Positions 1 to 64,000 of a DNA stretch of 64,000 nt are shown here, one piece after another; position 1 is the stretch's first letter, and each line of letters begins with the position of its first letter. Location: assembly GCA_036971615.1 (NCBI GenBank), contig JAYKKR010000012.1, forward strand, positions 744,001-808,000, written 5' to 3'. Below the pieces are notes generated by a model that worked only from the letters and a program-made list of their open reading frames with translations, was not told the origin of the DNA and did not search any database. A program made the translations under genes and the position numbers. The stretch is from Amyloporia xantha. Its lineage: Eukaryota > Basidiomycota > Agaricomycetes > Polyporales > Adustoporiaceae.

Positions 1-2
1 GA

Positions 3-1001
3 AGGGGCGCGGGAAGAGGGAGAGGCGGACATGTGGGTGGGAATGCGGGAACTGCAACAATTAACGGTGCACATGCGTCTCCACCGCCAGCCGTCTCTGC
101 AACTGCACCAGCTGTGATTGCGCCCACACCGATGCCCGCGGTTGCTCCCGTGATATCAGCCACTGCATCTGGGTCGAGCGTCGCGTCTCAAGCACGCCCT
201 GGCTTTGTGCCGCCCGAAAGGCCACAATCACCCACGCTGTGCAAATTTGGGCTCAAGTGTACGAATCCGGTGTGCAGATACTCGCATCCATCGCCGGTAG
301 CAACCGCGGAGAGCGGAGTGGTGCTGAGCAACGAGGCATGCGAGAATGGAAAGAACTGCAAGGATAAAGATTGTATAAAGGCACATGTCAGTCCTGCGGT
401 CTTGAATCCTAACGGTGAGCTACTTGGTCGCTCTGGCGTTCTCTACGGGTTGCAGGAACTGACATGTCTTTTCGTTTCAGCGGCAGAACATTTAAAACCG
501 AGCACCTACACACCTCCGGCTGCGCCTGTCGTTCACTCACACCCCCATCCACATGCGCATCCTCAATCTCAGACGCCCTGCCGGTTTGGTGCCTCCTGCA
601 CCCGGCCAAATTGCACTTACGCCCACCCTCCTCGCCCTTCGAACACTACGTCCACTACCCCTTGCCGCTTTGGAGCCGCATGTACAAAGGCAACGTGCCC
701 GTTCCAGCACCCTGAGGGACGTGTGCTTCCTACGACCTTCCACCGCGGCCTATCCGGCAGCGCGCCCATGGTCAGCGTGCCGACACCCGAGACGGGCTCG
801 ATGGGTGGACAAAGCCAACACCGCAGTATGACGTTTAACAAGGCCGGTGCTAACACGAGCGCTGCGGAACTAGAGAAGAAGGTGAAGGAGATGGAAGAAA
901 AGAAGAACGAGGCGGAGAAGGCTGTCGCGCAGGCAGAGAAAGCGGCGGCGGGGGCGGGCAAGAAGGACGACGCGTCGAAGCCGGTTGCGATCAGTGCATG
1001 A
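3..1001 (+). CDS. Nab2-like CCCH zinc-finger poly(A) RNA-binding protein, C-terminal part
   Basis: The reading frame is open to the left edge, where it reads as RG/RGG repeats, so the start lies outside the window. Visible CCCH fingers include CKFGLKCTNPVCRYSH, CRFGASCTRPNCTYAH and CRFGAACTKATCPFQH, plus a weaker CENGKNCKDKDCIKAH. This tandem spacing, preceded by an RGG stretch and Ala/Pro linker, is the arrangement of Nab2/ZC3H14 nuclear poly(A)-binding proteins, which act in mRNA export and poly(A)-length control. The C-terminus is a Lys/Glu-rich coiled coil. A 66-nt intron is likely at 415-480 (GTGAGC donor, CTGAC branch point, TTTCAG acceptor). It is a multiple of three with no stop, so an unspliced reading also stays open. 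TGA follows at about 999. The family call is firm; orthology to Nab2 is inferred. Confidence 0.85.
   Translation, partial: RGAGRGRGGHVGGNAGTATINGAHASPPPAVSATAPAVIAPTPMPAVAPVISATASGSSVASQARPGFVPPERPQSPTLCKFGLKCTNPVCRYSHPSPVATAESGVVLSNEACENGKNCKDKDCIKAHVSPAVLNPNGELLGRSGVLYGLQELTCLFVSAAEHLKPSTYTPPAAPVVHSHPHPHAHPQSQTPCRFGASCTRPNCTYAHPPRPSNTTSTTPCRFGAACTKATCPFQHPEGRVLPTTFHRGLSGSAPMVSVPTPETGSMGGQSQHRSMTFNKAGANTSAAELEKKVKEMEEKKNEAEKAVAQAEKAAAGAGKKDDASKPVAISA
415..480 (+). other. In-frame intron of the Nab2-like gene
   Basis: GTGAGC...CTGAC...TTTCAG. Its length is 66 nt and it contains no stop in frame, so intron retention would only add 22 residues between the N-P-N and A-A-E-H-L segments. Confidence 0.75.
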
Positions 1002-4000
1002 AGAGCCGCGTTTTGTCCCCTTATCAGTATAGTTGGTCCGTGCCCGGCAGCTGTACAGATTTTGAAATCACTCGGCGCGGACGAATGTTAGATATTTGTA
1101 TCGTGTCACTTTCCTGATGCTCTGTTTTTTTCTACTTACTATTACAATCCTGGTGCTTTTTTCTCCATAGTGTACTTACTTATTACGATAGCTACAAAGT
1201 GGGCTACGTACGGGAGTTGTGGCACTAATTGACACAAGTCTGGTTGATCATCCGCACAAAGATGCGGATGGGTCACTTCTCCCATCACTGCGTTTTGCGT
1301 GTGCGTGTACTTGCAACTCTAGTCGCTTGAGCTGGTGCGATAATGCAGCAAATGTAGTGAGTGGCCAAACCCGATTCTCGAGTTCTATAGTCGACGATCT
1401 AATCGCACTGTTCTTCGTACATAGGTCACGTCTTCTGCTCCAATAGCACATTCATATCTTCCATGAAACGAGATTCAACTTAAGGGTGATCGACCTTATA
1501 TTGTGTTGAGACAAACTACTTCGTCTGTTCAGAGCTCACATTCTAGGGCATATTCTTCCGAGCAGTGCATTCAAATGCATACTGTCTGTGTGTTCCAAGT
1601 GCCAAGTACTAGGGTGTGCTCAAGCTTTGGGGGAATTGTGTACAATGAATGCTGATCGGGATGGCCGCTTCAGGTTTCGTGCAACAGTGAGCAGCCAGAG
1701 TTGTACTATGTCCAGAGACTACATTGGCTTACTGTAGTTTTGACTCGTCGAACTCATGTCAATGTTCCATTGGCAGGATGCGGGCAGTACGGCGCGATGC
1801 AGCGCAAACGAGTCGTTCAAATCTACAGAATAAGACCATAAAACCCGGGACTACGATCTTTTCTACCAATACGGAGAGCAAAATCAAACGTTTCAGACAA
1901 TCGACTACGGCATCTTGCCTCCAATCATATGTGTCACACTGGCTAGGCGACATCCGTCAGACTCAGCGTTGTCTTCCCGATGTACGACGTCTGGTATTTC
2001 AGGCACTTTAGAGGAAGGATATTCATGTACGTGCTGATTTCGATTCACTTCGGTTATTATTTTCATCGATGTTGAATCCCTACATTTTGTCCTTTCGGCA
2101 CTTGCCCAAGAAGTTCAGTCTTCGGATACATGAAGTGTCGTCCTCGTGGCCTGACACTCTTAATTTTTCTCGCCGACCCTTGCAATTGATCTTCCTCGAC
2201 ACCATGTAAATTCGTTATCAGTCAAGTGAAAAACAAAATTCTCCTATTTTCGGCGATTTGTCTCCAGAGGCTAGCTACTCATTGTGTAGGTACTATCTCT
2301 CTTTTGTTATCCGCACGCTTGTCTGTTGGAAGTGCTGAAGATTTCCAGGGATTCTTCCGTGGACCGAATGCTCACGCAAGTAGCTTGTCAATGTATTCCC
2401 GAGGTCCTGTGCGGCGGTACCGTGGAGAGGTGATAGCGTGAATCATACACCAGATCGAGGTATGCCACAGATTACTGACAATTTGCTGTCGCTACACATT
2501 TTCATCCAAGTGTGAGCTCACTGATCTGTGACCTGCACGGGCACCCGTCAACGAACATTTTCACGAAGATGGAAATAGCAAAAAATATACCCTCTCCCTG
2601 TCCTCAACATCTACCTAACTTTCTCTGTTTGCAATTTGCCTTGATGTCTCCAGTTGTTGTTCGATGGGTGTTTCGATACTGAATCCGCTTTAACACATCC
2701 AGTCCAAGCTGCCCCATACACTTTCCATTCAATGGCTTGTGATTCTGTGTTGTCCTGAACAGGTTCCGATCCTCGAGGGCTTCCCTTTCTCTCTTTCAAG
2801 TCGCATGATACTCGAAGTCAGTCAGCAGCATTATGAAACAGGAGCAGGGGTCATACCTGCAGTATGCCCTCGAAGAATTTGGCAGCTTCTCAATTGGAAA
2901 TGCACAACACTTTCGTTTCGCCTGGCGCGGTTGATGATGCGTATGCTAGGACGCGCGGAGCAACCTGGGGGGCGTAGTAGAAACCGTCCATTAGACCTGC
3001 TTATCCGAGTAAGCCCATTCAAGAGTTGCATCCATTTTGAGTCGTTGAAGTTCAAGCGATGCCTTGGCTCGGGAAAGTGGCAGTCCGGTATCACCAATGC
3101 AAGACGACAGAAGAATGAGGGTGTGAGATGGCTTAGTGGACGGCATGTCCGTTGAGTCGCTGCTTTTATACGCATTCTGGACAATGCGCTACAATGAGCT
3201 ACTGGTTTTCACTGGGCATGAGCTGTACGTTGAAGGAGACAATGCACCGCGAGCCATTCGTCAACAGTGTGTTACTTCGATTGTCTGTGCCTAAGAAGTA
3301 GGCGAGACTTCTATTGTATACCGATGACGCTCCTCAGAGGGTAGGAGGCACGATCGATTGATAGCAAACGTTGTTTTATCCTTCTGCTGGTGTCAGTCTG
3401 AAGTAGTTTGGCAGACTGACAATCATGAAGAGCAAGAGCGTCCAGTCTATTCAAAGTCATCGGACGCCGTACTTGCTCCATCGACTTGCTCCATTGTGGC
3501 TGCCATACAGGCAACTTCAATGAGAGGTCGGACCGAGCATTCTTTCTCTATTTGAAGAACAGATCTCTCGCGGACGCGCGAGAGGGAGATGACGGCATTC
3601 ACTGTACCAATTGAGTCCTTCATTAAGTCGAACATTATCAGCACCTTCAAAGTACTGACCATCTCATAATATGTATTGCGATGTAGTAGTGACCTCACAT
3701 TATTTTCGACGTAATGTCTGAGGCAGTTCAAGTTTGACCTTCTCGGGTGGTGAAACCGACGTGTGCACTGAATTTATATTTCTTATTAACAACAAAGAAG
3801 TACGGCGAGTGTCTCAGTCCATTGGGACTTATGCCCCATTACTTTGGCATATTGCTGGTGATAGTAGGTATCTCCATCGAATCTATAGTGGGCTTCCTGT
3901 CGAGTAAGGACAGCGTCGTTCAGTATAGCGGACCATGCGATTCCAAGCATATCATTATGGTGAGTCATGCACACCTTGATTTATATCGCGTAGTATCCAG

Positions 4001-4062
4001 CTGGATTATTCCTGTTGATAATTGGAACTCCAGTTGAACTCCAGGGATCAGAAGACACTGTG
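1002..4062. other. Gene-poor intergenic region
   Basis: About 3 kb with only short unrelated reading frames (the longest about 138 codons) and no protein family or RNA gene I can recognise. The base composition is mixed, with AT-rich stretches. The first 150 bases hold the 3' UTR of the zinc-finger gene. Confidence 0.6.
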
Positions 4063-4285
4063 GCATCAGCAAAATCAAACATTTGTATTGTTTACCTTTT
4101 TCTCCTTATTTGGACTTGATGTCTTGTGTAAGGAAAATAAGACAATCTATAATGCGAGCGTGTCTTGCCCCAATGCGATCGACACTCTTTCTGAGTCCTT
4201 TGATGCCTTAGTTTCCTTTTCTGGTAAAATAAGACGCAACAAGACAAAAAAGGAAAATAATAAAACACGTTGATTTTGCTGATGC
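4063..4285. mobile_element. MITE-like element with terminal inverted repeats
   Basis: The left end GCATCAGCAAAATCAA is matched perfectly by the inverted right end (16/16). Similarity continues imperfectly for about 20 further bases into T-rich and A-rich flanks. The interior is AT-rich and has no coding potential. I see no convincing target-site duplication. The size and structure suit a non-autonomous DNA transposon. Confidence 0.6.
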
Positions 4286-4635
4286 GCTAAAATTCGTTTA
4301 TACGTCTTCAGTCTCTTGTCAGATGCGATTCGCTTGACAGGTGACATGGCATATGCATATTGTTTTCTCGCCGAATAGACAACAGAATTGACCTTGTCAT
4401 CGTCCGCGTACTTTCCACAGTGTTCAAAGCGAGACAAGGTTCAACACGCCTTGGGTCGACAATCAATGATTTGGGCGCTTGCTCCATGTGGATCGATCGG
4501 GCTGCCTTGTTCCGGATTAGGCGTTCCCTTTACTCCCTCATCGAGCACGCTGCCAGGGAAGGATATTCATTTGTACTCCTTGTAGTATGATGCGACGAGC
4601 AGAATCCAGGACGTCGCTATACGAAGAAGGACAGG

Positions 4636-4643
4636 TATATAAG
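4636..4643 (+). promoter_or_regulatory. TATA box (TATATAAG)
   Basis: It lies about 210 bp upstream of the ATG of the small secreted protein at 4854 and is the only good TATA motif in the preceding kilobase. Confidence 0.55.
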
Positions 4644-4853
4644 ATGGGAGCGAAGATGGGATATCCGCACGCCGCTCGTTGACCGACCTCGTCCCGCCTC
4701 ACAACCCTACATACACCGCCAATCCTATACTGCCATAACTTGACCCATCAGGCAGACCTCAATATACCGCACTTGATCTTATATCAACCAATCCAGAATC
4801 ACGACGTGTATTGCTCTACAATTCTCTCAAACAGTTCAACAATTTCGCGAAAT

Positions 4854-5277
4854 ATGTTTCCTCGTGTCTTCCAGACCATCACGCTCCTTTTGATCTCTGC
4901 ATCTTTAGGTATTTCCAAGTTAATGGCCCTTTTCATCGTCTGCTATACTAACTCTGTGCTCGCCTCAGTCCTCTCATCGCCCGCCCCCGCACCAATTCCT
5001 GACTCAAATATTGCGCATGTGATCGCTGTTAACAAAAATGTGGGATGCTCAGGCCCCCAAGGTTGTGTTGCTGTCAGTGGTATTCATTTGGCGGCTGCTG
5101 CAACACCCACTTACACGCTGCATTATGCACATACAGGCTCAACCGAATGGCACGCAAGACGTGGCTGCGATTTTCGCCAAATCGGGGGCACTTTCATCCA
5201 CTCCATCAGGAGCGACGAGCGCGCTGGCCGCTGCCGTCGCAGTGGCCGGTGGTCTATCTGTTGCCGCTCTTCTATGA
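4854..5277 (+). CDS. Small secreted protein with GPI-anchor-like C-terminus
   Basis: Three-exon model: 4854-4908, 4969-5072 and 5137-5277. Intron 1 (4909-4968) has a perfect TACTAAC branch point. Intron 2 (5073-5136) runs from GTCAGT to TACAG. The product is about 100 residues long. It has an N-terminal signal peptide (MFPRVFQTITLLLISAS), a short Pro/Ala-rich mature start, and a C-terminal Ser/Gly/Ala stretch followed by a hydrophobic tail (AVAVAGGLSVAALL) ending at the stop. This is the pattern of GPI-anchored cell-wall or surface proteins. It has few cysteines and I recognise no domain. The TATA box at 4636 fits. The splice choice rests on signal peptide and tail sharing one frame only after intron removal, so the model is plausible but not proven. 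Confidence 0.6.
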
Positions 5278-5450
5278 TCACGACAGCCAAGGGGTTTTCC
5301 TTCAGGAGTTTAATGGGACGGACAGTTGTGATTTATGATTTTATTCTATGTATCATGTTAGCAGTCACTTGACATTGTAGCCTACGCATTGTTGCACCCC
5401 AGAATTGATGCATGACCAGACTTACTCGGGCAACCGGATTGAGACTGCGC

Positions 5451-7214
5451 TCATAAACCAGCAAGAAACCCTTCCTCGCCTTCTATACCGACGACATGCC
5501 CTCCACCCTCGATTTCCATACACCCGATATCGTCTCTACCTTCCTCTTTCAAGAATCCGTCGATTTCACGTACAGGCTTCCCCTCTCGGAACGGTACAAC
5601 CATATCCTCACCCACCGCCCTTAGCCACTCCACAATGGGTTTCGTGACCCACCTCCGCACCGCAAATCGGCCATGCGGGGCGGACTCAAACCAGCCCAGG
5701 TGTCCGCCCTTCTTTGTGACCGCAATGACAACCCATCCATTGCCGCCGACATCTAGAGGGGACTCTGCCTGCACGATAGGGTCGTCCGAGGCGTTGATCG
5801 CGAGGAACGGCACGCGGATGCCCGGTAGGCTGTTGTGCGACGACGCCCACTCGTAGTAATGCATCGCACTCGGCAGCGGGAAGGGCGGCGAGGAGCCGCC
5901 GATGAGGCGTGTCATGTGCTGGTCGAACATCCGGATGGGAGGCTTCTTGAGCGCGAGTGTGGGCCCGACAGCACGACTGACAGGATGTTCGGTGAAGCTG
6001 AGGAGGCTGGATGCGTGCTTACGGATGATGTTCTGCAGGTTGCTGCCCATGCCTGCGGAGTAGACGTTGCGGTAGAACCATTTGCTCTCTAGTCTGATTA
6101 GAGTACATTGTTTAAACCAAGACACACACAGGGTCAAAGAAAGGCTCACAGATGGTTACTCGTTACCAGATCCCACGGCTGATTGCGGTGTATCAGTTCT
6201 CGGTCAGTCAGAGCATCTTACAATCCGCTTTGTTCATCAACGTACGCAGGCGAGTGCACATCCAGCAATCATACGGCTATTTTCCCCCTCTTCAGACAAA
6301 TAGCGAGTCAAGACGTTTGCCCCGAGCGAAAATCCTACGCCAATCAGAGGTGCCCGTGGATACCGCTTTCTAATGTAGTACACGGCTACTCGAATATCGT
6401 CTGTGTGTCCTGCAGAATAAAGCTGAGGGCTTGTGAGCGGTATGCCGGCACCTGGAGGGCATCATACGCGTCACAATTTGCGAGCGTCGAAGACATAGAA
6501 TTGACCGCTTACAGCCACGGAAATTCACAACCACTCCTCGGTAGCCGAGACCACCGTCTTCGACTGGAGTGCAGGCAGGGGCCAGGACGCCTCGTACATA
6601 AGACTCATGTGAACCTACAACATATATCACTGAGCATTGGATTGCATTGGATTTCAAGTTGCAGGGCCTACCGCCAGTCAGTCCGTGTAAGATTACGACG
6701 ATCGGTCTATCATCCGGTATCGTCTGCTCAGCTTTAGGTGGCGTGAAGTCTAATCCTCTAAGCAATTTGTTGGCGAAAAGAACATTTTGACATCAATAAT
6801 GATCTCACATCGTTCCTCCGTCGACCGTTCGGAGAAGTGTTCTACGAGATAAACGATTAAGGCACAGAAGTGAAACACCGGAGACCAAACTGACCTATCG
6901 TATTCTACCTTGTCTATCTTGGAAAAATCGGCAAATACGCAGTATGCTACCTGGAGATGGCCACTATGGATAGCTCAATACACGTCGCAGTCACAACATG
7001 AAATGGGCGCAGACCTAAACAACCACCACGCTGGAACGAACTTGGTGAGGATGCTAGGGCACCGGGATTCCAGGAATGTCCGCAACGATTCATAGCCGTC
7101 AGTCCCCTTCGAGCCGGGCGAGCTGCTTACGCGGATACTTGCAGGCGAAGGGGCATAATGAAGCGTAGGCACGAATGACGCGGCAGAAGCAATCAGACTG
7201 ATCAGCAAGCCCAT
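5451..7214 (-). CDS. Alpha/beta hydrolase A (YMR210w/EHT1-type, AB-hydrolase 1/3 family)
   Basis: A multi-exon gene read from 7214 down to 5451. Segments in order are: N-terminus with L-H-Y and a PGSKG motif; WWLFR followed by GHLQ; DGGT.GLDFTPP; the oxyanion strand VVILHGLTGG; GSHESYVRGV; VVVNFRGC; the nucleophile elbow GVGFSLGAN; the acid loop INASDDPIV; and the catalytic histidine in KKGGHLGWFE. A Ser-Asp-His triad is therefore present. Family members in yeast make or hydrolyse medium-chain acyl esters, and animal ABHD1/3 act on lipids. The introns are short (about 50-60 nt). The N-terminus lacks the membrane-spanning stretch seen in the paralogue at 21458, so an upstream exon may be missing. 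It is closely related to hydrolase B but in the opposite orientation. Confidence 0.85.
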
Positions 7215-7532
7215 GGTTTATAGACAAGCGTCTCAGAGTGACACGACTGAAGATGAGAGACGTGGGTACCGGTCGAGGCAGCGCGCACAATATGTCAGAC
7301 TACATGTGGTTTAGATAGCCATTTGCATGATCAGAATCTGAAAGCACTGGAAGCGCTCCGCAAGTGATGGTGATATTGACATTTATCACATGCCTGAGGC
7401 CAAATTAGTTTAGAGCAAAACTCAGCTTATAAAATCCGCACTCGGAGGAGGGAAGCATTCGCAGACGGCAGACCTCATTGCGAGTGGGGTATCTTCGACA
7501 TTCAATAAGTAAGAAGAAAGTCAGAAAGAACG

Positions 7533-7676
7533 GCGATCACACGGCAAGGGCGAACAGGCTTGAATTGCCTACCTACGGTTTTTGGGGCGCGTTTTGAAGC
7601 AGACCTTCATAGCGACCGTCCCTCCCTCACTCTCAAAGGGCGCTATTTTAGGTCTGCCTATGGGAGACAAAGAAAG
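7533..7676 (+). repeat. Dispersed non-coding repeat, copy 1
   Basis: Shares CGGCAAGGGCGAACA, a perfect 20-mer at 7587-7606 (GCGCGTTTTGAAGCAGACCT), an ACCGTCC-TCCCTC block and TCTGCCTA-GGGAGACAA with an inverted copy at about 43365-43510. It is a sequence family, not a gene. Confidence 0.65.
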
Positions 7677-7865
7677 AACAGCTAGTGAATAGCTGCGTAG
7701 CAAGCAGCGTGACAAGACATCACATCACACGACGCGTTAGTCACACGGCAAAGTCACACCTCTCAATATTAATCAACGACCTCCGTCCAGTGCTGGTCGA
7801 CTGTCTGCAGCTCTACGAGTTCTCTCTCTTTTTCAGCTGACCACATGATGGGTTGCTGAGCATGC

Positions 7866-7889
7866 GGGGCTCATAACCTATTGACTACA
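7866..7889 (-). repeat. Relic of copia-type LTR/primer-binding-site junction, copy 1
   Basis: GGGGCTCATAACCT is identical to the primer-binding-site side of the copia-like element at 61305-61317 and complementary in layout to the initiator tRNA-Met anticodon region. It is followed by TATTGACTACAACAAGC, which aligns with the second copy 494 bp downstream. Confidence 0.4.
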
Positions 7890-8359
7890 ACAAGCTATAA
7901 TCCCCGCCTGCAGGCCATCTACATGTTATCGTGGAACAGTCGGCGTGGAAGTCGTTGGTAAGAATTCTATCACAGGCATACGAGTACAAGTTGTGGATAA
8001 CCAGGAGGCAGCTAGAGGTATGTTACGAGATTTAGAGTTGCTCCTCTAGCAAGCCCGCTACTCTATCTTGCATATAATGACATTTGAATCTGGTCACAAA
8101 GATGTGAAACCCTATGCCGTCTATTGGCTTTGACCATGGCCATTGTGTTCTGATAAGTGTACGCCAGCTCAGTTTCACATTTGTGTGGTCAACAATAGCG
8201 AGAATGTGCAAAATCTGTAGTTGCATGGACTGACCATGGGGCGTCGAATCCCTACCATGATAGCCTTGTTCCATTTTCCGTGCGTTCCCTCATGGCGCAG
8301 GCTAGGGGTTTAAACGTTTACGACTGTACTGGATATGCGCCGCGGCGGTGTCAGCATCC

Positions 8360-8393
8360 GGGGCTCATAACCTGTTGAACGCGAACAGGTTAT
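8360..8393 (-). repeat. Relic of copia-type LTR/primer-binding-site junction, copy 2, with perfect hairpin
   Basis: GGGGCTCATAACCTGTT is followed by a 7-nt loop and AACAGGTTAT. This forms a perfect 10-bp inverted repeat (8367-8376 with 8384-8393), extendable to 13 bp with one bulge. The TGTTGAACG start resembles the LTR edge TGTTGAGCG at 59403. Confidence 0.4.
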
Positions 8394-9473
8394 AGCGTCG
8401 TATGCAGGTACCATCGATGGCATCGTTTCAGATTATTTTGCATTCTGCTCGTTGTGTACACTTTTAGGTGGTCTTAGGTCTAAACACCCGTAGTTGCACA
8501 TGTCATTCCTGAATGATTTTTACTGGTCTTGCTCCATTTTGGCCGACATCGAACTAGCCGTGACTGAGGCATAACTGACAACCTTATGTACAGGACTCTC
8601 GTCTATCGTCATGAAGTAAATTCATATCGTTGTACACATTCCCAGCGTCAACCCGCATCATTCGGCGCATGATATCTATACCCGACCTCGATGATGTCCC
8701 CTCAATTCGCCAGCAAGTCCTTCTGGCGTTTATCGAGACGTCTGACGTCCCAGGTACTTCGGGCTCGCCATTATTTCATAGAGAGTGGGTACGCTGCGGA
8801 CCGTCCATGGAACGGAAGCGTCGGAGGCGAAAGACCTGCCAGGTTGTTTGGGATGAAGGTTAAGTCATTGACCAGTCCGTCTTCGGAGAAGTGGTGGGTC
8901 GAAGCTGCCGTAATACATCGTTTGTTATTCTGCGTTATCAATGTACCGCATAAGCGAACTTACCCGCCGCCGATACAGCTAGAAGTATGAGCGCGGTGCT
9001 CGAGACCAGAACAGTGATGACAGCCATTGAACGAAGGGGAGCTTGAGACAGTCGGGATTCTGACTGGGAAGGCAAGCAATCTAGAGGTATGCAGATTGCT
9101 TTCGTGAGCCGTTCCAGTGACGAGAGCTGATGCCTTGGGATCCTCGCAACAGGACGGCGCATTTTAAGCATCCCACCACGATGCAAGCATGATGCAGTGC
9201 GGCTAGTGGTGTTCAGCAGGACAAAGACGAAGTCTCAGGTATTTTTCTTTTTGTCTTACCGTGCCTCGTTCGTTCGACTGCCGTGCTGTGCACGGGGCAG
9301 ACAAAGCAACCTGATAGCCGTTCTGTAGGATAGAGCCCAGCCCCAATTTCACCCGAAATCCCGCACGAGCCCGGTAAATGATTGGCTCCAGCCCCCAGAA
9401 AAATGGAATTCAATTTTACAGAACAGAAACAAAGGGTATAACGACGTATCCGAAAATATAATGTAGTTTGGCG

Positions 9474-11441
9474 TCAGACGCGATTATTGTGAGCCCCACG
9501 CAGACGTGAGCTTTGTCGTCGCTGTGAGGGAGCCTGTACAGACTGCGCTGCGCGCTCAGCACGAGTCGGAGCGCGGAACACAGGTGGACGGACAAGCTCG
9601 TCAGGAAGGACTCGGTTTGCTACGACGCCCGCATTCTGGGGTCCTGCAGCTGGTTCCTCCTCCATGTCGGAATCATCGGAAAGCATGATTCCCAACAAGA
9701 GTAGGACGCTCTCCGAGTCCTTAAGGTCTTCGTCCTCGTCCTCCGGAACGGGACTCATCATCCTGCCTTTGCCTTTGTCGACTTTGACGACACCATTTAC
9801 GCTAGGGCCGGCCTGGTCTTGGCCTGCCTTCCCGGTGCGAGATTTCTTCGTCTTCCTCACCTCCTCCACCTCTCCCGTTTGTTCACGATCCCTAGAGCGC
9901 TTGCCGTTGCCATTGACCTCGGCGGGTGGATTCATAACATTTGCCATTCGCTGCAGGATCGCAGGGTCAACTCGGGGTCTGAATCACATTTATCAGCTCC
10001 AACTTTCCAACAACGATGACAATGGTCCCGCTTACCGTTTCTGGGCTTTCTTTGAGCCCTTGCCGGCTTGACGCTCCTCCGTTTGACCCTCCGGCTGATC
10101 CTTCGGTTGGTTCTCCGTCTGCTTCCTTTGTCCACCCTTCTGACCTTTAGATCTTAGAAGCAGAACAATCAGCGAGCCAGCACTTCATCGAAAGAACCGC
10201 ACTCACTGTTCCAAAGGCGCCACGTAGTTCATCGACTCTTCATCTGAGGCCATTTCAAGAATATTGCCATCCTCGTCCTGCCTCGTTCGTATCGGACCAT
10301 CGTACATCTCCTCTTCCGACCAGTACGCACTCTTGTTTTGCCAGTACGTCAAGTACCGCACCGCCCGGATGCGCATCGCCTTCTCTGCGGCAATCTGCCG
10401 TCGCAGGGCCTTGATTTCACGCAGCTGCCTCTCCGCGCTTTTGCGCATTACCTGCGACTCGGCGTATCGAGCGCCGTTCTTCTCCGAGATCGCGCGCATC
10501 GACCGTACCGCACGCTTCAGGGCTGCATTGCTTGCGGGCTCTGGGTCGACGTCCGGGTCCGACTGGTAGGAGCGGTAGGAATATACTCCCGAAGACGCGG
10601 CTGACGGTGGACGAGCTGGCTCTGCTTCTGCCCCGTTAGGTTGTGCCTGAGCAGCTGCAGGCTGAGGCTCAGGACCCACTCCGACGCCACCCATTTCGTC
10701 GTCGGCCGCGTGCGTCTTGCCACCGAGCCATGCTCTGACAAGATCGACTCCAGGTCCTATCATACGGAAGACTACTTAGTAGCTGTGCTGCACGGCGGTA
10801 CCACCAACCACTCACCATTGACACGTATAATACGTCGAGCGGCTTGTTGCCCACTCGGACCGGCGACGGGCTCTGCACCGGGACCAGCGACAGGTGCAAC
10901 GCTAGGACCTGCGGCAGATGCTTGCTCGGGATTTGGAGTATGTCTGGTTTCGGCCGCTACAGCTGGCGCTGGTGCAAGAGGAGCGTAGAAGGCAACGCGT
11001 GGCACTGCTAATGGACTCGAATCCCTCGAATCCGGGGTGAATCGAGGTGACGGAATTGGCCTTCGCGGCGCGCCTGAAGCGCTTTCATATGGCATGCCAT
11101 TTGTAGGTTGTGGTGTCTTTAGAGTGAAGACTGCGTCAGGTGGGATTGCAGGACTCGGGTTGTGGCTTCTCTCCTTCCGGTCGGGACTCCTGGAGGGAGT
11201 GCGGCTGATCACTCTATGGTCAACAGCTGTTGTGGCGCGATTTGAAGTAAACGTACGGGACACCACTTGGATATAGCCTCAGAAGTCGTTTTATTATAAC
11301 TGTGCTCTTCAGAGTTGCGTTGATTTTGTTCGCCTATGGGATAATATAAGCCCAGTATGGAAAGAAGCAAACACCATGCCTCACCTTAGCCAATTTTTGG
11401 ATTTCGGCGCGTTTGAGAGCTCCAAGGGCGTTAGCGTCCAT
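9474..11441 (-). CDS. SAP-like family member 1 (divergent)
   Basis: Six exons on the minus strand: 11441-11385, 11333-11257, 11213-10816, 10756-10207, 10144-10036 and 9978-9474. Exon 1 is 57 nt and encodes MDANALGALKRAEIQKLAK. Exon 2 encodes a segment with KSTVIIKRLL and YPSGVP. Together these give the same SAP-like module and intron phases as the five relatives. The remainder differs. It has a long Pro/Ser/Ala-rich linker, then an Arg/Lys-rich coiled coil in exon 4 (AERQLREIKALRRQIAAEK, a Tyr/Trp-rich stretch, then acidic residues). Next come a Gln/Lys-rich basic stretch and a nuclear-looking tail with RKTKKSR and an acidic SDDSDMEEE run. It is probably a nuclear protein of unknown function. 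It precedes hydrolase A in the same orientation, mirroring member 5 and hydrolase B. Confidence 0.75.
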
Positions 11442-12038
11442 TGTAGATGGGGGTAGGGGTTCAAAGTTGAGAGTAAGGGGGAATCGAGAGTTCGACAAGA
11501 TATCAAGGGCGGTGCCACTGATGCCTTGACCACAATCGAGAACAATGCGAGAGACGATGGCCTAAGCACTGATCACGCCGACCCGATTCAGAATAATCCC
11601 TTGTTGGTTAGTTGTTCTACTCGTTTCCATAGAAAATCACACGAAGCTAAGGGCTTATGCAATCCGGCTGTCCTACTGAAATTATTGTATCGACGCGATC
11701 TATTCAAACGCTAAAGACGCTGTGGCGTTCAAACTTGATTTCCGGTACCGTCCATTCATTCAGGGATCAAGGCGAGACCATATGCGTCCGTAAGAAACAT
11801 TTCACGTCAGAATGTCTCTGGCATCTTATATTGAGATATCACAAGGAGGACTATACTTGAGCATGCGGATCCCGCAAAGACGCGCATTGGTACGCGACGC
11901 GTCGAGCACGTGAACATGGTGTACCAACGCAAATCCATTTATTATTTGAAATCACGATACATTTGGTAAGGACTTGGAAGCTGGTACTGCGAAACGATAC
12001 GTGATGTAAATCTATCAGACTGAAAGGGGACAAAAACA
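11442..12038. other. Intergenic region between member 1 and tRNA-Leu
   Basis: No coding signal. Probably contains the promoter of member 1 (minus strand). I see no strong TATA box. Confidence 0.5.
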
Positions 12039-12147
12039 TGACAAGAGTGGGATTTGAACCCACGCCTGGATACCCAGATGAGAAGACCCGCTAAGCAGGC
12101 AAGCTTTCGCTTGAGTCACACGCCTTGGACCGCTCGGCCATCTTGCC
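12039..12147 (-). tRNA. tRNA-Leu (CAA anticodon) with intron
   Basis: On the minus strand the gene starts GGCAAGATGGCCGAGCGG and ends with the T-arm GTGGGTTCAAATCCCAC and acceptor TCTTGTC plus an A discriminator. The acceptor stem pairs at all seven positions, one as G-U. CTCAAG gives a CAA anticodon. The roughly 27-nt insert immediately 3' of the anticodon, and the long variable arm (CTGG-GTAT-CCAG), match eukaryotic intron-containing tRNA-Leu(CAA). One anticodon-stem pair is not ideal. Confidence 0.88.
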
Positions 12148-12435
12148 TTAAGGTGGGAGCACGGACATACTATTTTGACCTGTCATAAATATATGAATTA
12201 GATAATTGCAATTGTCTTTTCTTGTTCTCCCTTCGTGGTTACTTGCACTTCGCTGTTGTTTCCGGTGCTATCGTTGCACTGTCAGTGAACAAGAATCGAA
12301 GGTCAGCGAAATAAATGCGAGAGACCGGCCCGAGGCAACGTTGTCACTCCTTGGACCAGTGCCGCAATGCGCATTGCCACTGGCCCCCTGCATCGCTTTG
12401 ACTATTGACTGGTCGGAGTGGCGTTGTACATCGTG

Positions 12436-12441
12436 GTATAA
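12436..12441 (+). promoter_or_regulatory. TATA-like box (TATAAG) of member 2
   Basis: About 92 bp upstream of the ATG at 12528. Members 4 and 5 have TATA boxes at comparable distances (107-112 bp). Confidence 0.45.
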
Positions 12442-12527
12442 GAAGGGACTGCCAGCCGGTGACCGCGATCTGAATTGATTCATCCCCATCAAACAAAAGC
12501 CACTGAACACCACTTGCACCCACCAAT

Positions 12528-13710
12528 ATGGACGCGTTGACTCTTCGTACCTTGTCCCGCGCACACATCCAGAAACTCGCCACGGTGCGTGGCGCTATCA
12601 GTTCTATGCCAGCACGTGTTTACGCTTTCCAATTTACAGCGCGAAAACATCAGACCTAACCTAAGGTCCGAAATAATCATCCAACGATTGCTCGCGAGGC
12701 ATCCACACGGAGTACCGCTGTGAGCACCCTTCCTAGAAAGACAGCCGTGGCGATTGGCGAATCATTCATCACCCTTTAGGTTGGAGGCAGCCACACCGTC
12801 ACCGGAGGAGATTGAGGGGAGAAGCTCAAAACGGATCAAAATCGAGCCTGTTGAAATCGACGTAAGGAGCTTATTCTCAGGTGAGACATTCTCCTTTGTT
12901 TAGAAGTGCGCCTGACATGGTAGTAGCAGGAAACCATGCGCCACAACCAACGGGATATCGATTGGATGATGTCACATTGTACAGGATGCCAGGTATACCA
13001 TGTTTCACATTGGCAATCGCACCCCAGGAGCTGACCGAACCACAGGAGCGTCGCAGGACGACGCGGGGCAACGGAAGGTCGCGGGGCTGAACGTTACTCG
13101 CCAACTGGAAACACCCCCAGAGACGGTGCCTTCCCATGAGATGGACATGATACGCGAACATGGTATGCAAGGCAGTTACACAATCACTCGATGAGGAGGC
13201 TACGTACTAATGACATAAACAGTGTGGCCATTCACGACAGAGAATGGCTTTGACCGGCAAACACCAAACGAGGCCCACAGAAGACCCCGACAGACAGCCA
13301 AGCGTAATAGGTCTAGAGGGTCAGAGACGCATGTTGGAGAGGGCGTATCCGAGCGGAGAACAAGACCCAAGGCCGAAGTCATCGGTGCCAGCAAAAAGGG
13401 CGCGCGTGCGATCCTGCGAGAGCTGAGGCGCATGGTTGACGAGGAGGAAGTCAAACAATTCCGCATGGAGGAGCTACTCGTGCTCACGAAGGAAGTCATA
13501 ATACAGCGAAACAAGTCCCAGAAGGGGCTTGAGACGCTGCGGGGAAAGAGGAAGCTGATCGAGAGACTCTACCTCTCACAGCTCAAGAGAGATGAGCGGT
13601 TGTGGGATGGCTCACGCGGATGGACCGAGGAGCCTCCGAAAGAACGACCTAGAGCAACATTTAATGGGCTCAAAATTAGAATCCCGCCGAGAAATGGGAC
13701 GCGATTGTAG
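12528..13710 (+). CDS. SAP-like family member 2
   Basis: Exon 1 (12528-12584, 57 nt) encodes MDALTLRTLSRAHIQKLAT. Exon 2 (12640-12719, 80 nt) encodes REN..PNLRSEIIIQRLLARHPHGVP. Exon 3 starts at 12780 and carries a basic RSSKRIKIEPVEID segment. Further small exons lead to the last long one (about 13222-13710). This contains the family coiled-coil block: KKGARAILRELRRMV, EVKQFRMEELLVL, GLETLRGKRKLIERLYLSQL, KRDERLWDGSRGW, then GLKIRIPPR. The frame stops just after GTRL. The DNA beyond still reads SKGKSRMSD like the other copies, so the basic tail seen in members 3, 4 and 6 seems lost by a premature stop. TATAAG lies about 92 bp upstream of the ATG. Confidence 0.75.
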
Positions 13711-13851
13711 TCGAAGGGCAAGTCGAGAATGTCAGACAGCGCCGCGAGTTGAGAACGAAGCGCTGTGGAGACAAGTCGCTGGGCGTACGGAAGCACTACT
13801 AATCTATGGCATAGACACTGAGCCATACGGATAGACTAATGTTATACCAGA

Positions 13852-15012
13852 CACTGTGCGCCTCACAGCGGTCTAAATTAGACCTCTGTTTGAGTCGTTT
13901 GACGGTTTCTTTGAAGCCGTTAAAAGGCCTGAAATGGTGAAAATAGTCCGTTTTACGTTCCACACTAACGGCCGAAAAGTTAAGCCGGTATGTTTCCGTT
14001 TTCGACCTTTCATGAAATCACTGTGCCCAGTCGAATTTAGTCCGTTTATCGATCATAATACTCACACCGTAAACGATCCAATATTCGAACAAGCAATGGT
14101 TGGCATTGCGGTATATAAACAAACTAAATTAGATTGATATTACGACTCTTTACAATACACAAATTGGATTCAAATATGCAATTGTGAAGCTACATTAGAC
14201 CCCAGCTACAATAGCACATAGAGCAGAAAGATTTACGGTCTGCGCCTGCAGGAGTAAGACGTTGTGTATAGGACAAATGAGACATGTGAAACTTCACAAT
14301 TTTGACTGATGGGTTGACACTCTCAGCATGCCCATTGCAGCCGACCTACTGCTCTAATAAACATCATTGCTCATGCCGTGTGCTACGAGTCCAGATGAGG
14401 CATGACTGGGAGGTTGATCAGTTGCGATCCGAGTTGGATGATGTAGACGTCCACGCACCAATTGTAGACCCACCTCTCAGATACTGTCCTGCACTCCATA
14501 ACGGCTGTGTTCGGTTGTGCGCGTGCGGGCATGGCACCGGTAGACTGTCTGGTAGTGTAGATGGCGTACTGTGAGTAATGTGAGGTAGGACAGCCTGTCA
14601 GTATGAGAGGACTCGAAGAATGGAAACAGGGCAAGTGCATGGCCCTATGTTGCCCTTGACAATTAGTGACAGTATGGTGTCTCTCCAGTGTGGGTGTCAA
14701 TGCACAGCGTATGACTGCGCATAGTGCATACGCTGCGCGCTGAGAACCACCAGGGGAGAGTTGGAGAGAGAGACGTACGTGGCGATGCTAGCGTTGGATG
14801 ACTCATCACAAGTGCTGCTCGGATGATCCCGTGTCTCATACATTGTGCGGCATGCACGACAACGGACGGAAAACGACTTACAAAACGACCGAAGTGGAAG
14901 GGTCGAAAATGTGTATATTTTTCGATTTCGACCAAATACAACCTTTTAGCGATCGAAAGACACTTTTCGATCCAACTACGGTTGAATTTCGGCCGCTGTG
15001 GTGCACACAGTG
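13852..15012. mobile_element. CACTA-like (CMC/EnSpm) non-autonomous DNA transposon
   Basis: A 1,161-bp element. The left terminus CACTGTGCGCCTCACAGCGG and the inverted right terminus CACTGTGTGCACCACAGCGG match at 26 of the first 33 positions. It is flanked by a 3-bp direct repeat AGA (13849-13851 and 15013-15015). CACT(A/G) termini with 3-bp target duplications are the hallmark of CACTA transposons. Both subterminal regions are rich in short repeats of the TTTTCGAC/GTCGTTTTG type. No transposase frame is visible, so it would need help in trans. It sits between family members 2 and 3. Confidence 0.75.
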
Positions 15013-15402
15013 AGACTTAATTGTAGCATATTAGCGAATAATTCGGTAGTTTTGTGATAATTTGACTATCTTACTGTTGGGCCTACACCTTCTCTGCCAC
15101 TGCGTCGGTCGGCCTATGGGTTAGAAAAAATTATCGGAGAGCTAACCAGGCCGTCAGCCTTCGTGTGACGACAGTGAACCGAGAACGCTGTTACCTCGAG
15201 CAGCTTAACGCGTCGCGTCGCGTCACGCCCGTCGGACACAGATAGGCACGTGATCGCAACGGAGGCCACACTAGTCTGTGGCTCGTTTGTGGCCAAACGC
15301 GTACAATACAACCGCCACTCCTGCCAAAGCTCGTTCAACTGTCACCTCACCTCTGCGCATCATATTTACCTGAACCAAAAAGTCAACCTCACTATTACTG
15401 AA

Positions 15403-16739
15403 ATGGACGCCGCAATCTTAGGCAAACTTCCACGGCCGGAGCTTCAAAGGCTCGCTAAAGTGAGTATTGCCGTCCACAACAACTGAGAACGTTGGCTCTG
15501 ACGCAAAACAATTCACTTACAGCGAGAGCAGATTAAAGAAATTGAAAAAAGCGACCTAATCATCAAAAATTTACTTGAAAAATACCCAGAAGGTGTTCCT
15601 CGGTACGCACCTGCTTGTCCCACTACATCTCAGGTCGGCTTACATCGTATTCACGAGTATAGCGTGAAAAAGGAAGAGCGAGCACGGAGGAAGTCGACCA
15701 GGCTTGAGAAGATGAAGATGAAGGTTGAAGAAGAGGATCAGAACGTTCCTGCGTCTGCAGGTGAGGCATACTCGGAAGGCACTGTTGATGAGCAGCTCTA
15801 ACAATGTCCTTTAATTTGGCAGGGAACGTCATCAGTCTGAAGATCACTATTCCCGCGATAACAGCGCGGCGCAGGAAAGGAGAGACATCTGAAATGCGTA
15901 ATGAAGCTGTGCGAGGTATGCACGAGTCGCCTGTAGGATGTACAGCCATTAACTGCTACAGTAGGTCCAGCGGAGGTCGTACACGAGCCACTAGTGAGCA
16001 ATCGCTCGCCACACCAGCATGTACGGCAGGTCCTTGGAGACCGCACTCTCGATAAAGAACCGGGTGCAGAAAGCACAATCAGGGGCGCGTCGAAGAAAGG
16101 TGCGCGGGGAATCCTGCGTGAATTGGCGCGGATGGTGAACCGCGATGAAGAATTGGAGTTCCGTACTACGGAGCTCTACACGGTTGTCAGAGGGGTCGCC
16201 ATTCAGGCGAAAAAAGCTGGGGAGGAGCTAGAGAAGCTGCAGGCTAAAAGAAGGCTGATTGGGAGCAAGTATACTTCTCAATTAGAGCAAGACAGCAGAC
16301 TCTGGAATGGAATCCACACGTGGAGGGAGGATGAGCAGGTGGAGCAGGAGGCATTCGAGGATGGTGAACTGGATGGCCATACGAGCGGATTGAAGATTAA
16401 AATCCCACCGCAGGTCCCCATGATGAGCTCCAAGGCGTTGGGAAAGAGAAAGGTGAGAGACTTTGGGGAGGAAAGGTACGTGTCATATCTGTGGCACCAG
16501 CTCTGGATAACGATTCACGATGATACACTTGCAGACCGACGCAGCCGACTCTTGACGAGTTTAAGGAAGGGGCGCAACGGCATGACCGCTTTATGCCAAA
16601 CATTACATTTACAAGGTTGGGAGGGCCAATTATTCCACCGGAGGAGGCCCCAATGCAGACCACATTGAACGATGAAGCGCCACCGAAGCCCAAGCGCGCG
16701 AGGATCGCGAGAGCAAAGCCACGAGCTCATAAGATGTAA
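15403..16739 (+). CDS. SAP-like family member 3 (full architecture)
   Basis: Exon 1 (15403-15459, 57 nt) encodes MDAAILGKLPRPELQRLAK. Exon 2 (15523-15602) encodes REQIKEIEKSDLIIKNLL plus KYPEGVPR. Exon 3 encodes the basic/acidic segment RRKSTRLEKMKMKVEEED. Two small exons lead into the last-but-one exon carrying the coiled-coil block: ASKKGARGILRELARMV, EELEFRTTELYTVVRG, LEKLQAKRRLIGSKYTSQL, DSRLWNGIHTW, then GLKIKIPPQ. After an intron (GTACGTG...TTGCAG) the last exon ends with a TTLNDEAPPKPKRARIARAK tail that looks like a nuclear localisation signal; TAA at 16737-16739. The SAP-like start suggests nucleic-acid binding and the coiled coil suggests self-association. Both are inferences and no function is known to me. 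Confidence 0.8.
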
Positions 16740-17063
16740 TCAGCTATCCGAGCATGTTTGTTGTCTGTGCTGTTGTATAATGGAAGGGAAATTGGATAGG
16801 ACGACTAGCGTTATAAACATCAGTCTCAGTCAATGCTTTGCGTGAAACCGGTAGAATGGGATGCCCAAGCTCCTTTCCCCTTCAATTAAGATATGGTGGA
16901 TGTCCGGGGACGATCCATAATCGTCCTCCCCCCCCCAACCTGCTGTATAAGAGCTGCGTGTCAGGCAAAACCGTGGCAAGAATGGAACACGTTAAATAAA
17001 TTTCTTGTCCTTTGTCCCTCGTGATCGGTAAGCGCTTCTCAGGTGGCCCCTGTCGAAATGGTA

Positions 17064-17069
17064 TAAAGC
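17064..17069 (+). promoter_or_regulatory. TATA box (TATAAA) of member 4
   Basis: 107 bp upstream of the ATG at 17171 and followed by GCATTGACCA, which recurs in the leader of member 5. Confidence 0.5.
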
Positions 17070-17133
17070 CACGCATTGACCAGCGCTTCATGCACTGAAC
17101 AATCTTGTACCATTTCTTCACCATCACCGTCAT

Positions 17134-17159
17134 CTGAACTTCAACGAGCCAAACATCAG
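17134..17159 (+). promoter_or_regulatory. Conserved 5' leader motif of the family (member 4 copy)
   Basis: CTGAACTTCAACGAGCC followed by AAACATC lies just upstream of the ATG. Near-identical copies are at 18574 (member 5) and, on the minus strand, at about 51248-51222 (member 6). Confidence 0.6.
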
Positions 17160-17170
17160 CATCAATGAAA

Positions 17171-18073
17171 ATGGACGCCACGACTCTTCGCACCTTGTCC
17201 CGCGCACAAATCCAAAAGCTCGCAAGGGTATGGGCCACTTCGCAGCAGTGTTTCGCCTCTTTGTCGAAGCTGACAATGACCATTCCTCCACAGCGCGAGC
17301 AAATCACAGCAAACGTAAAGACGGAAATCATGATTCGGCAGCTTGTGGCCATGTTTCCGAGTGGCGTGCCTCCGTATTTATTTATTCCCCTCCTGTCATA
17401 TAGCTGCACTGCTGACCTTTGTCCTTCTCGCATCAGCTTGGAGGAGGAAAAGCCACAACAGAGAAGATCGGCTCGCATTGAGAAAATCAAGACGACCGTG
17501 GCGGAAGAGAACCCTCCTACAGCAAGGAGCGTATCGGCAGGTGGAAGATGTCCTGTCAGATGCGTCCGACGAGATAACTGACCCTGCATCAGTAGCCAAC
17601 TGCCCGACACCAGTGAAGGGAAGACGCGTAGCGCCCCGTTCGCGGCGGGAAAAAGGGAAGGCAAAATCTTCAAAAAAATCCGTCGGAGGTATGTAAAAAG
17701 GTTAGCTTGCCGCGGCGGTGAGGGCTGACTGCAGAATAGAACAAAGGGCAGTCGAAGAGGACGTCGCGCAAGAACCGGTCGCTGGAACAAGCTCCCCCCC
17801 TGACGAAGATCACCCGTTATGCAGCGATGAGCAGGACGAGCAACCAGGTGATTATTGATACGTAACACATTAGAAGACATCCACTGAGGCGGTGACATTT
17901 TCCGTTGATCAGCAGAAAAAGCAGCGATACCACCTGTGGTAGCACCCATGGAACCATTGCCTAGGTTCAGAGGGTCGAAACGTCCACTAGAGGACGTCCC
18001 AACATGGACGACATTGGATGACAGGTCGCCACCGAAGGCCAAGCGCATGCGGGTGGCGAGGTCGAGAAAGTAG
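17171..18073 (+). CDS. SAP-like family member 4 (lacks coiled-coil block)
   Basis: Exon 1 encodes MDATTLRTLSRAQIQKLAR (57 nt). Exon 2 encodes REQITANVKTEIMIRQLVA and a MFPSGVPP end. Exon 3 encodes a basic segment (RRSARIEKIKTTVAEENPP). Further exons read KGRRVAPRSRREKGKAKSS, an acidic/Pro-rich stretch, and finally RGSKRPLEDVPTWTTLDD then SPPKAKRMRVARSRK before TAG at 18071-18073. The tail is homologous to that of members 3 and 6. The KKGAR...LREL coiled-coil block found between the linker and tail of the others is missing. It may be a deletion or an alternative paralogue form. A good TATA box and the conserved leader lie upstream, so expression is plausible. Confidence 0.7.
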
Positions 18074-18494
18074 ACGCATAAATAAAATACATAGCGGCTA
18101 CGTTTCTGAGAGAGGTCCTTCATCTTTGCTGAAGGAATTCAAGGGATTCACCAATGTAGCGGAAGTATACTTCGGTGTTGTGCTTTTCCATTCGGATTGT
18201 ATACACGAAATTCGTTCCGGTGTTACGAGCGGCCACCTTTTAGAGCGGTATGCTCTCAACAGGTATCTGCATTATCTGTTTTAATGAGCCCGAGTGTCGA
18301 ATAATATTCGATGGATTGACGGCGAGGCACAATCCTCCTTCCAGAAGCCGCTGTGAAACACCAACAGCTATTGTAGCGCAAGCATAATCAAGCCTGGTGC
18401 GGCTCATTGTGCTTTGTCTTCCGTAATGGGCATTGTTGCTTGTTGCCGTGGCCCGGCAAAATACGTGGCCGAGTGTGGCTTGCCTTCCAAAACA

Positions 18495-18502
18495 TATATA
18501 AA
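18495..18502 (+). promoter_or_regulatory. TATA box (TATATAAA) of member 5
   Basis: 112 bp upstream of the ATG at 18607. Confidence 0.55.
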
Positions 18503-18573
18503 GGGGCAGTTGGGCCACACCTCTCCTTCAACAGAACCGCATTGACCATTCATTCTTTCAACGCCACTCATCC

Positions 18574-18597
18574 TCTGAACTTCAACGAGTCAATATC
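18574..18597 (+). promoter_or_regulatory. Conserved 5' leader motif of the family (member 5 copy)
   Basis: CTGAACTTCAACGAGTCAAT immediately upstream of the ATG; matches the leaders of members 4 and 6. Confidence 0.6.
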
Positions 18598-18606
18598 TTT
18601 GGCACA

Positions 18607-19578
18607 ATGGACGCAATAACTCTTAAGACGCTTACCCGGGCTCAGATCCAGAAGCTCGCCAAGGTACGTGGGGCATCGCGCGAGTCCTGCATGATGTCGT
18701 CGTTGATTGAGACTGTTGATCCCCAGCGCGAGCATATAGCAGCCAACGCGAAGAGCGAGAATATCATCCGGCAGCTTGTTGCCAGATACCCATATGGAGT
18801 TCCCCGGTAAGGACTGCTCTTGTCTGGTGTCCCCGCAAACCCGCTGACGATGATTTTCCTTCCAATAGCTTAGGGGAAGAGAAGCGAGCGATGATGGAAG
18901 AAAGCACCCCTATCAAGAGGGTAGAGGATGTCAAAGGAAAGGGGAAGGCGCGGGAGGTGAGAAGTAACGGGCCAGGTGAGCTTTGTCTCTCGCATTATAT
19001 CGCCAACGTTTTCTGACACTGGGGCAGAGCCAAGCACGCCGAGACAAGGGCGCGCGGGGCACGTCGGATCTCAATCCGACGACGGTGCAGAGGTGGTGGC
19101 CTCATTCTTGGCAGCACTTGCCGGTAAGCTAACACTGCCAGTCTAGGTATACATATGCACTGACAGAAAACAAGTGGCTCAGGCTCAGCACTTGGCCGCG
19201 GGTCCCAGCAGGCAGTCGATAGACGCCGCAGTGCAGGAGGTGAAGAGGATGGAGCGGGATGATGCCCCGGAACGCCGCCTCAACGAGCTCCATACGCTCG
19301 CGGACGGCATCGCAAGCGAGGCGGTCAGGGCCATGGAGGGTCTGACCGAGGTGCAGAACAAGAGGAAGGTGATCGAGAGGCGCTACCTCTCACAGCTAAA
19401 GCGTGATCACCGCTTGTGGGACGGCAGGCGTGCCTGGAGGGAGGGCGAGCAGCCCGCGGAGCCTGTGCCGCAGAAGCAGACCAGCGGATTCAAGATTAGA
19501 ATCCCGGCGCGGGCGGCGGGGCAGAGCTCCGAGGCCCGAGGAAAGAAAAGGGCGGCGGATGACATGGACGCGTGGTGA
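18607..19578 (+). CDS. SAP-like family member 5
   Basis: Exons: 18607-18663 (MDAITLKTLTRAQIQKLAK), 18727-18806 (REHIAANAKSENIIRQLVA, YPYGVPR), 18869-18975 (EEKRAMMEEST.. basic), 19028-19123, and a last exon from 19175. The last exon has a shortened coiled-coil block: AAVQEVKRMERDD, ERRLNELHTLADGI, LTEVQNKRKVIERRYLSQL, KRDHRLWDGRRAW, then GFKIRIPARAAGQ. The frame stops after MDAW, or one codon earlier if the GTGAGT donor is used, because the splice then creates TGA. Either way the basic PPK.KR tail is lost. It lies upstream of hydrolase B in the same orientation. Its 3' part is copied again at 20546. Confidence 0.78.
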
Positions 19579-20545
19579 GTATTGTTCTACAATGACGCTT
19601 CTGCCAGCAAGTCCGCTAATGAATGCGATGTAGACCGGTCGACGCGGACTAATAGGGGGCTGCAGAAGCAGTCGAGGTGGTCCACTGTTTCCACAACATG
19701 ACTTCCCAACTCTCCCAGCGGGGAGCCCCTAGCAATCTTCGCAGAGTCTTTGGAGGTTTGAGCGCAGCGACGGATTCCCCTCCTCCAATACCTCATGCAT
19801 TACCAAGAAATTCCCCAGTGATCTAGCTATTCTGGCATGCATCGCGGGTGGAAGTCCAGACGTGCATCAGCGACGAGATCGGCGCAGCAAACGCGGAGAC
19901 AATGGATCTTGACGATATCTCGACCCCTGCTGCCAATGAACAGAATCGGCCAGCCGTCGTCAGACATCTAGTGCGAGGATAACCAACAGCATTGGGTACC
20001 AAGGAGTCGCAAGGATGCCTAACTCACTTGGCACATCCCACGTGCATATTGAGGTGCGTATCCTGTACCGACGAGCTTCGAATGAGACTGAACTTGATAC
20101 AAACAGGTTGCAAGCCTCCCAAGCACACGAAATTACCTATACCTACGGTACAACCTGATTCGTGTAGTATATATGTACCCATAGTGTCGATTTCTGCCTT
20201 GCCTTAAGCTGGGAGTCGTCTTATGCCAAAATTGGAGTCCAGCGTGTTCGACTTGCGGGTCAGGTGTATGCTGTGAACCGTGACTGCGATGCTCTGCGAT
20301 CTTGCCGCGCTTGATCATGCCTGATCGTACTCTGCATGCGCGTCGGTTACAGGTGTCGCTGTCAACTTCATAAACCGTATCATTCAGTGTCAGCTACAAC
20401 GACCATCAGTGTCTTAGTCTTCCAAGTTGGAACCTAAGTGCCCATAAGAGTGCTTTAAACTCACTTAGGTATCCTAGGGTTTGCCTGCGGTGAGTGCACA
20501 GACTGGAACTTCCCAGGGTGCCCATCGATGAATACTTCTGAGTGG
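19490..20545 (+). repeat. Tandem segmental duplication, unit 1
   Basis: Begins in the KIRIPARAAGQSS coding segment of member 5 and ends near the CTTCTGAGTGG at 20545. The same order of landmarks recurs in unit 2: CGGCGCGGGCGGCGGGGCA, CCAGCAAGTCCGCTAATGAA, GACGAGATCGGCGCAGCAAA, GAGGTGCGTATCCTGT, CTTCCAAGTTGGA, GAACTTCCCAGGG. Confidence 0.75.
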
Positions 20546-20640
20546 ATCAAAATACCGGCGCGGGCGGCGGGGCAAAGCTCCGAGGCTTGGGGACAGAAAA
20601 GGGCAGCAGATGGCATGGACGCGGGGTGAGTATGGTTCCA
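20546..20640 (+). pseudogene. Truncated 3' fragment of family member 5
   Basis: Reads KIPARAAGQSSEAWGQKRAA followed by DGMDAG and the same GTGAGTATG donor-like sequence as the end of member 5. There is no upstream module, start or coiled coil. It was created by the tandem duplication. Confidence 0.8.
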
Positions 20641-21420
20641 TAACGACACTTCTGCCAGCAAGTCCGCTAATGAATGCGATGTAGACCACTTGATGCAGAC
20701 CACGGAAGTCCGAGCATGCGCCAGTGACGAGATCGGCGCAGCAAACGCGAGGATGGTTCTTGATGATGTCTTGACCTCTAGTGTCAATCAACATAACCGA
20801 CTAGGCGACATCATTGCGATGAGCCGTCCATGAGATGTAGCCCATTAGGAAACTTCAAGAGTGGTCTTCGTGACTTCATCGGGTGCAAGGGTGTCTAACT
20901 CACTTGACAGATTCCGCGTGCATGGTGAGGTGCGTATCCTGTCGTGCAAGCTTCGAATAAAGTCCAACACTGAGCAAACAGATTGTTAGCTTCGCAAGCT
21001 GGGCTGAGACATACGAAAACACATATACCTGCGGTACAAACGCTCCCCCTTCCTCCCACACACATAGTCACACACATAGTAAATAAGAGACCGTGCGTGA
21101 TATGTGTGCCATATACTATGGATTTCTGAGAGCAAGGAGTCGTCAAAGGTAGTGTGGTCGAAGTGTGAGGCGATCTTAGGCCCCTTGCGCCTAGCGCCTG
21201 AGGCTCGGCGTCGGCTCGGTGCCCTATGTCAGTACCAACTCAGCTGGAGGTACCGTCACCAGTACCCTTGCCGAGTATGACGACTATCAGTGTCTCAGTC
21301 CTCCAAGTTGGACCCTCAGTGCTTATAAGAATGCACTAAACTCACTAAGGCTATCCTATTAGCAGCACGAACTTCCCAGGGCGCTCATAGTCTAGATCAT
21401 ATATACTTCTGCGCTCGAGC
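20546..21420 (+). repeat. Tandem segmental duplication, unit 2
   Basis: A diverged direct copy of unit 1 with indels; it lacks roughly 200 bp present in unit 1. It ends about 40 bp before the ATG of hydrolase B. Confidence 0.75.
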
Positions 21421-21457
21421 GTCGCTGATGTGACGTGGACACTCATTTGACTGCTTG

Positions 21458-23570
21458 ATGTCCTCTGCTCTCGTCTTAAGCTCAGCAGTCACTGCTGCTA
21501 TCTCGCTATACGCCTTGCTGAGAGTTGCAGGCTTCTTCTCGCAGTACTTTTCCCCCAAGCTTCACTATGCAGATTCTCCGGTGACCCTGACGGTGAAAGG
21601 TGCGCCTGGGTCGAAAGAAGTGCAAAGGGAGTCCTTGGCAACGTTCGTAAATACAAGATGTCCGAGTCTGTTCAAAGGATTCCGACCTCCATGGTGGCTC
21701 TTCAGGTCTGCCTCTATTTCACTTCAGACAACTTCTGCAATGTTAATATGACCTCGGATACAGCGGTCATCTGCAGACAGCTTATTCTGTTATTGGAGAT
21801 TTCTCCAAGGTTGACAAGGTGGAATATGAGAGGTGAGCAGAAACCCGCGAACTGAATACAAGCACCCCGGCGACGACTCGTGCGAATCTGATAAAGAACT
21901 CTATGATGACTATCTCATGAAGCTTCTCACAGCATACGTGACGCTCGAGAGGTCATCGATCATTTGTCTCTTCGCTATGGTGGTCAATATCGAGGTGTGC
22001 CATAAAATGAGACAGTCATCATCATAAAGGGCACGCGCTCTGACACTCGTCACTAATGTGGTGTAAATCTGATATGGACGAACGAATGCAGTAGATGGAT
22101 GGGCGCATGAACGTTGACATTGCGTCCAAATATCTTCGCCATCGATCATATTGAGCATCTATGTGGACGAGACATGCAACTGACTGATATCCCAGAACCC
22201 TGCTTCGTACCCTAGACGGTGGAACGTTGTGAGTCAGCCCGTGTTGAAAGTCACAGACACACTTCTGATGCGCCGATTAGAGGTTTGGACTTTACCCCGC
22301 CGGAAAGTGTCCGAAGACTCCCAGATGACACGCCTATAGTCGTTGTCCTCCATGGTTTGACAGGCGGTATGACAACATGATCAACAGGAGCGCTGTATGT
22401 TCACAAAATCTTGTATTAGGTTCACATGAGGCATATGTCCGCGCTGTCGTAGCACCGGTCTGCACTCCGGTGGATGAAGGTGGCTTGGGATATCGTGTGG
22501 TGGTAGTCAATTTTCGTGGATGTGCGTTGATTCACCGGAGATATCTCCAGAATGTACTTACGAGTCACCACTCCAGGCGCTGGGATCCCAATCACCAGTC
22601 CACAGCTCTACTCCGCGGGGAACACCCAGGATATCCGGGTGGCGATGTACTATATCAAGAAGAAATTCCCGCGGGCGCCCCTCCTAGGATTGGGATTCTC
22701 TCTAGGAGCAAACGTGATGACGCGATATCTTGCGGAGGAGGGGGAGGATAGCCGGATAGCAGCGGCCTGTGCCGTGGCTTGCGTAGGTTATGCAATCGGA
22801 TATGCTGCATACCACTCTGACTATCCTGTCATACTAATCTAGCCCTGGGATCTGCTGAAGAATAGCGAGGCGTAAGCGGTCTCTTTCAGCCTCCATGCAT
22901 TCTCACGAAGTCACTCATTGTCCATTTCCTCAGATTGGAAGGCGGGTGGTTCCATCGTACAGTCTATTCCAGCGCTCTCGGGTCCAATTTGCAAAACATG
23001 GTCCGCCGGCATGCTTCCTCCCTCAGCAAGTTCTCGGATACCGCAGTGGGCCAGGCTGTCGCGCCTTGTCTGGCAATGAAATCACCCACGATGGAGATGT
23101 TTGACAACACCTTCAACCGTTTCGGCGGCGGGCCTTCGCCTCCGTTCCCCTTCCCCAACGCACAGGCGTATTATGTCTGGGCTTCTAGTCACCACTGTCT
23201 GCCTCAAGTCCGCGTACCGTTCCTCGCCATCAACTCCGAGGACGACCCGATCGTGCAGGTGCTCCCCGTGGGTGCGGGCGGGAACACATACGTCGCGTTT
23301 GCAGTCACCAAGAAGGGTGGCCATCTCGGTTGGTTCCAGTCCGGTCAGGGTATGGGAAAGCTCACAAGGTGGTTCAGTCAACCGGTGATGGAATGGCTCC
23401 GGGCTGTCGGGGAAGACATGGAGGTCGGTGATAGGCCGGGGAAGCCGCTACACGAGGTGGACGGGTTCTTGAAAGAAGTAGGCCGGGATGACGTTGGATG
23501 TTTGGAGGTGGAGGTAGGTGGGCGCGTTATAGGAGTGGAGGGTGAAGGTGGTGTTTTACCTGGATTGTAA
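21458..23570 (+). CDS. Alpha/beta hydrolase B (YMR210w/EHT1-type)
   Basis: Paralogue of hydrolase A. First exons: 21458-21705, 21764-21832, 22196-22228, 22281-22366, then from 22420. The N-terminus has a membrane-anchor-like stretch (SAVTAAISLYALLRVAG) missing in A. Motifs in order: SPKLHY, GAPGSKE, WWLFR/GHLQTAYSVIGD, LLRTLDGGT, VVVLHGLTGG, GLGYRVVVVNFRGC, SPQLYSAGNTQDIRVAMYYI, the elbow GLGFSLGANVMTRYL, SEDDPIV and KKGGHLGWF. The Ser-Asp-His triad is complete. It probably esterifies or hydrolyses acyl chains at a membrane. The intron at 21833-22195 is 363 nt, against about 53 nt at the same site in A, so something may have inserted there. The stop is at 23568-23570. Confidence 0.88.
21833..22195 (+). 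other. Expanded intron of hydrolase B
   Basis: GTGAGC...CCCAG, 363 nt. The paralogue has about 53 nt at the identical position (between the codons of EY(E/D)R and TLLRT). No coding potential was seen inside. Confidence 0.65.
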
Positions 23571-23941
23571 ATTATCATCATAGAACTTAGAGTGGATTGC
23601 TTTGCATCGAGCTTCTTGTGGCGGGTGGTCGTTTGGAAATATTCGTCAATATTAATGGCCCGGTTTAAGCACTAAGCGCTCACCATCCTACTCCCGCTTG
23701 TTGCCCGCTTGTCAGGCGTGATCCTCTCCGAGAGCCTTGTAAGATGATGGGGAGTGGGTCGATGCCTGCTTCATCTGAACACATATATCACCTTACTGAA
23801 TTTCTGTGACCAATGACACCCATACTGGCCGGCCAAGCTTGTTAGGAGACATGACTCGGTCCTAGGCACAGACTCCCAGCTCCGCGCCGACGTCGCAGTC
23901 AGAGTCAACTATACTGGAACTCAACCACCGCCATCGCAGAT
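23571..23941. other. Intergenic region
   Basis: 3' flank of hydrolase B and promoter of the acetyltransferase. Nothing else recognised. Confidence 0.5.
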
Positions 23942-25434
23942 ATGTCAGCGTACGGTGCGATCCGTAGACCAAACCATTCAGGTCCTCTCCCATCTACTGT
24001 CTGGCAGTTGAACGCGAAACGGGACTCAGCCTCCGATGTCGCGATCGGCAGTCTAACCATCCATCATCTCACCCTGTCCAGTGCCCGCACATTGCGCGGA
24101 TTACTTGAATACCTGCACGCGGTGTTCGCAGATGAACTCGAGCGCGGGTTGACATATCCGCAGGAAATTTTGCCTGGCGAGTCATACACTCTGGATATGT
24201 TCGAGGCATACTACTTCTCCGGAGACGTGCTGGTAGCGGTACTGGGTGACTCGGAGGGACCGTCCCCTAAAGCAGATCATGATGGGAAGGAAATTCCCAA
24301 TGGGATCGATGCGGCACGTAACGGGCGGAGATGGGAAGACTGCATCGCAGGGTGCTACTATGTGGGTATCTGTCTTGCTTTCGAGATCAGAGCTCAACTG
24401 CCAATGTGGTGTTCTGCCAACATTGCTGTGCGGCTGAGACTTGTTTGCTGAATTTCTGACGTGATCTCTCATGCTTAGGTGAAACCTAACTATCCTGGTC
24501 GCTCGTCGCATGTGAGTCTCATCCATATTGATGGTATATTCAATGGAATATCACGCATGAGGCTCCCGAATCAACTTCGCAAATGATCTCGGTACTCGCG
24601 TGGAGTTTCCTGTTCAGTGTTCACAGATTTTCTACCTGCCTAAGTCCTCCCAGGTCACAAGTAAATATACCTGCTGGCCACACGATCAGTCCTGATGGAA
24701 TCAAGTGAATAGATCGAAATCCATACGGCGATCCGACAGCTTAATTGACTACAACGCCGCCGGAGAACCGATTGATCCTGGGATTGCCCACCATCGTGCT
24801 GCAAGGTGTCCGTGGGTGAAGCTTGTCTTCGCTTCCCAGCTACGATGCTCATCAATACTCGGGCGTATCACAAGCGAGCCCGCGTTTGGCCCGCATTGAT
24901 GGCCAGAAATCACCATCATGGCATCATTCTCGATTTAACTTTTTTCCATTTTGCATTGCGGTCGGCCGAATATCGACTGACCTTCATCGCAGATATGCAA
25001 CGCAGGCTTCCTTGTGCCAGCTTCCAAGAGGGGGAAGGGATCGGCTCGGTTCTCGCCCGATCATACCTCCACTACGCGCCACGCCTCGGCTACGAAGCGA
25101 GTGTGTTCAACCTCGTCTACGTCAACAACGTCGCCAGTGTCCGGTGAGTGCTGCTGTCATTCGGTATTCTGACGGCTGTTCAACTTCCCGCAACCATCTC
25201 TGCGGCGTTGATTACCGTACCTTACAACTTCTATTTTCTGACGCGTTCTGTCATGTTTTTTCCCACTCTTCATCCGCCGGCACTTACCTCTGATCAATTT
25301 GGAACAGCCTCTGGGAATCGCTGAACTTCACGAAGGCAGGGCTGATACCGCGTGCGGGACGGCTCAAGAAGGCAGACGGCAGCCAAGGGGAGGAGTTTGT
25401 CGATGCATGGGTCTTCTATCGCCGATTTGACTAG
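23942..25434 (+). CDS. GNAT-family N-acetyltransferase (Mpr1/ppr1-like)
   Basis: Four exons: 23942 to about 24362, 24479-24511, 24993-25143 and 25308-25434. Joined, the C-terminal half reads CYYVKPNYPGRSSH-ICNAGFLV, then the acetyl-CoA P-loop region PASKRGKGIGSVLARSYL, then GYEASVFNLVYVNN and RLWESLNFTKAGLIPRAGRL, ending FYRRFD. These are the motif A and B blocks of the GNAT fold. They closely follow the fungal group that includes yeast Mpr1 (azetidine-2-carboxylate/proline-analogue acetylation) and fission-yeast ppr1. The substrate here is not known. Intron 2 (24512-24992) is 481 nt, much longer than the 50-160 nt of the rest. Confidence 0.85.
24512..24992 (+). other. Unusually long intron (481 nt) in the acetyltransferase gene
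   Basis: GTGAGT donor and TCGCAG acceptor. The flanking codons RSSH and ICNAGF are contiguous in the family, so no exon is expected inside. Confidence 0.65.
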
Positions 25435-28400
25435 GGTCTGTAAGATGCCGGTATTTTCGGGCGCTGCGTCTCGATGAAACTCATGGTGCAGGTTCTCTGT
25501 CTCGTACCCTCTTCTCGAAACGACAACATCAGCTTGTCTCTATACATGATATTTTCCTTCGCTCCGTTCGAAGTGTGCTCGTGCTGAGATCATAGGCTCA
25601 TAATACCGTCAAACCCCCAAAGTAGACTGTCTTCCTGGGGACGTGATGTCCAAGCTTTTCCGGCTACACGAGGATCAACATCGCGACTTGACCGCAGAAA
25701 CATCAGCCGACGAAGAGCTGTAGGCTTCAAGCATCGAGATCGAATGTCCACTTCCACGCATCTGCGCGCCGCTAGATGTCCGGACGTCATCCCAGCCGAG
25801 GACGGGCGTGTGGCTGCCAAATCCCATCAAGAGTGAGTAGTCGATGATCATGACAGTTTCCGTTGAATGTTAATTCTGATGATCACAGTGCCGTCGTGGA
25901 ACTTGCGCATCATTGTCAGACATAATTGGCCGGACATGAGGAGAGGGAGTATAACGGTATGATGCGGCGAGAAACTGACGTGTGCCCGTTCGAAATCGTG
26001 AAAGAGTGAGCAGTTTGATTCCGAGACATTCCATGACAACATGCCAGGAAGGCGAGACTGCGCCTGCCGAGCGTCAGGATATTGAATGGAGAACGACAGC
26101 GATGGTAGCCGAGTGGTGGCGGTCCTCAAGACATCACGACGTGAGTAGCCTTTCCGTTGAACAGACATTGACATCTATTGCAAATAGAGGGTACGCCATG
26201 GAAGCTTGAAGCATAATCATTCTGATACATGCGTGCTATTCCAAGATTAGGATACCACAATACCAATCAGTATCTTCGCTCGTGCCCAAGGAGCATGGTC
26301 CATCGCATCACCAGTATTCAAAGTATTCAACCAGATGGACACGACGAGACCATGTGACGCCCAGTCAATTCGTGGCTTATGAGAATGCAGCGGCCATACC
26401 TCATCACACCCGACTCGCTCAACGTGCCATGCATGCAGCGGCGTTACGAGTATGACGCAGGGCAGCAATGACGTACGCGAAAAGCGCTGCAGCACCAACC
26501 CCATGCCCTCGCAGTCAGGAGCGGTCATGTGTGCGGTGAAGGAATGGCAGTGAACGGGCATCGCAGTCGACGATGGCGCCGTATGGTCTCATGATGGTCG
26601 ACATCGAGCATCAGTAGGGTTGGGCAGCGAGGTCTACGACACGCCGTCTCGGCCAAGAACCGCCTGCGGCGCCACTGCGGGTTGTAGCATGTAAAGCTCG
26701 CATCGGATTCAATACAGCGGCTTGCGTGAACGTTCCGGGCCAATATAACAGTGAGAACAACACGGCCGCATGTCGTAGCACGCCTCCTCTGGATTGCTCT
26801 AGCAGATGAACGTGAGAGCACCCTCGAAGACTACCCCACAGATTCCGCGTACAGCACTCGGTTTACGATGTCAAAATCCATCGCCATGATTGACTCGGAT
26901 CCGGGGCACGTTGGGAACCAGTAAAAAGGCTATCCCACGCGCTTCCCTCGTGAGCGTGCTTCGATGCTGCGGGACGTAAACAGCAAGGCAGTTCGGAGGT
27001 TTCGGGCGCAGTAGCGAGTCTGGAACGCGGGCATAGCTCTACTTCTCAATGGCGGCGAAAGCTGCAGGCATATTGAATTGGCTCGACAGCACCGCGCTGG
27101 GCATGCAAGCGTCCGCACGTTGATCATTGCCGCGATCGCGCCTCGAGTCCTCGACTACATCGCTGCACAGTGCGCAACGAATCAAATGACCGGCGCACCA
27201 ATCCGCGATTCAGCATCGATCCGCACCGAGTCTTCTCCCTCGTTACTTCTATGACCAATATGATGGGGTCAGTGTGGGCACGGATTTGATGGTGAGGAGA
27301 GGCTAATTCATTCTCACCTCGTGCGCACCAACTCGCGTTCTCGTCGTGGCGTCGCAAACGTAAGTATAGCAAACCGCATCTTGCGGTTGACGGATGCTGT
27401 ATAGATCCAAGCGAATAGCAGTAGTATCAGCGCCATCTCACTGAACCCGGGTAGGAAAGTCTGTACACACCGATATTCGGGGACAAGCTACAACGTGTCA
27501 TCGCGGCTGTACGCCAGTGTCAAATTCGACCCTCAGTGAAGCGACCATCATTCGACGGTAGCAGACATCCTGGCGGTCCGTATGTACAATACGGATGCAG
27601 TATTGTTACGAGGGATGCAACGAGGCAGAGCTATATCTGCAATCCTAGTAACGCGTCGTTGTCTCTGTGAGAGGCCTTTACGGCACCCACCATATGGTGG
27701 AATCACCCGCACGGCCATGGCGCTCGCGGCGGCGATAATGCGTCAATCAAATGTCTGTCTGCGGTCTATGATAGGTCTGACTGGAAAGGACATAGACGCC
27801 ACATCCGGACAATAGCACAAACGGACAGCCCAGACGGAAATGAACCATTCGAAGTCGTCAGGCGTCTTGTGTTGCGTTCCTTGTTCCCAGCCATACCAAT
27901 TTGGCTTCAGATGCTGGCGTCTACCGTGAAGCCAAACTGTCTATCAAGTCTGTTGTCTTGTTCGTCTGCTGACGAGGGACAAGGGGTGCCCAGACGACGA
28001 CCCATTAGGCTACACTCTCCTGCTGCTTGGGACGTTTCCGTCACGAACTTGAAGGGGGCTGTGCAGTGCAGTATGCAGACGATCGCGCGATCAACAACGT
28101 GTAAATCCCAAATAGGCTATAGAGGAAGGATTTCACCATTTCGAGTCCGCGAGTACCTTGGAAAGGTGACAGAGAGCCTTGAGGCCCGTGCGTGCTGTAT
28201 GCAGTAAGACGCGGTCCCTAGCCTGGTGGCGAAGGATCAAAGTAGCCGTAAGATGGACTTTGACAGGTATACTTATCGCCATACCTGGAGAACTCGGTCC
28301 GACATGGGGATGATAATGAAATGTCATAGATACTGCCATCGATTCGCGACATCGACCTACGAGCGCATGCTCAGGCCGTATACTCTACAATAACTGTTGG

Positions 28401-31046
28401 AAATCGCGACGGATGAGAAATAAGCATCTTCGTCTGTAACACGAGAGTCGATCCGTAGCACGAGGTGCGAGTCAAAGAGACAGAAAGAGAATGATCTAGA
28501 CACCAGTGACATGAAGAACGTCGGAAACCGATCGCACTCAGGACGAAACACCATGTCGCACGCCTGAATGCGGGGTTCCAGTCGCACACATCCGACGTAA
28601 CCTCGGAGCAGCCCTGGACGTGTAAGTATACATACAACTGTCCCACGTACATGTCAATGCAATAATAGGCACAGGCGCGCATGCAATGGACCTACAGGGT
28701 CGCTGCAGGGCGCGTATCCGTCCACCACTGCCAACTCCCTGAGTACTGACCGGTGACCACGCGCGCGGCGCAATGCCAAACAAATCATGCCACTCGCGGT
28801 TTATGTACTGGCCGCCGCGGTCTCAGCTCGGGCTCCACAGCGAGGGCCCGTCGACGTCCCCCATCGACAGACGATGGAATAGATGGAAGACAGATACGTA
28901 CGATTCGAGGCTTGCGCATGCTCCAAGCGCGGTGAGACGCTGCTCCAAATGCGTACGTACGACTCACCCCACCGCAAGCTGTGCGATCCCAAAGCGGGGT
29001 GCCCGCCGCGCCCGCTGGTCAGTCGTTTAGATGATCGGCCCCCTCGCGGACCGGGCGGAGTCGCAGCCAGGGAGTTCAGTACACAGTATGCGGCAAGCCG
29101 GACCCACAAAGACGTCGACGCCGTCCTATCCGTCCTGGAAGATCCACTGCCAGCGATGCATCATCAGACTCGAGCGCCTTCCGATAGAACACACGTGGCC
29201 GTCCTGTGAGATGGCGAGCGTACCTACCGTGGAAGACTGGAAGTCCCAAATGCGCGACGGCGTGCAGAGGCCTTTCTGAAATTCTGATACTGACAAACGC
29301 GATGGGGACCCGGGCAGTCCCAAGTCGTCCCACTAGGTCGTCAAGCCCGAGCCCGAAGGCGGAAGCGTGCTGCTATCCGACCGGAGGCGGGTCCCCCTGA
29401 GGAGACGCGCGAAGGCAGTTCTGCCTATCCTGCGCTGCCGCCCTGACCGTTGACGAACTTCGAAGGGCAGGGCGGCGCTTAGGTATATGCCTCTGCCGCT
29501 GGCGAACCTTGACGGATAGGTGCCACGGCGTGACGGAAGAAGTGATAGGATAGAGCAGCTCGTGTGGTCAGATGAATATTGTTTCCGAGAGCTAGAGCTT
29601 ATTGCGGGACAGCCTTGAAACGGACGCCTTGGACGGCTAAGTAGTAAGATGGCGGCGTCGGCCACTAACTAGGCGCAATCCAGAACACTACGGGGCCTGA
29701 CGTACGCGGTACTGCGGCGGTAGTAAATTTACTTGTCGACTTGCATCGTTAACGGTTCCTGGTTCAGACGTACGTTGACGGGTTGATCATAGAAATTTAA
29801 ACAGGACGTCGGCTGGAAAAATAAGAGGCGCCGCCCTGATGCATTTGCCAATTGGCAGCTGGGCACTCGAGTCACGTACTTCACATCGCAATGTAGATGG
29901 AATGATCATTCAAAGACACAGAGACACCATGAAACACAAATATACTGTACCACAGCGCCACGACCATAGCACGACGTCGATGGACCACCAGCTCGAAGTA
30001 TGCATACGTGTGGCCGTGGAATGGAATGCCATCTAATGGCAAGATCCGCATGCAGAGGCCTGAGCCTACAGCCAAAGGCCCAAGGATCCCCGTCCTCTCA
30101 AACCCAATATCCGCCTCCAAAAATCAATCGAAGCCGCGGCGACCACCCATGGAAGTTCGAACACCCTCACGTCTGATCATGACGGGCGCCGCCTCATGCC
30201 AGGATGACTCTTGAGTGGTCGTCTGAGGGCGCCCGAGGGTGTCTGAATCCTAATACTGATCCTGAATTATAATGCGCTCAGTATCAATTCGCGCTTCGAA
30301 CTATAGCTAGAAGCAGGCGTGGTGGCGCAACCGCGTATGAGCGTCGGGCGGTCGGGCGGTCAGAACGTTCGTCGATATCGCCGTCGTCAAGGCCCTCTTA
30401 TACTCGTTGATCGACACCGCGAAGCATCAGCCGCTGCCAGACGCGATCGTGGCGTAGTACGCGCGATCAGTCGCTGGAGTTCACAGAAGTAAAAGAGTCG
30501 ATATTCACCTAGCGCAAGCACTACCCAGATATGTATCAGTCCAAATTTGTTTTCACACATCACACCAGAAGAAAGATATTATCAGATGTTTAAGCAGATT
30601 TTATTTTTGTGCTTCTGTAATTTAGCCTGGGCATGGTCTTTATATGCCTGTACATGACTATAGATATGTATGTATTATTATACAACATGCAGGAGGACGG
30701 GATGCAATGGGATGTGAGGCCGAAGCAATGCAGGAGAAGGCAGGGAATATGCAGCATGAGAAAGAAAAAAGGATCAAACAGATAACTACCAATGTGCCCT
30801 AATCCCCATGGGCGGCCGCGGCAGGTGCGGCGACGGCGCCCGACAGACGAAGTAAGTAATGCAGTGGGATAGAGGGTATATATAAATTGTCCTGGGCAGG
30901 CCGGGTAACGAGCGGCGGGCGCGCGGCGAGATAATACGGTCGCCAAGATGTAAGCAATACGAGAGAAAGAAAATGCAACAAGCAGGGACAGGCAGGCAAG
31001 CAGTAACAGCAGCAGCAACCAACTGGAGACGGCGAGAGAGGAAGCA
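25435..31046. other. 5.6-kb gene desert
   Basis: No gene I can support. Frames of up to about 112 codons lack recognisable domains, and codon use looks random on both strands. A cysteine-rich patch around 28900-29020 loosely resembles a Zn2Cys6 cluster split over two frames. The last 450 bp are 3' flank of the cyclin gene on the minus strand. Confidence 0.55.
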
Positions 31047-32171
31047 CTACCATATGCACGGCGACGCGCGCGCGAAGAGGTCGCCAGCACACTTGCTCGT
31101 CTTCTTCATCGCGGAAGGGGCTGAGCGGCCGTAAGCCGCCGCAGAGGGCTTGTGCGAGAGCGGTGGCGGGACGACGGCAGCGGTCTCGATCGCGCTCGGG
31201 GTGCCCATCGTGCTTGACGACATGACGCGGATGTTGTGATCCACGAATCCGGGCGGCGTCGATGGCGGCGTTGAGGATGCGGGCGACGTAGAAGTCGAGA
31301 AGGAGGCCTCGGGCGTGTCGGGCGTATCTGGCGTGCGCGGTGGGGAGGGGTAGATCGATGCGGGATGGTTGGTGATGGGAGGCGGAATGGGCTTGGGCGG
31401 CGAGGTCGACTGCTGAGGGGCACCTGTGAAGGATGGCGCCGACATCGTACCGCTCGAAGTGTACGGCGTCGTCGACGGCACTGGGGTGGGCGCTGGCGAG
31501 GGTAGGACATAGTTGGGATATGGGCCCAGGCCCTTGAAATCCCGCCGCACCTTCATTTCGAACTCCTTCAGCGCGCTCGGCTCGATATTGAGCTGCCACT
31601 CCAAATAGCTGCACATCTCGCGCTCCATCTGATTGATCTCCCGGAGGGCAAACATGCCCTGGCCGACGATGGACCACGACTTGTTGGAGTAGGTGTCGTC
31701 GCAGATCACTTTCGATGCTATCATGAAGGCAGAAATAAAGAGGCGATGCCCCGACGACCCTCGCGCAGCAGGGAACCGGGCTTTTAGTCGCTGCAGGAGG
31801 TAGAGTGCGGCGAACGTTACCGAACTGTGCAGCCGCGTACGGTGTAAGGCGTACGCGATGAACATGGCAAGCGGCGGCGACGGTGTGGGAGGGTGCGCCG
31901 TCGAGAGTGGCGGGAGGTCGGGGCATGCGAAGAGGTGGGTGACGAAGCGGGCACACAGCTTGGCGGTCTCTTCGTGTCCGTAGTAGGGATCAGGCTAGAG
32001 GGTGGGTGGACAGGGCGTTAGTCGAGCGGCACACGGGCGGCGATACGTCACAAGGTTGCTTACCAGGCTGTGATGGGTGGGGGCGGCCGCTCTTGACGAG
32101 CTCGCGATCTTGTTCGCCCTACGAAAGGGCGAGGGATGGCGGGCGACGGCTGGGCCTGATACTGCTGCCAT
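31047..32171 (-). CDS. G1/S-type cyclin (Pcl/Pas1-like)
   Basis: Two exons: 32171-32064 and 31994-31047, with a 69-nt intron (GTAAGC...CTCTAG). The longer upstream frame starts at a TTG, so the ATG at 32171 (MAAVSGPAV) is chosen. The cyclin box runs from ETAKLCARFVTHLF through LHSSVTFAALYLLQRLK, HRLFISAFMIASKVICDD, NKSWSIVGQGMFALREINQM and EREMCSYLEWQLNI. The phrase KSW..VG.G.F.L.EIN.ME is typical of fungal Pcl1/2-type cyclins that partner Pho85-like kinases. A long Pro/Ser/Thr-rich C-terminal tail follows (PEST-like, fitting rapid turnover). An upstream TATATC-type motif lies near 32280 on the minus strand. The extreme C-terminus could change if a GTGCATATGG-type donor is used. Confidence 0.87.
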
Positions 32172-35100
32172 GGGGGAGGACGGTGGGACGGAATGGTGAT
32201 GGACGACGACGGGCGACAAGTAGGCGCGCTTGGTCAAAGGTACCGGTGGGGGAAATCTGTGGAGGGGCAGGTAGATATAAGTATACTTGGGAAATAAGCG
32301 AGAACAGAAGGCCGGTTAGGCTGCTTCTGAACCTTGACGAAAACTGTCCGGATGCATGGGAGCGAGGGGGAAACGCTGGGTGGGGGTATCCCGGAGCGTG
32401 CCAGATAAAAAACCGCCTTGCGAACGCCACCTGGCATCACTCGCGCGACAGGCACAAATCAGAATATCGGCTTATGAAAAATGCAGACCCGCTGACAATT
32501 GATCCATGTGCCGAGCTTCCCGTTTCCCTCTGGCCTATCGGCTCCTGATCCGGCCAGCGGCCTCGTGTCCTGCCGAGGCGCCAAACGACCCAATCCGGCA
32601 CACACCCTTCCGCACGAAAATTCCACTCACCGTGAGACTTTTAGCTCTTCGCGCGAACGAGGCCGCAGCGTGGCGCAGGGCAAAATGTATCTGTCGACGG
32701 AGAGCCTCGAGGCTGCTATCGCCCGAGTTCTTATCGCGCGTACAAAGTCGTGTCAAAGTCGTCGGTGGCGGTCCTGTGGCGGCAGAGGCAAGGGAAGGGG
32801 CGTTGTGAGCGGCGGGAGGGGACAATCGAAAGTGGGTCTCTCTTGACTCCCGCAAGGCTTTTTGTAATCCCTGGACAAAGGCGCTGTCACATCTATAGGG
32901 GCCGGCGTCCAGCCACCACTGATCCTCCCAAACAAGCAGTTGGCCCGGGCGGCCCATCTCCCACTTCCGGAAGCTCCGAGTCAAATTCCAGTGGCTGTAC
33001 TTCCAGATTCGGCCTCACCAGGCCAGCTCCGCCCAGTCCCCCTCCGAGCTAGCAACGCGACATGTTCGCGATTTGTATGTATGACACCGCCCTCGCATGC
33101 TCCTGATGGCTGTAGAGTGCAGTCGGGTGCTCCGATGATCAAGGCCATCACACCGACCCTACGTCGGGATGCCTGTCGCAGGGTGGTGCCACCATCATAT
33201 GCACAGCGACACATATCGAACCCGACATCGGCACCCTCATATCCGCACGTCTGCTCGGTCTCTTCGCGTCTGACCTTTCCATACCGCGAGATTAGTGGTG
33301 ATGCACTCGTTTCACGTCCCGATGCGGCACAATAACCCCGCTCTGCTTGTTGTGCTTGGTGTGCAAACAAGTCTCGTTATGTGCACAAGCGCGCCAAAGA
33401 CGCCTCTGCCTTGTTCGGTCGCTCTTTTACTCGTCCGATCTCATCAGATGACCCCTCTCTTCACACTGTCTCGATAGACAAGTATTCTTATGCTCGGACC
33501 TCGCTCGGATGCTCTCCTATCCGTGTCACCGGGTTTCTACTCACTCAGAAGCGTTCTCGTGACGTATGAATGCCTGCGCACGTATATGTCCCGCTGCCGT
33601 CACCAGCATTGAATGTCTGCCCTATCGCACCCTCATCATGCCTGCACTGCGCGGATGAGGTGCGATCTGATGTTTCCCAATCTGCACCGCACCAGAATAC
33701 AGCAACTGCTTGGACCTCGTCATCTTCTGTTTTTCGACCGCCTTCTGCGTGGTCCCTGCGCCACATACTACTGCGTTTGCGGTGCACGGCTTCTCGAGGG
33801 CATGCACGTTGCTTAAGCCCACAGCATCAGGATAATCGCACTGACGAGTATCCGGATTCTTCCTTGCTTTCACCAAACACCAGTTCAAGCGGTGTCCATA
33901 ATTGTGTTTTCTTTCTGTGGCGCCACAGCCGGACCCCGAAGCTAGTTGCCGGCTTAGGCATAATCACCAGTACGTTCTCGCTCACTGCTTTGCCGCATGC
34001 ACGTCTCGAAGACCGAGATATCGCAATAGTCTGCAAAGTCTGCAAAGTCTACTATCGCAATGATGAGTTGAGTCATGTATCGGTAATAACTTCTTTTCTC
34101 CGGAATGGATTTCCCCTGACTGCCTCTCGTTGTCTTGTAGCCTTGTATTTGTATTAGTATACTACCAGAATATACTCTTTTCAAGGCTTAGAAATGGCTC
34201 AGCCAACTCCGCAGAGAGGTATTGAGGATTGAGTACGAACACCAAGTGACTGACTTCGAGATTGAAATTCTACGAATGTATTAAAAAAATGGAGACTTGA
34301 AAATACACTTCATGAAAAATCTTTCCTCAGGTCAAAATGAGTGCCTTACTTGTGCAAGATTGATGTTCTGCAGATTATTACTCAAAGGGAGTCCAGCAAT
34401 GGTCATTATTTGCGACAGTACCCGTTACGAATAAGACTTGTGCAAGTTAGACTGAACCTCGAGCTCAATCAAGTTCAAACAAGCTGTATACCACAATACG
34501 CCACCCAGGACCTCTCATGAAGGCTACGAGCGATACGTGGCTGCAGCCGAGAAGTATTAGTGGTCTACGACAAGGACACAAGAATATTACGCAGGTTGAG
34601 CGTCTGTTATCCTCACTGCTTAAAAGGGAAACTGGTTTCGGGGTCCGGCTGTGGCGCCACCTCAGAGAACATGTGTCTCAAATGTTTCCGCATAATTACG
34701 AAAACTGCTCTAACATGTTGCTTGCATACCGCCTTCTTTATGGGTCTTACTGTACCGTATGCAGCAGGTAAATATTCCGTGATCAATCGCGAAAAGAGCC
34801 CAGGTGTCAGTGGCGCTGTAGTCTCGGATTCCACACAGGGTTAACGTTCGAATTCCCTGGTGCGCCAACATAGCGGTAGGGATTTCAATCGCACTGAGTT
34901 TTCAGCATAAATAACACCATTAACAACATGTCCAAAGCTCCCCCATTGACCCTTCAGCTAGTACGTAGGGTTTTCCCGCAACAGTACTCGTCATGCTATT
35001 CAGCGACGTCAGCTCCCACTCACCATCGTCTTCTCACCGCAATCATAGTCGCCGGTGGATACCCCAGCGTGGATGCTTGCTGATCCTGATACATTGCGTC

Positions 35101-38100
35101 AGACCAGCATACTCTAACTGTGCGGCCCTTGCGTGCATTCGCAACTGAGACGTTGTGTGTGCATACGAGCGTCGTTGCATGCCCCGATCCGGCGTTTGAC
35201 GTCAAAGATCTGACCATCCCATCAGACAAACGCATATCTTGGACGTTTTCGACAAAAGAAATATTCATATGATGTGTTGCTATCTGTGGGCTCCATATAC
35301 CTCTTTGCGCCCTGTACGATGCGAGCATGAAGAGGACCTTCGCACAGTCCGGTCATTTTCGGGTCATGTGTGGATGGTGTCATCGGGCGTTAGGGGGAGT
35401 TCGTACGGCATTTCAGGAGGATTGCTCTTCTGACAGCCACGCTCTTCGGCGATTAACCGTACTCGGGTTCGGGCGCTCAAGATCAAGGCGCAGCCAGCGT
35501 ACACGGTTTGTTCAGCGGTGAGACGATGATTTCATATTGAATGTGTCGACCCTGGACTGACCATCGTAGTTACTAGGGACATTGTACAGATGCCTTCTCG
35601 CGCTCGTACGGCGGTGAGACTTGTGCTGCTAGCAGCATGTGCAGTGACGCGCCTGGACTGATGCATTCTATTATAGATTCTGGATCATTCCCTCTGCTCT
35701 CGTAACGTTTCGTCATCCCCATATCTTTGTTTCTGATAGCCAGCACGCCTATCTATAGAGTCTATTCCGATATTTGGGCTGTCATCGTATCCCTACAGGT
35801 CCTACATCCCTCGTCGCCACAGGTGTCATCTCGCCACACAGCAGCTGGTCTGTAACAGCGTCCGACCTCCACTGGTCGCCATCGCGCCACCAATTGACGA
35901 CCAGTCAGACTATATCGGACACCCAAGGACATCGAAGGCGCCGCATCCATTTGCGCCGTCCGAGAAATCTGCGAAAGGATGGACGTATCAGCTTGATTGC
36001 ACACTCGAGATGAGTCCTCTGACGTCGTCACATGGAAGTGTCGAGAGGTTCCCAGACTCGTTCCCAGGTCGCCTGCTGACGCCGGCCTGACTCACCGTCA
36101 TGTGCAGGCTGCAGAAAATGGGCCGTCCGTGCTCCGTCCGCGCTCGGCGCAACGCCGCGCCGAGAATTCGAAAATACCAGACTGCGGAGCGGGGAGCCTT
36201 TGGAAATAGCGTCCGAATGTGCGAGCTCGTACACCTTTTGCTATCCGAAGCCCTGCACGCACATTCCTCCACAGTTTCAGTCGTTCACACTTCTGTCTGG
36301 ATCCGGCTCCTCTTTGCTGTGCATGGTCCGGTCGCGGGGGAAGGGGAGGGGCGGCCGTCAGAAACCCGTCGCGGCTTGTCTTCTGGTCACAGGTGAGGCA
36401 GACCCCCGCTGATCTGCGGCCAAGCATGCTGTATACCCTCTTCGTCCTGCGTTCCATGAATCGGCGTGTCTGTCATTTGCTACAGCTCGGAACGGGCCTC
36501 AGTCAACGGACGCATTGACTTGCAATAGGTCCGCGCTTCGCTCCCCACCTCCTCCTCGACTCCGGAAGGCTGTGCTCGGGTTTGCCACCGGTCTAGCGGG
36601 GGCAGGAACGAGGGCCTGGGTTCTGGGGTGGGTGCCTCTCCGGCTCCCATTAGATCGATACCGCGATTGGCTAATGCTCCACGAAGCTCTCTAATCAGCG
36701 CCACCTATGCACCGTCCCTTTCAAAGTTACTCCTTCCAATTCATTCATTTTAGAGATATCCTTCCATTGTCTCGTCGCCGTCTTTGGGACGCCTATGCGC
36801 CTGTTCCAATAGGTCATGACCAAGCATGCTGTGCAGACCAGCTGCGGGTCCGCGCACTGCGCTTTGCCCCGCCTCTCAATTATTTTTGCTGCCATGTCAA
36901 TTTTTTTGCGGGACGGATTGCAAAGGATGTGACTTTTTTGTCGACTTGAGCCCAACTTGGGCCCGCACCACATGTCCGATCTCGTGGCGTTTCACTCGTT
37001 GAGCGCCCAATTGGCATGCATGTACGAAACGCCTCTGGGTGATAGCCGCCGTCCGTTCGGTGTGTCTTTGTGATGTGGCTCATTCATCATTCCTACTTCA
37101 GAGGTCGGTCCGAGTCAGTCATGCAAGCGCCGCTTTTATAATGACCAGGGAACACTGAAGACCGAGCTCGGCGCCGCTCATAGCGCTTTGCAGCTGCCGC
37201 TCTCGCATCACGGTAGTCGGGTTCGGCTGCTAGTGAGCACCGCCACCCTAACTGCGCTATCACACAATAACCCAAAGCTCTACATGTCTTCCCGCTGTGC
37301 TTCATCGAACGACAGTATCTGTGCGTGGACGCAAGTATCGCTCACACGCTGGTCAGCCAGTAATTCTCATTCGCGAACGTTCGCAGCGTCTTACGATATT
37401 CGCATTGCAGCACGTCTCAATGGGTATTCGCTCATACATTCCTCGTCCCGCATTACGCCATACGGTCTACTTGCGATGTCCTATCGTATCTGCAAGGACT
37501 TGTCCTTCAATCATGACGAGCCTGGACAGGGAGGACGTGTTTGCCGCCGGTGATGTCATCTGCCCAGGGGGTCTGGGACAGAGCCTAGTCTGCTTTTGTC
37601 TTGTTCTGTCTCTTTCCCCACCGGGATGCCCATTTGCAGCCGCTGATCAGCTTCTGTCTTCCGGAAGGACTAAGTTAGGCACAAGGGTATCTCTCCGAAC
37701 TATGCTGTATCCGGACGTGTCTTCGCCAAAGCCTGGAAATACGCATTTGGAGACGCACGGTCGAGAGGGAGATTCGCGGTCGGTGTTCGTATCATCGCTC
37801 ATAGTTCCCAACTCCAATACCCCAGCTCTTGTCAGCATCTCTCAGCACCCCAAGCTACTCTGTCGCGTTAAGACGCCATCGAGGGGATCGCCGACCAGAT
37901 TCGCTAGAATGGAAGTAAATTGGAACGTGTGCAGCAAATTGCCCCGATTGGCCTTTCTTGTTGAGCTTGATGTTACTGACTTTCATCGCCCGGTGCCTCT
38001 CAAAAGCATGGAACACCACAGGCGGACCATGTGTGTGAGCATTCTTAGTACACTTGTAGACCGCGAAGCACTATGGCGATGAGTGATCTGCGAAGGTGAA

Positions 38101-40157
38101 GGGATTTCTCAGTCCTGTGCTTGCGATCTGCGCTAATCATCACGATCCCTAGGCAGGGACGAGAACAAAGCTCGATGCAACTCTGGCAGATGGCGTATAC
38201 GTCTCAAGGGGATCCTAGCATCTAATTCAATACATACAAGCAAGATCCGTGCCCAACTGATCAGGACATCAGTTGGCAATGGCCGGGTTAATACATTTCA
38301 TTTTAGCTCTCCCCGAGGACCGCATGAAGCCCATAAGGGCATATGGCCGCAATCGAGTGGCAATGGCGACGTCGGCGAAGGAACCTGACCGATTCAGCGT
38401 CCTCTGTGGTCGCAGTCTGCCATCGATGGATCTTACTCCGGCCTGTCTCTTTTGGATCTCCAGCATTAGCCAAGGCTCGCAAACGCCACTATCAACGCGC
38501 CACAGCAGATGAGTGATCAATGAACCCACAGCGCCTGCTACGTCGTTCTCGCTCTCGGTGGTGTAGCATACGTTATGGTTATTTGTGGTGACACTAGCAT
38601 GAACAGACAAAAGTAACGGAAAAAAGCAACTCGGCGCAGAACAGGTATCATTCCTCGCTTCACTAGCTTCGTGTCGCGCAGCGCTTGTATTGTGCGCTCT
38701 GTATGTTAACTTGTGCTGTCTGCATCTCGAATCGAGTAGTGCTGTCGCAGAGCTTATCCAATGCAAGTGTTGCAAGTGTCTGTCCTTCTCATACAATATG
38801 AATGCCGGTGTGTGAAGAAGACTTGGCCTATATCGATATCATCACCGCTGCTACCGTATCATTACGGCTGTGCGGTCCAGATTAGTACCTGTCGAGTTGG
38901 AAATGTTAACCGTTGTTCGCTCGCGAAGTTACACACTCCTTGTTATTGTCCAGTTGCCCCTCACGCCGCACGGAAGCGGCAACTGTGCTCCTAGTGTAGT
39001 CTTCGCGGTTCGTAGATTCATCTGTAGCCCATATGCATCTGGCGTTCGAAGCTGTCCAGTCCATCTGATCTGATCCATATCGCTCTTCATCAAAGTAGGT
39101 ATTCGTTATGCTTTTCGAGCGGTTACTTTAATTGGATGGTCAGAGGCAGTCGTGCTCGGCGCTGTGGTCTGAGAACAATGTCCACCAGGCCTCCTTCAAC
39201 TTGCTGTGAGCATGCTAATCATCGTCCAAGAGCTTCGCCGCATCCGTGTTGTGCTGTGCGTGTAAAGATACGGAGGTCTAGATCACACGGGCGTGTTATC
39301 TTGTGACCGAGGGCCGCAACGGAGGCAGTAACTAGCTTTCTTCTCTGGCAGACATGAGACTTCAGTATGCGCGTTATGCAGTCCGGTGTCCGTAGTTCCC
39401 CGTGCCACGATTGCCGCTGTGAAAGCTGCCAGGTTTACCTCAGGCGCGAAGCGCTGATACTCTGACACAAACTCCGCTGGGCTACGGTCGCAAGGTTCCA
39501 GCGATAGGACTGCTCAAAGATATCGTTAGCTGTCCACAGACAACGCGTCCTGACGACGGACGAGTCGGGTTTGCGACATGCTTCAGCGACAAAGATAATG
39601 CCCTGCACCCTTGCGCTACGACGCGGTCGTGCTGATTGACGAACGGCGGCTTCCACCAATTCGTTCGCGGTATAACGGTTTGATGGTGCATATCGTGGAG
39701 CCAGGCGACAGGTGGGCCGCTTCGCGTTCACGCAAACAAGGTTTGGCTAGCGCTGCAGGGGGGACGATTCGACGTGGCAGATTCAATTGCTGCTTCAAAG
39801 TTATACCGTATCTGTCACAGACTCGGAGAATTGACCAATGAACGAGCTTCCTGCGCCTATCATGAGCCGCCGGACTTGTTTCAACGGCTACACGCCAAGC
39901 GGCCGAAGCAAAGAAGGCTACACCTCCCCGCGCCTTTCATGTGCGAAATGCATGGTGGAAATGGTTGATGCGCGTGGGCTGACAATTTCTGGAGGAAGAT
40001 CTCGACATTGTGCTGCGTGTTGCAACATACGGCGAACGCCACGAAACGAAGACACGGTGAGGTCGCGCTGGGATGGAACTACAGGACATGCGCGTGGATA
40101 ACGCACGAACTATCAAATTGAGGGTCAAAATATGAAAGGTAGAGGAAAAACCGCCTG
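32172..40157. other. 8-kb gene desert with one inverted-repeat element
   Basis: No supportable gene. The largest frames (37297-38082 plus, 261 codons; 38269-38796 minus, 175 codons) have no recognisable domain, no good initiation context and no intron pattern. The inverted repeat at 33917-34660 is listed separately. Confidence 0.5.
33917..34660. mobile_element. 744-bp segment bounded by 31-bp inverted repeats
   Basis: The left arm 33917-33947 starts GTGGCGCCACAGCCGGACC. The right arm 34630-34660 is its inverse with 29 of 31 positions identical. The outermost 10 bp are themselves palindromic (GTGGCGCCAC). No clear target duplication or transposase is present. It could be a MITE or two inverted relics of one repeat. 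Confidence 0.5.
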
Positions 40158-42990
40158 TCAGCCAGAGATGACCAGAGCCCCTCCTTTGTCGACGCTGAGC
40201 CGGATGCGATCTCCGGCATCCACATCCTTGAACTGTGAATGAGGTGTCAGGACGGGGGCAATAATTAAACACGCCAGGTCTAGGAGGCACGGTTGTGAAC
40301 ATGACGCACCGTTAACTCTCTGGTACGATGCAAACTCTCTATCTCGTCTACCCTATTACGGACATTGTCGAGCAGCTCGTCAAACCCGTCCGCATCCACT
40401 ACCTTCTGTGCTGCGTGAAGGAGCAACACTGAGTCCGGCGTCACATCGTGGTTCGTCTGTGGTACAGGGTATGTCGGATGGTAAGCACTTCCGCATACCA
40501 GAAAGATTCGGACACGACGGGACGCACATCAATTGCGATAATATTAGCACGATCCAGGTCTTCAAAAACTCAAAAATTAGATGCCCGCGAGCAACATGCG
40601 CATCTTACGTACCCTCCAGAAAATCGGGACGAGTCATGATTTGACGACATTTGTACTAAGCGAATGGTCAGCAGACAATACCTCGCCAGAGAGTTGAACG
40701 CCTTTACGTAGGAAATCCTCGGTAGAGGCAGTTCTTCAAGGTCATCTGGCGAAAGCTGTCCAGAAGCGATGGCCTCCTCTCTATTTCGCTCATCCTCACG
40801 GCGCTGCTTCACGAATTCGCGCAACAGCAGCCAGGAGCACGAGCTCCATTTCTGCTCGTCCATCACATCGTCGTCGCAGTCGGGGATCAGCCCAATCTGG
40901 CTCTGAAGCCACGCCTCCTCCACCGCTAACATGTTTTCCGCGTATTCACACATGTCTGACGCTCGCGAAATTCTAGAAAGATATGAGAGGCGACCACCGA
41001 CCAAAGAGATCGCCTTTTCCAGCGACTCTGACGCGGCAGCGGCGCCTGCAGCATTCATGCGCAGTCGAGCGGACGCTTGGACTGCATCTCGAAGATTCAA
41101 ATCACGTACAGAAACTACCTATAGCCGGCGGTAAGATATGATGCGCGTTTGGCAAGCGTTGTTGATGTCCACTGACCTGCATTCTGCTGGCAACCTTACC
41201 TGTCATTGTCTCAGTAAGGAATAGCGCAAAAATGAAGAAGGCTGAAACTGACGCATCACCAAGAACGGCCAGAAGTCGTCACTGTGTACGCAGAAACGCA
41301 AAAGAGGCTTAGAAACGTTCGCATGACGAGGATTGTGTACGTACGTGTTGAACACCATGGTCAGGATGCCTGCAGATGTGAAGCGTTTGTAAAAACGTCA
41401 ACAGAATAAAATTATAGATACATACTACCCGCAGCCCAAGATTCGGCACGCTGTTGCAGCTGCAGCAGCATGTTCCGCCCATCATCGTCATTCTTGAAAT
41501 GATGTATGTTGTTGATGACCAAGACGAGTGGACGACCGGTTCGGCGTGTGTACCGCAGTGCCACTTTCTCCAGTTTGTTCAGTGCTACTCACAGAAGTCA
41601 GGATCTAGGCTCGGACACCCCCGACGATGGTTAGGTGTTATGACTTGCCTCGTTCAATGTCAAGCGCAGCTCCCCCTTGCGTAGAGCACGCAAATTCAAT
41701 ACATCGTCAAAATTATACGCTTGTGGACCGACCTTCTCTAGGGTCCCGTCTCTGGAACAAGCCGGTCTGCGTGTCCTCGTTGTACTCATAATTCAGCGCT
41801 CTCCCCAGGCGCAGCCGGAATACCTCCAGATCGGGATGTGCATCACATACGGCGACGCCTTCCGCCTGAACCGCCTGCATCGCATCCAGGATCATCGTCC
41901 CTTTCCCCGTGCCCTGTAGAGTCATTCATACAAAACGTAATTACACCATGCCTCAAAGTCTCAGCCAGAACGTTGATACGCACCTTGGGTCCAAGAAGCA
42001 TGAAATACTGCCCAGGTTCGGCACCTTGAATGATGCGATCGACCAGATCCTGTTCCCGACGACGCAGGTGCTGAGCCCATAGAGTATCTGTGGAATTTGA
42101 AGACACTTCGGAGCCTCCTCGCTCCTTCTGGCTTTGTGCCAATTCGAGTGCGGGGTCGTAGCCTTTCGCAAATGCCAATTCAATCTGTCGCAGAGTTCCG
42201 GGCAATATTAAAGTCAAGGAACAGAATGCGAATGTGAGACGCACCTTGTCGAGGACATTCTTTTTATACCAAGCAACATACGCGATACCACCGAAGAAAA
42301 CTATTGAATCACGATGGATTCAGTTCAAGTATGCTCAGCAGCGACAGTTCACATTCGACGGCACGAGCTCAAACAGCATAGCGGATCCATGGTTTATTTA
42401 TACTGCCACGGCACCAGGCGAATGTGTATGGTATCCATTTGGCAAATCGCAAGGCATGCTCATACACTGCACCCGTATCTGAGCTGACGGCGAAATAGAC
42501 TTGAATAAGACAGACTGGAATTAGATCGGACAAGAGCTGTCTTATATTCGACGACATTTAGGACACGACGACCACTGCCGGTTCTAGCATGACGATATCT
42601 AGAATCGAGCTATCTGTGCAGTAATGTGCCAACGACCATAGAAGCGAGCCTAACTCTGCTTTGATATATCCAGTTGACAGACTTACCTGCACTCAACCCA
42701 ATTAACGTCGTGATAGCTGCGTCGGCGACTGAGGATCCTGTAGAAGGCATCCTGCCTCCTGCCCTTTCAGAGGCTCCTGGACCAACAGAACTCGTAGATG
42801 CTGAAGTGGCCGCCTCATTGCGAGAAATAGAATTATTGCTCGTAGAAATGTTCTCTGTAGTATGACTGCGCTGAGACAGAAGTCGGGTGTAGGTTATTCG
42901 GCCTCCAGGAGCAGCATATGAGCCTCTCAGTCGATGGGTACGAGTTCGAAGTGTAACCAAAAGGCGTTCAGGACGAGATGAGATATTCAT
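40158..42990 (-). CDS. P-loop/AAA-type ATPase with C-terminal winged-helix-like region, probably mitochondrial
   Basis: A multi-exon gene starting at 42990 with a Ser/Arg-rich presequence-like N-terminus (MNISSRPERLLVTLRTRTHR). A hydrophobic segment (FFGGIAYVAWYKKNVLDK) follows. The nucleotide-binding core has Walker A LGPKGTGKGTMI and Walker B RPLVLVINNIHHF, with YEYNEDTQTGLFQRRDPREG between. After SDDFWPFL come an Arg/Ser-rich helix (ASESLEKAISLVGGRLSYLS), LPRISY/KCRQIMTRPDFLE, DLDRANIIAIDVR, DSVLLLHAA and DNVRNRVDEIESLHRTRELT. The last exon encodes FKDVDAGDRIRLSVDKGG, with TGA at 40158-40160. Agaricomycete homologues are described as AAA proteins with a winged-helix C-terminus; their role is unclear. 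The first intron (42301-42686) is 386 nt. Confidence 0.78.
42301..42686 (-). other. Long first intron (386 nt) of the AAA ATPase gene
   Basis: GTAAGT donor after the codons LIGLSAG, CAATAG acceptor before FFGG. The other introns of this gene are about 45-60 nt. Confidence 0.6.
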
Positions 42991-43364
42991 GGTGGCATCG
43001 ATGAGAGCAGTGACATCGTACTGGTGGTAGACAGTCTACACTGCCTTCGTTTGCCAAGCCAATTAATGTACGCAGTGGTTTCGCTGCGCGGTTGTGGCTG
43101 ATGAGCAACTTGTTCAGCGTTCATCACGTTCATCACGCTCCTCTTCGGACATGATACTCTGCAGTTGGATGGCTGTGTCTTATATCATTCGAGAATAGTT
43201 GCCCAGCGGTCTGTGTAGCGCAAGACAGACAACTGCACAATAGCGAGACGAAAAGAACCCAATTGGCCAATTATTTTAAATTCTTCGAAGCCATTACATA
43301 TAAATTCGCTTATGCGCGAAACTAGTACTACGTAAGGTTAGTCTCTTTTGAGCAGAGTAGATAC

Positions 43365-43510
43365 TACCTTCAACCTTGTCTCCCGTAGGCAGACTCTAAG
43401 ATTGTGACCTTATAGGGGGAGGGAGGACGGTAACAATATAGGTCTGCTTCAAAACGCGCCTATCAGACCGTAAGACGCCATTTCGTTCGTGTTCGCCCTT
43501 GCCGAGAGAA
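43365..43510 (-). repeat. Dispersed non-coding repeat, copy 2
   Basis: Inverted relative to copy 1 at 7533-7676. The perfect shared 20-mer is at 43440-43459 and the shared CGAACA-GGGCAAGG block is at about 43490. Confidence 0.65.
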
Positions 43511-43959
43511 TGCCGGTCGGTGCCGGACAAATGCCGAGGGTGTTATCCGGATCTCATCGGCCAATCCACTGCCTTGGGTCGGAAGCTGGCTGCAGCTCTC
43601 CCAAAGCTCTCCTGTCGGTGAGATTGCGAAGCCAAACGGAAATTTCAGCGCATTGCATAGCACGTTTCACCGATAGCCATGCAAGTAGGAGGGCAAACTC
43701 TAGCAGTGTATAATCTTCAGGTCGCAATTAATGGAGTGTGTACCTGCTCTGGCCCTGGCCGCTGAAACCTTGAAAAAAAACAAGATAGACCCTCTGTGAT
43801 TCCACAAGAAAACACAATCGACAAGGGATGCATTTATAAAAACTGTCTACGAGGGGAAAACAACTGTGTGTAGTCCAGCGACGCGACTCGACACGACGCG
43901 TCGCGTCCAGGCAGATATACAGACGCGTTTCGGAGATCGATTTGCTTACATAACTCCAA

Positions 43960-44030
43960 AATCGCGTCTTACGGTCGGGCCCATGGAATTTGAGGCAGAC
44001 TACCTTCAACCTTCGTAGGCTCAGGATGTC
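43960..44030 (+). repeat. Dispersed non-coding repeat, partial copy 3
   Basis: GTCTTACGGTC...TTTGAGGCAGACTACCTTCAACCTT is a diverged copy, inverted relative to copy 2 about 450 bp away. The two may be the ends of one element. Confidence 0.45.
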
Positions 44031-44249
44031 CGTTTCTGACAAGTAAGGTGCGTGCTAAGTGCTTACGATCACTGGCGTATCTTAACTTGATTGTCTATCA
44101 GCCCGCGATAAACAGATTGCAATAGACAATTATCTGGTTCCCAGAGGTAGCAGGATCCAGGTACAAGATGCCGGGAACTTACATAAAGTTCCCTAATGGA
44201 ACGTTAACCATCACTGCGACCCAACCTGTCCCGGACCACTGGAGGGACA

Positions 44250-46604
44250 ATGATTCGGATGCTCCTTCAGATAGCAGCTGCGACTGCGGTTATCCAGACA
44301 AGCAGAGCTGCATCTCAGGTGGCCTTTCAGTTGACCAGGACGACGTTGTCCCTCCACCATATCCCATATTTTGTAGCACCCTCTCCAGTTTCTCACCTCG
44401 ACGTGGTTGGCCACGACATATTGCCTCTGGCGACCGACGAAGAGACAGCTGTGAACGGACTTATTCCCATCTCGGTTATACCTACTGTGGAGGCGGACTT
44501 TGGTGATGACGCACTCGCTACGACAGTCCAGACATGGCAAGAGAAAGACGATGTCTGGAACACAGCGTTCCTCTCTGGCATGCCGTTTCACCATGCTATG
44601 CGAGATGCAGGATGCAAACGTGCGTTCTAACTTACAGGAATCTACATCAGTTACAACGGGAACGAGTCGTGCGATGCACCTGCAATCTCGTTAACGACCG
44701 AGTCACAGGAGAAGTACGGTATCAAATTCGTATTCCTGTCTGCGTGCTACATGGGCGGAATCGGCTTGAGGAGAGAACTGCCGTCTGGTCCGTATTTTCT
44801 GGACCCGCTGACGGGAAATATATTCGAAGGTGCACATCTTGCTCGCGACTTCGGAAACCCATCTAACTGCGACTGTGATGCAGCATACCGCCTTTACAGT
44901 GACGAAACGCAGTCTTTCTTGTATGGGACTATTCCCGACGGGAGCGGTGGGTACGACATACTCCCAGCCAAGGTATCCGGGGCTGCGACAGAGACAATAG
45001 GTGTCCCTTCTCGCCTATACTTCACCCCTACGCCGGAGAAACCCTTGGCGGGCGCGCGATTTGCAGTCAAGGATATATTCGACATGGAGGGCCTCCGCAC
45101 AGGTTGCGGGAGCCGTGCGTACTGGGGTTTATATCCTCCGCGGAACAGGACAGCATCTGCCGTGCAGCGCCTGCTTGACGGTGGTCTTGTGCTCGTGGGC
45201 AAGACCAAGACTTCACAGTTCGCCAATGGAGAGCTCGCTACGAACGACTGGGTGGACATCCATGCACCGTACAACCCCCGTGGCGATGGCTACCAGGATG
45301 GCAGCGCGTCGTCCACGGGTTCAGGAACGGCCATTGCAGCGTACCCCTGGCTCGATTACACCGTCGGCAGCGACACGGGGGGATCGATGCGCGGTCCTGC
45401 AGGGGCCAACGGAGTTTTCGGTAACAGGCCATCGCTCGGCGCTGTGTCAATGGACGGTGTGATGTCGATCTCTCCAGAGTTGGACACCGCCGGCATATTC
45501 GCGCGAGATGCAAAGGCATGGCGAGCCATCGGGCATTGGTGGTACCAAGACTTGACTACTGTAAGTGCATCACTGAGCATGGTACCCCGGATCTCAGGCC
45601 GGATCTGTCGCGCAGTACTACCAATTCCCCAAGAGAATTCTCGTTCCTGTGGATTCCTTGAATGACAGCTACCTCACTCATCCGCCGCCTGAGGGAACTG
45701 CTGCAGCAATCTTCGATTCTTTCGTCGAGCGACTCGAAGCTTTTCTGGAAACTACACGTACAGAAGTAAATCTCACGTCGCTTTGGCTCGACACAAAGCC
45801 GTCAAACGTCTCGTCCACCTTGGATGAGATGCTGAACACGACTTATGCTGTTATATTTACGATTGATCAGACATCGCTTGTCGCAGATCCGTTCTTGGCG
45901 GATTACGCGGCGATGAACGACGGCAGGAAGCCTTTCGTTAATCCCGTCCCATTGGCACGGTGGACGTATGGATGGTCGCTGCCTGCGGGAGCCCGTGACG
46001 AGGGCGTTGCGAACAAGACTGTTTTCAAGGACTGGTTCGCGAAGGAAGTGATGATAGGCGGCCATCCGAAGACGTGCTCGGAGAGTATCATAATCTATCC
46101 TCAATCCTCTGGCGAGCCTAGATATCGCAACATGTATCCTGGGTCAGTGATAACGAGGAATAATTGCCTGATGCGCTTCTTCGAAAGCTCGAGAACTCTT
46201 GCTGACGAGCTTTGTACGTAGGTCACCACCCAGTCCACCGTTTGGATTTCAGTCCAGACGCATCGCTGTATTCGCAGAAACTCCAGACATGGTGGTGCCG
46301 AGTACGTCCCTCCGAGGCAGAACCCTTTCATACCTGCTGATACTCACGTTGCACCGTCTGATTTCCCTAGTTGGCGAGGTGCCGTACAACTCTACCATTA
46401 CCGGAAAGACAGAGTACCTCCCGGTGACTGTGAGCTTCATTGCTGCGAAGGGTTGCGTAAGTAAATTCCGCACGGATAAGCGGCATTTCCAGCACTGACA
46501 TATGATATCGACTACAGGACTTGATGCTCTTCGACCTATTTGCCGCTTTGCAGGACGCCGGCATCATCAAGTCTGTCATCACAGGCTCAACGTTGTTCGG
46601 ATGA
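44250..46604 (+). CDS. Secreted amidase-signature protein, copy 1
   Basis: The signal peptide [20 protein letters not shown] starts at 44250. An N-terminal domain of about 150 residues with no obvious catalytic motif comes first, then the amidase-signature domain. The catalytic Lys is in RFAVKDIFD, the cis-Ser in the Gly/Ser loop [10 protein letters not shown], and the nucleophile in [13 protein letters not shown], so Lys-cisSer-Ser are all present. Introns include 44578-44637 (GC-AG), 44830-44883 (54 nt, in-frame and open), 45561-45615, and three short ones near the end. The stop is TGA at 46602-46604. It hydrolyses an amide or ester bond, probably outside the cell or in the secretory path; the substrate is unknown. 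The inverted paralogue is at 51977-54352. Confidence 0.87.
44578..44637 (+). other. GC-AG intron in amidase copy 1
   Basis: The donor reads G|GCATGC where the paralogue has G|GTATGG at the same codon. The acceptor is CTTACAG. Only this choice joins FLSG to IYISYNG in frame. Confidence 0.75.
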
Positions 46605-47427
46605 AGGTGGAAATAGTAGGGATATTTCTTGTAGTCGTCACCATTACCTATTGATGGTTAAGAATGGTCTGGAATCGTTCGTGGGCACGAAGCTCGAGTC
46701 ATGTACAGTACATAGTAAAAGATACCCCACCTTCGTGAAAGGTATCTTTGTCACTCAAAAACTGGAAAGCAGTCACTTTCACCCGCACGGATTTACAGAC
46801 GGTGCACTGCGACGATCGTTGCATACAAAGGGACCACGAAGCAGCGAAGGTCGCTGAATATGACTTCCGTCTCCGCGAGAACCCAACTGAGAAAGATCGC
46901 ATAACGCACTCTGTGTTCCAGGGGATGTTCTAGGGGAGCAATAAACACAGCACCTCGTTGGTCAGAAGCTCGTACGTACGATACATTGCGGTGCCGCCAC
47001 GTACATATAGGGAAGGCTTACTTGACCATGAATAAGGATAGATCCAGAGAATATCACAAATACATATTAAAAATCGCGTAGAATAAAATATCCCAAGAAA
47101 CCGCAACAATGCAGAGACCGTCAACACAACGTCATGAGACGAGTGCTGCCATGATATAGTCGTGTCAAGCCTATTGGCTTGATGGGCATAGTAGTCATGA
47201 AGAGTCGTCGAAGGCCGTGAACGATCGTGAGAGTCGTGACTAAAAGATTGGTAGAGGTTTGACTTGCAGCGGAATTTCGCGGCAGATCACTGCGCAGTTT
47301 TGCGGGGTATGATGCTCGGGAAGGACACGCCGTGGGGAACAAGCGCTCGCCATCGTGCTGCGGGTGCCATACTGCACAGTGCACACAATGTCAATGGACA
47401 CTCGAATTTGACTGAAGACAAATTCAC
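46605..47427. other. Intergenic region between convergent genes
   Basis: 3' flanks of amidase copy 1 and the SUR7-like gene; nothing else recognised. An optional extra last exon of the SUR7-like gene could lie near 47240-47370. Confidence 0.45.
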
Positions 47428-48171
47428 TCACGTCCGATGTGCCTCCTCGTCGTCTTCGCTGTCATCCTCCAGATACTCCCCGCCCACACCGCAGCACTCG
47501 CACACCACGACGCTCAGCAGGATCATCCCCGCCCAGAGGCAAATCACCGCCGCGAGGATCATCCATACTGCCGGGCCCCAGTTCACTGAGTACATATACG
47601 CCGTCAGCGCGGGAATCTTGATGCGCCCAATGATCACCAGCGCGAGGTCCGCTGCGAAGACGAGGCACCCGAGGACGATTGTCACGACTGAGATGACGAG
47701 CGACGTGATCGCGGCTGCGTGGGACTCAAGGAAGAGCGACGTGAATGCACACAGGAACGCGAGCACCGCGCAGACCGGGTGCAGCACTAGAATCACCGTG
47801 ATGCCCTCGATGACACCCTCGACGAGCGACGGGTACCCGGTCAGGTCGAGGATGCTCTCTGGGATGGTGTACCCGAGCCGCGGACCATAGCACGTCTGGA
47901 AGCCGGGCAGGACGCTGTACGCACACACGCCCCACACGCCGAAGCGCACCTCCGTCGCGACCGCCGAGGGCGCCGTGCCGTCTTCCTGCTTGAAGGTGAT
48001 CGAGAAGAGGTATATGGACTGGATAACAGGCAACGAGAGCGCGACGAGCAGGTAGAGCAGGAATGCGATGAAGAGCAGCACACAGGTCGCAATGGAAATC
48101 CCGAGGTGCTTCGCGAGCGGACGGGGGAGGTTGTATTGGCTGAGGGACATGGACTTGAGCTTGAGGGCCAT
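47428..48171 (-). CDS. SUR7/PalI-family tetraspan membrane protein
   Basis: Single open frame of about 247 codons from the ATG at 48171 (MALKLKSMSLSQYNLPRPL). An in-frame ATG 35 codons upstream gives an implausible Cys/Arg/Ser-rich extension. Four hydrophobic segments are visible: CVLLFIAFLLYLLVALSLPV; GITVILVLHPVCAVLAFLCA; ITSLVISVVTIVLGCLVFAA; and WMILAAVICLWAGMILLSVV. The extracytoplasmic loop has FGVWGVCAY and a later Cys (FQTCYGPRLGY), the claudin-like W-C-C pattern of SUR7/PalI (Rim9) proteins. These act in eisosomes/plasma-membrane organisation or ambient pH sensing. The C-terminus is Cys- and Glu/Asp-rich. A GTGAGTG at the stop could splice to a further short exon, changing the last residues. 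Confidence 0.82.
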   Translation of the reverse strand: MALKLKSMSLSQYNLPRPLAKHLGISIATCVLLFIAFLLYLLVALSLPVIQSIYLFSITFKQEDGTAPSAVATEVRFGVWGVCAYSVLPGFQTCYGPRLGYTIPESILDLTGYPSLVEGVIEGITVILVLHPVCAVLAFLCAFTSLFLESHAAAITSLVISVVTIVLGCLVFAADLALVIIGRIKIPALTAYMYSVNWGPAVWMILAAVICLWAGMILLSVVVCECCGVGGEYLEDDSEDDEEAHRT

Positions 48172-49726
48172 TGCGCTACTGTGTCGACGGCGGTGAGAGC
48201 TGAGGGTCGCTGTACAGCAGCTGGGAATGGCGTGGGGCTCTTGAGGTCTGCACCCACGAAGAAGGGAAGCAGCCACGAAGCTTGCCTGATGGACACCGCC
48301 GGATATGGAATATCTTCCATACGAACGTGTGTGCTAGGATTAGGACGGAGGCCCGGCATCAATGAGATTTGTATGGTGAGGGGGAATATGCGGCAGGATG
48401 TCAAGGAATATATATAGATGAAGGGAATATGCCTGGCGCGAGGAGTGCATAGCACCGTCGGCACCACGGGCACCAACCTTCAGCTTTTTAATGTTTCGTT
48501 TAATAGAGAAACGGAAAGGTCACCACACCAATTGAGCAAGCATGCTCAGACAGGACGACTGTTACAGAGGACTGCTGCGAAACTTGATGATTAATGCTTC
48601 AACTAGTCACCAATACTGTCCCTGTGTCAAGTCACAGAACATAGCAATGAGCGCCGTCCCGGACTCCCCGCTTCTGCCTTTTTTGGCAATTTCCCGCCCA
48701 GCGGGCGGCTGCGTCACGTTCCCGCCTCTCTCCAGTGTCCTGTGCCGCTATGCGTTTCGTCATCTCTCTATTCTCGACTTATTCCTGGATATACGTGAAG
48801 TTTACTGCTGCTTGAAATTGACGGATAATTAAGCAGCTTCCCCAGCAGGCCAGTCGCTTAACTTCGTTCTCGTGGGCCGTGGCGACTCGCGAGTTGACCG
48901 TTGAGTCTTTGCTTCGCGTCGCCTGTCAGCACGCTATAGAGGAATAGGACTGCTTGAGCTTTGCGGAAGCGGCAAAGTGCCCATCTTTCATTACCTGCTA
49001 GTTGTCTGCTAGACTCGGAGTGCAGCCATTCAACCCAAATCGTGCGAGTATCCTACGCTGCCTGGAATCGTGGAATATGTTGACTTGGAGGTTTGTTTTG
49101 TCTTCAACTGCGGTCCAGAACTGAAAAAAAGCGCCAGATAAGAGTCCCATTGAATGATGCCATTCCGTTCAAGGTATATGTTGGATCGACCTAGCCATGG
49201 CCCATATGCACTTGGTCTGACCTGGGAACTCTTCAGGTATCAGCGGCAGAGTATAGACGACTATTTCTGTCGCATGAGGTACGATTCAATGGCATCCATG
49301 GTGCAATGATTTAATAGTTGTGGTGCTAGTGCTCCCTTGCCCTAACACCACTGGTGCCATTCCTTGTATGAGTCATTTACATTTCACGTCGCAGGACGAT
49401 CTGGAAGCCCCATGAGCATGGCGGATTCTCTCCTATCTTGGCGCATATGCCAATTACTGGGTGGCGCAGGCATTGCCCGGATACTGTTGCCCGAGAGATA
49501 CGCAATGCTCCAATCACTTGCAGCTTCGCGGCAATTCAAGCCGAGGCCTGGATTGCGGCAGAGGACTTCTTCGGTCATCCTGCAAGTCGCCTATACTTCC
49601 AAGAAACAACCTGTGCGCATGTGTTTTCAGGTTCAAATTTACCAAGTTGTTTCCGAGCTGTATCAACAGCAGCGCTATTGATTCTCCGGTCATGGTTATT
49701 GATATTAAGGTTCAAAGTGCTATCCA
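48172..49726. other. Intergenic region
   Basis: Promoter side of the SUR7-like gene, including TATATATA on either strand at 48408-48416, and the 3' flank of family member 6. No other gene recognised. Confidence 0.5.
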
Positions 49727-51208
49727 TCATCGCCGTCCTTTCTGTGCCGATCTAGTCACTCGTGCACGTTTTAGTGTTGACGGCTGCTCCAGTGTTTCCC
49801 ATGTTGTCAGAGTCGGGAGATTCTGAAGTGGGGAGAGTACCGTTCCAGCCCCGAGCGGACCGTTGGGTCGGAATCGGGCCACACCTGCCAACGCCTCGTT
49901 CAACGAGGATTCGGCTGACCTGCAAGAGCATTCGTTAGCGAATATGCTGGCAGGTACTGTCACGGCGCGATACATACCTTTCTTCCATGTCGTCGATCAT
50001 CCGCTTCTTGCCCTTATCCTTAGAGCTCTGCCATATGGTCTGCAGTGGAATCCTAATCTTGGACCCCTCTGGCTCTGCAGCCTTTTCTTTCCGTGCTTCC
50101 TCCTCTCGCGAGGCATGCCTGCTGTCCCACAGCCTATGATCCCGTTCCACTTTAGGGAGGTAGTCCCTCTCGATCATCTTCCTCTTGGTCTGCAACTCCT
50201 CCAGTCCCTCCTCGACCTCAGCCATCTCGTCCTCAACGTCATCAACGAGCGCATAAAGCTCTTGGACACGAAAATCGATGACCTCATCCTGCCTCACCAT
50301 CGCCGTCAATTCTCGGAGGATCTTCCGCGTTCCTTTCCTTGATGCGCCCGTGATCTTGGCCTGTTTAGGGGCAGAGTCGTCTGTCCCCCGTAATTGCTGC
50401 GACCCAGAGGCTTGGATTTGAGCCTCTGGACCTACTGCATACTGCAATTCTTCAATAGGAGGTAGCTCCACATGCAAAGCTGGATTCCAAAACAACTTCA
50501 GCAGACGTTCGTTGTATTGGATGGAACGGAGAATTACCTCGTGGAGCTTTCGGCTGATCGTAGCTCTCTGATGTGTGCTCCTCGCGAGGGAAGGAGCTCG
50601 GCCCTGCCATCTGTCCCTCAACGCCGTTCCTGCCGACAGTGGCTTGTCCTGCTATATGGTCAACACCTATGCATACCCCAAACTAGCATTTCTGCGTACC
50701 TGTGCCAGATTTCTCATTGACCTCCGCCTTCCTCTTTGGCTCTCGCGAGCGGGACGTTGCGCGTCCTGTTCTTGTCGGCCTGCGACGGCTCGCTTCTGCT
50801 ATGCTGTAAGTCAAGGCTCCTCAAACGTTGGTGAGCGATATGTCTCACCAGCCAATGTGCCCCCGACAGTAGGAGCATCCTCTTCTACTTTGATAGGCTT
50901 GAGCTTTTGCAGGCGAGTTGATTTCCTCGTAATTTTCTTGTCCTCAATCAAACTATGTGACAAGAAGCAACAGTCAGAAGCCTAGCCACGAAGGAGAACA
51001 AAGGTCACGTACGGAGGCACTCCGTCAGGGAATATGGTCACTAGTTGCTCAATTATGTCTACGGTCTTGGCGTTGGCTTTGAGTCCCTCACGCTGCTCAT
51101 GATCATCAGTTTACGACGACCTCATTTGTAGGCCACACATCGTGCACGCACCTGCGCGAGCTTCTGAATCTGGGCGCGAGGCAAGGTGTGAAGCGTTGTA
51201 GCATCCAT
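49727..51208 (-). CDS. SAP-like family member 6 (full architecture)
   Basis: Exon 1 (51208-51152, 57 nt) encodes MDATTLHTLPRAQIQKLAQ. Exon 2 (51092-51013, 80 nt) encodes REGLKANAKTVDIIEQLVT and FPDGVPP. Exon 3 encodes TRKSTRLQKLKPIKVEED. The coiled-coil block follows: GASRKGTRKILRELTAMV, EVIDFRVQELYALVDD, LEELQTKRKMIERDYLPKV, ERDHRLWDSRHASREEEARK, then SKIRIPLQ and KDKGKKRMIDDMEER. A GTATGT intron joins to a last exon (49919-49727) encoding SAESSLNEALAG and a tail with TTWETLEQPSTLKRARVTRS. This is the same order as member 3. It lies downstream of amidase copy 2 on the same strand, about 30 kb from the other members. Confidence 0.8.
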
Positions 51209-51976
51209 TTTATTCTAGTGAGATTGATATTGACGCGTTGAAGTTCAGGTAGTGCGTGGGCCTGGATGAATGTTATGTGCGAGGTGTTTCGGTACAAGAT
51301 GGTTGGATGAAAGAAAGGTGGACGCCTCAGTGGCTTTGTATCAATTCGGAAAGACCAGCCACCGGCCACCTTCAGCCACAGCCGATGGCCACATAACATA
51401 ATGCGCTTTGTCATCACGAGGGCCAAGCACAGAGAGGACCGCGGAGAAGTCGTGGCGTTCCACGTCGTTTACATCGCATTAACGATTAATTGCAGCTCAT
51501 GTGCAATGGTCGTACAGGAGGGCAAGCTCGCATGCTGGCGCATAGTTTTCACGCAGTTCGCTCAGTGGAGTGCACTGATAAATCTGTTTCACTCGCCTAC
51601 TCTTACGCCATTTCTGTCTCCCATACGCAGGCTCGCCGTCCGATCAAATAAGACGCTACCGCTTGCCGATGTAAATTTTTGGTCAGACACAGCTGTCACG
51701 ATGTTGCCAGATGCTGATTGATTCTTTCCACCTGGCATCCCATATACTTCCAGTCTGCTTAGGAAGAAGTAGTGCCAAGGACTGACTTCAAATCAAGTAC
51801 AAAATTTTGATCTTCGAAGAAGCCAAAGGTTGACTCCGCAAGTTTTCATTGTGCGTCATTTCCACTTCATATGTATGTGTAAACATCAAGGTCATTTAGG
51901 TAGTTGTCGAGATAGACATATAGCAACCACAAGACACGTATGCGACGACGTTGACTGAAACCGCTTTGCTATGATT
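51209..51976. other. Intergenic region between member 6 and amidase copy 2
   Basis: Apart from the conserved leader of member 6, nothing recognised. Confidence 0.5.
51222..51248 (-). promoter_or_regulatory. Conserved 5' leader motif of the family (member 6 copy)
   Basis: On the minus strand CTGAACTTCAACGCGTCAAT followed by ATC precedes the ATG, as in members 4 and 5. Confidence 0.6.
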
Positions 51977-54352
51977 TCAGCCGGCTCTGAAAACTCTCGA
52001 CCCAGTAATGACAGGGTCAATGACATCAGCATCTTGCAAGGCGGCGAAGAGATTGAAGAGCATCAGGTCCTTGAATAATGATGGTAAGCGACCTGCAATC
52101 TTGATCATTGAACATATATCTGGTCTACTTACACAACCCTTCGCAGCAATAAAGCTCAGCGTGACCGGAAGATACTCCGTCTCGCCTGTGATGGTAGAGT
52201 TATAAGGGGCTTCTCCGACTAACGATGCGTTAGGGCATCGGTGATCAGCAAGTGACGACATGAGCAGAAACGAACGCACTCGGTACAACCATATCTGGAG
52301 TCTCCGCGAATACAGCAATGCGGCCGGACGAGAATCCAAACGGTGTTCCCGGTGGTCTAGGTGATGCTAAGTCAGCGGCAATCCTTCCTATAGGATACGA
52401 ACACTCGCTAGCGTTATGCTCACCCTGAATAGGCGTTGCGGTACGTAGTTCCTCCAGAGCTTTGCGGGTACAAGAAGATGCTGTCCGAGCACGTATCAGG
52501 ATCCTCGCCCTTTACCACCTCGCTGGCAAACCAATCCATGAAGATCGTCTTATTCACCATAGCCTCGTCGTGGGCCTCTGTGGGTAGCGACCATCCATAG
52601 GTCCATCGTGAGAGAGGAGCCGGGTCAACGAAGGGCTTGCGACCTCCATTACCCGTGGCATAATCAGCAAAGAATGGCTCTGCAAGAAGCGAGGTCTGGT
52701 CGGTAGTGATGAGCACCGGATAGCTCGTGTTCAACATTTCGCGAAGCGTTGATGTGATATTGCTTGGCTTTGTTTCGATCCAAAGCGAAGTCAGATTCAT
52801 CTCGGTGCGTGTAGTTCCGAGGAATGTCTCGAGCTTCTGGATAAATGTATTGAATGTTGCTGCAGCAGTGCCATTGGAAGGTGGGTTGGTGAGGTAGCTG
52901 CTACCAAAAGAATCCACCGGAAACAGGATTTTTGTTGGGAATTGAGAATACTGTGCGTCAGTCAAAATTCAGAGTCAAACCTTATTGTCATGAATTATCT
53001 AGACGTACAGACGTGAAATTTCGATACCACCAATGCCCGACAGCAGCCCACGACTTTGCGTCTCTTGAAAATATGCCAGCAGTGTCCAGCTCTGGAGAGA
53101 GCGGCATCACATCATCAAGCGAGATGGCACCATGCGAGGGCCTATTGCCGAACACTCCATTAGCACCAGCTGGTCCGCGCATCGATCCACCGGTATCACT
53201 GCCAATGGCATAATCCAGCCAAGGATACGCTGCCATGGCCGTTCCTGACCCCGTGGAGGAGCTGCTACCGTCCTGGTAGCCATCGCCCCGAGGGTTGTAT
53301 GGCGCATGAAGGTCCACCCAGTCATCTGTCGCGACCTCCCCATTGGCAAATTGTGAGCTCTTCGTCTTGCCTACAAGCACAAGACCGCTATCCAGCAGGC
53401 GTTGCACCGCGGGCGCCGTTCCATTCCGTGGGGGATAGAGTGCCCAGTAGGCGCGATTACCACAGCCAGTGCGCAAGCCTTGTACGTCGTAGATGTCCTT
53501 GACTGCAAATCGCAAGCCTGCTAGGGGCCGCTCTGGGGTGGGCGTGAAGTATAGACGAGAAGGTACGCCAATAGTCTCGGTCGCAGCACCAGGTACCTTC
53601 GCGGAGAGCATCTCGTATCCTCCCTTTCCATCAGGCATAGTCCCGTACAGGAAAGACTGATTCTCGTCATTGTACAAACGATAAGCTGGGCGCCATATGT
53701 CAGCTGGTCTATGCAATTTCAATTACAGACGGTACAAGCACCTTCAAAAATGTTGCCCGTCAGTGGATCGAGAAAGTAAGGGCCGGAAGGCAGGTCTTTT
53801 GACAAGCCGATTCCTCCGAGATAGCTTGCTGACCTCAGTAGGAATTTGAGGCCGAATTTCTTCTGCGATTCAGCCGTCAATGACACGGAGGGGGCATCGT
53901 ATGAGCCGTTGTAAGTGAGATACAACCCTGTACAAGTAAGAATCGCATCTGCATACTTATATTTATAACCCAGAGAGATCCATACCCGCGAGGAACGCTC
54001 CACTCCAGACGTCGTCCACCACTTGCCATGCCTGCACAGTTGCAGCTAGTGCATCATCACCGAAGTCTGTTTCCGCAGTGGCCATCACGGAGATAGGAAC
54101 AAGTCCGTCAGCAAATACCCCTTCATCCACAACTACCGACGATGCACCATTTCCAAGTAGGTCAATCTGTGACGCAGCAGAAGGTGGCACGTAGTATGGG
54201 ATGTCATTAAGGATCAAAGTCATCCCTGTCAGCTGCAATGGAACCTGAGCTGCTTTTACACAGGTTATGACGATCATGGCAGCCGTCAACGTACATGCGA
54301 GAAGCGCCATCATGGCCTGCTGCGCGCAAGTCGACACAGGGTCGCAAACCAT
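51977..54352 (-). CDS. Secreted amidase-signature protein, copy 2
   Basis: Paralogue of the gene at 44250-46604 on the opposite strand. Translation may start at 54352 or at the second Met near 54313 ([18 protein letters not shown]), which gives a cleaner signal peptide. An N-terminal domain ([35 protein letters not shown]) precedes [20 protein letters not shown], then [15 protein letters not shown]. Catalytic motifs are RFAVKDIYD (Lys), [10 protein letters not shown] (cis-Ser) and [13 protein letters not shown] (nucleophile). The C-terminal exons encode [40 protein letters not shown] and [20 protein letters not shown]. All introns appear canonical, including GTATGG where copy 1 has GCATGC. 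Many N-x-S/T sites fit a secreted glycoprotein. Confidence 0.87.
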
Positions 54353-54941
54353 CTGTCCACATCGCCTTTATACAAGAATGTCTGTAGGTCGGCCCTGACT
54401 GCGAGAGTTCTGTATGGAATTCGACGGCTTCTGTATGCAACATATTGCATACGCTATCGGTGGGAGGTGTCTAAGCATTGTCTTGGCGAAGGTTTCAACG
54501 TAAGAAAATGACCAAATGTACATCCATGTTCATTATAAGATAGCAAATGTGAGCCGTGACCATAGTACCGCAAGGTGGATGTGGCAGAAATTCAGAATCG
54601 CGAGGCAGTCCAGTCTTTTATCCCGGATTCTGAATGCCTAGGACCCGACCACCACCGAAGCGATAAGCAAACTGGAGGAATGTCTCGAGGCGATATATAA
54701 TCGTGTATTCTTATCGTTGGGCTCGTTCTTGAGCTCGACTCCCCGGAATCCCGGGGAGGTCGCGGAACCGAAAATATCAATAACATAAGTTACATAACTT
54801 ATACTACTTATCATGATAAATAACTCCCATAAGTGCTATGACCGAATTTCTGTCCGTCAGCGGCAAGGTTGCTCCCGTTCAAAAGTGGTGTATGGGCGGG
54901 AATGACATCTTAGTGTTCAACCTCGCCGAGAAACAGAGGAG
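54353..54941. other. Divergent promoter region
   Basis: Separates amidase copy 2 (-) and the HSL-type hydrolase (+). It contains two adjacent AT-rich palindromes at 54785-54819. Confidence 0.55.
54785..54819. promoter_or_regulatory. Paired AT-rich palindromes in a divergent promoter
   Basis: ATAAGTTA-CA-TAACTTAT (54785-54802) is followed 5 bp on by TTATCATGATAA (54808-54819). Both are perfect dyads. They could be a dimeric regulator's sites or just low-complexity sequence. Confidence 0.35.
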
Positions 54942-57900
54942 ATGCCTCTGAATTCCCTTGTAAGCCAGGCGGGTCTCAGGCTGGGACCATTGGTATTGGA
55001 AACCCTGGTCAAGCACTACTTCGAACGTATACTGAAAGAGCGCGGCGACGGAGCCACAAAGCTGAGTCGGGACGAGCTGCTTTACGATGAAGCTTTCCAT
55101 ATCATTAAGGTGAGATGCTTCCTCCAGGTCTGTATGGTGTCTAACAGAATCAATCCAGACTTTCTTGGAAGCGTCGACAAAGTAAGCTCTTTCACTTTCA
55201 GGTCTGATCTGTTTGCGGAGCTTCTGTTAATATTCTTGTGCAGGCATTCCGTGGAAGAGTTACAGGAATTCTCCAACACCCGCACCCCTTCTCCACCATG
55301 GACGCATGTCGTGCGCTTGCTCGTCCCTATGTCCTCCTGCGACGAGGCGGCTACGTATCTCATCAACGCGCTCGGAGGAGAAGAGGTGACAAGGCGTGTA
55401 GTAGGAGGCACGAAATGGTGGCAGGTGCGCGGCGTGAAGGGGTGGGTTCTCGCTCTTGCCTCCCGATTCGTCGGACTCTACATTTTTTAACAGCGTCGAC
55501 GCGGAGTGGATCACTGCGAAGAAGGACTGGGAGAAGGCAAAGCAGAGGGAGAAGGCGCACCAGAAGGAGAGGTCTAGCGATACTCGTTCCGCAGGCCCGA
55601 ACAGTGAGCGTGAGCGTACTGATGCATCAGAAGGCCCTGCTGTGTATCAACCGGAGATGGACACAATGCCGTGCATTCTGTTCGCGCACGGAGGTGCGGC
55701 AGATCACTGCTCTGTGTTTACCGTCGATGAAAGAGATCTTCAGGTGGATATTATTTCGGCAGCATCGATCAAGAAAGGTACAGCATCGAAAGATATGCTC
55801 GGAAGATCAACGGGCGCGTGTTCGGCGAGTACATCAATACTTTGATTCAGAAGTATGGTCTAATTTCCCGTGATTTAGCCATCAATTATCGACTCGCGCC
55901 TCAATACCCATTCCCATGTGCTATTCAGGATTTTCTTGCTGCATGTAAGCTTGCCCCGCTTTCATTACTTGGGGCACCGCTCAACGTTGCTTGCGTCAGA
56001 TTTGTTTCTTATTCGCCCGCCCGAGGATGCATCTCACAGGCCTGTGGACCCAGCAAAAATTGTCGTAGCGGGCGATTCAGCAGGTGGTGGCCTATGCATT
56101 GCGCTGCTGCAGGTAATTCGTGATGTGGGGCTACCGATGCCAGCGGGCGGCGTGCTCATTTCCCCCTGGTGCGATCTAACGCATTCCTTCCCAAGTGTCC
56201 ACGTCAACAATGCCACAGTATGTACCAGCGGATCTTTATTGTCTACGGGTGATTAACAGCGCGTTTATCCGTAGGACGTGTTGCCTCCTTACGGGCTTTC
56301 GTTCCACAAACCGAGCACGCTATGGCCTCCCCCGGCAGACGATCTCACAGTCGAAGTTCACAACGGTATCCGCAGCCGCGTCCGCGAGGTCTTTCATATG
56401 AGCAAGGAACCGGCCAGCCCAGGAGCTGCATCCCGTGCTGTCGAGGAAAATGCCCCTGCTGGCGCTGGGGTGGAGCACAAGTTCGTTGTCCCTTCGACGG
56501 GCCAGACACTCCATCTCGGGTCGACGACGTCGCTGCCACAGCCGTCGCACGCTGTACGGGACCAGACCATCACGCTGCGCACCGCTTCGGGCGAGGTATT
56601 CAAGATCGACGAGCAAATACAGATGTACACACCGAACTACCTGTTGACGCACCCTCTTGTGAGTCCCGCGGTGTCTTACATGGGCGGGCTACCACCTTTG
56701 CTAGTCATTGCGAGTGAGAAGGAAGTGCTCAGAGATGAGATAATATACATGTAAGGGTGCCTTGATCAATGGTGACAGATTGAATAAGGCTCACACTTAA
56801 TTGTGGAGTGCACACAAAGCCGCTCACCCTCATAAACACCATGTGAAGGAGGAGGCTCGAAAGATGTACCCCGCGTTGGAAAGCATAGAAGGTCGTTTTG
56901 GTCCTACGAAGGTTCATTTACAGGTTTACGACGGTAAGCTGAATAGAATACTCAAATTATCAACCTGGCTTAAGTCATCGTACCCACAGATGCGGCACAT
57001 ACCCTTCCCACATTGTTCTCTTTTACAACCCCGGCAAAATACTGCTACCGAGCAATCGCGACGTTCTGCAAATTTGCCACAGGGATACTCTCCCCTTCGT
57101 CACCCTTGTCTCCAGTCTTTGATAGCACGCCGATGTTTCTGTCGCCTATCGACAGCACACCGAGTCTGCCGAGCTCGCCGTCTCCCCACGAGAATCGTTT
57201 CGGAAGATCGTCGTCATTGATGCCCCCGAGCAACTCTTCTTCGTCTACTATTAGTGGCAGAGCTGGAAGGTCACGCCCCAACACATCCGGCGGGAATGTC
57301 AACGATCGCGATACCAGTAAATTATCAAAACGGACCATGAGGAGAGCTCTGAGCGTGAATGTGACACGTGCGGGTAGCTTGTTCCATCGAGGCGGGGGTC
57401 CTTCGTCACCCGGGCTGGATTCGTCTGCTAGAGAAGCATCGGAGGCTAGTGACGTTGCAGGACCCCGATTCGGTGATGCCTCGCCTGAGGAAGATGCAGC
57501 ACGTACGGCAGGGGAACCATCTGTTTATGATAATGGGCTGGTGCGTATCGTGATATGCCTCCCTTCTTAGGGCCGAGCGACTAACATCCTCTGTTGCAGG
57601 ACGAAATGATCCGTGAACGGGTCTCAACGAACGGCATTATCCGACCTCTGGAACCCGAGGAGGAATTACCTGGTTTGCAGTTTCCGGAAAAGTTGATCGG
57701 CGAGATCTCCGAGCTTGTGGTACGGCGGTATTATGACGGCCGCGAGAAGTTCGGAAAGAAGTTCGCCAAAGTGAGCAAGTCGATAGAGAAAAAGAGACGA
57801 CGGAACATCGCCCGGGCCCATAATGACATGATGCACAACATGGCGCAGCTCCAGATGTACCTCTCCCAGAACGACGACGGTGCACAGGATTCGAATACGG

Positions 57901-58301
57901 CTGGACGTACGCCAAAGGGGATACATGAGGGCCTGATCAGCGCGGGCAGCTGGCCTTGGGCATGGGCACTTGACATGGACGAAGCGCCACCCCCGAGCAG
58001 TATCGTCGCGCGAAGGGATACAGAAGAAGCACGGAGGCTGGCGAAAATTGCAGATCAGGCATTCATGATGGACGAGCATGCCATGAGCGGCAATAATCTT
58101 TGGTCCGTAATTGTAGAATTCCTAGCCAAGACACCGGACAAGCACAAAACGGACGACAAGCGTGGTCATGCGCGTAGAGAGAATCCCGCTGGCAACACGG
58201 AGTCTGAAGGGAAGGAGGGCAAGAATCCATCGAGATTCGCACGGTTCGTCGCGGAACGCAGGAAAGGACAGCCAACAACCAAACCGCCGGGAGCAGAATA
58301 G
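54942..58301 (+). CDS. Large hormone-sensitive-lipase-type alpha/beta hydrolase
   Basis: A multi-exon gene: exon 1 is 54942-55109, a 23-nt exon (TFLEAST) sits at about 55160-55182, and many follow. The N-terminal helical region includes KWWQVRGVKG and VDAEWITAKKDWEKAK. The catalytic core has HGG + GYYFGSID (the HGGG oxyanion motif completed by splicing), INYRLAPQYPFP, the nucleophile elbow VVAGDSAGGGL, ISPWCDLTHS, the acid loop ASEKEVLRDEIIY, and His in DAAHTLPTLF. The roughly 400-residue C-terminal extension is Ser/Pro-rich and basic, with a coiled coil (KVSKSIEKKRRRNIARAH) and the tail FARFVAERRKG. HSL-type enzymes hydrolyse acyl esters. The intron at 55825-55878 uses a GC donor. The intervening Ser-rich, charged stretches suggest a regulated intracellular enzyme. 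Confidence 0.85.
55825..55878 (+). other. GC-AG intron in the HSL-type hydrolase
   Basis: TTCG|GCGAGT...GATTTAG|CCATC joins GRVF to A-INYRLAPQ in the correct frame. Nearby GT donors all shift the frame away from the conserved YRLAP motif. Confidence 0.7.
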
Positions 58302-58752
58302 AAATATACGGTAAGCTAGGCAAACGAGACATGTACATGCAACGAAATCTCCAATTTACTCATATATTGCGGCAGCTTAGATTCATGCATACTGTGTGCT
58401 GTAATGTTTACTCTCCTTCGTCTAATGGTAGCTATGTTGTTTTGTAATTTTGTTGTCGAACGGTCCAACATATGGGCATTCCAAGTCTGCTTCTACACTC
58501 ACTTGTAGGCTTCATGTCTTGGGATTATCTACCCATCGGTCACACAGTCGACTGAGCGTTCCCATGCATCAATATAACAGCCTGCGAAAGGAATTTGACC
58601 ATCAAACTCAGGAAACTTTCACCCAGTGCTGCGATAAAAGTTAGCTCAATATGTTGCGGCACCGCGAAGGCACTGGATATTCCAATCTTGTATTTCATCG
58701 AGCCGTCATATCTACGTCATACGTGCGCGCGGCAACTTCCTGACTAAATGCA
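58302..58752. other. Intergenic region
   Basis: 3' flank of the hydrolase and promoter of the metallothionein gene; no gene seen. Confidence 0.5.
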
Positions 58753-58760
58753 TATATAAA
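58753..58760 (+). promoter_or_regulatory. TATA box (TATATAAA) of the metallothionein gene
   Basis: 78 bp upstream of the ATG at 58831, fitting a strongly inducible small gene. Confidence 0.6.
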
Positions 58761-58830
58761 AGCAGGAGCAAAACAAGTCTTCAGCACTCAGTATCAAGCC
58801 CTTTTCCTCTCAAACATCAACAGTCTAAAC

Positions 58831-59136
58831 ATGGTCGCTACTTGTACTTGTCAGAGCAACTGCAGGTAGGTCAACCTATCAGGTGTACTGGCTTAGCATT
58901 GACCGACTATTCAACACCGCAACAGTGCGTGTGGTCCCAGCGGTACAGGTTGCGCATGCCCGAAGGGCAAATGCAACTGCGCTAGCTGTGCAAACAAAGC
59001 TCACTCCAGTGCGGTATGTGGCAACTCGTTGCGACCCCGGCGATTGAGCTAATTTGTTCCGGAATGACAGTGCGCTTGCGGCGGATCCGGCGCCGACTGC
59101 ACCTGTGCAAAAGAATCGAAGGCTTGCAACTGTTGA
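58831..59136 (+). CDS. Metallothionein (62 residues, 15 cysteines)
   Basis: Three exons: 58831-58865, 58926-59013 and 59071-59136. Introns are GTAGGT...AACAG (60 nt) and GTATGT...GACAG (57 nt). The spliced product starts MVATCTCQSNC. It contains GCACPKGKCNC and ASCANKAHSSA in the middle and CACGG, DCTCAKESKACNC at the end. It has 15 Cys in C-x-C and C-x-x-C spacing, no aromatic residue and one His. This composition is diagnostic of metallothioneins, which bind Cu(I), Zn(II) or Cd(II) in the cytosol. Each exon supplies one Cys cluster. The gene is invisible to single-frame ORF scans because the exons are so short. Confidence rests on the fact that all three frames yield CxC motifs up to consensus splice sites. 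Confidence 0.88.
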
Positions 59137-59402
59137 AGAACAGGCACGCCGAAGATGCTCGCCCTTCGCTCATCAGAATCGCTGTGAATGCCGGAGATGA
59201 AGTAGTAAAGCCTCAGAATTGGACAATGTGCTGTAATTGTATTAGCTCCAATACCGACAACCTATTGTGTACTTCTCTGAACAACTGCCTCTGCGTGCTT
59301 CGCAGTGATAAGGCCTGGACCGTGCTGAACTATCGGTAGATAGCATGGTGCATGCGATAAGATGGCGCCGCTCCATGTTCGCTCCGCGATAAAAGCAAAA
59401 TC
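59137..59402. other. Intergenic region
   Basis: 3' flank of the metallothionein gene up to the edge of the outer copia LTR; no other feature seen. Confidence 0.5.
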
Positions 59403-59706
59403 TGTTGAGCGCAGACTATAGAGGAGAGGAGGCTAATCCGTCTTGTATTCTAGTGGGCTGTAAGGCCCGGCTTATATACATGCATGAAAGGCTCCTTAGT
59501 AATCGTATCCAGAAACCTATAGAATATCTGAGTAAGATATGAAGTCATAATGAAATCATAGTGGAGATTTCTTAGTAAGAAAGTGGAGCCTATGAAGTAA
59601 GACAAGAGCATACTATGGAACGTCATAGAACATCATAGAAATGAGTAAGTACTGACTACCAAGTATGGAAGTGCGACTACTATAGTTGGAAACTGATCGT
59701 TCAACA
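59403..59706 (-). repeat. 3' LTR of the outer copia element
   Basis: 304 bp beginning TGTTGAGCG and ending GTTCAACA on the plus strand, so it has TG...CA ends with a short inverted repeat. A minus-strand TATATAAG promoter element lies at 59472-59479. It directly follows the polypurine tract of the element. Confidence 0.75.
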
Positions 59707-59921
59707 CTCCCACTCAACTAGATAGTCGCTAACTACTCTAGTCCAAGACTATGTACAAATTTCTCATGAATAGAGAAAGATAAATTCTTAGTAAGGATAT
59801 CGGCCCTTTGCTCAGCAGTAGGTACAAAGAAAAGATCGACATGACCGTTTTCAATGAACTCTCTGCAAAAGTGGTACCGAATATCAATGTGTTTGGTTCT
59901 TCTGTCATGAGCTGGATTAAC

Positions 59922-60135
59922 TGTCAGCAGAATGAATGGAAGATATGATCTGAGAGAGCCCAGAGATGAGAAGCGAGAGATCACGAGAGGACGCAGACAC
60001 CGACACCGACACCTAAGGCTCACAAGAAGTCGCGGAAGCAAGCGATGTATACGAAGGAGGCCGTCGCAGATCGCGCTGGCCGTGTATGTACATGTTTGTA
60101 CTACGGCGCTTAGCGCGCGAACGTCTACTCTAACA
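59922..60135 (-). repeat. 3' LTR of the inner element
   Basis: 214 bp, TGTCAGCAG...CTCTAACA. Read base by base, it is identical to the LTR at 61318-61531. Confidence 0.92.
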
Positions 60136-60222
60136 CTCCCACTACGTGAGCACGCTAAAAACTCCCACTGAACCAAATAAGTAAAATATCAAATCAGTTG
60201 GACAAAATCAACGGGACTGAGA

Positions 60223-61236
60223 TCATAAGCATCGGGAAGGTGTGCGAGATCGAGAATGTGGAAGACGAGAATTAGGATAACGTGGAGAAGCAGGAGGTGA
60301 GTCCAAAGATTCAATAACAACGTGATGAGCAGAAGCAGAAGCATACGTAACACTGGGATCCAGACTGTCCTGCGCCAACCGAGCACGCTCACCAGAATTC
60401 CAACCCATCGCCCAATCCTTCACGTGTTGAGGCATGTCATACATGCAGCGAGCAGCGATATGACCAGGTCGACCACAGCGATGACACGTACCATCATTGT
60501 TAGTGTCGCACCAATGATAGCCTTTTTCATCAACCGGAAAGTTTGAGGAACTCCGCTGACCTGATCCACTTCTCCCCCTCGTTCCACGGAACCCCCCTTC
60601 CACCATCTCGAGCAGCGAGAGCAGTGTCGAAAGACTCAGACTTGATATGCATGCCAACGTCATGACTGACAGCACCGCACATCCAGCAAGAACAGACTTG
60701 ATCGTAGCGAGATCGGGTTAGGTGGACTGAGAGAAGAGTCGCACGAATGACATGGTAGGAAGGATGAAGGTTCATCAAAATGATGTCCTTGATCTCGGTG
60801 TCTCGACGGTGTGGCCGATAGCTTTGAGCTGTGCCGCAGCGATCGTGACAGCCTGGATGTAGACATCCATGGGCTTGCTGGGATCATGGACAGCACCGTA
60901 AAGTGCCTTCCGCAACTCCACACGACGAGCCATAGTGGAGCTCTCGAACTTCTTCTTCAGCGCCGCAAACGCAGTCGAACCCGAATTCTCCCCCTCAACA
61001 AGATGCTGCAAATCCTTGCTCACCAAGGCCCAGATTATAGGCAGAGCTCCTTCATTCTTCTTCACCCACTCCTCATCCTTAGATGCAGGCCTCAACTCCG
61101 TCCCATCAACAATCCCATGACTCCCACTCACTCGAAAGACCATCATGATCTGGCTTCTCCATTGATGCCAGTTCTTGTCGGTCAGAGGATCGACCTTAGC
61201 CATGAGGAGGCTAATAGTGCCAGATGAAGTCGACAT
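60223..61236 (-). pseudogene. Degraded gag of the inner element
   Basis: Starts MSTSSGTISLLMAKVDPLTD with the gag pattern NWHQWRSQI and the LWGAL-like helical region (ALPIIWALVSKDLQHLVEG, STMARRVELRKALYG). The frame breaks near 60800 and again between 60720 and 60540. The other frames continue with LHPSYHVIRATLLS, ESFDTALAARDGG and a CCHC knuckle CHRCGRPGHIAARC. At least three frameshifts prevent a full Gag. Confidence 0.85.
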
Positions 61237-61304
61237 AGTGGATGGATGGATTGTTGATCGCAGTAGATAGAAATGTAAAAGATTGTCTCAGATCAGAGGA
61301 GCGC

Positions 61305-61317
61305 GGGGCTCATAACC
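61305..61317 (-). other. Primer-binding site (half-tRNA, initiator Met type)
   Basis: On the minus strand GGTTATGAGCCCC directly follows the 5' LTR. It complements the anticodon stem-loop of initiator tRNA-Met (GGGCTCATAACC), the internal half-tRNA primer known from copia-type elements. Confidence 0.75.
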
Positions 61318-61531
61318 TGTCAGCAGAATGAATGGAAGATATGATCTGAGAGAGCCCAGAGATGAGAAGCGAGAGATCACGAGAGGACGCAGACACCGAC
61401 ACCGACACCTAAGGCTCACAAGAAGTCGCGGAAGCAAGCGATGTATACGAAGGAGGCCGTCGCAGATCGCGCTGGCCGTGTATGTACATGTTTGTACTAC
61501 GGCGCTTAGCGCGCGAACGTCTACTCTAACA
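61318..61531 (-). repeat. 5' LTR of the inner element
   Basis: 214 bp, identical to 59922-60135. On the minus strand it begins TGTTAGAGTAGACG and ends TTCTGCTGACA. Confidence 0.92.
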
Positions 61532-64000
61532 TTAACCGCAAGAAAAATGCTACCATTATTATCAATGCATAAAGGTGTGGCATTTTGCGGCTTAAAACCA
61601 ATCTCAGACTGAAGAGTCCGAAGCCAGGCTAATTGTCGACAAGAGTCAGACAACGCCATGTACTCTGCTTCTGTTGAAGACAGAGCGACAGTCTTTTGTC
61701 GCCGCGAGACCCATGAAATAGCAGCATCTGCCATAAAGAAGACAAAGCCACTAGTTGAATGCCTATCGTCCTTGTTCTCAGCCCAATCAGAGTCAGAATA
61801 ACCTATAAGTCCAGATAATCCGCTGCCTTTGTAGCAAAGCCGAAGTGAACGTGAACCGTTCAAATAGCGAAGAATATATTGTGCGGCTTTATAATGTTGC
61901 ATTGTAGGCTTAGCAGAATATTGGGAAAGGCGATTAACTGCATAGGCTATATCTGGGCGAGTGCCTAAGGCGATCCACAGAAGTGAACCAATGAGCTGTT
62001 GGTACTTTGAGCGAAGAGGCGGCATCAACTTCATATGAAGGATCTGCTTTGACAAGATGTACGCCAAATGGAAGGAGTTCGTGGGTGCTGCATCTAGCAT
62101 TTGGAATCGCTCGAGTGTCTCTTCAATGTATTTAGACTGATCAAGCCAAATGTTTCTGGATGATCTATCTCGAGTAATCCGCATGCCTAGAAAAGATTCT
62201 ACAGGCCCAAGATCACGAACATTAAATCGCTTCTGAAGACAACCTTTAAGCCATGCAATCTGACGCCGATCAGATCCAATTGGCAATAGATCGTCAACAT
62301 ATACGACAAGTAATTAAATCCCCATGATGACGATACACATAAATACCTGCATCAGAATATGTACGTGTGAACCCTAATTCCAACAACGCATTGTGGAGTT
62401 TTTTATTCCACTGTCTGCCAGCCTGTTTAAGACCATAAATAGCCTTTAAAAGATGACAGACTTTGTGTTCCTGACCAGGGACTTGAAAGCCTTCTGGTTG
62501 CTCCATATATATCTCCTCGTCTAATTCGCCATATAAGAATGCTGTCTTTACATCCATAGCCTCTACCTCCCAATCATTAAGAGCAGCATGGGCGAGTAAG
62601 AATCTTATAGATTCAAAGCGACGACAGGGGAGAATATTTCATCATAATCGATGCCTTTGACCTGTTTGAAGCCTTTGGCTATAAGCCGAGCTTTATATCT
62701 ACCACCAGGTTTAATAGTGTAAACCCAACGACAAGGTACTGCCTTACGTCCAGGAGGTAAATCAACTAACTCCCATGTACCATTCTCCATTTGAGAGTCT
62801 ATCTCTTCCTGCATAGCGGCCTCCCACTGAGTCCGATCAGGCGAGAGATCGCTTCCTGATAAGATTGTGGAAAAGGTCCGTACTGAGGATCGGCGTTGAG
62901 AATAAACTCTACTGGAAGATCTGAGATGAGATTCTCCATGATGTCAGGTAAACCACCTCCTTGGTCAATGTCACGCTGTATAGCTGCAGGGTGACGATCA
63001 CCATACGCATTGTCAGGCCGTGGTGGAGGTCTACCAGCGGTTGACCGAGTAGAGCGTCTAGGTACAAAGGGAGGAGGTTGTGGAGCTGGAGGCTCATCTG
63101 GAGAAGGTGGACGAGGTGGAGGAGATGGGTTTCTAGGCGGTTCTGGTGGTGGTCCCGGATGTGGAGGCAAGTCAGCATCCGGTTCAGGCCTGTAGCATCA
63201 TCATCACCAGCGGCAGGGCCGGCTGTGGTGCTGGAGCTACAGGAACGGGCGGCTCATGCGGTTGTTGGGCAGCGGGAATAGGATTCTCACTTTTGTTCGG
63301 AAAGGATCTCTCATTGAATACCGCATCACGCGATAAAACAATGGAGCGGCTATCTTTATCCCAGAATCGATACCCCTTTGATCCAGGTTCATAGCAGCGA
63401 CTTAACACCATAGGTTTAGCTCTGAGCCGTGAGCTTATCCTGGCGTCGCTCCTTCTGAACATGTACATAGGCTAGGCATCCAAAGACTCTAAAGTACGAC
63501 ACATCTGGAACAGTACCATTCCATAATTCAATGGGGTACGCCAGTGTGCTCTATGCGGAATGGCTGACGATTGTAAATATGAACGGCAGTTTCAACAGCA
63601 AGTTTCAGAAGCCAGTGGATAAACCAGCATGATGACGCATAGCTTCTGCTTTTTCTACAATAGTTTGCTGCCAACGTTCTGCACGTCCATTCTGTTGTGG
63701 ACTTTGTGGCATAGATGCCTCGCGCTCAATACCATTTTCATGTAAATATTGTGTGAACTCTTCACCCATAAATTCTCCTCCTCTGTCAGAGCGGAAACAC
63801 TTAAGTCGCGTAGAAAGCTGAGTTTCCCCCCATGCTCGATAACTTTTAAAGCAGGTGAGAGCATCAGATTTCGCTTAAGGTAATACATGACACCAAATGA
63901 GGAGAAGTCGTCGAGGAATGTGACACAATATTTGAAACCATCAATGGACAAAGATGGCATCTCGACGAGATCTGAGTGAATAAGTTCTAATGGTTTAGAT

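What the first reader, a model, noticed from the sequence alone, without database searches (positions are those of the whole stretch)
9474..51208. Six-member unnamed gene family with a SAP-like N-terminal module, coiled coil and basic tail
Six genes (ATGs at 11441-, 12528+, 15403+, 17171+, 18607+, 51208-) begin with a 57-nt exon encoding MDA..L..L.R..IQ.LA(K/R/T/Q). A roughly 80-nt exon follows with a K(S/T)..II..L motif and an end like (Y/F/H)P.GVP. This resembles a SAP DNA-binding helix-loop-helix split by an intron. Members 2, 3, 5 and 6 share a coiled-coil block with (KRK.IER.YLSQL, RD.RLWDG) and (G.KIRIP). Members 3, 4 and 6 share a TTL....PPK.KR.R.AR-like tail. I know no named family with this order. 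It may be a lineage-specific set of nuclear nucleic-acid-binding proteins undergoing expansion. Members were found by translating through introns, so ORF-based annotation would scatter them.
Basis: partly seen in the sequence, partly recalled or inferred. Interest (0 to 1): 0.87.

Follow-up and report, generated by a model that had tools for sequence, protein, structure and literature searches.

The report
Fungal family with NuSAP-like DNA anchor
A genome that is likely fungal carries, within 42 kilobases, six intron-split genes predicted to encode proteins that begin with the same 45-residue module, which resembles the chromatin-binding end of the human spindle protein NuSAP; the module likely ties a predicted helical rod to DNA, in a family that the curated catalogue searched here does not name.

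Summary
All six genes can be spliced from the stated starts, with a 57-nt exon 1 and a 77-80-nt exon 2 in matching phases. Their 45-residue modules are 44-71% identical. Four (m2, m3, m5, m6) share a block predicted as one long helix, followed by KI(R/K)IP. m1 has its own predicted long helix; m4 has none. m3, m4 and m6 share a basic tail; m5 stops before it.

Pfam has no match over a cut-off. A profile of the six modules finds one SAP domain elsewhere in this genome and the N-terminus of human NuSAP (letters recalled), both ungapped, with 0 of 2000 shuffles reaching either score. It does not recognise eight other SAP sequences, and a generic SAP profile barely sees the modules. So the module is SAP-like of the NuSAP subtype, not a standard SAP.

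Searches of this genome added a decayed copy on another contig and a 3' fragment beside m5; members without the helix block could have been missed. One relative exists in an unnamed assembly. Synonymous sites are near saturation and the module is constrained where measurable, so the duplications are old.

Likely role: chromatin anchor plus dimerising rod plus nuclear tail. DNA binding is inferred.

The parts
9474..11441 (-). m1: most divergent member, 6 exons, 567 aa; SAP-like module plus its own predicted long helix; C-terminus RRQSSRLRG, no shared tail
   Evidence: spliced model; helix model of exon 4
11385..11441 (-). m1 exon 1 (57 nt), first half of SAP-like module
11257..11333 (-). m1 exon 2 (77 nt), second half of module
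10207..10756 (-). m1 exon 4, predicted 73-residue helix, flanked by phase 1 and phase 2 introns as in m3, m5 and m6
12528..13710 (+). m2: 6 exons, 301 aa; module, helix block, KIRIP; no basic tail
12528..12584 (+). m2 exon 1
12640..12719 (+). m2 exon 2
13223..13710 (+). m2 helix-block exon
15403..16739 (+). m3: 6 exons, 348 aa; module, helix block, KIKIP, basic tail
15403..15459 (+). m3 exon 1
15523..15602 (+). m3 exon 2
15962..16475 (+). m3 helix-block exon, predicted as one 90-residue helix
16535..16739 (+). m3 basic tail exon (TTL...PPKPKRARIARAK)
17171..18073 (+). m4: 6 exons, 201 aa (intron 3 taken as 52 nt); module and basic tail, no helix block
17171..17227 (+). m4 exon 1
17294..17373 (+). 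m4 exon 2
17913..18073 (+). m4 basic tail exon
18607..19634 (+). m5: 246 aa; module, helix block, KIRIP; stops at the last junction with or without splicing, no basic tail
18607..18663 (+). m5 exon 1
18727..18806 (+). m5 exon 2
19175..19574 (+). m5 helix-block exon
20545..20687 (+). fragment: partial tandem copy of the m5 3' end (88% DNA identity to 19494-19636), no module
49727..51208 (-). m6: 7 exons, 366 aa; module, helix block, KIRIP, basic tail; a decayed segmental copy lies on contig C23
51152..51208 (-). m6 exon 1
51013..51092 (-). m6 exon 2
49978..50434 (-). m6 helix-block exon
49727..49919 (-). m6 basic tail exon

Best explanation
These six genes are one family whose predicted proteins share a 45-residue N-terminal module that is likely a SAP-type helix pair of the NuSAP subtype and would anchor each protein to chromatin DNA. 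Shown by sequence: shared exon structure and phases, the ungapped match of the module to one genomic SAP domain and to recalled NuSAP letters, the shared helix block in four members, the basic tails in three, and constraint on the module. Predicted: the block is one long helix, which likely pairs with a partner copy to make a dimeric rod. Inferred: the basic tails act as nuclear-import and extra DNA contacts, and the conserved RLWDG and KIRIP pieces are contact points for other proteins. Members keep the anchor and change what it carries: m4 has no rod, m2 and m5 have no tail, m1 has a different rod. Whether they act on mitotic chromosomes (as NuSAP does) or on interphase chromatin cannot be told from sequence.
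For: Module profile against the own-genome SAP domain L005 (contig C11): 21.7 bits, 32 residues ungapped, 0 of 2000 shuffles. Against recalled human NUSAP1 residues 9-39: 14.6 bits, ungapped, 0 of 2000 shuffles. With each member left out in turn, L005 scores 16.1-23.8 and NUSAP1 10.9-15.5 bits, against at most 7.1 for 391-416 unrelated ORFs. L005 is a borderline Pfam SAP (25.8 bits, over the 23.9 cut-off; 23.8, just under). PF02037 also fails to list the NUSAP1 N-terminus, so its silence on the modules is not decisive. Helix block: residues 44-133 drawn as one helix, mean pLDDT 85-95 over residues 51-100; m1's exon 4 also a 73-residue helix. Heptad core excess reached by 0.4% and 0.9% of shuffles in 2 of 7 windows of the block. 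dN/dS 0.11-0.23 in the module for the 7 of 15 pairs with unsaturated dS. A relative outside this genome keeps KRKVVERRFLSRLKRDQRLWDG and FKIRIPAR (P0001, E 8.4e-23). NuSAP1's SAP domain is proposed to regulate its interactions with chromatin (PMC10650578, introduction passage).
Against: No module is listed for PF02037; the only Pfam names at E up to 10 are unrelated (AAA_35 in 2 members, best E 0.0055; ImpA_N; DUF4372). The module profile recognises 1 of 9 SAP sequences tried. A generic SAP profile gives -0.7 to 3.4 bits on the six modules; 29 to 285 of 2000 shuffles reach those scores. hhalign of modules against four SAP sequences aligned one column. No credible PDB match to the module (two chains, E 0.92 and 1.1). 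Net charge of the first 50 residues, His counted, runs from +8 (m1) to -1 (m6), so strong DNA binding by every member is doubtful. The module itself was not folded. Foldseek on the helix block gave 2 matches, both E above 7. The heptad signal is absent from 3 of 7 windows and marginal in 2. NuSAP's PF16006 region was not found in the five full-length members scanned.
Confidence: 0.55

Rival explanations
1. The N-terminal helix pair is a protein-interaction module of the wider SAP/LEM/helix-extension-helix kind, and the family is a set of adaptor proteins that do not touch DNA themselves.
For: Generic SAP profiles hardly see it; module charge falls to +1 in m4 and -1 in m6; the loop glycine seen in 9 of 9 SAP sequences aligned here is absent from 6 of 6 modules.
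Against: The closest sequences found are a SAP domain and the NuSAP N-terminus; the m1 and m2 modules are strongly basic.
Confidence: 0.27
2. The locus is an old duplication patch in which most copies are drifting towards loss; there is no shared working function beyond that of one or two members.
For: m5 stops before the tail, m4 lacks the helix block, m2 lacks the tail; the C23 copy is frame-broken with a lost acceptor; a 3' fragment lies beside m5; in the helix block m2-m5 dN/dS is 0.67.
Against: All six can be spliced into open frames; dN/dS is 0.11-0.23 in the module where measurable and 0.16-0.38 over whole proteins in the 7 of 10 m2-m6 pairs with a finite dS; open frames persist at near-saturated synonymous divergence.
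Confidence: 0.12
3. The genes derive from a mobile element whose DNA-binding protein was kept.
For: Clustered copies, a dispersed segmental copy, and a Copia-like element (recalled from its translated frames) in the same window.
Against: Protein searches of this genome show only eight copies or pieces (blind to members without the helix block); introns are at shared phases; the C23 copy lies in a roughly 6-kb segment that also carries an amidase gene; no transposase or integrase name in five members scanned.
Confidence: 0.04

Closest known systems
NuSAP / NUSAP1 (Pfam PF16006), N-terminal SAP-like domain
   Same: Same spacing with no gap over 31 residues, including (L/I)Q.LA and AN.(K/R)...(L/I)(L/I)..L in several members; N-terminal position (NUSAP1 letters recalled from memory, identity checked by a PF16006 match further along)
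   Different: No match to PF16006, which covers a later part of NuSAP; the family has a long-helix block, RLWDG, KIRIP and a TTL..PPK.KR tail, which I do not recall in NuSAP and did not test there
SAP domain (Pfam PF02037), especially the C11 SAP gene of this genome (L005)
   Same: L(K)R..(L/I)..L.K...IKA..K...(L/I)I.(R/Q)L pattern, ungapped over 32 residues
   Different: Pfam's model does not match the modules; loop glycine not kept; the module is split by a phase-0 intron after codon 19, whereas the L005 SAP lies in one open frame
P0001, 154-aa protein fragment from an unnamed public assembly
   Same: KRKVVERRFLSRLKRDQRLWDG and FKIRIPAR of the helix block, E 8.4e-23; best match in this genome is m5
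   Different: Only a helix-block fragment is held; its N-terminal module, host and copy number are unknown

Membership tests
SAP domain (PF02037) | Match to Pfam's curated model over the cut-off | tested here: not met
   None of 6 joined modules listed at E up to 10 (the tool drops most matches above E 0.1)
SAP domain (PF02037) | Sequence relation to a bona fide SAP domain | tested here: inconclusive
   L005 21.7 bits, 0 of 2000 shuffles; the other 8 of 9 SAP sequences not recognised, and the reverse test weak
SAP domain (PF02037) | Helix-loop-helix fold | not testable with these tools
   The module is split by an intron and the folding tool takes protein read straight from the window DNA; not submitted
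SAP domain (PF02037) | DNA binding | not testable with these tools
   Needs biochemistry
NuSAP (PF16006) | N-terminal SAP-like domain | tested here: met
   14.6 bits, ungapped, 0 of 2000 shuffles, against one NuSAP sequence with recalled letters; 10.9-15.5 bits in leave-one-out
NuSAP (PF16006) | Match to the Pfam NUSAP model (later part of the protein) | tested here: not met
   No PF16006 match in five full-length members (m1, m2, m3, m5, m6); m4 was scanned only as its first 70 residues
NuSAP (PF16006) | Spindle and chromosome localisation | not testable with these tools
   Needs imaging
This unnamed family | 57-nt exon 1, phase-0 intron, 77-80-nt exon 2 ending (Y/F/H)P.GVP, phase-2 intron | tested here: met
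   6 of 6 in the window
This unnamed family | Helix block with RLW(D/N) and KI(R/K)IP | tested here: met
   4 of 6 members (m2, m3, m5, m6) and P0001; the decayed C23 copy keeps RLWD and reads KMRIP

The most novel reading that the evidence does not exclude
The locus is an old nursery of chromatin adaptors in mushroom-type fungi: a NuSAP-type DNA anchor, so far known from spindle proteins such as human NuSAP, is kept fairly constant while each copy swaps or drops the rod and tail it carries, giving one genome a set of proteins that bring different partners to the same chromatin.
Probability: 0.3. Interest if true: 0.62.

Novelty: new variant of a known kind. Interest (0 to 1): 0.42.

Why it matters
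If the module is a true NuSAP-type anchor, it gives a fungal foothold for asking where the NuSAP chromatin-binding end came from, and offers a naturally varied set of six anchors to learn which residues bind DNA. It also describes a gene family that unspliced ORF calling scatters and that Pfam lacks. If the module does not bind DNA, the finding shrinks to an ordinary orphan family of clustered duplicates.

Tried and rejected
Pfam scans: no curated hit; weak names such as MCM8 winged helix (E 0.028 at best, same place in three members), DUF3450 (E 0.004, 16.9 bits against a cut-off of 32.6) and AAA_35 (E 0.0055 on a module) fall below their cut-offs or lie far from the family, and were set aside. 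PDB by sequence: module, two chains at E 0.92 and 1.1; helix block, seven chains at E 0.011 and worse. Foldseek on the helix block: two matches, E above 7. Protein database with m6 full length and with the m1 exon 4: nothing. Viral contigs with the helix block: 35 pattern matches, none confirmed. Own-genome stray matches set aside: C12 (E 0.70), C1 (E 0.18), three on C59 (E 0.34-0.39). Exon-versus-intron DNA identity as proof of splicing: too weak to use (exon 1 0.72 against 0.57 shuffled, exon 2 0.64 against 0.57, intron 1 0.60 against 0.53, intron 2 0.59 against 0.54). Trees: the module tree resolved nothing; the helix-block tree joins m5 with P0001 at 90/90 only. Paper searches: SAP domain with Agaricomycetes, and NuSAP with basidiomyc-, 0 papers each; the other five searches held 33 to 1,376 papers, of which 12 to 20 were listed, none about this family by title and start of abstract. 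Not pursued: naming the species, since the tools name no organism for this genome; RKST pieces in m3 and m6 resemble a histone H3 tail stretch or a kinase site (recalled), too short to test. Not achieved: a genome census with the module alone, because the search machine did not answer.
Full report
What was checked. The six proposed genes were rebuilt by choosing GT-AG sites. Exon 2 is 80 nt in m2-m6 and 77 nt in m1. The first three introns fall in phases 0, 2 and 1 in all six. One intron of m4, first taken as 19 nt, was re-set to 52 nt in the same frame. Protein lengths are 567, 301, 348, 201, 246 and 366 residues for m1 to m6.

Is it more than chance? Yes. The 45-residue modules are 44-71% identical, with 15 invariant positions. 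A profile of exon 1 scores the six at 39.8-48.3 bits and everything else in the window at 7.0 or less; exon 2 gives 52.6-59.3 against 5.6 or less; the reversed window reaches 10.4 and 8.6. Each member is found at 58-88 bits when left out of the profile. No seventh complete module showed in the window.

Downstream parts. m2, m3, m5 and m6 share a block of about 105 residues with RLW(D/N) and KI(R/K)IP. AlphaFold2 with four sequences draws residues 44-133 of the m3 exon as one helix, confident in residues 51-100 and poor outside the helix. m1's exon 4, which has no significant sequence match to the block (best E 0.12), is also drawn as one 73-residue helix, and is flanked by phase 1 and phase 2 introns as in m3, m5 and m6. 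A heptad core pattern is clear in 2 of 7 windows of the block, marginal in 2 and absent in 3, so a coiled coil is likely only in part of it. m3, m4 and m6 end in a basic tail. m5 stops at its last junction, spliced or not; m2 stops soon after KIRIP; m4 has no helix block.

What the module is. Pfam lists nothing credible for it, nor does the PDB by sequence. Two stand out: L005, a SAP domain on contig C11 of this genome (21.7 bits), and NUSAP1 residues 9-39 (14.6 bits), both without a gap and with 0 of 2000 shuffles reaching the score. The other eight SAP sequences score no better than 2.8 bits. Leave-one-out profiles keep both. The reverse test, a profile of the nine SAP sequences against the modules, is weak (29 to 285 of 2000 shuffles reach the scores) and is just as weak for NUSAP1 (205 of 2000). 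hhalign against four SAP sequences aligned a single column. The reading is a SAP-like module of the NuSAP subtype, lacking the loop glycine present in all nine SAP sequences. L005 itself is a borderline Pfam SAP: 25.8 bits, 23.8, cut-off 23.9.

How many and how old. Searches of the 46.8-Mb genome with m6, m1, m5, m3 and P0001 find members of the six, one further copy on contig C23 and a 3' fragment beside m5. These searches have a blind spot: m1 was found only by its own query, and m4 only weakly by others (E 0.001 at best), so a distant member without the helix block could have been missed. Queries with the module alone were sent but not answered. The C23 copy is part of a segment matching window 48559-54829 at about 86% identity that also holds an amidase gene. 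It has net frame changes in two exons and a lost acceptor, its exons are no better kept than its introns (exons 83-91%, introns 82-93%), and differences fall at 12.1, 10.5 and 15.7% of first, second and third codon positions. The six genes differ: synonymous sites are near saturation, 8 of 15 module pairs fully so, and in the other 7 pairs dN/dS is 0.11-0.23. At dS above 1 these ratios are rough. One pair is out of line: m2 and m5 in the helix block have dS 0.87 and ratio 0.67, which may mark exchange between them, or relaxed constraint. A relative, P0001, exists in an unnamed assembly (E 8.4e-23); its best match here is m5 and the two group at 90/90. The duplications are therefore old, and perhaps older than the split from that relative.

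How it likely works (inferred). NuSAP1's SAP domain is described as proposed to regulate its interactions with chromatin (PMC10650578, introduction passage read; that paper cites a 2011 study whose title speaks of chromosome loading by the SAP-like domain, seen only in its reference list). By analogy the module anchors each protein to chromatin, the helix pairs copies into a rod, and the basic tail serves nuclear import and extra contacts. The downstream parts vary more than the anchor: module dN is 0.20-0.47 among m2-m6, while whole-protein dN is 0.50-0.72. Against DNA binding by every member: the first 50 residues carry net charge +8, +7, +3, +1, +5 and -1 in m1 to m6, His counted. Nothing here tests DNA binding, localisation or expression.

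Known or new. No Pfam family matches over its cut-off, and the rows listed by the paper searches made show none describing it by title and start of abstract. The parts are of known kinds, so it is a new variant: a fungal family of clustered duplicates with a NuSAP-like anchor. It is not a member of PF02037 or PF16006 by those models.

Noticed in passing
5451-6792 (-) and 22216-23570 (+): Two copies of a gene (about 60% identical over 195 residues in one exon pair) flank the m1-m5 cluster in opposite orientation; they look like alpha/beta hydrolases (recalled), but Pfam named neither exon tested. May mark an old inverted duplication around the cluster.
   Followed up: partly
44208-46221 (+) and 52420-54367 (-): Two amidase genes (Pfam PF01425 for the first) in opposite orientation, 49-82% identical in same-sense protein pieces, lie on either side of m6; the second matches contig C23 in one segment with m6.
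   Followed up: partly
12039-12147 (-): A tRNA gene (109 nt, long enough to hold an intron) between the divergent m1 and m2 genes, found by Rfam and missed by ARAGORN in bacterial mode.
   Followed up: partly
13546-13611 and 19360-19425: m2 and m5 are 85% identical in DNA here, with unusually low dS across the helix block; possible gene conversion between them.
   Followed up: partly
upstream of 12528, 17171, 18607, 51208: TATA-like strings 91-133 bases before the ATG in m2, m4, m5 and m6 (m6 only ATACAAAG), none by the same patterns in m1 or m3; m4, m5 and m6 share a 5' leader containing GAACTTCAACG.
   Followed up: partly
L005 1459-1857 and L006 (contig C11, about 10 kb apart): Two SAP-domain genes elsewhere in the genome with equal SAP scores; L005 is the closest SAP domain found to the family module.
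   Followed up: partly
59733-62313 (-): Copia-like retroelement pieces (recalled from the translated frames, no family search) with a 219-base stretch repeated at 99.5% identity.
   Followed up: no
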